Shown here: positions 1-37,227 of the stretch, piece by piece
How positions within the stretch are numbered: position 1 is the stretch's first letter
Layout of the letters: each line of letters begins with the position of its first letter
Assembly: GCA_900316715.1 (NCBI GenBank)
Contig: ONEC01000038.1
Span: 1-37,227 of the forward strand
Reading direction: 5' to 3'
Source of the DNA: an uncultured Eubacteriales bacterium
GTDB taxonomy: Bacteria; Bacillota; Clostridia; Lachnospirales; Lachnospiraceae
Length of the DNA: 37,227 nucleotides
Program-made: the position numbers and the translations under genes
The notes under the pieces: model-generated
Seen by the model: the letters and a program-made list of their open reading frames with translations, nothing else
Told to the model about the DNA's origin: nothing
Database searches by the model: none

Positions 1-275
1 GAACTTTCTGTTTCCGGTGCGGGATATTCGCCCGGGAAGATCTCACTTACATAGAATCCTTTTCTCGGCAGAGAATATATAAATCCTTCGGACATCAGCT
101 GGTTATATGCATTTTCCACTGTGATCGTACTTACGGAGAGATTCTTGGCAAAACTTCTCTTTGAAGGAAGTTTATAGTCAGCAGGAAGAGAGCCGGATAA
201 GACATCGTTTCGGATGCATTTATATAAATGCTCATATAGATTATCTGTGATTCCCGTAAAAGAATATGTAAGCAT
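1..275 (-). CDS. MocR/PdxR-type GntR transcription regulator, C-terminal part outside window
   Basis: Only the first 91 codons are present; the gene runs off the left edge. Translating the minus strand from the ATG at 275-273 gives a GntR-type winged helix-turn-helix. It contains LPSKRSFAKNLSVSTITVEN (about residues 37-56) followed by AYNQLMSEGFIYSLPRKGFY, the typical recognition helix and wing. The start is supported by AGGAGGA at 287-281, five bases upstream. MocR regulators carry an aminotransferase-like domain after this module that binds pyridoxal phosphate; here it would lie outside the window. The divergent neighbour is a pyridoxal/pyridoxamine kinase, the usual partner of PdxR, so a role in sensing vitamin B6 status and controlling that kinase is likely. 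A plain GntR regulator without the aminotransferase domain cannot be excluded. Confidence 0.85.
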   Translation of the reverse strand, partial: MLTYSFTGITDNLYEHLYKCIRNDVLSGSLPADYKLPSKRSFAKNLSVSTITVENAYNQLMSEGFIYSLPRKGFYVSEIFPGEYPAPETES

Positions 276-290
276 ATGATTCCTCCTGTA

Positions 291-360
291 AAACTGACCA
301 TATCAAAAATATAAAAACTGGTTATTTTCAAAATACCAAATATGTTTATACTATACACTG
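291..360. promoter_or_regulatory. Divergent promoter and probable MocR operator
   Basis: The 119-base gap between the regulator and the kinase holds a good -10 for the kinase (TATACT at 347-352) but no convincing -35, which fits an activator-dependent promoter. An imperfect inverted repeat lies just upstream: GGTTATTTT at 320-328 against AAAATACC at 330-337. AAACTG occurs twice, at 291-296 and 315-320. ATACCA half-sites with an inverted GGTAT are known for the MocR member GabR of Bacillus subtilis. Operator function here is inferred from position and resemblance. Confidence 0.5.
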
Positions 361-394
361 TAATTATGAGAATGGCAAAGGAGATTTACATACA

Positions 395-1225
395 ATGAAG
401 AAAGTACTTACTATTCAGGATATTTCATGTTTCGGAAAGTGCTCTATAACAGTTGCGCTTCCTATTATTTCAGCTATGGGTGTTGAGACAGTTATTCTTC
501 CGACAGCTGTTCTTTCAACACATACAATGTTCAAGGATTTTACAGTTAAGGATCTTACAGATCAGCTTGTTCCTATTACAGATCACTGGAAGAAGGAAGG
601 TCTCAAGTTCGACGTTATATACACAGGTTATCTTGGTTCGGCTGAAGAGATTGAGATTGCTAAGAAGATTTTCGTAGAATTTGGCGGCGATGATACAATG
701 ATCTTCATCGATCCGGTTATGGCAGATAATGGAAAGCTTTATGCTGCTTTTGATGAGAATTATGCTAAGTTAAATGCTGGCCTCTGCGGTACTGCTGACA
801 TAATCGTTCCAAACATCACAGAAGCCTGTTTTATGACAGATACAGAGTATAAGGAAGTTTATGATGAGGACTATGTAAAGGATCTTCTTCAGAAGCTTGC
901 GGGTCTTGGAAGCAAGGTTGTAGTACTTACCGGAGTTTCACTTTCAGAAGGAAAGACGGGAGTATATGGCCTTGATACAAGAACAGGAGAGTACTTCACC
1001 TACCAGAATGATCGTGTAAATGTTTCTTATCACGGAACAGGTGATGTATTCTCAAGTGTTTCAGTTGGTGCTATCGCCCGAGGCCTCAGCATGAAGGAAG
1101 CATTCCGCCTGGCAGCTGATTACACAGCAAGGACTATTCAGGTGACTGAAGAGAACCCGGAGAATCCGTGGTATGGGGTTGACTTCGAGGCGACGATCCC
1201 TGAACTTGTGGAAGCGCTGGGCTGA
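395..1225 (+). CDS. pdxY: Pyridoxal/pyridoxamine kinase (PdxK/PdxY type)
   Basis: This 276-residue ribokinase-fold enzyme is expected to phosphorylate pyridoxal or pyridoxamine with ATP in the cytosolic vitamin B6 salvage route. The N-terminal block around VLTIQDISCFGKCS and the YTGYLGSAEEI segment (about residues 76-86) match PdxY/PdxK proteins. Other landmarks are IDPVMADNG, the NITEA segment, and GTGD at residues 214-217 with the likely catalytic Asp217. Length is normal for the family. AAAGGAGA at 377-384 sets the start. The divergent MocR regulator supports the B6 assignment over other ribokinase-like activities such as hydroxymethylpyrimidine kinase. The exact preferred vitamer cannot be told from sequence. 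Confidence 0.9.
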   Translation: MKKVLTIQDISCFGKCSITVALPIISAMGVETVILPTAVLSTHTMFKDFTVKDLTDQLVPITDHWKKEGLKFDVIYTGYLGSAEEIEIAKKIFVEFGGDDTMIFIDPVMADNGKLYAAFDENYAKLNAGLCGTADIIVPNITEACFMTDTEYKEVYDEDYVKDLLQKLAGLGSKVVVLTGVSLSEGKTGVYGLDTRTGEYFTYQNDRVNVSYHGTGDVFSSVSVGAIARGLSMKEAFRLAADYTARTIQVTEENPENPWYGVDFEATIPELVEALG

Positions 1226-1240
1226 TATATAAGAGTCAAT

Positions 1241-1316
1241 AAGTCCCTGAGAGCATGTGCGTGCTGCAGAGCGTTTTTCAACGCGGGTGCAGCGCGACAT
1301 CATGTCTCAGGGACTT
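1241..1316. repeat. 76-nt near-perfect inverted repeat (large hairpin)
   Basis: The outer arms AAGTCCCTGAGA (1241-1252) and TCTCAGGGACTT (1305-1316) are perfectly complementary. Inside them CATG pairs with CATG, ATGTGCGTGCTGCA pairs with TGCAGCGCGACAT with single-base bulges, and the apex is GCGTT-TTTC-AACGC (1271-1284). The hairpin starts 15 bases after the kinase stop codon, so it may terminate that transcript. The run of Ts after it is only three long, so it is a poor intrinsic terminator in either direction. Confidence 0.8.
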
Positions 1317-1326
1317 TCGCATATAT

Positions 1327-1359
1327 GGATACAAGACGGATACAAGGGTGGTGTATAAC
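1327..1359 (+). promoter_or_regulatory. Promoter of the 1400 lipoprotein gene with paired regulator boxes
   Basis: GGATACAAG occurs twice, at 1327-1335 and 1338-1346, exactly 11 bases apart. TATAAC at 1354-1359 would be the -10 and begins 16 bases after the start of the second box; there is no consensus -35. The same box pair and spacing occur before 7061, before 15805 (minus strand) and before 16005. A binding site for the OmpR-type regulator encoded at 15152-15805 is inferred. Confidence 0.5.
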
Positions 1360-1399
1360 ATTATCATACAGCGCTGAATACTATAAAAGAAGGTGAAGT

Positions 1400-2830
1400 A
1401 TGAGAAGAAAGAAGATTTATACACGAAAACTTGTGCCTGTATGGGCGATATGCAGTATGCTGCTGTTGGGGGGATGCAGCAGTGATGATCTGGACCTTAT
1501 AACTGATTACGGAAATAATGATGTGACGGTTGCTCTGGCAGAGGGAACAGTTCAGGTTGATGATAGTTCTATGGATGGAGACAGTGATTCTGCGATTTTA
1601 GGCCATGACCTCTTTGGAAGCGGCAAAATTGAATGGAAAGATAACTTTATTACAGATGACAGATCAGTAAAGGTAGACATCGATGTTGACTTTAACAGGG
1701 TGGATGTAAAGAAGCTGCCGGTATATGAATATACGGCATTAAACAGCAGTACTATCCGCGAAGAAGAGATTGTAAAGAATCTTTTTGGCGATACAGCAGA
1801 AAAGCGTATGGAGGAAAAGCTTTCACTGGAAAGAGAGGACTCTTATAAACTTATACAGAGTCTTTCAGGGTTTCTAAATATTGTTAATGAAAGAGAGATA
1901 GCAACGGATTTCTTTAACCCGGAACTTCCATGCTGGATAGAAAAAGACAGATACTATATCCATACCTATGAAGGCATATATAGAAATGTAAGCTGTCAGC
2001 TTATTATTGGATATAACTATGATACCGGCACGGCATACATTTCAATGTATCCGAAGAATCCGGGCAGTATGATAGGACATCCGGAATATGAGAATGTTGA
2101 GGTGTCAAATCTTAAACAGGAATTTCAGGGAATGACTATGATGGAAAAACCTGAGAATGACAGTAAAAAAGCCATGGAGAATCAATGCCGCATGTCTAAA
2201 GAAGAACGAATAGAGACAGTTCAGGCATTTATGAAAGATATGCTTATTATGGATACCAATAAAGATATGCTGAGCGCTTCCGATGTTGGATATATAGGAG
2301 AGGAAACTGCCGGAGCTGAACAGAACGAACTTGAGTTTTATGAGAAGAGATTTGATATAACTAATCCCGATGATCCTAAGGCATTGGAAGTGACAGAGAA
2401 GAATGGCTATTATATAAGCATTCTTAACAGCTTTGGAGGCATCAACAGCTACGCGGAGGCCTGGAATAGTTATAATCAAGGTGGCTTCTATGTTAACGAT
2501 GATGGGGTTATGGGCTTTAATCTCATAATCAACGAATGCCTGGGCGAAAAACTGAATGATAATACACCTGTTCTCGGTTTTGAGGATTTAAAGGAGTGTT
2601 TTCAGAAAGAACTGTCTGCGGATATATATGAGGATATCGTTAAGAGAGATGTGGTTTACATCAAGGATATGGAGATATTATACAGACGCTGTCCGGGAGA
2701 AAATGCAAATCAGGGAACAATGGTTCCGGTTCTGCATATGAGTGCCGTTGAGGGTGCTATAAATATACTGGATGTATATATGAGCATGATCGACGGAACT
2801 ATTATAGAAATAAGGTACTGCGATAACTGA
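1400..2830 (+). CDS. Lipoprotein of the DYG family, divergent member
   Basis: The 476-residue product has a type II signal peptide with lipobox LLGGC near residue 26, so it should be lipid-anchored on the outer membrane face. It shares a chain of motifs with the four lipoproteins at 7061-13132. These are TDYG shortly after the lipid cysteine, VKNLFGDT, a YEGIY...YPKNPGSMIGHPE block, CRMSKEE, GGFYVNDDGVMGF, and a C-terminal MSMIDGTII in place of LNAIDGS. It lacks the ELVFS...SSVRDGY block seen in the others, so it is the most divergent member. AGAAGGTG precedes the ATG. I cannot assign a biochemical function. The gene stands alone, and its promoter carries the boxes shared with the two-component and export operons. 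Confidence 0.8.
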   Translation: MRRKKIYTRKLVPVWAICSMLLLGGCSSDDLDLITDYGNNDVTVALAEGTVQVDDSSMDGDSDSAILGHDLFGSGKIEWKDNFITDDRSVKVDIDVDFNRVDVKKLPVYEYTALNSSTIREEEIVKNLFGDTAEKRMEEKLSLEREDSYKLIQSLSGFLNIVNEREIATDFFNPELPCWIEKDRYYIHTYEGIYRNVSCQLIIGYNYDTGTAYISMYPKNPGSMIGHPEYENVEVSNLKQEFQGMTMMEKPENDSKKAMENQCRMSKEERIETVQAFMKDMLIMDTNKDMLSASDVGYIGEETAGAEQNELEFYEKRFDITNPDDPKALEVTEKNGYYISILNSFGGINSYAEAWNSYNQGGFYVNDDGVMGFNLIINECLGEKLNDNTPVLGFEDLKECFQKELSADIYEDIVKRDVVYIKDMEILYRRCPGENANQGTMVPVLHMSAVEGAINILDVYMSMIDGTIIEIRYCDN

Positions 2831-2842
2831 TGTGATTATGCC

Positions 2843-2891
2843 CACTTGTGCGAACCAAAGCTTTGGAACTCACTTTTCACTTGTGCGAACC
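2843..2891. repeat. Direct repeat with central palindrome before the acetyltransferase gene
   Basis: CACTTGTGCGAACC occurs at 2843-2856 and again at 2878-2891, a period of 35 bases. Between them is a perfect 12-base palindrome, CCAAAGCTTTGG (2855-2866). The block lies in the 118-base gap before the serine acetyltransferase gene. It may be an operator pair or a remnant of an extragenic repeat; no clear promoter hexamers were found next to it. Confidence 0.6.
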
Positions 2892-2948
2892 CAAGTTTAA
2901 TAGTAGAATTAAGGCTATCTTTTGGTTTGCATTTGAAATGGAGGCACT

Positions 2949-3899
2949 ATGGAAAAGATATCTGAGAATATTGCGGCAATTGCAGATGCCATAACAAGTG
3001 ATTATGATAAGGGTCGTCCTATAGATAAGATGGACATGTTCAGTCAGCCTGACAGCAAAGCTATAGTTACGCTGATTGAAAAGCTCCTTAGAATAGTTTT
3101 TCCTGGATACTATGTTGACAGGGATCATAAGATATACAACATTAAGACTACTATAGCTGCGGTTACAGAAGATGTGGCATATAATCTTAACAAGCAGATA
3201 GCACTGGCTCTGAGATATGATGAGAAATATGCAAATGCACATCAGGAGACCATAGCTGATGCGGCTGAAGATATAACAGTCAGTTTTATGAATCAGATTC
3301 CGAATGTCAGAGAGTATCTTGATACGGATATTGAAGCACTTTTTGAAGGTGATCCGGCAGCAGAGAGTAAGGAGTCCATCATCATATGTTATCCGGGACT
3401 TTATGCCATAGCAGTTCAGAGATTTGCTCATGTACTCTATCAGCTGAATGTTCCGATGATTCCTCGTATTATGACTGAGCATGCTCATGGAATTACAGGA
3501 ATAGACATCAACCCGGGTGCTACTATCGGAAAGTACTTTTTCATCGATCATGGAACAGGTATAGTTGTCGGAGAGACAACAGAGATAGGAGAGCATGTAA
3601 AGCTGTATCAGGGCGTTACCCTTGGTGCGCTTTCAACCCGTGCAGGCCGTGGCCTTATTGATAAGAAACGTCATCCGACCATTGAGGATAATGTAACTAT
3701 CTATTCAGGAGCATCTATCCTTGGAGGAGACACAGTAATAGGACATGATTCTGTTATCGGAGGTAACGTATTCCTTACCAAGAGTATTCCTGCAAATACC
3801 AAGGTAAATGTACAGAATCAGGAGCTCCGCTTCGATGGTGGTAAGATAACAGAAGTAAGCACCATGGAAGATGATAACGCATGGTTCTATGTCATTTAA
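2949..3899 (+). CDS. cysE: Serine O-acetyltransferase
   Basis: This enzyme transfers acetyl from acetyl-CoA to L-serine, the first step of cysteine synthesis. The 316-residue protein has a long helical N-terminal region and a left-handed beta-helix of hexapeptide repeats from about residue 180. Residues aligned to the E. coli CysE active site are present: Asp186 in DINPGA, Asp200-His201 in IDHGTGIVVGET, and His242 in KRHPTIED. The usual DIHP motif reads DINP here, at a position not known to be catalytic. The N-terminal extension resembles EpsC-type bacterial enzymes. GGAGG sits just before the ATG. It is followed after 29 bases by the zinc-motif protein, with no terminator between, so the two are probably cotranscribed. 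Confidence 0.9.
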   Translation: MEKISENIAAIADAITSDYDKGRPIDKMDMFSQPDSKAIVTLIEKLLRIVFPGYYVDRDHKIYNIKTTIAAVTEDVAYNLNKQIALALRYDEKYANAHQETIADAAEDITVSFMNQIPNVREYLDTDIEALFEGDPAAESKESIIICYPGLYAIAVQRFAHVLYQLNVPMIPRIMTEHAHGITGIDINPGATIGKYFFIDHGTGIVVGETTEIGEHVKLYQGVTLGALSTRAGRGLIDKKRHPTIEDNVTIYSGASILGGDTVIGHDSVIGGNVFLTKSIPANTKVNVQNQELRFDGGKITEVSTMEDDNAWFYVI

Positions 3900-3928
3900 T
3901 GATGCAGCGAAGAGAGAAAGGATAAAAA

Positions 3929-4657
3929 ATGGCTGAACAGTTATATACAATACCTGTTAACGATGCATTTGGAACAGACTGCGAATGCCCTCTGTGCCTT
4001 ATGTGGAAGGACCTGGAGAAGAGCGCAATAGAGTTTACCATGGGACCGAGTTACATGGAGGATGACAACAGAGAGGTTACAGATAAGCTGGGCTTCTGTG
4101 CAAGACACATGGAGATAATGTACAGGAATAAGAACAAGCTGGGACTTGCTCTTATGCTTAAGACTCATACAGATAAGACTATCAGAGAGATGAAGGCTCT
4201 GGCTGCTGGTGAGAAGCCGAAGGCTGCAGGATTCTTCTCAAAGAAGACGGACACACCGCCTGTGATAGAGTATATTAACAGACTGGAATCAACATGCTTT
4301 GTATGCGGAAGAATACAGCCGGTCTTTGACAGATATATAGATACAATCTTCCATATGTGGAAGAAGGATAAGGACTTTGCTGAGAAGGTGAAGAACTGTA
4401 AGGGCTTTTGTACAAAGCATTATGGTATTCTCTATGAGGCAGGAGCAACAAAGCTTAATCAGGCTCAGTATGATGAGTTCCTGACAGTGCTTAATAAAGT
4501 ATATTTCGATAACATGGACCGACTCAACGCAGATATGTCCTGGTTTATTGATAAGCATGACTACCGCAATAAGACAGCTGATTGGGGGACATCCCGTGAC
4601 AGCCTGCAGAGAGCTCTTATAAAGGTCGGAAGTACGATAATTGAAGAAGATTCTTAA
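3929..4657 (+). CDS. Double zinc-motif protein, DUF6062-like
   Basis: The 242-residue soluble protein is built of two repeats, each with a C-x2-C pair followed about 35 residues later by C-x2-H. These are Cys20/Cys23 with Cys57/His60, and Cys123/Cys126 with Cys161/His164. The second elements read GFCARHM and GFCTKHYG. The pattern suggests two bound metal ions, probably zinc. It resembles the uncharacterised DUF6062 proteins of clostridia, recalled from memory rather than searched. It has no signal peptide and no membrane segment. It lies 29 bases downstream of the serine acetyltransferase gene and is closed by a strong terminator, so a link to sulfur or thiol metabolism is possible but unproven. 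Confidence 0.75.
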   Translation: MAEQLYTIPVNDAFGTDCECPLCLMWKDLEKSAIEFTMGPSYMEDDNREVTDKLGFCARHMEIMYRNKNKLGLALMLKTHTDKTIREMKALAAGEKPKAAGFFSKKTDTPPVIEYINRLESTCFVCGRIQPVFDRYIDTIFHMWKKDKDFAEKVKNCKGFCTKHYGILYEAGATKLNQAQYDEFLTVLNKVYFDNMDRLNADMSWFIDKHDYRNKTADWGTSRDSLQRALIKVGSTIIEEDS

Positions 4658-4688
4658 TGTGATATCAGGCAATTTGAGTAAATCTAAT

Positions 4689-4733
4689 AACAAGATATTA
4701 ATGGTTAGCCACCGTTAATATCTTGTTTTATTT
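4689..4733 (+). terminator. Intrinsic terminator of the cysE operon
   Basis: AACAAGATATTAATGG (4689-4704) pairs with CCGTTAATATCTTGTT (4712-4727) through 16 base pairs with one wobble and a seven-base loop. The 3' arm runs into TTTTATTT. It lies 31 bases after the stop codon at 4657. Confidence 0.9.
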
Positions 4734-4754
4734 ATGAAAGTTTTTTGTTATAAT
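4726..4754 (+). promoter_or_regulatory. Promoter of the HD-GYP gene
   Basis: TATAAT at 4749-4754 is a perfect -10. The best -35 at 17-base spacing is TTTTAT (4726-4731), a weak match that overlaps the T-tract of the preceding terminator. Confidence 0.5.
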
Positions 4755-4808
4755 CTGAATAGGGTTTGAACAAATTGTTTGGGGTTTTTCTTGATCAGGG
4801 GGACTTGC

Positions 4809-6902
4809 ATGGGAATGGGCAGTGAATCTGAAAAGAGAAGAAAGATACACATCTTCACAGTATGTCTTATCGGTATCGTTCTTAATATGATCGGTTCTGA
4901 GATTGTTATACTATTAAAGCTTCCAATCTATCTTGATACCGTGGGTACGCTTATTGTCTCTGTAATGAGCGGTTACCTTCCGGGCATCATCGTCGGTCTT
5001 ACAACCAATATTCTTAAGACCATTCAGGATACAACATCAATCTATTATGCATTTATAAATGTTCTCGTAGCGGTTATAGCTTCGCATTTTGCTATGAGAG
5101 GTAAAGTTAAGAAACCTCTTGGTGCGATTCTTATGACTGTTATTATTGCGCTTGTTGGAGGACTTCACGAAGGTCTTCTTACCTGGGTAAGAGGCGAATA
5201 CACTTCTGATATGTCTGTAGTAAAGACCATTTTTGGCTTTATCGTAAATGATTTTATAGATAAGGCGGTATCAGTTGTTATTCTTGAACTGATTCTTATA
5301 TTCCTTCCGATGAAACTACAGGAGATGCTGAAGATAGAAGGATGGCAGCAGACACCACTGTCCTCGGAAGAAATAAAGGCGGCAAAGAGAGCTAATAATC
5401 GTATAGTATCACTTAGAACAAAGATATTGGGACTGCTTATTACTGCCTGCGTAACTATAGGCATAGTAGCAATGGTTATAAGTGTTATTCTATATAAACA
5501 GTACACAATAGATCAACATAAAATTCTGGCAGAAGGAGTTGCGAGTCTGGTTGCTGAACGAATAGATGGAAATAAGGTTGAGGAATATCTTGAAAAGGGA
5601 GAAGCTGCTTCGGATTATAAAGAGATTGAAAGCCTTCTTTATCAGATCAGAAACAGTTCTCATGATATTAATTATGTATATGTATACAAGATTATGGAAG
5701 ATGGCTGTCATGTAGTATTTGATCTCGATACGGACGAGCTTCAGGGAGAAGAGCCGGGAACTATAGTACCTTTTGATGCATCATTTACTGAGATAATTCC
5801 TGATCTTCTTGCAGGTAAGAGTATTGATCCAATAATCACAGATGATACATATGGATGGCTGATAACAGCTTATAAGCCTGTATATGATAGGAATGGTGTA
5901 TGTCAGTGCTATGCGGCTGTAGATATATCTATGGATGTTATAAAGAATAATGAAGTTGCCTTTTTAGTAAAACTCCTGTCACTGTTTTTAGGATTCTTTA
6001 TTCTGGTAATAGCCATGGGTCTCTGGGTATCGGAATATAATATAGTTCTTCCTGTTAATACGATGGCTATTAGCGCCAGCGCTTTTGCATATGATAGTGA
6101 AGAGTCTCTGGAAGATAATGTGGCGCAGATCAAACGTCTCAATATCCATACAGGTGATGAGATAGAGAACATGTATCAAGCTTTCTCAAAGACAACTGAG
6201 AACAGTGTTAATTACATGAATGACCTGCAGAACAAGACAGAGATGATATCATATATGCAGGATGCACTTATTATGGTTCTGGCCGATATGGTAGAAAGCC
6301 GTGATGAGAATACGGGTGATCATGTCAGAAAAACTGCAGCTTATACAAGAATCATTATGGATAAGCTTCGGGAGATGGATATATATACGGATCAGCTTAC
6401 CGATCAGTTTATATTTGATGTAGAACGTTCTGCACCACTACATGATATAGGCAAGATATCAATATCAGATACGATTCTTAATAAGCCTGGAAAACTTACG
6501 GATGAAGAGTTTGAGATAATGAAAACTCATACTATTGCGGGAGCGGCGGTAATAGATCAGACCATTGAGAAGCTTCCGGAATCAGGTTATCTGCTGGAGG
6601 CAAAGAATATAGCACTTTACCATCATGAGAAGTGGAATGGCAGAGGTTATCCGGAAGGCCTCTCGGGAGAAGATATACCTCTTTCTGCAAGGATCATGGC
6701 TGTAGCTGATGTATTTGATGCACTTGTATCAGAACGATGCTACAAGAAAGCATTCTCCTTTGATGAGGCAATGGATATAATAAAGAAGGATGCAGGATCG
6801 CATTTCGATCCAAATGTTGCTGAAGCCTTCCTTCAGTCGAGAGAAAGGGTAAGTGAAGTGATGGAACGCATCACAACAGAGATACCTAATAAAAAGAAAT
6901 AA
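4809..6902 (+). CDS. Membrane HD-GYP cyclic-di-GMP phosphodiesterase with S-component-like sensor
   Basis: The product should hydrolyse cyclic di-GMP in response to a signal sensed at the membrane. Residues about 15-165 form a hydrophobic multi-helix block with LPIYLDTVGTLIV and GYLPGIIVGLTTN, resembling ECF transporter S components. A helix near 205-230, an extracellular sensor region of about 150 residues, another helix near 390-410 and a linker follow. The C-terminal HD-GYP domain has His545-Asp546 in HDIGK, His605-His606 in HHEKW and Gly613-Tyr-Pro in GRGYP, so the catalytic set looks complete. I chose ATG 4809, which has AGGGGGA five bases upstream, over a TTG at 4779. The gene is monocistronic between two terminators. 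The ligand of the membrane sensor is unknown. Confidence 0.85.
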   Translation: MGMGSESEKRRKIHIFTVCLIGIVLNMIGSEIVILLKLPIYLDTVGTLIVSVMSGYLPGIIVGLTTNILKTIQDTTSIYYAFINVLVAVIASHFAMRGKVKKPLGAILMTVIIALVGGLHEGLLTWVRGEYTSDMSVVKTIFGFIVNDFIDKAVSVVILELILIFLPMKLQEMLKIEGWQQTPLSSEEIKAAKRANNRIVSLRTKILGLLITACVTIGIVAMVISVILYKQYTIDQHKILAEGVASLVAERIDGNKVEEYLEKGEAASDYKEIESLLYQIRNSSHDINYVYVYKIMEDGCHVVFDLDTDELQGEEPGTIVPFDASFTEIIPDLLAGKSIDPIITDDTYGWLITAYKPVYDRNGVCQCYAAVDISMDVIKNNEVAFLVKLLSLFLGFFILVIAMGLWVSEYNIVLPVNTMAISASAFAYDSEESLEDNVAQIKRLNIHTGDEIENMYQAFSKTTENSVNYMNDLQNKTEMISYMQDALIMVLADMVESRDENTGDHVRKTAAYTRIIMDKLREMDIYTDQLTDQFIFDVERSAPLHDIGKISISDTILNKPGKLTDEEFEIMKTHTIAGAAVIDQTIEKLPESGYLLEAKNIALYHHEKWNGRGYPEGLSGEDIPLSARIMAVADVFDALVSERCYKKAFSFDEAMDIIKKDAGSHFDPNVAEAFLQSRERVSEVMERITTEIPNKKK

Positions 6903-6912
6903 CAGTACTTTG

Positions 6913-6945
6913 AGGAGCGGTTCAGAAGAAACTGCTCCTTTTTTT
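6913..6945 (+). terminator. Intrinsic terminator after the HD-GYP gene
   Basis: AGGAGCGGTT (6913-6922) pairs with AACTGCTCCT (6930-6939) with one wobble, followed by seven Ts (6939-6945). Confidence 0.92.
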
Positions 6946-6970
6946 GCCTTAATAAAAACTTAATAATCGA

Positions 6971-7003
6971 TTATGCTTTTTTGATACATTTGTTTTATAT
7001 AGT
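6971..7003 (+). promoter_or_regulatory. Promoter of the lipoprotein operon with paired regulator boxes
   Basis: TTATGCTTTT at 6971 and TGATACATTT at 6982 are two box-like sequences 11 bases apart. TATAGT at 6998-7003 would be the -10, 16 bases after the start of the second box. No normal -35 exists at 17-base spacing, which fits activation by a bound regulator. The arrangement matches those at 1327 and at 15852-15964. The upstream box is the weakest of the set. Confidence 0.45.
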
Positions 7004-7060
7004 ATGCGTAAATAGGGGAATAGCGAATGATACAGATATCTAAATGGAGGATGATGTATT

Positions 7061-8530
7061 ATGTTTCGCACAAAAAAATTAACAAAAATTGCTCTGGCTG
7101 CAGCCATGATGATGAGTTTTGGAGGCTGTGGTAAGAGTAATCCTGAAACTATTGAGGATTATGGATCTTCTTCAGGAGGAACCGTAGCAGCTGTCGAAGA
7201 AGGCACAGATGAGATGGTGGAAGGCACCAGTGTTGAAATAGATCAGGATATGATCGATAACGCGGGAGAGTGTAAGGATGATTTCGAAGTGGGTTCGAAG
7301 AAGGTCTACAGAAGTATTTCGGACTTTGGGATATCAATGGTGACTCTCCCTAGTATAAGAGCTGAGAAAGTTACGCTTGATAATCTGGATGCTGAAGGAT
7401 ATGCTAAAAAGCTTTTTGGAGATTCGGCGAATCAGCTTACTGAAAGACCAAGACCGACAGATAACTACAGAACCTGGGTTGATAATGAACCGGGTAACGA
7501 TCTGCATTTTTCGGAGGAAGAATACTGGGAGGAGAAAGAATCCCGGGAAGATATATGGTACGCATATGAAGGTAAGTATCAGGATAATGATTATTATCTT
7601 CTTGTTACCTATGAGTCAGAAACAGGAACAGCAGGCCTCCAGATGTTTCCCAAGAATGCGGGAGATGTGATAGGTGAATCAAATCTGGCTTACGTGAACA
7701 AATATGACCCGGCGATGTTCAAAACTCCGAGCATCGCAGAGGGTGGAATATATTATTTTCAGAATGTGGGTTATATTCAGGAAAATGGTGAGATGGTCCT
7801 GAAGGGAGTAGATTTTGGAGAGGCAGAGGATATAGCTACTAAAATGATGGATTCTCCAAACAGATGTACTATGTCTGATGCACAGCTGGAGAATCGTACA
7901 AGAGATTTCTTTGAGGGAACCCTTGGGATAAATATAAGTGAGTATCCGATAAGATATCAAAACAATTCCGGTGTCATTCGTATGGATTATTTCAACTATG
8001 ACAATGGTTGGCCTGAAGATGAGACGGAAGCAGAAAAGATAGAACTTGTTTTTTCACCTGAGAATAATTTTCCGTTTATTAATGTTGATTCATCTGTAAG
8101 AGATGGATACTCTGTTGGAATATCCGCGGATCTTGGTGGATTTGTTGATCCGAGGAATCTGGATTCAAGTGCTGAAATGGGATATCTCAATATTGCAGAA
8201 GAAGGTATTGTGGGCTTTTCGTATAAGTGGAAATATAACATTAAGGAGAGATTATCCGAAAGTACAACTCTTCTGGAATTTAATACGCTGATGGAATGTA
8301 TGAAGGAGGCTCTGCAGAACAGCCAGACATTTAATGATCTTTCAACTAACAAGATGAATTTTGAAAACGATATGGTACTTTCCTTCGCGGCGGTTGAATC
8401 ACCTGATGATCCGCATGAGGTTACGTTTGTTCCTGCGGTTACAATTTCCGGATGGGATAACATGAGAACAAGCTATAGTATAACGCTGAATGCTATAGAC
8501 GGAACCGTGATTTCCGAAGGGGAAGAGTAA
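7061..8530 (+). CDS. DYG-family lipoprotein, first of four tandem copies
   Basis: The 489-residue product has a short signal peptide ending in lipobox SFGGC (Cys23), then IEDYG and a flexible acidic Gly/Ser linker. The body carries the family motifs KKLFGDS, YEGKY...YYLLVTYES, MFPKNAGDVIGES, SPNRCTMSD, ELVFSPENNFPFI, SSVRDGY, EEGIVGFSY and a C-terminal LNAIDGT. It is probably lipid-anchored on the cell surface, and no enzymatic motif is visible. It is most similar to the next gene, pointing to a duplication. GGAGG near 7046 precedes the ATG. The gene leads an operon of four copies with gaps of 30 to 40 bases. The family is one I cannot name. Confidence 0.85.
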   Translation: MFRTKKLTKIALAAAMMMSFGGCGKSNPETIEDYGSSSGGTVAAVEEGTDEMVEGTSVEIDQDMIDNAGECKDDFEVGSKKVYRSISDFGISMVTLPSIRAEKVTLDNLDAEGYAKKLFGDSANQLTERPRPTDNYRTWVDNEPGNDLHFSEEEYWEEKESREDIWYAYEGKYQDNDYYLLVTYESETGTAGLQMFPKNAGDVIGESNLAYVNKYDPAMFKTPSIAEGGIYYFQNVGYIQENGEMVLKGVDFGEAEDIATKMMDSPNRCTMSDAQLENRTRDFFEGTLGINISEYPIRYQNNSGVIRMDYFNYDNGWPEDETEAEKIELVFSPENNFPFINVDSSVRDGYSVGISADLGGFVDPRNLDSSAEMGYLNIAEEGIVGFSYKWKYNIKERLSESTTLLEFNTLMECMKEALQNSQTFNDLSTNKMNFENDMVLSFAAVESPDDPHEVTFVPAVTISGWDNMRTSYSITLNAIDGTVISEGEE

Positions 8531-8569
8531 TTTAGTGAAGGATAAGTATTAATTGGAGGATATATTAAC

Positions 8570-10072
8570 ATGAGACGCTTTAAGCAAATTACAGGAATTG
8601 TACTTGTTGCGATGATGGCACTTTCAGTGGCAGGATGTGGAAAGCAGACTGAAACGGTTGAAGATTATGGATCAACTGCAGGAGGAAGTGTGGCTTCAGG
8701 AGAAGATGCTGAGAAAGATGAATTAGAAGAGATATTAGGTGAATATGAGACAGATAGTCAGGGCATAATACTCGGAGAATGTAAAGACGAATTTCAGGCC
8801 GGAACAACCAAAGTAATGAGAGATATAAAAGAGCATGGGGAGTGCCATATGGATGTTCCGATAATTAAAGCGGAAAGAACAACTCCTCAGAATCTTGATG
8901 CTGAAGGCTATGCAAAGAAGCTCTTTGGAGATACGGCAAGACAGCTTTCATACAAACCAAGAAATCCGGATAACTTAAGAGACTGGGATGTGGAACTAGG
9001 GACAGAATTTGAGTTTTCTGAAGAAGATTATTGGGATGAGAAGGATGCCAAAGAGGATACCTGGTTTGCCTACGAGGGCAAATATAATGAAAATGAATAT
9101 TATCTTCTGGTCACCTATGAATCAGAATCAGGTATTGCAGGACTTGAGATGTTTCCTAAGAATGCCGGAGATATTATAGGTGAGGGAAGACTATCTTATG
9201 TGACTCAATACGACCCTGCTTACTTTGAGATTCCTGATGTATACTCGCCAGGAGCGCAGATTGTATTTCCGGAACACCATGGATATATGCAGGAAGATGG
9301 AGAGATTCTTCATATGGATAAGGAAACAGGTCCGGAGTTTGATATAAAAACCAATATGAAGGATAGCCCTAATAGATGCACTTTTACTGATGAACAGCTG
9401 GTAAATCACGCTAAAGACTTTTTTGAAGGAACATTGGGGATAAATATCAGTGAATATGCGATGTCATCTCGTTGCAGCAACAGATTTTATGAGCTTTATA
9501 CGAATATAGAGCTAAGTGATGCGGAAGCAGAAGAAGATGATGGAAATACAGAAGAAGTAAAAAAAGCTGATAGAGTTGAACTTGTATTTTCAGAGCGTAA
9601 TAGTTTTCCGGATATAGATTATACCTCATCCGTAAGAGATGGATATAAAGTCAGTGTTTTAACTTTTATCAATGGATTAATAGTACCGATGAGTTATACG
9701 GATTTCAGAAATGAATTTGGATATGTAAATATCACAGATAGTGGAATTGTCGGATTTAAATTCAGGTGGAGATATCTTGTTAAAGAACGCTTATCCGATG
9801 AGTCTGTGCTTATGAGCTTTGAAAATATTATGCAATGCATGGAAAAGGCACTGATAGACAGCGAGGTACTTGCAAATATGACAATGCCAAATATACAGTT
9901 TGATTATATGTCAATAAATTATAAGGAGGTTGAATCACCGGATGATCCGGATGAAATAACCCTTGTTCCGGCATTATCATTTGATGGAAGCGTCTATGGT
10001 AATCCGGTATATGAGATTACACTTAATGCCATTGACGGAAGCGTAATAGAAGAAAGAGAGGTAAGTTATTAG
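8570..10072 (+). CDS. DYG-family lipoprotein, second tandem copy
   Basis: The 500-residue lipoprotein has lipobox LSVAGC (Cys23) and VEDYG seven residues later. It follows the first copy closely: AEGYAKKLFGDT, a YEGKYNENEYYLLVTYESE segment, EMFPKNAGDIIGEG, SPNRCTFTD, FFEGTLGINISEY, SSVRDGYKV and LNAIDGS. It carries an extra acidic insertion of about 15 residues (SDAEAEEDDGNTEE) before the ELVFS block. TGGAGGA lies before the ATG, 39 bases after the previous stop. The shared blocks with the first copy make these two a recent duplicate pair within the operon. Confidence 0.85.
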   Translation: MRRFKQITGIVLVAMMALSVAGCGKQTETVEDYGSTAGGSVASGEDAEKDELEEILGEYETDSQGIILGECKDEFQAGTTKVMRDIKEHGECHMDVPIIKAERTTPQNLDAEGYAKKLFGDTARQLSYKPRNPDNLRDWDVELGTEFEFSEEDYWDEKDAKEDTWFAYEGKYNENEYYLLVTYESESGIAGLEMFPKNAGDIIGEGRLSYVTQYDPAYFEIPDVYSPGAQIVFPEHHGYMQEDGEILHMDKETGPEFDIKTNMKDSPNRCTFTDEQLVNHAKDFFEGTLGINISEYAMSSRCSNRFYELYTNIELSDAEAEEDDGNTEEVKKADRVELVFSERNSFPDIDYTSSVRDGYKVSVLTFINGLIVPMSYTDFRNEFGYVNITDSGIVGFKFRWRYLVKERLSDESVLMSFENIMQCMEKALIDSEVLANMTMPNIQFDYMSINYKEVESPDDPDEITLVPALSFDGSVYGNPVYEITLNAIDGSVIEEREVSY

Positions 10073-10106
10073 GAAGTTTAACATAGGGTTTTATAGGGGA
10101 ATAGTG

Positions 10107-11558
10107 ATGAGGAGAATGAAGTATTTTATGCTGGCAGCGGCTATGGCACTGTCCATGGCCGGATGTGGCAGTAAGGGAGAGAAGGCGACCATTGAGGAAT
10201 ATGGAGGCCTTCAGGAAGGGGAGGAATCATCCCGGCAGGGTTCCGGAGTTGTATCAGGTGATCCAGATGAACTTAGGACGGCTCTTGCTAAGAAGCTGGG
10301 AGTTGATAAGCTTCAGTGTAATGACAGCTTTGATGTGAACGGAATGCCGGTAAATATTCGGCTGGATAAGTCGCTTCCGGAGGTTGGGAGACTTCCAAGT
10401 TATAGGATTTATGACATGAATGAGGCGCGTATTGACGAGGAAAAGATAGTAAAGAATATATTTGGTGATACGGGAAGAGTTCTCACCGATGAAGAGATAC
10501 GGGACAGACAGCTTCAGGATATTGAAGGAGAAGATTATGAAACTTCTTATGATGATTCAGATTTGGGCTTTTCTCATATGTATACAGGAAAATATATGGG
10601 ATCAGATTATACCCTCACTATATCCGAATGGGAGAGTTCCATTGATGTGATACTGGAACCGGATAATCCCGGAGAGATTATCGGAGAGGGAGATCTTAAA
10701 TATATGAACGTATATTGTCCATCGTTTTTTAATCTTGTAGATGGTGTATGGACTAAAGATGGAATGTATATTTCAAATGCGAATGGTAATATCGGATTTG
10801 ATGAGAATGGAGATCCAATCATAGTAACATCTGAAAATGTAAAAGATTATGATATCGCTGAGAATATGAAAGACAGGCCCAACAGATGTACTAAATCTGA
10901 TGATGAACTTCTGACAGAAACAGAGCATTTCCTGAACGAGATGCTGGGGGTTTATATGCCTTCAGGTACAATAAATGTTTATGGAGATATTTATTTTGAC
11001 TCTAATATAGATTATGAAAAATCTAAATTAGAGAAAGAGAATAACAAGGCTGAACTTGTGTTTAGTTCTACAAATAATTATCCTCTTATCAATTATGCTT
11101 CGTCAGTAAGAAATGGATATGAGGTAGCTATTCAGCCGTATATTGCAGGTATAGAACCATATCTGGGAAGAACGATAGACGGGCAGGTTGAATCCAATTC
11201 CGGGCATGTAGATATTACGGAAGAAGGTGTAATAGGATTTTTTTATTACTGGAGATATTACTTTGAGGAAGAACTGTCCAGTGACTGTGAACTGATGAAA
11301 TTCAGTAACATAATAGAATGCTTCAAGGAAGGCCTAAAAGAAAATGTACTGCTCGGTGATTATGGATTATCGGATCTTTATTTCAACGATATATATCTTA
11401 CCTATGTAGTAGTTTCTTCGCCGGATGACTCAGGAGAAAAATCTTATGTTCCGGCCTGGTCTTTTGTAGGATATAACAATGGAACACCAAAGATCATAGT
11501 ATATATAAATGCACTGGACGGAAGCTTTGTAAGTGCAGAGGAACCTAAGGTGTATTAA
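10107..11558 (+). CDS. DYG-family lipoprotein, third tandem copy
   Basis: The product is a 483-residue lipoprotein with lipobox LSMAGC and IEEYG nine residues after it. I chose ATG 10107 over the GTG at 10104 because GGGGA at 10096-10100 then has six-base spacing. It forms a second pair with the fourth copy. Shared features include GVDKLQCNDSF, PSYRIYDM, VKNIFGDT, LEPDNPGEIIGEG, YDIAENMKDRPNRCTKSDD, ELVFSSTNNYPLI, SSVRNGYEVA and INALDGS. It has a LGVYMPSGTINVYG stretch not present in the first pair. Function unknown; the anchoring and repeat layout suggest a surface or envelope role like its neighbours. Confidence 0.85.
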   Translation: MRRMKYFMLAAAMALSMAGCGSKGEKATIEEYGGLQEGEESSRQGSGVVSGDPDELRTALAKKLGVDKLQCNDSFDVNGMPVNIRLDKSLPEVGRLPSYRIYDMNEARIDEEKIVKNIFGDTGRVLTDEEIRDRQLQDIEGEDYETSYDDSDLGFSHMYTGKYMGSDYTLTISEWESSIDVILEPDNPGEIIGEGDLKYMNVYCPSFFNLVDGVWTKDGMYISNANGNIGFDENGDPIIVTSENVKDYDIAENMKDRPNRCTKSDDELLTETEHFLNEMLGVYMPSGTINVYGDIYFDSNIDYEKSKLEKENNKAELVFSSTNNYPLINYASSVRNGYEVAIQPYIAGIEPYLGRTIDGQVESNSGHVDITEEGVIGFFYYWRYYFEEELSSDCELMKFSNIIECFKEGLKENVLLGDYGLSDLYFNDIYLTYVVVSSPDDSGEKSYVPAWSFVGYNNGTPKIIVYINALDGSFVSAEEPKVY

Positions 11559-11593
11559 ATTTAGAAAATATAGGGATTGAAGGAAAAATAGTG

Positions 11594-13132
11594 ATGAAAA
11601 AAGTGAAATGTGTAATGCTGGCGGCAGCTATGGCATTATCCATGGCCGGTTGTGGAGGCAAAGGAGAAACAGGGACAATTGAAGAATACGGGAATCTTCA
11701 GGAAGGAGTAACTGAGGAGGGGAGCGAGTCACTTTCTAAAGAAGGTACCATAGCAGTAACGACTGAATCCGGTGAAGAAAAGTCAGATGCGGCAAAAAGA
11801 CTGGGAGTTGATAAGATTGAGTGTAATGACAGTTTTGAAGTGAGCGGAAAAATGGTAAGCATACACGTTAATTCTCCGCTTCCGGAGTTTGGCGCATTAC
11901 CAACATATAAAGTCTATAAAATGACTCCGGACCGATTGGACGTGGCTAGTATTATCAAAGCTGTTTTTCAGGATGGAAGCAGAGAACTTAGTGAGGAAGA
12001 AGCGCTTCGTGAAGAACTTAAGGAATTCTCTGATGAGGAGGTAGAGGGCCTGCTTAATGGAAAGCCTATTGAGGTATATGAAGGAGATAATCTTGTTTAT
12101 AGAATAGAACCTATTGAGGAGGGAGAAAATATAGGTGGAGAAGGCCATACATATAAAGGCAAGTATCATGGTTTAGATTACGTCCTCTCAACTTTTGAGA
12201 GTCAGGATGGAGTGTCTATAGTTTTTTATCCTGACAATCCAGGAGAGTTTATAGGAGAACCTGCACTTAAGTATATGAATACCTATTATCCTTCCAAGTT
12301 TGATGCTACTGATGGCTACTGGACGAAGGATGGATATTATGTTCCAAATGAGCACTCTTACCTTGGAGTAGATGAGAATGGTGAAGAAGAATATCTTACA
12401 TCTGAAAATGCCATGGAATATGACATTGCTGAAAATATGAAAGACAGACCAAACAGATGTGGGAAGAGTGACGATACACTTAAAGAAGAGGCAGAATATT
12501 TCCTAAGCAGTACACTGGGAATCACCATGCCGTCCGGGACAATTGATCTCTATGGAAACAATGAAGTTTATAATGATATTGATTATGAAAAGTCAAATAT
12601 CGAACAGGAGTTTCACAAGTCTGAACTTGTTTTTTCTGAAGACAATACATTTCCTAAAGTAAACTTTAATACAGCAGTAAGGGATGGGTATGAGATTGGA
12701 ATAATGCCTAAGATAGCCGGCCTTGAGCCTTATGCAGGAAGTGATGCAACAGAATATGCGCCGGAGGCAAATTACGGCTTCATAAATATTACTGATGAAG
12801 GTGTTGTCAGCTTTAGCTATACCTGGGTATGGGATTTTGAAGAAGAGTTATCTCCTGACAGTGAACTCCTCGCATTCAATAATGTTATAGAGTCTTTCAA
12901 AGAAGGTGTTCAGGAGAATGTTATGATAACTGACTTTAGTTCAGAAAGCATATCCTTTAATGATGCATATCTTACATATGTGGTTATTTCATCACCTGAT
13001 GGTTCAGGAGAGATGACTTATGTTCCGGCCTGGAACTTTGTGGGATATGTAAATGGAGGAGAAAAGAAGATATTCGTATATATAAATGCAATTGATGGCA
13101 GCTTTATCAGTGCTGAAAAGCCTGAATACTAA
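11594..13132 (+). CDS. DYG-family lipoprotein, fourth tandem copy
   Basis: The longest member at 512 residues has lipobox LSMAGC and IEEYG after it. ATG 11594 is preferred over GTG 11591; AAGGA lies about ten bases upstream. Besides the pair-specific blocks shared with the third copy (GVDKIECNDSF, YDIAENMKDRPNRCGKSDD, LGITMPSGTIDLYG), it has an insertion around residues 140-180, rich in Glu and Gly, before the YKGKYHG segment. The stop codon ends one base before the stop of the opposite-strand gene at 13134, so any terminator for this operon must lie inside that gene. Function unknown. Confidence 0.85.
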   Translation: MKKVKCVMLAAAMALSMAGCGGKGETGTIEEYGNLQEGVTEEGSESLSKEGTIAVTTESGEEKSDAAKRLGVDKIECNDSFEVSGKMVSIHVNSPLPEFGALPTYKVYKMTPDRLDVASIIKAVFQDGSRELSEEEALREELKEFSDEEVEGLLNGKPIEVYEGDNLVYRIEPIEEGENIGGEGHTYKGKYHGLDYVLSTFESQDGVSIVFYPDNPGEFIGEPALKYMNTYYPSKFDATDGYWTKDGYYVPNEHSYLGVDENGEEEYLTSENAMEYDIAENMKDRPNRCGKSDDTLKEEAEYFLSSTLGITMPSGTIDLYGNNEVYNDIDYEKSNIEQEFHKSELVFSEDNTFPKVNFNTAVRDGYEIGIMPKIAGLEPYAGSDATEYAPEANYGFINITDEGVVSFSYTWVWDFEEELSPDSELLAFNNVIESFKEGVQENVMITDFSSESISFNDAYLTYVVISSPDGSGEMTYVPAWNFVGYVNGGEKKIFVYINAIDGSFISAEKPEY

Positions 13133-13133
13133 T

Positions 13134-13673
13134 TTACTGCTGGTCAAAATCATAGTCAATAGCAGCAGGGTCGAGATGTGTTCCACCCTCTGTGATATAA
13201 AACTTTTTCTCATCTGTGCCGTCGTATTTTGTGAAGGTTACCCTCCAGAATATGGCGGCATAAGTTTTGAATGTGGTATCAACGGCCTTATATGGAGTAG
13301 CAGACCAGGAATACCACTTCTGATAATATGAGTTGATATTATAGTCATAGGTTGTTGCTATCTCATATTCTGAAAAATTACATTCGCTTGGCTGGGCAGG
13401 AGAAACGATACTGTCCCAGGTTCCATATATAAGAGACAGACACTGGCCTTCCGTAAGCTGACGGGAGGCATTTTTTACTATGGCTTCAGACGGACCGGAA
13501 TAGTAATCGGTAGGCACCGGAGTGACTATTCCTTCTCTGGCATATGCCTGGGAGTTCAGTATACGTCCGGGCACAATAAGAGCACCTGCAATCATGGAAC
13601 CTGTAATGGCCAGAAGCAGGATGGATATGATAATGCTCTTAACTGATATTTTTCTTTTACCTGAAGCTTTCAT
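13134..13673 (-). CDS. Small signal-anchored protein of the two-component operon
   Basis: This 179-residue protein has a basic N-terminus and one hydrophobic helix (about residues 13-33), followed by an extracytoplasmic domain rich in Tyr, Ser and Thr. There is no lipobox, so it is either membrane-anchored or secreted after cleavage near SQAYA. The domain includes ASRQLTEGQCLSLIYGTWDS and a WSATPYKAVDTTFKTYAAIF segment; I recognise no family. It starts two bases after the histidine kinase stop and uses a GAGGAA site within the kinase 3' end, so translation is coupled to the kinase. Such a third gene often acts as an accessory sensor or target of the system, but that is inference. Confidence 0.75.
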   Translation of the reverse strand: MKASGKRKISVKSIIISILLLAITGSMIAGALIVPGRILNSQAYAREGIVTPVPTDYYSGPSEAIVKNASRQLTEGQCLSLIYGTWDSIVSPAQPSECNFSEYEIATTYDYNINSYYQKWYSWSATPYKAVDTTFKTYAAIFWRVTFTKYDGTDEKKFYITEGGTHLDPAAIDYDFDQQ

Positions 13674-13675
13674 TG

Positions 13676-15115
13676 TTATTCCTCGATTTTAAGCTTTACT
13701 GTGATCCTGGTACCTTCACCTGGTTTACTTGAGAGGTCAAGGTCAGCATCATGACGCTTTAAGATTATGGATACAAGAGACATTCCCAGACCGGCACCGC
13801 CGGCAGCTCTTGTTCTTGATTTATCTACCATAAAGAATTCATCAAAGATCTTCTTCTGATTTTCTTCTGAGATTCCGATACCATGATCCTGTACAGTGAA
13901 CTCATACATGCCGTCAACTGCTTTACCGGTAAACTCAATCGTATCCCCTGATTTGGATGCCTTACGCGCATTGTCCAGCAGGTTGATAAATACAGTCTTC
14001 AGGAGCTCAGGGTCTCCCATAAGGATTGCAGAATCAAAATCGGTTATAAGCTTTATGCCTGACTTCTCCATAAGAGGAGTGATACTTGTTATGATACTGT
14101 TGGCAAGTACATTTGATGTAATCTGCCTTATATCTATTGGATGATCCTTGAGGTAAAGCAGATCGAAAAGCTTCATGGACATTGCCTCAAGACGCTTGCC
14201 TTCTGAGAAGATGTAGTTAAGTGCATCCTGCTGTTCTTCTCTTGAAAGATCAACAGATCTCAGAGTATCCGCATATCCGATGATACTTGTCATAGGTGTT
14301 TTTATCTCGTGAGTAAAGTCGGCAACGAACTGTTCTCTTCTGTGGATCATATCATTCAGTTCTTCCACACGGGATTCAACGGAATCAGCCATGGAATTAA
14401 ATCTGTTAGACAGATGTCCGACTTCATCTCCTGTTTTGATATTTGATCTTACGGAGTAATCACCTTCTGCAAAGGAGTCTGTGGTATCGCTCAGTTTCTC
14501 AAGAGGCCTTGTAAGAAGGCGGCTGAATATATAGAGCAGAAGAGCTGCAGCAGAGATGATAATGACAGTGATTCTTCTGTAGTCTGTAATACTTCTGTCG
14601 AGAAGGGATTTAAGTTCGGTAATATCTCTTCTGGTAATGATATTGAGATTTTTTTCACTTATAGAACTGAAGGAAGTGACATACAGGTAAATGCGGTCAT
14701 CTTCCTCTTTGATCAGATAATTCTTCCTTGTTTCATCTGAGAATTTGAAGAGATCTTCAGGAATGGCAGCCTCCGGATCAGCGACAGTGCGGCTGCCGGC
14801 AAATGCTCCCTCACTTACATAGATATATTTATCAGCGTAACGGATAAGAAGAGCTTCCTCACCGGAAACCATTCCGCTATATACCTGATCGCATATTGAA
14901 GGCAGCATGGTGTTGATGGCCTGCTTACGGTTTATGACATCGAGAAGTGAATACTCGATGGAAGACTGTACCAGATTGTTTTCGGTAACAGCAGACTTTA
15001 TCTCGGAATTGATAGCAAGGTTATAGCTTCTCTCCATAAGAAGATAGCCCACTATTCCCAGAGTGAGCGAGAGAAGAATAATATTGATGATTATAACCTT
15101 GTATCTGAATTTCAT
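13676..15115 (-). CDS. Membrane sensor histidine kinase
   Basis: The 479-residue kinase senses an envelope signal and phosphorylates the partner regulator. Domains in order are a first helix (about 7-29), an extracytoplasmic sensor of about 150 residues, a second helix (about 178-198), HAMP (RPLEKLSDTTDSFAEGDYSV), HisKA with His269 in THEIKTPMTSIIGYADTLR, and a C-terminal ATPase domain. The ATPase boxes are INLLDNARKAS (N), DHGIGI (G1), FDEFF (F) and GGAGLGMSL (G2). All catalytic motifs are intact. It lies 36 bases after the regulator gene. The divergent exporter and the nearby lipoproteins suggest a peptide antibiotic or envelope-stress signal, as in BceS- or CssS-like systems, but no ligand can be read from the sequence. 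Confidence 0.92.
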   Translation of the reverse strand: MKFRYKVIIINIILLSLTLGIVGYLLMERSYNLAINSEIKSAVTENNLVQSSIEYSLLDVINRKQAINTMLPSICDQVYSGMVSGEEALLIRYADKYIYVSEGAFAGSRTVADPEAAIPEDLFKFSDETRKNYLIKEEDDRIYLYVTSFSSISEKNLNIITRRDITELKSLLDRSITDYRRITVIIISAAALLLYIFSRLLTRPLEKLSDTTDSFAEGDYSVRSNIKTGDEVGHLSNRFNSMADSVESRVEELNDMIHRREQFVADFTHEIKTPMTSIIGYADTLRSVDLSREEQQDALNYIFSEGKRLEAMSMKLFDLLYLKDHPIDIRQITSNVLANSIITSITPLMEKSGIKLITDFDSAILMGDPELLKTVFINLLDNARKASKSGDTIEFTGKAVDGMYEFTVQDHGIGISEENQKKIFDEFFMVDKSRTRAAGGAGLGMSLVSIILKRHDADLDLSSKPGEGTRITVKLKIEE

Positions 15116-15151
15116 AATTTAGTTCCAATGTGTATGTTATTGCGATGCATT

Positions 15152-15805
15152 TCAACCAATGAGTCTGTAGCCTGTGTTATATACAGATTTCAGATTCTCT
15201 TTAAGTCCAAGCTTACGGCGAAGTCTCTGAACATGAAGATCCAGAGTTCTTGTGTCACCCATCCAGTCTGTCTCCCAGATGCTTTCATAGAGTCTGTCGC
15301 GGTAAAGGGTAATGTTTATATTTCTGATAAACATTACAAGAAGATCGAACTCCTTTGGTGTCAGTACCACAGGCTGTCCGTCCAGGGTAACAGTTCTGTT
15401 ATCGATATCAGCTTCTATGTTCTTATAATGCAGTTTGGAATCAGCTTTGTTATATCGGCGCATAACGATATTGATTCGCGCCAGAAGCTCAACAATCTCA
15501 AATGGTTTTATAAGATAATCCTCTGCACCTGATGTGAGTCCGCGCATTCTGTCATCCAGTGATGCTTTTGCTGTAATAAATATAACCGGGATTCCCATAG
15601 GACGGATGTATTCCATAAGCTCATATCCGTTAATCTCCGGAAGCATGATGTCCAGGAGAATCAGATCAAATGTATGGTCTACCAATATATCAGCTGCTGA
15701 TTTGCCGTCATAAAGGGCGGTACAGTCATAACCGGCTTTCTTAAGATTCAGGCATATCAGATTGGATATTGGTCGTTCATCTTCAACTACGAGTACTTTA
15801 AGCAT
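15152..15805 (-). CDS. OmpR/PhoB-family response regulator
   Basis: The 217-residue regulator has a receiver domain (1-115) with acidic Glu8-Asp9, phosphorylation site Asp52 in LLDIMLPE, Thr78 and Lys100 in LIKPF. The C-terminal winged helix (about 125-217) has LTPKEFDLLVMFI and RTLDLHVQRLRRKLG and ends in YNTGYRLIG. OmpR-family proteins bind tandem direct repeats about 10-11 bases apart, exactly what lies upstream of this gene and of the divergent exporter. GGAGG is seven bases before the ATG at 15805. It leads a three-gene operon with the kinase and the small anchored protein and is probably autoregulated through the boxes at 15852-15888. Confidence 0.93.
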   Translation of the reverse strand: MLKVLVVEDERPISNLICLNLKKAGYDCTALYDGKSAADILVDHTFDLILLDIMLPEINGYELMEYIRPMGIPVIFITAKASLDDRMRGLTSGAEDYLIKPFEIVELLARINIVMRRYNKADSKLHYKNIEADIDNRTVTLDGQPVVLTPKEFDLLVMFIRNINITLYRDRLYESIWETDWMGDTRTLDLHVQRLRRKLGLKENLKSVYNTGYRLIG

Positions 15806-15851
15806 AGTTACGCCTCCACATAGAAAAATAAAGCTTTTTGCACTCTTATGA

Positions 15852-15888
15852 TTGTATCATAAAACGTAAATGCATCTCAATTGTATCT
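15852..15888 (-). promoter_or_regulatory. Autoregulatory promoter of the two-component operon
   Basis: On the minus strand AGATACAATTG begins at 15888 and AGATGCATTT at 15877, 11 bases apart. TATGAT (15861-15856) starts 16 bases after the second box and is the probable -10. A further TGATACAAT begins at 15859. No consensus -35 is present, as expected for a promoter driven by an OmpR-type regulator. Confidence 0.6.
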
Positions 15889-15920
15889 TGCTTAATATTT
15901 CTTCAGATATTTTTAAGAAA

Positions 15921-15964
15921 TGATGCATTTTGATACAATTTTGATGCAATTTGATGGCATACTA
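15921..15964 (+). promoter_or_regulatory. Exporter operon promoter with four tandem regulator boxes
   Basis: Four TGAT-led units start at 15921, 15931, 15942 and 15952: TGATGCATTT, TGATACAATT, TGATGCAATT and TGATGGCATA. Spacings of 10, 11 and 10 bases put them on one face of the helix. CATACT at 15959-15964 is the likely -10, 17 bases after the start of the third box. There is no -35 consensus, so the boxes probably replace it, as in PhoB-type activation. Confidence 0.65.
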
Positions 15965-16004
15965 CGAGAGGATAAAATACTTGGGATAGCAGGGGCTATT
16001 GAAT

Positions 16005-17030
16005 ATGAAAAAGAATACAATTAAGAAACTTAATATTATGTGTGCAGCAGCCCTTATGATAGGCTCTCTTTCGGGCTGTGGGGGTGCAAAAGAAGATCCG
16101 CTGGTTGATGCAATTGAACCGGAATACAACATTGCGGAGGCTGAAACTATTGAGGTTCAGAGAGGAACCATAAAGCCGGTTTATGATTCACGTCTGGAGC
16201 TTCTTGATTATGACAAGAAGGCCTACAGATATTCACAGGCTCAGTATAATGAACTGGTTCAGAATTATAAGCTGGAAGTTGATGAAGTACATGTCAAGGT
16301 CGGACAGCGTGTTAATCCGGGAGATGTGCTGGTTTCATTTCACTCAGAGGTTCTTGATAAAGAGATAGAAACTAACGAGGAGAAGATAACAGAAGCTAAT
16401 CTGGAAATAGAGCATTATCAGAGACTTCGCAATATCGACCCTGAATCGGATTATTCAGAAGATATTGCAAAGCTTAACAGAGATATAAATGCATGCAGGC
16501 TTCATATATCAGATATTCAGAGCTCTTATGACAAGATGAATCTTGTTGCTACAGACAGCGGAACCGTAAGTTTTATCAATTCGATAGTAACAAATGGTTA
16601 TGTGGTTCCGGATAAGGATCTGATAAATGTAGTATCTGACAGCGGTTACTATATAGTAGATGAATCGGATATATATGATTTTCAGGTCGGTCAGAAATTT
16701 ACAGCTGAAACAGGAACCAGTACCTGTGAGGTAGAGGTTGCTGAACCACCTGAAGGAGCCATGAGCGGAAAGGTTTACTTTAAACCAAATGCTGTGGAAG
16801 GACAGATCCTTGATAAAACACTTTATCTCAAGTTTGAACTTCCGGAGCTTAAGGATGTTGTATATGTAAATAAGTATGCGGTGGTAGAAAAAGATGATAC
16901 CCACTATGTATATATTTTAGGAGATCAGGGCCTCTTCAGTGTTGTAGAGGTTAAGATCGGTGAATCGGTTGAAAACGATATTATTATTAAGGAGGGGCTT
17001 GAAGGCGGTGAAATTGTTCAGGTTTTCTAA
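16005..17030 (+). CDS. Lipid-anchored membrane fusion (HlyD/MacA-like) protein
   Basis: This 341-residue protein is expected to bridge the ABC permease and the outer face of the envelope in a tripartite-like exporter. It has a lipobox LSGC (Cys25), a first lipoyl half (VHVKVGQRVNPGDVLVSF), a short coiled coil (about residues 120-185), the second lipoyl half with DSGTVSFI, and a beta-barrel and C-terminal region ending in GLEGGEIVQVF. The start at ATG 16005 fits AGGGG at 15991-15995 better than the TTG two codons earlier. It opens the export operon behind the four tandem boxes and overlaps the next gene by 23 bases. Transported substrate unknown. Confidence 0.85.
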   Translation: MKKNTIKKLNIMCAAALMIGSLSGCGGAKEDPLVDAIEPEYNIAEAETIEVQRGTIKPVYDSRLELLDYDKKAYRYSQAQYNELVQNYKLEVDEVHVKVGQRVNPGDVLVSFHSEVLDKEIETNEEKITEANLEIEHYQRLRNIDPESDYSEDIAKLNRDINACRLHISDIQSSYDKMNLVATDSGTVSFINSIVTNGYVVPDKDLINVVSDSGYYIVDESDIYDFQVGQKFTAETGTSTCEVEVAEPPEGAMSGKVYFKPNAVEGQILDKTLYLKFELPELKDVVYVNKYAVVEKDDTHYVYILGDQGLFSVVEVKIGESVENDIIIKEGLEGGEIVQVF

Positions 17031-19611
17031 AAACAGAAAAAAACGCAGACTTGCAGCAATACTTGCAGCCTGCCTCTTCGTGACATCATTTTCAGGATGC
17101 GGAAAGGAAGCGGAACAGGTTCCTGAGCTTTTGGAACCACTGGCAGCAACCGAGGTTTATCGCCCGGTTGTCAGAGGAAGTATAGGTGATATCTATATTC
17201 TTAATGGAATTATAGTTCCGGAAAAATATCCGGTCTATACAGAGAAGACATTTGAAATAGCAAGTATTAATGTATGCGCCGGCGATTATGTCAATGAAGG
17301 TGATGTTATCGCTACAGGAAATACAAAGAGCTATGACAGACAGTTGACGGATTTAAATAATTCGCTTAATCTTCTCAGACTTCAAAGATCCACAACAGAA
17401 AAGATCTCCATAAAGAATGAAGAAATACTGAGTTATAAGAAGCAGGCCTGTGAAGCTGTCGGTTATGATGAGGAAGCAGCTGAATATGAAAAGGCTATTC
17501 TGGTCGAGAGAGAGAACAGAAGATATAGTCTCGCAACACTGGATGCTCAGATGAGACAGCTTAACAAACAGATAACCGATGTTAGTGATGACAAGAGTAA
17601 GCTGGTATTTACGGCTCCTCACAGCGGATATATTTCTTTTGTAAAGGATCTGTCAGATACAAATCAGGTTGAAGGAAGTGAGAATATAGCTGTTGTCGCT
17701 GATTATGATGATCTGCATATAGAAGTGCCGACAGTTCCATACAACAAGTATTTATTCAAGAACTATGAAGAGAAGTATACTATTCAGAACGGTCAAAAGT
17801 TCGAAATAACAGAATATGAATATGATCCGAAGGAACTCGGATATGCAGATACACTTGCAACATACCCACCGATACGATTCAACCTTGGTGGAATCAAAGC
17901 AGAGATGGGATCTATGGTTCCGCTTTACTTTAAAAGATTCAGCCATTCAGATGTTCTGATGGTTGGTAAGGATTCTATCTATCAGGATAATGAAGTTAAT
18001 TATGTATATATTAAGAATGATGAAGGACAGCGAGAGAGAAGGGATATAGAGATCGGAGCTACAGACAGTCTGAATTATGAAGTTAAGTCAGGACTTAAAG
18101 AAGGCGATCTTGTATTCTATGAAAACATGTCTCCGCTTCCTGTAAATTATACAGAGCATGAGATAACACTTGGTGATTACGAAGAAATATTCGAATCTGA
18201 TACAGCAAAGAAAATGTTTACAGATGCAGATATATATATATCTGAATGTAAGGGTACTATAAAGAATCTTGCATTTGTAAGTTCAGGCTCTGATGTTGGA
18301 GAAGGCCAGGAACTTATAAGAATAGGAACTGATCCTCAGACCGGTGAGATTGCTGATCTGAAGAATCAGCTGGCAGATCTTAACACCAGTTACAATGACA
18401 CTGTTAAGGCACTGGATGAGAGGGAGAAGGCTGATCGCGAAGCAATTGATGCAGAGATTGAGCTTCCGGAAGAACCACTTCCTCCAAACCCGGAGGATTT
18501 TATGAATAAGGGCAGAAATACTAATCCGGGTGATCCTGCTAATCCGCCTGAGCCGGGTGCAATAGGAACAGTCCTTCCGGCAGTGGATGGACAGAAGAGT
18601 TCAGAGAAGATAGAGGATGATCATGTGCCGATTGATGTTAATCCATCAGCTCTTGAAGGTGAGATGGCAACAGTAAGTGATGCACAGAAACAGCTGGAAC
18701 CGGAAGAACCAAAGGAACCGGATCTCACAGAGAATGCTCAGTACATGGCAGCTCTTGCTCAGTATGAACTCGAGAAGAAACAATACACAGATGCTGTAAG
18801 AGACAGCATGTTTGTTAAAGAGATTGCAGAGGCAGACCTTGAGATAATCGCTGCCAACAGATCAGTACAGGCAAAGAGTTACGAGGATCGAAAGAACAAG
18901 ATCAATGAGGAACTGAGTGAATATCAGAAAGCAGGATCCGGTGTTGATGTAGTTTATACAGGAAGAAGATCCGGAAAATCCGGAAAGGTTAATATATCCA
19001 CCAATACATCAGTAAGTAATGGTCAATACCTGTTTACAGTCATGACAGAAGGAAAGAAGCTTTTAAAGATTGTCATGAAGAAGGAGACGGATCCATCTAA
19101 GCCGGAAGGCGGAGTTGCTAAGATCGGTCAGACGGTTGAGATATCCATCAATGGAAAGGTTTACTACGGAAAATGTGTTGGTGAGAACGGTAACTGTGAA
19201 ACTACGAGTGGATTATACCTTTTCAGCAGAAACGGTTCAGAGCATCTGACGACGTCAAAGGCTTATGCAGAAGGAGGAGCATCTCAGTTTTTCGTACAGA
19301 TGGATGATGAAGAGGTTTATGATATGATTCCGGATAGTCCGGCAGAAGCAGATGATGTAAAGCTTAATGTTCAGTTTAGAGGAAGTGAGATTCACGGTGC
19401 AACTGTTGTACCTGTAAAGGGTCTCTATAACGAGAAGGATCAGGCAAATGCTGCAGCCGGTAAGGAAGACAGGTACTATGTTTGGAAGATAACTGACCAG
19501 GGGCTTGTTAAGCAGTATGTAATACTGTACAAAACAACAGTTATTTCAGAGAACAAACTGGTGCTTTCAGGATTATCCGAAGGCGACAAGATAGCGATTG
19601 AGGGGAACTAA
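17008..19611 (+). CDS. Double-length lipid-anchored membrane fusion protein
   Basis: The 867-residue product looks like two HlyD/MacA-type modules joined in one chain. It starts with a lipobox SFSGC (Cys31) behind a very basic leader (SKNRKKRR). The first module (about 45-390) has a lipoyl half INVCAGDYVNEGDVIAT, a coiled coil and APHSGYISF. The second (about 400-867) has CKGTIKNLAFVSSGSDVGEG, a long coiled coil broken by a Pro/Glu-rich linker (PEEPLPPNPEDF and similar), and ends in GLSEGDKIAIEGN. GTG 17008, behind AAGGAGG at 16989-16995, is my choice; an in-frame GTG at 16960 is possible. It overlaps the upstream gene by 23 bases and is followed after 3 bases by the permease. Most such systems have a single-module protein. 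Confidence 0.8.
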   Translation: MKLFRFSKNRKKRRLAAILAACLFVTSFSGCGKEAEQVPELLEPLAATEVYRPVVRGSIGDIYILNGIIVPEKYPVYTEKTFEIASINVCAGDYVNEGDVIATGNTKSYDRQLTDLNNSLNLLRLQRSTTEKISIKNEEILSYKKQACEAVGYDEEAAEYEKAILVERENRRYSLATLDAQMRQLNKQITDVSDDKSKLVFTAPHSGYISFVKDLSDTNQVEGSENIAVVADYDDLHIEVPTVPYNKYLFKNYEEKYTIQNGQKFEITEYEYDPKELGYADTLATYPPIRFNLGGIKAEMGSMVPLYFKRFSHSDVLMVGKDSIYQDNEVNYVYIKNDEGQRERRDIEIGATDSLNYEVKSGLKEGDLVFYENMSPLPVNYTEHEITLGDYEEIFESDTAKKMFTDADIYISECKGTIKNLAFVSSGSDVGEGQELIRIGTDPQTGEIADLKNQLADLNTSYNDTVKALDEREKADREAIDAEIELPEEPLPPNPEDFMNKGRNTNPGDPANPPEPGAIGTVLPAVDGQKSSEKIEDDHVPIDVNPSALEGEMATVSDAQKQLEPEEPKEPDLTENAQYMAALAQYELEKKQYTDAVRDSMFVKEIAEADLEIIAANRSVQAKSYEDRKNKINEELSEYQKAGSGVDVVYTGRRSGKSGKVNISTNTSVSNGQYLFTVMTEGKKLLKIVMKKETDPSKPEGGVAKIGQTVEISINGKVYYGKCVGENGNCETTSGLYLFSRNGSEHLTTSKAYAEGGASQFFVQMDDEEVYDMIPDSPAEADDVKLNVQFRGSEIHGATVVPVKGLYNEKDQANAAAGKEDRYYVWKITDQGLVKQYVILYKTTVISENKLVLSGLSEGDKIAIEGN

Positions 19612-19614
19612 AAC

Positions 19615-19833
19615 GTGCTAAGATTTATTTTTACAAAAATTAGAAATAAATACAGGCTGTATATAGCGCTTATTGTCGGAGTCATATCGATGATAGCTGT
19701 CTGCAGTGTAATCATGCTTCTTAGAAGAGGTTCCATTGACAGACTTATACAGAGTGAATTTACTGATTATTATGACACTAAAGTGTTATTTCGGATCGGC
19801 GTCCACCGAGAAGGCAAGGTTGACAAGTCATAA
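19615..19833 (+). CDS. N-terminal fragment of the FtsX-type permease (frameshifted)
   Basis: The GTG at 19615, with GAGGGGAA about eight bases upstream, opens a 72-residue frame that carries a basic start and one membrane helix (about residues 16-38, YIALIVGVISMIAVCSVIML). The coding sense then appears to continue in the +1 frame: the overlapping frame is open from 19736 and reads as a plausible extracellular domain. The protein-like part here ends near DYYDTK (about 19780). The residues after it (VLFRIGVHREGKVDKS) look like out-of-frame translation. This piece supplies the first of ten helices expected of the permease. It is either a real mutation, a sequencing error or a recoding site. Confidence 0.65.
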   Translation: MLRFIFTKIRNKYRLYIALIVGVISMIAVCSVIMLLRRGSIDRLIQSEFTDYYDTKVLFRIGVHREGKVDKS

Positions 19834-22387
19834 ATATCTTCAGCTGCCTGTTCTTAATACAGAGAAGATCATTTATCTCAAAGGTAAGATGGGTTCCTTT
19901 AAGTATAGACCACGTGATGGTTATTTCGATATAGGCTGTATCGATGACGGAACCGATATGACAGGCGAGCATTTTAATATCATTGCCGGTGTTGGCTTTG
20001 ATCAGGCTCCTGAATTACCTGAGAACCATTTTCCTTGCCTTGTAAGCCGTTATACGGTTGAGTCATGTAATCTGGTAATCGGTGAAGAGATTACCATGAA
20101 AGAGCTGGGAGATAATGATGATACTGTTGTATATCACGTTATAGGTATCGTTGAAGAAGGTAAATATGATGATTACTTCTGGCAGAAGGATGCCAACAGG
20201 ATGGGTCTTATCATATTTGTTCAGCCGGATACCATCAACAAGATGAGTGAATTAAATAACAGTAAATATATCTATTACGATATATATAAAATGTATGATT
20301 ACAGAAAGATCAATCTTGATAATGCTGAGCAGATTGAAAGTTATCTGAATCAGTTTAAACAGAGAGATCCTGATCTTTCAGAATCTGTATCCGGACTGCT
20401 CCAGACAGCACTCAGAAAGAGCGTTTCTGTAAAAGCTGTTCTTTATGCCATAGCAGTACCGCTTCTTATGCTGGTTGTCATCTTTATCGGAATGATAGCA
20501 GTAAGAATCATCGATTCTGAGCAGGGCGAGATCGCCATGCTTCATTCAAGAGGTGTAACGAGAGGAAAGATAATCCTTATATATACTGTGCAGTCACTCA
20601 TTATAGCGGCGGCAGCTTTCCTTCCGGGAATCTTCCTGGGTTACCTGATAGGAAAGATCACAGCATCAGTTAACGGATTCCTTACATTTGAGGGATCTAT
20701 AGCCAGGGGATATAACATGAATCCTGAGATGCTGCTTGTATCCGTTGCGGCAGCTTTCGTATGTGCGATCATTATGCTGCTTCCGGTTGTTCCGAGATCA
20801 AAGAATACGGTTGTAGAAAACAAGAGTAAGAGACATCTCAGCGGAACACCGCTTTGGGAGAGATATTTTATAGATGTTATCCTTCTTGGAATATCCATAT
20901 ATCTTCTTTATGGATATCTTAAGCAGCAGGACGTTATCAGAATGTCTGTTCTTGCAGGTGATGGAATAGATCCGATGATATTCCTTGATTCAACACTTTT
21001 CCTTATTTCCTGCGGACTGCTTATTCTGAGACTTGTTTCATATCTTGTAAGACTTATCTTCAAGATTGGTAAAAACAAGTTCAGCCCGGCGGTATACGCA
21101 TCATTTATGCAGATCATACGAACCAGAAGAGGTTCGGGTACAATATCAGTATTCCTGGTTCTTACCATTGCCATGAGTATCTTTGATGCAAATATGGCAC
21201 GTACCATAAATGCAAACCAGGAAGCCAGAATCAATTACAATATCGGTGCAGATGTTGTCGTTGATGAAAGATGGGAGATAAGAACCCTTACAAGAGAAAC
21301 ACCAAAGAAATGGAAGGCTTATGAGCCGGACTTCGGTATATATAATGAACTTGTTAATGAGGGACTGGCAGACTCTGTAGCCAGAGTAATGATAGATAAT
21401 AATGCCAAGATCTATCTTAACAATAAGGAATCTGAAGTTGGTGTTGTTATAGGTGTAAACACCAAGGAACTCGGTATTACCGGAGAACTTCAGGATGGAC
21501 TTAATGAGAAGCATTGGTTTAATTATCTGAATGATCTCTCTCAGAATTCAAAGGGTATAATCATATCTGATAATCTGGCTAAGAAGTATGATCTTCACAT
21601 TGGAGACAGACTTGACTATGCGAGATTCTCACCGGTTGAGCCGGAGATAGAATACGGTAATACAACAGGAATCATTACAGGCATTATGACAGCCTTCCCT
21701 GGCTATCAGGCATTTAAGTATTCATATAACGATGCCAATAAGCTGGTGGAGCAGGAGAGATTCCTTATAGTAGCCAATATATCAACGGTAACCACTGCAT
21801 TTGATAAGAGACCATATCAGGTATGGATCAAAACAGATCATACTGCGGAAGAGATTGAAGAAGCTCTTCTTGCGAAAACGGCTAATACTAAAAGATCATT
21901 CAGAAGTATTACCAGTACAAAGAATGAAGTAGCTGAGATGCAGTCTACATCACTTATAAAGATAACAAACGGACTTTTTACACTGGACTTCCTGGTAGCT
22001 CTTATTCTTTGTGTTATCGGTTATCTGATACACTGGATAACATCTATCAGAGACAGAGAACTGCTCTTTGGTATTTACCGAGCTATGGGTATTACCATGG
22101 GTGAGATTAACCGAATGCTCTCTCTGGAGCAGATGTTTATGTCACTCAGCCCGGTTCTTGCAGGTGTTGGAGCGGGAACGCTGGCGACACTGCTGTTCTC
22201 GAAGGTATTCGCAGTAGTATACCTTCCGGAGAAACATCCGATTAAGCTCCTGACATATATCTCAGGAATGGATATGGCAAGACTTGGTATTATCGTAGGT
22301 GTAGCAATTATAGTATGCTTTGTGATCATCAGAGGCATTATTAAGAAGCTTAAGATTACAGAAGCACTTAAACTTGGAGAAGATTAA
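19736..22387 (+). CDS. FtsX/MacB-type ABC export permease, main part
   Basis: This frame is open for 883 codons and carries nine membrane helices of a two-module FtsX-type permease. Helices are near LYAIAVPLLMLVVIFIGMIA, IYTVQSLIIAAAAFLPGIF and LLVSVAAAFVCAIIMLL, two more around WERYFIDVILLGISIYLLYG and FLISCGLLILRLVSYLV, then a helix before the second large extracellular domain and three at the C-terminus. The first helix lies in the preceding frame (19615-19833), so the native protein probably starts at 19615 with one base shifted near AAA at 19780-19782. The TTG at 19736 and an ATG at 19772 are starts of the open frame only. Two permease modules in one chain match the two ATPases that follow. 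It moves an unknown substrate across, or extracts it from, the membrane. Confidence 0.8.
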   Translation: MTDLYRVNLLIIMTLKCYFGSASTEKARLTSHKYLQLPVLNTEKIIYLKGKMGSFKYRPRDGYFDIGCIDDGTDMTGEHFNIIAGVGFDQAPELPENHFPCLVSRYTVESCNLVIGEEITMKELGDNDDTVVYHVIGIVEEGKYDDYFWQKDANRMGLIIFVQPDTINKMSELNNSKYIYYDIYKMYDYRKINLDNAEQIESYLNQFKQRDPDLSESVSGLLQTALRKSVSVKAVLYAIAVPLLMLVVIFIGMIAVRIIDSEQGEIAMLHSRGVTRGKIILIYTVQSLIIAAAAFLPGIFLGYLIGKITASVNGFLTFEGSIARGYNMNPEMLLVSVAAAFVCAIIMLLPVVPRSKNTVVENKSKRHLSGTPLWERYFIDVILLGISIYLLYGYLKQQDVIRMSVLAGDGIDPMIFLDSTLFLISCGLLILRLVSYLVRLIFKIGKNKFSPAVYASFMQIIRTRRGSGTISVFLVLTIAMSIFDANMARTINANQEARINYNIGADVVVDERWEIRTLTRETPKKWKAYEPDFGIYNELVNEGLADSVARVMIDNNAKIYLNNKESEVGVVIGVNTKELGITGELQDGLNEKHWFNYLNDLSQNSKGIIISDNLAKKYDLHIGDRLDYARFSPVEPEIEYGNTTGIITGIMTAFPGYQAFKYSYNDANKLVEQERFLIVANISTVTTAFDKRPYQVWIKTDHTAEEIEEALLAKTANTKRSFRSITSTKNEVAEMQSTSLIKITNGLFTLDFLVALILCVIGYLIHWITSIRDRELLFGIYRAMGITMGEINRMLSLEQMFMSLSPVLAGVGAGTLATLLFSKVFAVVYLPEKHPIKLLTYISGMDMARLGIIVGVAIIVCFVIIRGIIKKLKITEALKLGED

Positions 22388-22390
22388 AGT

Positions 22391-23092
22391 ATGAGTGAAA
22401 CAATACTGCGTACAAGTGGACTCGTGAGAAGGTTCCCGGTTGGTTCCGGGGACGAGATCACGGTTCTGAATAATATTAATATAGAGATTCCTAAAGGAAA
22501 GCTTATTATCATCAAAGGACGTTCCGGTTCCGGAAAGACGACACTCCTCAATATCTTAAGTGCGCTTGATACAGCGTCTGAAGGAGAGGTTGTGCTGAAG
22601 ACTATGTCAGCCGATGGAGAGGAAGAAGAGAATGTATATTCCAGACTCTCTGATAATGCGAGAGACAGGCTCAGAAGAAACCATATGGGCTTTGTATTCC
22701 AGTCGGTAGCACTTGTGCCGATCATGACGGCTTATGAAAATGTTGATTTTGGACTTAGAACTGCCGGTTATAAGGGCAGCAGAAGAGAGAGAATAGTTGA
22801 GTCTCTTGCTTCTGTAGGTCTTGAGGAAAGAATGAAGCATATGCCGGCACAGCTGTCCGGTGGTGAGCAGCAGAGAGTAGCTATCGCAAGAGCAATGGCG
22901 CACAGACCGGAGATAATATTTGCCGATGAGCCTACAGGAGCGCTGGATACTCAGGCAGGTCTCACGGTTACACAGCTGTTTAAGAATCTGGCAGAGACAG
23001 AGAACATTACAGTTGTAATGACAACACATGACCCGGGACTTATGGAGCTTGGTGATGTAGTTTTCGAGATAGAAGATGGACAGATCGCATAA
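22391..23092 (+). CDS. ABC exporter ATPase, MacB/LolD type
   Basis: The 233-residue ATPase powers the adjacent FtsX-type permease. Walker A is GRSGSGKTT (residues 43-51), the Q-loop lies in GFVFQSVALVP, the signature is LSGGEQQR, Walker B is IIFADEP followed by TGALDTQ, and the switch His is in MTTHDPG. Length and layout are those of the LolD/MacB group. GGAGA at the 3' end of the permease gene serves as ribosome site; the start is three bases after the permease stop. It is followed after 11 bases by a second ATPase, so the two probably form a heterodimer, one per permease half. Confidence 0.92.
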   Translation: MSETILRTSGLVRRFPVGSGDEITVLNNINIEIPKGKLIIIKGRSGSGKTTLLNILSALDTASEGEVVLKTMSADGEEEENVYSRLSDNARDRLRRNHMGFVFQSVALVPIMTAYENVDFGLRTAGYKGSRRERIVESLASVGLEERMKHMPAQLSGGEQQRVAIARAMAHRPEIIFADEPTGALDTQAGLTVTQLFKNLAETENITVVMTTHDPGLMELGDVVFEIEDGQIA

Positions 23093-23103
23093 GAGGACTT
23101 ATT

Positions 23104-24180
23104 ATGATTGAAGAAGAGGTAAAGGTAATAGACGAAGAAAGCGGCGAAGCGGCTTTTGCAACGGCAGAAGCAGCAGTAGAAGCCGGGGCAGCAGAAGCAC
23201 CGGCAGAGACTGATGCAGAGGGCCGTGAAGAAGGCAGTGATGTGCTGATCGACTGTGAAAGTCTCGTTAAGATTTATAAGACAGAGGATCTTGAAGTAAT
23301 GGCTCTTCAGGGTCTGGATCTTACGATTAAGAAGGGAGAACTGCTTGCCATAATCGGTAAGTCAGGAAGTGGTAAGTCTACACTCCTTAACATAATCGGT
23401 GGTCTTGAGAGACAGAGTGCGGGTAAGATTACATTTGACGGAACAAGCCTTGCAGATCTTACTGAACGTGAAATGATGGACTATAGAGAAAAGAAGGTCG
23501 GCTTTGTATGGCAGAAGAGTGCAGAGAATCTGCTTCCGTATCTTACTGCAGTTCAGAACGTTGAGATGCCGCTGATGTTTGCTAAAATGACTAAGAAGGA
23601 AAAACATGAGAAGGCTATGGATATGCTGAGACAGGTAGGAATGGAGCATAGAGCCAATTCCTATCCGAAGATGCTTTCCGGTGGTGAGCAGCAGAGAGTT
23701 GCCATCGCTCTTTCACTCATGAATGATCCGGACCTTCTTCTTGCGGATGAGCCTACAGGAGCGGTTGATTCCAAGACATCGAATATGATCCAGGATCTGT
23801 TCCGTAAGCTGAACCGTGAAAAGGGCGTAACAGTTATCATAGTTACGCATGATATAAGTCTTGCCAACAAGGTTGACCGAGTTGTTATGATCGCTGATGG
23901 CAAGATAAGCAGCGAGAGAGTCATAAAGGAATCTTACAAGAAGAGAATTGATGAGATGGCTGACAGAAGTGTTGAGGAACTGGCACGTGCGGGCTTTGCT
24001 GAAGGGGAAGAATCAGATGAGCCACATGTGGATGATACTCACGAGGAGTATGTGGTTCTTGATAGAGCCGGACGACTCAGACTGTCACCTGAGCTCAGGG
24101 AGCAGGCAGGAATCGATACCAGCCGTGTTAAGATTGAGCTTGTGGACGGTAAGATTGTTATCTCGCAAGAGGGCGAATAA
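23104..24180 (+). CDS. ABC exporter ATPase with acidic N-terminus and AbrB-like C-terminal domain
   Basis: The 358-residue ATPase is about 125 residues longer than its neighbour. Residues 1-45 are Ala/Glu-rich and low in complexity. The ABC domain has Walker A GKSGSGKST (from Gly85), signature LSGGEQQR, Walker B LLLADEP with TGAVDSK, and the switch His in VTHDIS. After a helical linker, residues about 315-355 (VVLDRAGRLRLSPELREQAG then VKIELVDGKIVIS) resemble a swapped-hairpin AbrB/MazE-type domain. Such tails are known on some ABC ATPases and may mediate dimer contacts or regulation rather than DNA binding. Walker and signature residues are intact. Confidence 0.88.
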   Translation: MIEEEVKVIDEESGEAAFATAEAAVEAGAAEAPAETDAEGREEGSDVLIDCESLVKIYKTEDLEVMALQGLDLTIKKGELLAIIGKSGSGKSTLLNIIGGLERQSAGKITFDGTSLADLTEREMMDYREKKVGFVWQKSAENLLPYLTAVQNVEMPLMFAKMTKKEKHEKAMDMLRQVGMEHRANSYPKMLSGGEQQRVAIALSLMNDPDLLLADEPTGAVDSKTSNMIQDLFRKLNREKGVTVIIVTHDISLANKVDRVVMIADGKISSERVIKESYKKRIDEMADRSVEELARAGFAEGEESDEPHVDDTHEEYVVLDRAGRLRLSPELREQAGIDTSRVKIELVDGKIVISQEGE

Positions 24181-24224
24181 TTTTTGACAACATTTTTTAA
24201 GAAGGGCTTTGTGGGGTGATCGAA

Positions 24225-24458
24225 ATGTTTGGATTTGGTAAGAAGAGAGACAGAGAGCTGGATGAGATAATCAGCCAGATCAAAGTAGATCTGAGCAACA
24301 ACTATAAGGATAATGCTGTGGAGAATATAAAAAAGCTCCGTCAGCTGCTTGATCTGAGGAGCATGGACGGCGCTTTGAAGCCTGAGCTTATGGATGAGTA
24401 CAGAAAGACTCTGGAAGGCTTTGAAGAGGACGTCAGGAGCTTTAAAAGGACATATTAA
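24225..24458 (+). CDS. Small helical cytosolic protein ending the export operon
   Basis: A 77-residue, charged, all-helical-looking protein with no signal or membrane segment. It reads MFGFGKKRDRELDEIISQIK and continues with heptad-like spacing of hydrophobic residues (LRQLLDL, LEGFEEDV), suggesting a coiled coil or helical hairpin. ATG 24225 is preferred over GTG 24216 because GGGGTGA lies upstream at a usual distance. It starts 44 bases after the second ATPase and is closed by the terminator at 24485. I recognise no family. It may be a small regulator or adaptor of the exporter. Confidence 0.65.
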   Translation: MFGFGKKRDRELDEIISQIKVDLSNNYKDNAVENIKKLRQLLDLRSMDGALKPELMDEYRKTLEGFEEDVRSFKRTY

Positions 24459-24484
24459 GGAACTATATAACATTAGTGAAGGTT

Positions 24485-24527
24485 TTACTGCACCATGGTT
24501 GGGGGACTGTGGTGCAGTAATTTTTTT
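24485..24527 (+). terminator. Intrinsic terminator of the export operon
   Basis: TTACTGCACCA (24485-24495) pairs perfectly with TGGTGCAGTAA (24510-24520), followed by seven Ts. Confidence 0.93.
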
Positions 24528-24554
24528 GAATCTTTTTGTCACATTTTATATAAT
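24526..24554 (+). promoter_or_regulatory. Promoter of the sigma factor operon
   Basis: TTGAAT (24526-24531) and TATAAT (24549-24554) are separated by 17 bases. The -35 begins in the T-tract of the preceding terminator. This looks like a housekeeping sigma-A promoter. Confidence 0.7.
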
Positions 24555-24602
24555 GCCTTCGAATATATTTATGTAAGTGCACTTTAAAGAGAGATTGATC
24601 AT

Positions 24603-25163
24603 ATGAGAAAAGTAGTTCTGGAGGATCGGGAACTGCTGAATCTGATACAGGCTGATGCCAATAAAGGGCTTAAAGCTCTTATGGATCAGTATACAGGGCT
24701 TATATACCATATAGTACGTGAGAGGCTAAGCGGACAGGATCAGGACGTTGAGGAATGCGTTGCTGATGTTTTTACAGAGTTCTATTACGGAATAGATAAG
24801 GTGGATTTAAACCGTGGAAGTATAAAGGCTTATCTTGCGACTATTGCTGCAAGAAGGTCGATGGACAGATTCAGGAGATTATCCGGACACGAGGAAATTG
24901 AAGAAATAGAAGAAACTGTAACGGATACCTCTGAAGGACCTGAACAGCAAGCTATAAGGAGCGAGGAGAATCGTATCATTCTTGAAGAGATTAAAAAACT
25001 CGGAGAGCCTGACAGTCAGATTCTCTACAGAAGATACTTCCTGGCTCAGCCGGTGAAGGACATAGCGGAAAGTTTAGGTATGAAAAGTAACAGCGTAACC
25101 AAGAGACTTTCGAGAGCGCTGAAAGTGCTGAAGGACAGATTGGAGGGGAAGTATGAAGGATAA
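24603..25163 (+). CDS. RNA polymerase sigma factor, sigma-70 family (ECF-like)
   Basis: The 186-residue protein has region 2 (about 20-90, with ECVADVFTEFYYGIDKVD and AYLATIAARRSMDRFRR) and region 4 (about 120-180, with ILYRRYFLAQPVKDIAESLG and KSNSVTKRLSRALKVLKDRL). Regions 1 and 3 are absent, as in ECF sigma factors. It would direct RNA polymerase to a small set of promoters when released by the anti-sigma-like membrane protein encoded next. The two genes overlap by 11 bases, showing translational coupling. The promoter is of the ordinary sigma-A type, so no autoregulation is visible. Confidence 0.9.
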   Translation: MRKVVLEDRELLNLIQADANKGLKALMDQYTGLIYHIVRERLSGQDQDVEECVADVFTEFYYGIDKVDLNRGSIKAYLATIAARRSMDRFRRLSGHEEIEEIEETVTDTSEGPEQQAIRSEENRIILEEIKKLGEPDSQILYRRYFLAQPVKDIAESLGMKSNSVTKRLSRALKVLKDRLEGKYEG

Positions 25164-26739
25164 TCTTTTAGAAGAGAAGATCGTTCATAGCTTCGACGAT
25201 ATTTCAGTTGAAGATATGGATGAGCTTATGAAGAATATCGATCCCTGCGACTTCAGTATGAAAGACGGAATCTTAGGAAAGAGGATAGAGAAAAAAGTTC
25301 TTAAAGATACCAAAGCAGGGACGAGGAAGCATAAACAGAGATACAGAGGTCTTATTGCAGCGGCGGTCGTTATGATCTGTACGGTTTCATTCTTTTCGCT
25401 GAATGTTGAGGCAAGAGAACTTCTTAAAAAGCTTTTCTCATTCATACCGGGAATCGGTGTGGTTGAGTCTGATACAAGTTATTATGTGCTGGATGAAAAT
25501 GCTTCTTCAACCGATGCACTGATGTCAGAAGATGGAAGACTCAGGGTAAAAGTGAAGACGGCATCTGTTCAGGGCGGACGGGTTGAGGTTCGTTATGTGG
25601 CTGAGATGATGAATGCAGATCCGGATGTTATATCAGGTATTATGGTAAATGAAAATCAAAGCGCAGCAGAGATTAATAATGCTATGGCTGATTATTATAA
25701 GCAGCAGGGCTATGGTGATTACTTTGATATATCGGTTGATACAGAGCAGTATGGGCAGGTTATATGGTCGTCAGGTGCAAAGCTGTGCATGGGAGACCGT
25801 GAATATCCTGTGGAAACATCTAGCTGTATATTTGGAGAGGCTTCCGGCTGGAAAAATCTGGATATAACCGATGTATATAACATTGATGCATATGATGCGT
25901 CATGTCCGCTGGTTCTAAAAATCGGAGACATTTCCATAGAGCTTACATTTGCAGAGGCATCCGCCTTTGAAACCAAGGAAGAGCTTAACAGACAGTCAAA
26001 TGCATGTACAAGGGAAGATGTAACGCTGGTGGCAGATCCGGTCTGGGCTGACGATGCATTTTATGTGGATGTTTATGTTTCTGATCATGGACAGTACAGT
26101 GCGCTTGATTCACTCTGGGCAGGTACCGGATGTGTATCGGGGCAGGAAGAAAGCTATCCTTACATCAAGGTGGGAGACAGAGTTATAGTCGGAAGTGTCG
26201 ACTCTGAAAGGGCTGAAGGATATCATTTTGTCTTCAGCTACGATGAGATAGGCAGAAGTGACAGCTATGAACTGCATATTCCGGTGATATCCATGACGAA
26301 GGATGAAGAACTGACATTTGAGCTTGGAGAGAAAAACGAAGACGGATATACAGACGGCAGGTATGAAAGGAAAGTGATGGGCCAGTCGGCGGAAAAGCCG
26401 ACGGTTGAAAGAGTTCAGTATATTCCGGAGATAGAAGATGCAAGTGCCATCCGGATTGACCTGGACGATGATATCGATAATGGAAGAGTGCTGAGCTATT
26501 ATAAAAATGCATACTTTGACGGCGAGATATCCGGTGTTGAGAACAGCTATGATTTTGACGGTGATCAGGATAGTATGAATTATGTAAACCTGAGCGGCTA
26601 TGGAAGTTACGAAGGTAAAGTATTGGATCACTGGATGATAGTGCCTGTTGAAAATGCATTTGATAACGTTAAGTCCATTACACTTAAGAATGCAGTATAT
26701 GATCTCTCTTATGATTTTACTTTTGAATTAAACAGATAA
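25153..26739 (+). CDS. Membrane anti-sigma-like protein, DUF4179-like
   Basis: This 528-residue single-pass protein has a cytoplasmic segment of about 65 residues, a helix at 66-84 (GLIAAAVVMICTVSFFSL) and a large extracytoplasmic domain. The segment ARELLKKLFSFIPGIGVVE right after the helix is common in clostridial proteins encoded next to ECF-like sigma factors and in DUF4179 proteins. It probably holds the sigma factor through the cytoplasmic part and senses a signal outside. No zinc-binding anti-sigma motif (HxxxCxxC) is seen. It overlaps the sigma gene by 11 bases and is followed after 22 bases by a lipoprotein. Confidence 0.8.
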   Translation: MKDNLLEEKIVHSFDDISVEDMDELMKNIDPCDFSMKDGILGKRIEKKVLKDTKAGTRKHKQRYRGLIAAAVVMICTVSFFSLNVEARELLKKLFSFIPGIGVVESDTSYYVLDENASSTDALMSEDGRLRVKVKTASVQGGRVEVRYVAEMMNADPDVISGIMVNENQSAAEINNAMADYYKQQGYGDYFDISVDTEQYGQVIWSSGAKLCMGDREYPVETSSCIFGEASGWKNLDITDVYNIDAYDASCPLVLKIGDISIELTFAEASAFETKEELNRQSNACTREDVTLVADPVWADDAFYVDVYVSDHGQYSALDSLWAGTGCVSGQEESYPYIKVGDRVIVGSVDSERAEGYHFVFSYDEIGRSDSYELHIPVISMTKDEELTFELGEKNEDGYTDGRYERKVMGQSAEKPTVERVQYIPEIEDASAIRIDLDDDIDNGRVLSYYKNAYFDGEISGVENSYDFDGDQDSMNYVNLSGYGSYEGKVLDHWMIVPVENAFDNVKSITLKNAVYDLSYDFTFELNR

Positions 26740-26761
26740 TGAGCATCTATAGGAGGACAAG

Positions 26762-27499
26762 ATGAGAAAGAAGTTAACTGTATTAGGAATTACATTAATG
26801 GTGATGACTGCATTTGCAGGATGCTCACCGGAAGCTGCCAAGGAAGTTAAGGCAACAGAGTCGGTGACGGTGCAGGCTGTCACAGCAGAAGAGAGCAAAG
26901 AGAAAAAAGAAGAAAAGGTAGTAAATACTACCGAAAGTGCTATAATAGACGATACTAAAAAGGACGAAGCAGCGGAAGTATCAAAGAAGGATACGAAAGC
27001 AGCGGAAGAGGCGTCCGATAAAACTTCAGATAAGGCTGAAGAAAAAACTACGGATAAAGTAGCTGAAAAAACCACTGAGAAGGTGGCAGATCAGGTTACA
27101 GCTGAGGCGGCTGACGACGCGGCAGAAAATGTTCCGTGTGATCCGCAATATAAGGATATCGGCATTCAGGGATCATGGCATGGTGAAATCTATACACGTA
27201 TTTCAGCTGAGATCGCTCAGAGCGGAGCGGGATATAATGTTACACTTTCCTGGTCGGGAAGTGCTGTAGATGAAGCTGTATGGACAATGTCAGTTACTTT
27301 TGATGGTGAGACAGGAAAGTACAGTTATTCAGATGCTGAAGTAAAGAACCGTACATATGCTGAGGATGGGACCTTTACTGAAGAAGTGCAGTCGACAGGA
27401 GGAACAGGTTTCTTTCATATTGTAGATGGAAGGTACCTTTACTGGCATGATGATGCACTCATAAGTGACTATGATGAAATATCTCTTGATTTTGAATAA
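26762..27499 (+). CDS. Lipoprotein with Lys/Glu/Thr-rich stalk
   Basis: The 245-residue lipoprotein has lipobox AFAGC (Cys21), then a low-complexity stalk (about 25-122) rich in Lys, Glu, Ala, Thr and Asp with repeats such as EEKTTDK, AEKTTEK and VADQV. A compact C-terminal domain (about 125-245) starts IGIQGSWHGEIYTRISAEIA and is rich in Trp, Tyr and Thr, suggesting a beta-sandwich or beta-barrel fold on a spacer reaching through the wall. AGGAGGA precedes the ATG. As the third gene of the sigma operon it may take part in sensing or be a target. Function unknown. Confidence 0.8.
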   Translation: MRKKLTVLGITLMVMTAFAGCSPEAAKEVKATESVTVQAVTAEESKEKKEEKVVNTTESAIIDDTKKDEAAEVSKKDTKAAEEASDKTSDKAEEKTTDKVAEKTTEKVADQVTAEAADDAAENVPCDPQYKDIGIQGSWHGEIYTRISAEIAQSGAGYNVTLSWSGSAVDEAVWTMSVTFDGETGKYSYSDAEVKNRTYAEDGTFTEEVQSTGGTGFFHIVDGRYLYWHDDALISDYDEISLDFE

Positions 27500-27534
27500 A
27501 AATATATTACCCATTCTTCAATAAAAAATAATCC

Positions 27535-27564
27535 TTGACAGCATACAGATAAGTATGATATTCT
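27535..27564 (+). promoter_or_regulatory. Promoter of the rplJL operon
   Basis: A perfect TTGACA at 27535-27540 is followed after 18 bases by TATTCT (27559-27564); GATATT at 27557 with 16 bases is an alternative -10. The promoter lies just before the L10 leader and no terminator separates it from the lipoprotein gene. Confidence 0.75.
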
Positions 27565-27660
27565 ATCGCACGATGAGCTGCCGTAGACAGCAGGTGTCGA
27601 AAGACGTAACACGAGTTCCGGATTAACGGAGAGAGTTACCTGCCGAGGAAGAGTCGTGAG
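27565..27660 (+). ncRNA. Ribosomal protein L10 leader
   Basis: The sequence has the hallmarks of the L10 leader, an mRNA element bound by the L10-L12 complex to repress its own operon: GATGAGCTGCCGTAGACAGC, a CAGGTG...CGAAAG turn, and ACCTGCCGAGGAAGA. Helices visible are CACGA (27569-27573) with TCGTG (27654-27658) closing the element, and CAGGT (27591-27595) with ACCTG (27638-27642). The GAAAG stretch and the internal bulge form the kink-turn region known for this family. It is placed between the promoter and the attenuator before rplJ. Confidence 0.9.
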
Positions 27661-27675
27661 TTTTTTAGTAAATTT

Positions 27676-27715
27676 ACCTCTGCATTACGACAGTAGTGCA
27701 GAGGTTTTCTTTTTT
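27676..27715 (+). terminator. Attenuator before rplJ
   Basis: ACCTCTGCATTAC (27676-27688) pairs with GTAGTGCAGAGGT (27693-27705) with one wobble and a GACA loop. It is followed by TTTTCTTTTTT. It lies inside the leader, 51 bases before the L10 start codon, so it is expected to be regulated by L10 binding upstream rather than to end the operon. Confidence 0.9.
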
Positions 27716-27766
27716 ACGATAAAGCCCTGAATGTGCAGCCATTAATCTATAAGGAGGTACTGATTC

Positions 27767-28258
27767 ATGGCAAAGGTTGAACTTAAGGCACCTATAGTTG
27801 AGGAGATCAAGGCTAATCTTGAAGGTGCTAAGTCTGTTGTACTTGTTGACTATCTTGGTCTTACAGTTGAGCAGGATACAAATCTTCGTAGAGCTGCCAG
27901 AGAAGCTGGTCTTATCTACAAGGTTTACAAGAACACAATGGTAAAGAGAGCAATCGAAGGAACAGAGTTTGCTGATATCGCTAAGGATCTTGAAGGTCCT
28001 ACAGCAGTTGCAATTTCAAAGGAAGATGCAACAGCACCAGCAAGAGTCGTTGCTAATTTTGCAAAGACAGCTCCAAAGCTTGAGATGAAGTCAGGTATCG
28101 TTGAAGGAACATACTATGATGCAGAAGGCATCAAGGCTATTTCACAGATTCCTTCAAGAGAAGAGCTTCTTTCAAGACTTCTTGGAAGTCTCCAGTCACC
28201 TATTACTAACCTGGCTCGTGTTATTAACCAGGTTGCAGAGCAGAAGGCTGAGGCTTAA
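27767..28258 (+). CDS. rplJ: 50S ribosomal protein L10
   Basis: The 163-residue protein is the base of the ribosomal stalk; it binds 23S rRNA and carries L7/L12 dimers on its C-terminal helix. SVVLVDYLGLTVEQDTNLRR, YKVYKNTMVKRAIEGT and GPTAVAISKED are typical L10 segments, and the C-terminal helix (SPITNLARVINQVAEQKAEA) is the L7/L12 attachment site. AAGGAGG lies before the ATG. It represses its own operon through the leader upstream. rplK and rplA, which often precede rplJ, are absent here. Confidence 0.97.
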   Translation: MAKVELKAPIVEEIKANLEGAKSVVLVDYLGLTVEQDTNLRRAAREAGLIYKVYKNTMVKRAIEGTEFADIAKDLEGPTAVAISKEDATAPARVVANFAKTAPKLEMKSGIVEGTYYDAEGIKAISQIPSREELLSRLLGSLQSPITNLARVINQVAEQKAEA

Positions 28259-28264
28259 TAGGAT

Positions 28265-28286
28265 GCTTCCTGCAAAGCAGGGAAGC
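28265..28286 (+). other. Intercistronic hairpin between rplJ and rplL
   Basis: GCTTCCTGC (28265-28273) pairs with GCAGGGAAGC (28277-28286) with one bulged G and an AAA loop. No T-tract follows (GAAAACATTT), so it is more likely an mRNA processing or stability element that helps raise rplL output than a terminator. Confidence 0.6.
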
Positions 28287-28324
28287 GAAAACATTTAATT
28301 AGAATTTATTAGGAGGATTTTAAA

Positions 28325-28690
28325 ATGACTATTGAAGAGTTAGTAGCAGCAATTGATGAGCTCTCAGTTCTTGAGCTCAATGACCTTGTAAAGGCTATCG
28401 AAGAGAAGTATGGTGTATCAGCAGCAGCTGGTGTTGTAGTTGCAGCAGCAGGCGCTGGAGCAGCTCCTGCAGAGGAGAAGACAGAGTTCGACGTTGAGCT
28501 TACAGACGTTGGATCAGAGAAGATCAAGGTTATCAAGGTTGTTCGTGACGTAACAGGTCTTGGTCTCAAGGAAGCTAAGGAAGCAGTTGAGTCTGCACCA
28601 AAGATCCTTAAGGAAGCTGTATCTAAGGAAGAGGCTGAGGATATCGCTAAGAAGTTCGAGGAAGTTGGAGCTAAGGTTACTCTTAAGTAA
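28325..28690 (+). CDS. rplL: 50S ribosomal protein L7/L12
   Basis: The 121-residue stalk protein recruits translation GTPases. It has the N-terminal dimerisation part ([20 protein letters not shown]), the Ala/Gly-rich hinge ([19 protein letters not shown]) and the C-terminal factor-binding domain with [20 protein letters not shown] and [18 protein letters not shown]. Length is typical. TAGGAGG precedes the ATG. It follows rplJ after 66 bases and is needed in several copies per ribosome. Confidence 0.97.
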
Positions 28691-28714
28691 TTATATCTCT
28701 AATATGAACTTATC

Positions 28715-28750
28715 ACACCCGGTGACCCTTATGTGGTCCCCGGGTGTTTT
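28715..28750 (+). terminator. Partial terminator between rplL and rpoB
   Basis: ACACCCGG (28715-28722) pairs with CCGGGTGT (28740-28747), and GACC with GGTC inside, around a short loop. Only four Ts follow, so some read-through into rpoB is likely. Confidence 0.65.
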
Positions 28751-28791
28751 GTGTTATTTTGGTATCTTAATCGATTCTTAAGAAAAACAAC

Positions 28792-28820
28792 TTGACACGC
28801 ATTTGATTATTTGTTAAAGT
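28792..28820 (+). promoter_or_regulatory. Promoter of rpoBC
   Basis: TTGACA (28792-28797) and TAAAGT (28815-28820) are 17 bases apart. Transcription would start near 28827, just before the leader hairpin. Confidence 0.8.
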
Positions 28821-28831
28821 ATTAAATTGTC

Positions 28832-28871
28832 ATTATAGGCAAATTGCGCCCTTTTTGCGGTTTCCTATAAT
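28832..28871 (+). other. 5' leader hairpin of rpoBC mRNA
   Basis: ATTATAGG (28832-28839) pairs with CCTATAAT (28864-28871); AAA with TTT and a few GU/GC pairs extend it, leaving a pyrimidine-rich loop. It would form about five bases from the expected transcript 5' end and 15 bases before the ribosome site. It may stabilise the mRNA or take part in control of RNA polymerase synthesis. Confidence 0.55.
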
Positions 28872-28902
28872 AGAAAAAATAATTCAAGGGGTGAATACGT
28901 CA

Positions 28903-31900
28903 ATGAGAAAATACAGGATGCGTCCTATCACATCAGGCAAGAACACACGTATGAGCTATGCCGGCAAGCAGGAAGTGCTGGAAATGCCCAACCTTATAGG
29001 TGTTCAGGTAAACTCCTACAAGTGGTTCCTTGAAGAAGGACTTAAGGAAGCCTTCAGGGATATTTCTCCTATTCAGGACTACGCTGGTAACCTCAGTCTC
29101 GAGTTTGTTGATTACAAACTTTACACAGAGGATAAAAAGTATACCATCGAGGAATGTAAAGAGAGAGATGCTACATATGCAGCACCACTTAAGGTTCAGG
29201 TTCGACTGATTAATAAGACTACCGATGAAATCAATCAGCATGAGATTTTTATGGGCGATATGCCGCTCATGACTGAAACAGGAACCTTCGTCATTAACGG
29301 AGCTGAGAGAGTTATAGTTAGTCAGCTTGTCCGAAGCCCTGGTATCTACTACCAGATCGGATATGACAAGGTAGGTAAGAAACTTTATTCATGTCAGGTT
29401 ATCCCTAACAGAGGAGCTTGGCTTGAGTATGAAACAGATTCGAATGACGTATTTCATGTTAAGGTAGATAGAAATCGTAAGGTACCTGTAACAGTTCTTA
29501 TCAGATCTCTCGGTGTTGGAACAGATGCTGAGATTCTCGAGCTCTTCGGAAATGAGCCTAAGATTCTTGCTTCTATGGAGAAGGATCCTACTAAGAACTA
29601 TAACGATGGTATCCTTCAGCTTTATAAGACACTCAGACCGGGCGAGCCACTCGCTGTAGAAAGTGCTGAAGGTCTTATTCACGGCATGTTCTTCGACCAG
29701 AGAAGATATGATCTTGCTAAGGTCGGACGTTATAAGTTCAACAAGAAGCTTGCTCTTGAAAACAGAGTAGAAGGCTTCATCCTTGCTCAGGATGTTATCG
29801 ATCCTCTTACAGGAGAGGTTCTTTACGCACAGGGTGAGATCCTTACCAGAGAAATCGGTAAGGCTATTCAGGATGCTGCAGTACCTTATGTACTTGTACA
29901 GACTGAAGAGGCTAATGTTAAGGTTCTTTCAAATCTCATGGTTGATATCCGTCCATGGATAGCAGACCGCCTTCCTGACGTAGATCCGGAAGATCTTGGC
30001 ATTTCAGAGATGGTTTATTATCCTGTACTTGAGAAGCTGCTCGATGAGTATGATGATGCTGACGAGCTTGCAGAAGCTATCAAGGAAAACATCAATGAGC
30101 TTATTCCAAAGCATATAACAAGAGAAGATATCTTTGCTTCTATTAACTATAATATGCATCTTGAGTATCAGATCGGTACTTCTGATGATATCGATCACCT
30201 TGGTAACAGACGTATCAAGTCTGTTGGTGAGCTTCTTCAGAACCAGTATCGTATCGGTCTTACAAGACTTGAGAGAGTTGTAAGAGAGCGTATGCAGACA
30301 CAGGACAGTGACACAATTACACCTCAGTCACTTATCAATATCAAGCCTGTAACTGCAGCAGTTAAGGAGTTCTTCGGTTCATCACAGCTGTCACAGTTCA
30401 TGGATCAGAACAACCCACTGTCAGAGCTTACACATAAGAGACGTCTTTCAGCACTTGGTCCTGGTGGTCTTTCAAGAGAAAGAGCCGGATTCGAGGTTCG
30501 AGACGTTCACTATACACATTATGGACGTATGTGTCCTATCGAGACACCTGAAGGTCCTAACATCGGTCTTATCAACTCACTTGCTACATATGCAAGAATC
30601 AATCAGTATGGATTTATCGAAGCTCCTTATAGAAGAGTAGATAAAACAGATCCTGAGAATCCGGTTGTTACCGATGAAGTTGTATACATGACAGCTGACG
30701 AGGAAGATAACTACATCGTAGCACAGGCTTCCGAGCCACTTGATGAGAACAATCACTTTACTAGAAATAACGTAGCTGGACGTCGTAGGGATGAGACTTC
30801 AGAGTTCCCTAAGACATCTATAGATTTCATGGATGTGTCACCTAGAATGGTATTCTCTGTTGCTACATCTATGATCCCATTCCTTCAGAACGATGATGCT
30901 AACCGTGCCCTCATGGGTTCAAACATGCAGCGTCAGGCAGTTCCTCTTCTTACAACCGATGCACCTGTTGTAGGTACCGGTATGGAGACAAAGGCGGCTG
31001 TTGACTCAGGTGTTTGTATCGTTGCTAAGCGTGACGGTGTAGTTGAAATGTCTTCAAGTGAGAAGATCCTTGTTAAGGCAGATGAGGATGGAACTCTTGA
31101 TGAGTACAATGTTATCAAGTTTGCAAGATGCAACCAGAGTAACTGTATGAATCAGAGACCTATCGTTAAGAAGGGTGATAAGGTTAAGAAGGGTGAAGTT
31201 ATCGCCGATGGTGCTTCTACACAGAACGGTGAGCTTGCACTTGGTAAGAACCCACTTATCGGTTTCATGACATGGGAAGGTTACAACTACGAGGATGCTG
31301 TACTCCTGTCAGAGAGACTTGTAAGAGATGATGTTTATACATCTGTTCATATTGAAGAGTATGAAGCAGATGCAAGAGATACAAAGCTCGGACCTGAAGA
31401 GATTACAAGAGATCTTGCAAACCTTTCAAATGGTGCGCTTAAGGATCTTGATGAGAATGGTATCATCCGTATCGGTGCTGAGGTTCGTGCCGGTGATATC
31501 CTTGTTGGTAAGGTTACTCCTAAGGGAGAAACAGAGCCGGATCCACAGAGCAAACTTCTTCGTGCTATCTTCGGTGAGAAGGAGCGTGAGGTAAGAGATA
31601 CATCACTTCGTGTACCACACGGTGCATACGGTGTTGTTATGGATATCAAGATATTCACAAGAGAGAACGGAGATGAGCTTCCACCGGGAGTTAACAAATC
31701 CGTTAGAGTATATATTGCACAGAAGAGAAAGATATCAATCGGTGATAAGATGGCCGGTCGTCATGGTAACAAGGGTGTCGTTTCCCGTGTACTTCCTGTA
31801 GAGGATATGCCATTCCTTCCAAATGGTCGTCCACTTGATATCGTTCTTAACCCTCTCGGCGTTCCTTCACGTATGAACATAGGACAGGTGCTTGAACTTC

Positions 31901-32760
31901 ATCTCGGACTTGCTTCTGAGGTACTTGGTTTCAAGGTATCTACTCCTATATTTGATGGAGCAAAAGAGGAAGATATCACCGCTCAGCTTGAGATGGCTAA
32001 TGATTATGCTAACTCTGAGTGGGAAGATTTCGAAGCTAAATATAAGGATTCAGTAGACAAGGGTGTTATGGATTACCTCTATGAGCATAGAGATCATAGA
32101 AATGCTTGGAAGGGTGTTCCAATTAATAAGTCTGGTAAGGTAGAGCTCCGTGACGGACGTACAGGTGAGGCTATTCCTTCTCCTGTAGCTATCGGATACA
32201 TGCACTATCTGAAACTTCACCACCTTGTTGATGATAAGATCCATGCACGTTCAACAGGACCGTACTCACTCGTTACTCAGCAGCCACTTGGTGGTAAGGC
32301 TCAGTTCGGTGGACAGAGATTCGGAGAGATGGAGGTTTGGGCTCTTGAGGCATATGGTGCTTCATATACACTTCAGGAGATCCTTACTGTTAAGTCTGAT
32401 GATATCGTAGGACGTGTTAAGACATACGAAGCTATTACAAAGGGTGAGAATATCCCTGAGCCGGGAATTCCAGAGTCATTCAAGGTTCTCCTTAAGGAGT
32501 TCCAGTCACTCTGTCTTGATGTCAGAGTACTTGACGAGGATGGACAGGAAGTTGAAATGCGTGAATATGTAGATAACTCTGCACCAAGCGCAGCCAGAGA
32601 GATGATCGAAGGTGAAGCCGGCGTACTTGACAGCGATGACATGGACAGCTTCTCAGGCATCAACGAAGATGATGAACTTGTAGAGCTTCCTGATATTAGA
32701 ACAAGCAGATATGATTCATCAGATGACTATGATGATGATTTTGCTGATGATTTAGACTAA
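28903..32760 (+). CDS. rpoB: DNA-directed RNA polymerase subunit beta
   Basis: The 1285-residue catalytic subunit of RNA polymerase. I chose ATG 28903 ([20 protein letters not shown]), which has AAGGGGTGA at 28886-28894 upstream; an in-frame TTG at 28855 lies inside the leader hairpin and is unlikely. The rifampicin pocket (about residues 490-530) reads [18 protein letters not shown], then [13 protein letters not shown], with wild-type residues at the positions usually mutated. [15 protein letters not shown] and the C-terminal [20 protein letters not shown] are conserved. The C-terminal tail is strongly acidic ([12 protein letters not shown]). rpoC follows after 12 bases. Confidence 0.98.
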
Positions 32761-32772
32761 GGAGGTAGTAAG

Positions 32773-35700
32773 ATGGCATTTAATAGCAGTGCGGAAGCAG
32801 ATCAGCCAATATATTTTGACTCTATCAAGATCGGACTTGCATCTCCTGAACAGATCAGAGAATGGTCATACGGCGAAGTAAAGAAGCCTGAGACTATTAA
32901 CTATAGAACCTGGAAGCCTGAGAAAGGCGGACTCTTCGCAGAGGAGATCTTCGGACCTACAAAGGATATGGAGTGCCACTGCGGAAAGTATAAGAAGGTA
33001 AGATATAAGGGTATCAAGTGTGACAGATGTGGAGTTGAGGTAACAAAGTCTGCAGTACGTCGTGAGCGTATGGGACATATCGAACTCGGCTGCCCTGTAT
33101 CACACATCTGGTATTTCAAGGGAATCCCAAGTAGAATGGGTATTCTCCTTGATCTGTCACCAAAGGAACTTGAGAGAGTACTTTACTTCTCATCATATAT
33201 CGTACTTGATCCTGGTACAACAGACCTTAAGCAGAAGGATATCTTATCAGAGCAGGAATACAGAGCTAAGCTTGCAGCTTATGGCGATGGTTCCTTCAAG
33301 GTAGGAATGGGAGCTGAGGCTATCGAAGTTCTCCTTAAGGAAATTGATCTTGATAAGGAAGCTAAGGAACTCAAGGAAGAACTTGAGAACGTTAGCAGCG
33401 GCCAGAGAAAGGCTAAAGTAGCTAAGAAGTTAGACGTAGTAGAGGCTTTCAGACAGTCAGATAACAAGCCTGAGTGGATGATACTCAGAGTTATCCCTGT
33501 TATCCCTCCAGATCTTCGTCCTATGGTTCAGCTTGATGGTGGACGTTTTGCTACTTCAGATCTTAATGATCTTTATAGAAGAATTATTAACAGAAACAAT
33601 CGTCTCAAGAAGCTTCTTGAGATATCAGCACCTGAGATCATCATCAGAAATGAGAAGAGAATGCTTCAGGATGCTGTAGATGCACTTATAGATAACGGTC
33701 GTCATGGACGTGCCGTAACAGGAGCCGGTTCAAGAGCACTTAAGTCTCTTTCAGAGATGCTCAAAGGTAAGCAGGGACGTTTCCGTCAGAACCTTCTTGG
33801 TAAGCGTGTTGACTACTCAGGACGTTCAGTTATCGTCGTAGGACCAGAGCTTAAGATCTATCAGTGTGGAATTCCTAAGGAAATGGCTATCGAGCTTTTC
33901 AAGCCATTCGTTATGAAGGAACTTACAGCCAGAGGTATGGCTGATAACATTAAGGCAGCTAAGAAGAAGATTGAGAGACTTGAGTCAGGTATCTGGGATG
34001 TACTCGAGGATGTTATCAAGGAGCATCCGGTTATGCTTAACCGTGCCCCTACACTCCACAGACTTGGTATCCAGGCATTTGAGCCTATCCTTGTAGAAGG
34101 TAAGGCTATCAAGCTTCATCCACTCGTATGTATGGCTTTCAACGCCGACTTCGATGGAGACCAGATGGCTGTTCACCTTCCTCTTTCAGTAGAGGCTCAG
34201 GCTGAGTGTAGATTCCTTCTTCTTTCACCTAACAACCTGCTTAAGCCTTCAGACGGTGGAGTTGTATCAGTTCCTTCACAGGATATGGTACTTGGTATCT
34301 ACTATCTGACAATGGATAAGTTTAAGGAAGTTCCGGCTGATGACAGCGAGATTGTTAAGGAATATCTTCTTGATGATGAAGCTGCTAACCTTAAGGCGGT
34401 TAAGGAAGATGCTGAGAACAAGATAATCGGTGCTTTCGATAAGATTCGTGTAAGAGTTATCAAGAAGGCATCAAAGGATGGAGAGACAGTATTCTTCAAG
34501 AATATTGTAAGTACACCAACTGATCTTATTGGTAGAAAGTTCAAGGATCTCAATAGAGCACTCCTTGCATTTGACAATAAGGAGATCACACTCCAGCAGA
34601 GAATCTTCGTTAAGAGATCTTTCACAATGGAAGATGGAACAGTAGTTGAAGGCTTTGTAGCAACAACACTTGGTAAGCTTATATTTAACGAGATCATTCC
34701 TCAGGATCTTGGATTCGTTGACAGAACAAATCCTAAGACATGTATCGAGCCTGAGTACAACAAGCTCGTTAAGAAGGGTGACCTGAAGAAGATTCTTAAT
34801 AAGTGTATCAACATTCATGGTTCAACAGTAACAGCTGAAGTTCTTGATAATATCAAGGCTACAGGTTATAGATATTCAACACTCAGTGGTATTTCAGTTT
34901 CAGTCGCAGATATGCACGTACCTGAAGATAAGCCACAGATTCTGGGAGCAGCTCAGGCAAGAGTTGATGAGATCAACAGCTTCTTCGATAGAGGATTCCT
35001 CACAGATGAAGAGCGTAAGAGAGCAGTTATCTACCAGTGGAAGACTGCTGATGACAAGCTCAAGAAGGCACTTCTTGATGGTCTTGACAAGTATAATAAC
35101 ATTTACATGATGGCCGACTCAGGTGCCCGTGGTTCTGACGAGCAGATTAAGCAGCTCGCAGGTATGCGTGGACTTATGGCCGATACAACAGGTAACACTA
35201 TCGAGCTTCCTATCAAGTCTAACTTCCGTGAAGGTCTTGACGTTCTGGAGTACTTCATATCAGCTCACGGTGCTCGTAAGGGTCTTTCTGATACAGCCCT
35301 TCGTACAGCCGATTCAGGTTACCTTACAAGAAGACTTGTTGATGTATCTCAGGATCTTATCATCAGAGAGACAGACTGCTGTGCTGATAAGACAGAGAAG
35401 CCGGGTATCTTCGTTAAGTCCTTCATGGAAGGTGACGAAGTTAAGGAAAGCTTCCAGGAGAGAATCACAGGAAGATATGCAGCAGAGTCTATCTTTGATG
35501 CAAATGGTGAGATGATCGTTAAGATCAATCACATGATCACACCTGCAAGAGCAGAGAAAATCATTAAGTACGGTATTCAGCCGGTAGATGGCAGACCTTT
35601 CCTTGATGCTGAAACAGGCGAGGAAAGACGTGATGCTAAGATGAAGATCCGTTCAGTACTTACATGTAAGTGCCGCCTTGGTATCTGTGCTAAGTGCTAC

Positions 35701-36696
35701 GGTTCAAACCTTGCAACTGGTCAGGCAGTTCAGGTTGGTGAGGCAGTTGGTATCATCGCTGCTCAGTCAATCGGTGAGCCTGGTACACAGCTTACTATGA
35801 GAACCTTCCACTCAGGTGGTGTTGCCGGTGGTGATATCACACAGGGTCTTCCTAGAGTAGAGGAGATCTTTGAGGCTCGTAAGCCTAAGGGTCTCGCTAT
35901 CATCGCTGATTTCGCCGGTAAGGTTGAAGTCAGAGAGACAAAGAAGAAGAGAGAGGTTGTTGTAACAAATGCAGAGACAGGTGAGTCTAAGGCTTATCTT
36001 ATCCCATTTGGTTCACGTCTCAGAGTAAAGGATGGCGACGATATCCTTGCTGCTGATGAGATCACAGAAGGATCAGTAAACCCACATGATATCCTTAAGA
36101 TCAAGGGTGTTGAGGCAGTTCAGAACTACATGCTTCGTGAAGTTCAGAAGGTTTACCGTTCACAGGGTGTTGAGATCAACGATAAGCATATCGAGATCAT
36201 CGTTCGTCAGATGCTTAAGAAGGCTAAGGTTGAGGACAGCGGAGACGCTGATATCCTTCCGGATACAATGATCGATGTACTTGAGCTCGAGAGAATCAAC
36301 GAAGAGCTTGAGGCTAAGGGGCTTCGTACTGCAACAGCTCGTCAGACACTGCTTGGTATTACTAAGGCATCTCTGGCAACAAACAGCTTCCTCAGTGCTG
36401 CTTCATTCCAGGAAACAACAAGAGTTCTTACAGATGCAGCTATCAGAGGTAAGGAAGATAATCTTATCGGACTTAAGGAGAACGTTCTTATCGGTAAGCT
36501 TATCCCAGCTGGTACAGGTATGAAGACATACAGATCAGTAAAGATTGATTCAGAGTACGTAAGAGAAGTTCCTGAATACGATGAAGATGCAGAGTTTGAC
36601 GATGACATCATTATCGAAGATGAGGAGCTTGCAGAAGATATCACAGAAGATACCGATGCAGAAGATGTATCTGAAGAGATTACAGATGCAGAGTAA
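32773..36696 (+). CDS. rpoC: DNA-directed RNA polymerase subunit beta'
   Basis: The 1307-residue beta' subunit carries the catalytic magnesium site NADFDGDQ with Asp459, Asp461 and Asp463. The N-terminal zinc site is Cys68, Cys70, Cys83 and Cys86 (CHCG...CDRCG), and the second zinc site is in [15 protein letters not shown]. The trigger loop region includes [20 protein letters not shown]. The last 45 residues are highly acidic ([16 protein letters not shown] and on). GGAGG sits before the ATG. It is cotranscribed with rpoB. Its terminator overlaps the promoter of rpsL. Confidence 0.98.
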
Positions 36697-36708
36697 AAGA
36701 AAAATCTC

Positions 36709-36737
36709 TTGACATTGGAAAACTCCATGTATATAAT
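36709..36737 (+). promoter_or_regulatory. Promoter of rpsL
   Basis: TTGACA (36709-36714) and TATAAT (36732-36737) are both perfect consensus hexamers, 17 bases apart. The expected start near 36744 falls inside the first arm of the hairpin that follows. Confidence 0.9.
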
Positions 36738-36740
36738 TAT

Positions 36741-36771
36741 TGGGCATGCGCGAAATCGCATGCCCATTTTT
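36741..36771 (+). terminator. rpoC terminator overlapping the rpsL start site
   Basis: TGGGCATGCG (36741-36750) pairs perfectly with CGCATGCCCA (36757-36766) around CGAAAT, followed by TTTTT. It begins four bases after the -10 hexamer of the rpsL promoter. Transcripts coming from rpoC carry both arms and can terminate; transcripts started at the rpsL promoter lack the first bases of the stem. Confidence 0.85.
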
Positions 36772-36807
36772 CTGGTATAAAATATTGAAAAGAACGGAGG
36801 TGAAAAC

Positions 36808-37227
36808 ATGCCAACATTTAACCAGTTAGTAAGAAAGGGAAGACAGGATACTGTTAAGAAGTCTACAGCACCTGCTCTTCAGAGAAGCTTTAACTCTCTT
36901 AAGAAGAAGCCAACAAACGCTTCATCACCACAGAAGAGAGGAGTTTGTACAGCTGTTAAGACTGCAACTCCTAAGAAGCCTAACTCAGCTCTGCGTAAGA
37001 TCGCCAGAGTACGTCTTTCAAACGGAATGGAAGTAACAAGCTATATCCCTGGTGAAGGTCACAACCTTCAGGAGCACAGCGTTGTTCTTATCCGTGGAGG
37101 AAGAGTTAAGGATTTACCTGGTACAAGATACCACATCATCAGAGGTACTCTTGATACAGCAGGTGTTGCAAAGAGACGTCAGGCACGTTCTAAGTATGGT
37201 GCTAAGCGTCCTAAGGATGCAAAGTAA
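36808..37227 (+). CDS. rpsL: 30S ribosomal protein S12
   Basis: The complete 139-residue protein of the decoding centre; its stop codon is the last three bases of the window. [18 protein letters not shown] and [17 protein letters not shown] contain the two lysines whose changes give streptomycin resistance in other bacteria, both wild type here. GGAGGTGA precedes the ATG by five bases. It normally heads a str operon with rpsG, fusA and tuf, which would lie to the right. Between rpoC and this gene there is no L7Ae-like gene, which many Firmicutes have. Confidence 0.98.

Follow-up and report, generated by a model that had tools for sequence, protein, structure and literature searches.

A tandem GATRCA box as the probable operator of a clade of OmpR/PhoB-type regulators, linking a two-component system, an exporter and a lipoprotein family

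Main finding

In the window, i.e., the whole stretch of 37,227 nucleotides that was analysed, which comes from a gut bacterium of the rumen, four promoters carry two direct repeats arranged as GATRCA-N5-GATRCA, and in related genomes this box is found with the same spacing and a phase-locked -10 before genes of the same three families. These boxes are proposed to be the operator of a clade of OmpR/PhoB-type regulators that would activate transcription in the manner of PhoB and jointly control a two-component system, an exporter and lipoproteins; to this reading a probability of about 0.85 is given. One kind of regulator would very probably switch on the sensor-system gene, the exporter and the surface lipoproteins together. 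The original prediction was that an OmpR/PhoB-type regulator has a tandem operator of 11-bp period which replaces the -35 and links these genes; it is supported, at the level of sequence, by the enrichment of the pair together with a phase-locked -10 and by conservation in relatives.

The four promoters and their genes

The paired boxes were confirmed at all four promoters by direct reading and by scoring with a 32-bp matrix of GATRCA-N5-GATRCA plus the -10, the training sites of which excluded this genome and one near-identical genome. The highest score, 32.6, belongs to the site before the adaptor and exporter genes (15922..15963, plus strand), where GATACA-N5-GATGCA at 15932-15948 is followed by the -10 CATACT (15958-15963) and preceded by an extra unit, GATGCA, at 15922-15927. 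The second (29.2) is located on the minus strand upstream of the response regulator gene (15856..15887; GATACA-N5-GATGCA, -10 TATGAT at 15861-15856), from which autoregulation is predicted. The third (23.8; 1328..1359, plus strand) has GATACA-N5-GATACA at 1328-1344 and TATAAC at 1354-1359, upstream of the lipoprotein gene at 1400, and the fourth (16.5; 6972..7003, plus strand) has TATGCT-N5-GATACA and the -10 TATAGT (6998-7003), upstream of the run of four lipoprotein genes that begins at 7061. When the two strands of the window are scored, which gives approximately 74,000 positions, these rank first to fourth, and the next scores 7.5; they are exactly the four double-box promoters of the original prediction, and the first unit at 6972, flagged earlier as weak, does show two mismatches with respect to GATRCA. 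In the four sites the -10 starts exactly 15 bases past the G of the second unit; coordinates are counted here from the G of GAT, one base later than in the original prediction, so that its distance of 16 equals 15 here.

The two-component system is encoded on the minus strand. The response regulator (15152..15805, 217 residues, helix region DTRTLDLHVQRLRRKLG) has a receiver domain and a C-terminal winged helix, given that Response_reg and Trans_reg_C score 91.9 and 72.8 bits versus Pfam cut-offs of 30.2 and 26.2, and it is presumed to be the protein that binds the boxes. Identity with PhoB, WalR or VanR was rejected, since the scores for all 25 NCBIfam models listed, of 95, fall below the respective cut-offs. 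Domain matches indicate that the following gene (13676..15115) codes for a sensor histidine kinase of 479 residues with the order HAMP-HisKA-HATPase_c. The third gene (13134..13673) is present in 40 of 80 related loci, and its product was modelled (pLDDT 87.9) as a small second domain preceded by a single long helix at the N-terminus, which presumably anchors it in the membrane. This is an orphan family, with a Pfam match in none of 35 members, and for the window protein neither a PDB fold match at E ≤0.001 nor a PDB sequence relative at a useful E-value was found.

The lipoprotein genes are all on the plus strand, and comprise a paralogue of 476 residues (1400..2830) and the run from 7061, with products of 489 (7061..8530), 500 (8570..10072), 484 (10104..11558) and 513 residues (11591..13132), the last of them with weak DUF6034 and PepSY matches below the cut-off. 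The predicted fold of the 489-residue protein is near 5COZ (EUBREC_2869 from Eubacterium rectale, titled uncharacterized), its best fold match and the sole Foldseek match at E ≤0.001 (E 1.1e-8, with a low TM-score over the query of 0.25), and more weakly near YycI (2O3O, E 1.4e-3; TM over the query 0.14-0.20 for the YycI chains listed). The model thus weakly suggests that these lipoproteins are distantly YycI-like in fold. In sequence, PF09648 is matched at E ≤0.01 by two of 45 members of the family (best 2.2e-4) and by none of the five in the window, and DUF6034 (PF19499) by 27 of the 45 (best 1.1e-10); with this latter model three of the five window proteins reach 18.1-25.5 bits, short of the 27-bit cut-off, and the remaining two are without a match. 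Matches of single members with NCBIfam models were weak and scattered. No sequence-level PDB relative was detected at a useful E-value, and no mention of EUBREC_2869 or DUF6034 was found in the open-access literature searched.

The exporter genes, also on the plus strand, begin with an ATG-started gene for a lipoprotein adaptor (16005..17030) that resembles RND_mfp below the cut-off, followed by one for a second, larger adaptor-like protein (16960..19611, 883 residues as the longest frame), the GTG start of which overlaps the preceding gene. An FtsX/MacB-like permease of 883 residues (19736..22387) and two ABC ATPases (22391..24180, with the genes at 22391-23092 and 23104-24180) complete the set. 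FtsX and ABC_tran were detected above their cut-offs and MacB_PCD below; the adaptors score 62.0 and 66.5 bits versus the required 94.9.

Position of the box in the promoter

When 51 sites were aligned on the boxes only, the -10 fell in a fixed phase, at +15 counted from the second GATRCA; this was the best offset in 27 of the 51, and the mean -10 score was +2.4 at this position versus -3.2 or lower at every other offset from 6 to 29. It follows directly from the sequence that the box occupies the predicted place of the -35. With the second unit 15 bp before the -10, two regulator domains would sit where the -35 is expected, and the geometry appears PhoB-like, with the first box at the putative -35 position. 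A TTGACA-like -35 (at least 4 matches, spacers of 16-18) was present in 0 of the 51 sites; nevertheless, this result is nearly forced by choosing sites on the GATRCA letters. Because these fixed letters cover most of the -35 place, the missing -35 was rejected after this check as independent evidence.

The same position could be that of a repressor operator, the phase of the -10 then reflecting promoter blocking, since the box overlaps the promoter and repression could also give a fixed distance. This is improbable: with a box in the -35 place a good TTGACA does not fit there, so that transcription from these promoters probably depends on an activator. Regulators that replace the -35 show a matching geometry.

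Spacing and conservation

Relatives of the regulator were examined with their surroundings in 80 loci, with genes defined by simple ORF calls. There, intergenic DNA contained 54 GATRCA pairs at the 5-bp spacing and none at spacings of 0-4 or 6-11, and the called coding DNA contained 12 at N5 and 0-5 at each other spacing from 0 to 24. In these loci GATRCA occurred, for each kb and strand, 0.73 times within coding and 1.22 times within intergenic DNA. The warning that GATACA is common in coding DNA was well founded, as the bare pair is hardly conspicuous when whole genomes are counted: 61 genomes gave 149 matches at N5 versus 121 at N4, and more at N6, and the genome under study has 7, 5 and 27 at N5, N4 and N6, respectively, N6 being the spacing that puts the units in frame. 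Given that N5 is only slightly above N4 and that N6 is higher, raw pattern counts were rejected as evidence of enrichment. A reversed-pattern control was also dropped as unfair because, with A as R, a TAG appears in the reversed GATRCA. The signal is visible in intergenic DNA, or once the -10 is included.

The 250 bp upstream of related regulators gave 72 regions after dereplication, 34 of which contain the exact pair on either strand, and 500 dinucleotide shuffles of these regions gave a mean of 0.01 and a maximum of 1 region with the pair. In the genus, the full pattern with its -10 had 72 matches in 40 of 61 genomes, versus 7 matches in 7 of 61 when the -10 was shifted by 3 bp, and 23 of the 32 genus sites examined stand before a gene for a lipoprotein, an adaptor or a regulator. 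In the order as a whole (295 genomes) the full pattern was not enriched, with 18 matches versus 14 for the shifted control. The anticipated conservation in relatives therefore held for the loci of regulator relatives and for the genus, not for the order, and is clade-bound; the anticipated enrichment of the paired box with an adjacent -10 was found in the intergenic spacing, in the lock at +15 and in the genus counts. In a leave-one-locus-out scan, which considered genes with an upstream gap of at least 60 bp and removes one locus while its relatives partly remain, sites scoring at least 18 preceded 27 of 51 regulator genes (and were absent in the other 24 of these relatives), 27 of 46 lipoprotein genes, 10 of 16 adaptor genes and 4 of 410 other genes.

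That the repeats arose by chance in GATRCA-rich DNA, or were inherited by common descent of the lipoprotein genes, could be argued from the abundance of GATRCA and from the bare-pair counts given above. This reading is already contradicted by the intergenic spacing specificity, the phase-locked -10, the shuffles and the sharing of one site by unrelated gene families, and can hardly be credited.

Other sites and regulators in the same genome

In the genome to which the window belongs, 15 of 63 pattern matches score at least 16, when about 1 is expected per random genome. Ten of these strong sites precede genes of the lipoprotein family, the adaptors or the regulators of the clade, two are in the locus of the C92 regulator, and three (C171, C126 and C149) stand before unrelated genes. 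The box thus marks unlinked paralogues, including a second exporter-lipoprotein-regulator operon (C132). This operon is a homologue of the one in the window: the adaptors match at E 2e-29 and the third genes at E 9e-25, the permeases are 36% identical, and the lipoprotein matches the family profile at E 5e-18. It marks many lipoprotein genes but not all: in the stretches read, no site scoring at least 8 was found for the paralogues C151 (E 3.7e-60), C133 and C35, nor for the C133 regulator (42% identity). Two other regulators, C92 and C156 (46%), have the pairs TTTACA/GATACA and TTTACA/GTTACA and the helix DNH instead of DLH; these are two cases only.

The genome encodes two more members of this regulator clade, C192 and C132, which are 68% and 58% identical to the one at 15152 and have similar recognition helices, each within its own box-marked module; this helix is much alike among the GATACA-associated regulators that were compared. 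For this reason the boxes may be shared, and the original proposal of a single regulon governed by the 15152 regulator was too narrow and is unproven, with three paralogous box-carrying regulators in the genome. It is probable that the operator is common to these three, if only partly. A stronger version, that the boxes belong mainly to a paralogue of the C192 or C132 type or that the three are interchangeable in a merged multi-kinase regulon, draws on the same similarities and is a serious minority possibility, below even odds. Against it, the regulator's own promoter carries the box in both the C98 and C192 loci, as is usual when regulator and box are cognate. The base after the second unit also hints at a partial separation, being T in 7 of 9 sites of regulators 73-83% identical versus A in 19 of 23 sites of those at 60-72%, in a small and related sample. 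In the genome under study, the second unit is followed by TTT at 15887, 6972, C103 and C42, by ATT at 15932 and by AAG at 1328.

Proposed mechanism and significance

If the boxes are the operator of this regulator clade, two regulator domains would bind head to tail on GATRCA-N5-GATRCA, in the place of the -35, and recruit RNA polymerase. The phosphorylated 15152 regulator would then activate its own operon (regulator, kinase and third protein), the divergent adaptor-ABC exporter genes, and the lipoprotein genes, both the single one at 1400 and the run of four that begins at 7061; outside the window, the box would bring in further lipoprotein paralogues and the second exporter-lipoprotein-regulator operon. 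The lipoproteins may work together with the exporter outside the cell, and might provide feedback to the kinases. A wider and rather doubtful extension is a multi-kinase envelope regulon of a rumen Lachnospiraceae genus, in which three paralogues of the two-component system, all of them with a third protein that is an orphan and anchored in the membrane, would jointly induce YycI-like lipoproteins and MacB-like exporters through an undescribed GATRCA-N5-GATRCA operator. The lipoproteins would then serve the kinases, outside the cell, as interchangeable ligands for feedback.

The box offers a clean and testable cis-code for a two-component family present in many rumen and gut Lachnospiraceae records. 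By sequence criteria it ties an orphan lipoprotein family and an exporter to a regulator, and the regulon would be readable from metagenomes. The possible kinship of the lipoproteins with YycI suggests a feedback circuit, with a kinase controlling many copies of the type of protein that modulates it.

Comparison with known systems

The promoter mechanism is not new, and the box itself is apparently undescribed: no earlier description of GATRCA-N5-GATRCA was found in the available portions of the open-access literature searched, in which one occurrence of GATACA was a primer. The exporter shares with those of the MacAB and YknXYZ type an MFP-like adaptor, an FtsX/MacB-like permease and an ABC ATPase; the difference is that here there are two adaptors, both below the family cut-off, and two ATPases.

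The Pho box has an 11-bp period, the half-site TGTCA, and is placed in lieu of the -35. Like the GATRCA box it consists of direct repeats for an OmpR/PhoB-family domain; however, the half-site here is GATRCA, the regulator failed the test for the PhoB equivalog (180.9 versus 296.2 bits), and the predicted targets are lipoproteins and an exporter instead of phosphate genes. One report describes the head-to-tail binding of such a domain to the direct repeats of the Pho box (PMC4415409). PhoP of Mycobacterium tuberculosis, which binds as a cooperative dimer to 7-bp direct repeats with a 4-bp spacer (PMC4832192), shares the 11-bp period and has other targets. WalR/VicR (YycF) of Firmicutes recognizes the direct repeat TGTWAH-N5-TGTWAH (PMC4168254), and the auxiliary proteins YycH and YycI modulate the kinase of this system (PMC3262814). 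The hexamer-N5-hexamer arrangement is common to both systems, and the box-marked lipoproteins may be distantly YycI-like in fold; nevertheless, the half-site is GATRCA instead of TGTWAH, the regulator scores 157.7 bits versus the 340 required of a YycF equivalog, and a further difference is that the predicted regulon includes many of the YycI-like lipoproteins.

Paired boxes in the window

The original prediction placed a tandem box at four promoters of the window (contig C98 of a genome of 2.84 Mb in 195 contigs), and direct reading of the sequence found all four pairs at these positions. Their common register is GATRCA-N5-GATRCA, with a -10 element beginning 15 bases past the G of the second unit (+15); box and -10 start at 1328 and 1354, 6972 and 6998, and 15932 and 15958 on the plus strand, and at 15887 and 15861 on the minus strand. 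The unit at 6972, about which a warning had been given, is indeed weak and reads TATGCT. When both strands of the whole window were scanned with a 32-bp matrix built from the 51-site alignment described below, these were the top four sites (32.6, 29.2, 23.8 and 16.5), and the next one scored 7.5. Of the records found, Lachnospiraceae bacterium UBA2864 is the closest, with a regulator protein 99% identical.

Other features were seen in the window. An inverted repeat at 1242-1315 (AGTCCCTGAGA ... TCTCAGGGACT), which follows a kinase-like gene (395-1225) and lies ahead of the first box, is probably the terminator of that upstream gene, and a short direct repeat in two copies (CACTTGTGCGAACC) lies at 2843-2891 between the genes at 1400 and 2949. 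Shortly after the exporter genes, 24603-26739 holds a sigma-70-family gene, ECF-like by size and domains, followed by a 528-residue protein without a Pfam match; two very long adjacent reading frames (1301 and 1307 residues) occupy 28855-36696, the second being 65% identical to a protein of locus L109.

Spacing of the boxes and position of the -10 element

GATRCA is common in reading frames, as had been cautioned, and the genome count of the bare pair therefore tells little: in 61 genomes, 149 matches at N5 against 121 at N4, counted from printed rows, and more at N6. Intergenic DNA showed the predicted enrichment. A relative of the regulator is encoded in 207 of 249 candidate stretches, and in the 0.10 Mb of intergenic DNA of the best 80 loci, near-identical ones included, 54 pairs occur at spacing 5 and none at spacings 0-4 and 6-11; spacings 12, 13, 14, 16, 18, 23 and 24 gave 1, 3, 1, 4, 1, 1 and 1. 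After the 80 regions upstream of the regulator were thinned to 72 dissimilar ones, 34 carried the exact pair when both strands were counted (24 have it on the regulator strand, 12 on the opposite one); 500 dinucleotide shuffles averaged 0.01 and never exceeded 1.

A fixed distance to the -10 element was recovered from 51 dereplicated sites aligned on the boxes alone, a set that excludes the window genome and the near-identical UBA2864 genome (L032, L056) and omits coding-called sites unless they lie upstream of the regulator. In the -10 element that emerges at +15, the first T is present in 73% of the sites, the A in 90% and the last T in 80%; this offset is the best in 27 sites and the only one within 6-29 with a positive mean -10 score. 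The first box occupies the position expected for a -35 element; no site had TTGACA with at least four matches at spacers of 16-18, a result that the fixed box letters all but impose and that is therefore not counted as separate evidence. Together, intergenic spacing, emergent -10 and window ranking are decisive against chance.

An extra unit (5/6 letters) lies 11 bp upstream in six of the 51 sites and 10 bp upstream in two. Runs of at least three units in 10- or 11-bp steps were seen upstream of some targets (L045 8113-8135, minus strand; L100 9882-9909; window 15922; G035:C64), which suggests cooperative arrays.

Conservation

The full pattern was enriched at the level of the genus and not at that of the order. 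Genomes of the genus contain 72 exact pairs with TANNNT at +15, spread over 40 of 61; the reversed pattern gave 2, and TANNNT shifted to +18 gave 7 in 7 genomes, some at the same places. In an even sample of 295 genomes across the order, the pattern gave 18 matches in 15 genomes and the shifted control 14 in 14, which is no enrichment. Among 32 of the 72 genus sites, mostly one locus per genome and some near-identical, 16 precede a family lipoprotein, 4 an adaptor and 3 a regulator; for 6 the next gene is of another kind or none was called, and the last 3 were classed as coding, among them the lipoprotein promoter of contig C192, where the ORF start is wrong.

Four of the 16 order matches outside this genome (two sites of one genome are listed twice) directly precede a regulator 47-55% identical to that of the window, and the exact pair stands before the regulator in Butyricicoccus, Christensenella, Clostridium methylpentosum and one of two Thomasclavelia records. 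From this distribution we infer that autoregulation through the box would predate the genus. Its spread to lipoproteins and exporters appears narrower, because the 49 strong lipoprotein matches (E <1e-30) are confined to loci L032-L069, where regulator identity is 65% or more.

Genes behind the box

With a matrix from which the tested locus was removed and a threshold of 18, genes preceded by a gap of 60 bp or longer carried a site in 27/51 cases for the regulator, 27/46 for the lipoprotein family, 10/16 for the adaptor, 2/16 for the histidine kinase, 0/9 for the third gene, 0/2 for the permease and 4/410 for other genes. Behind smaller gaps the fractions were 3/19, 2/22, 2/45, 0/60, 0/31, 0/24 and 2/383, respectively; all are only rough, since gene calls are simple ORF calls and related loci stay in training.

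A search of the window's own genome with up to two mismatches gave 63 matches, 15 of them scoring at least 16; about 1 is expected from a first-order random genome. Four are those of the window; two face each other on C192, at a 68% identical regulator paralogue and two lipoproteins; three precede unlinked lipoproteins (C103, C42, C127). One on C132 heads an adaptor, a second adaptor, a permease, two lipoproteins, a regulator (58%), a kinase and a third gene. Compared with the window homologues, this adaptor is 26% identical (E 2e-29), the permease 36% and the third gene 34% over 148 residues; one of the lipoproteins fits the family profile at E 5e-18, though absent from the genome profile-search listing. 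Two sites lie at the C92 regulator locus (46%), one before a 269-residue secreted protein of a different kind, and three precede unrelated genes (C171, C126, C149) and may be chance or sites of another regulator. Lipoprotein genes at C151 and C133, a weak family match at C35, the C133 regulator and the DNA directly before the C132 regulator, internal to the box-headed operon, had no site scoring at least 8 in the stretches read; these unmarked genes count against the regulon reading.

As to which regulator acts, the recognition helices are alike in three paralogues (window, C192, C132). The base right after the second unit is T in 7/9 loci of the 73-83% identity class and A in 19/23 of the 60-72% class. 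Two more paralogues, 46% identical (C92:39951 and C156:2892, both minus strand; L238/L247), are preceded by TTTACA-N5-GATACA and TTTACA-N5-GTTACA and have DNH in place of DLH in the helix, a difference compatible with a possible helix-to-base code. At C126:45958 (minus strand; L230), a GTTACA-N5-GTTACA pair with a TATAAT -10 precedes an unrelated 295-residue lipoprotein and is perhaps the operator of another regulator.

Proteins of the system

The regulator is an ordinary member of the OmpR/PhoB family, with RegX3 and MtrA as best solved relatives by sequence, and the kinase has the order HAMP-HisKA-HATPase_c. The third gene, found in 40 of the 80 loci, had no Pfam match in any of 35 family members; its model (pLDDT 87.9) combines a single long helix at the N terminus with a small domain that matched no PDB entry at E ≤0.001. 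The lipoproteins have a lipobox-like Cys and, in most, a terminal NA-DGS motif; with E up to 0.01, DUF6034 matches 27 of 45 members, and YycI and PepSY match two each. For the 7061 protein (model pLDDT 79.2), the top fold match is 5COZ (E 1.1e-8), which is from Eubacterium rectale and uncharacterised; YycI, a kinase modulator of Bacillus, comes next (E 1.4e-3). Full-length TM-scores are low, so that no more than a portion of the fold can be in common. YycG, the kinase of the Wal system, is modulated by YycH and YycI (PMC3262814); by analogy, the induced lipoproteins or the third protein could play a comparable role.

Proposed mechanism and known systems

The observation of the paired boxes is confirmed. 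Their interpretation as an OmpR/PhoB-type regulon, with an operator that three paralogous regulators probably share at least in part, is supported within limits, by spacing, -10 phase and genus conservation; against it stand the lack of order-wide enrichment and the unmarked family genes. Judging from sequence, the most likely mechanism is that an extracellular signal would activate the kinase, the phosphorylated regulator would bind the two head-to-tail units replacing the -35 element and recruit polymerase, and expression of the two-component genes, of the adaptor-ABC exporter and of the lipoproteins would rise.

Searches of one open-access library, aimed at the box and at the proteins, found no earlier description of the predicted operator and regulon, which appear to be new members of a kind already known. 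PhoB-type promoters have the same geometry, with two head-to-tail units replacing the -35 element, but the half-site and targets of the window system differ and its regulator falls below the PhoB cut-off. The hexamer-N5-hexamer layout is likewise common to WalR/VicR, whose sites are given as TGTWAH-N5-TGTWAH in PMC4168254; here too half-site and targets differ, and the regulator is below the YycF cut-off.
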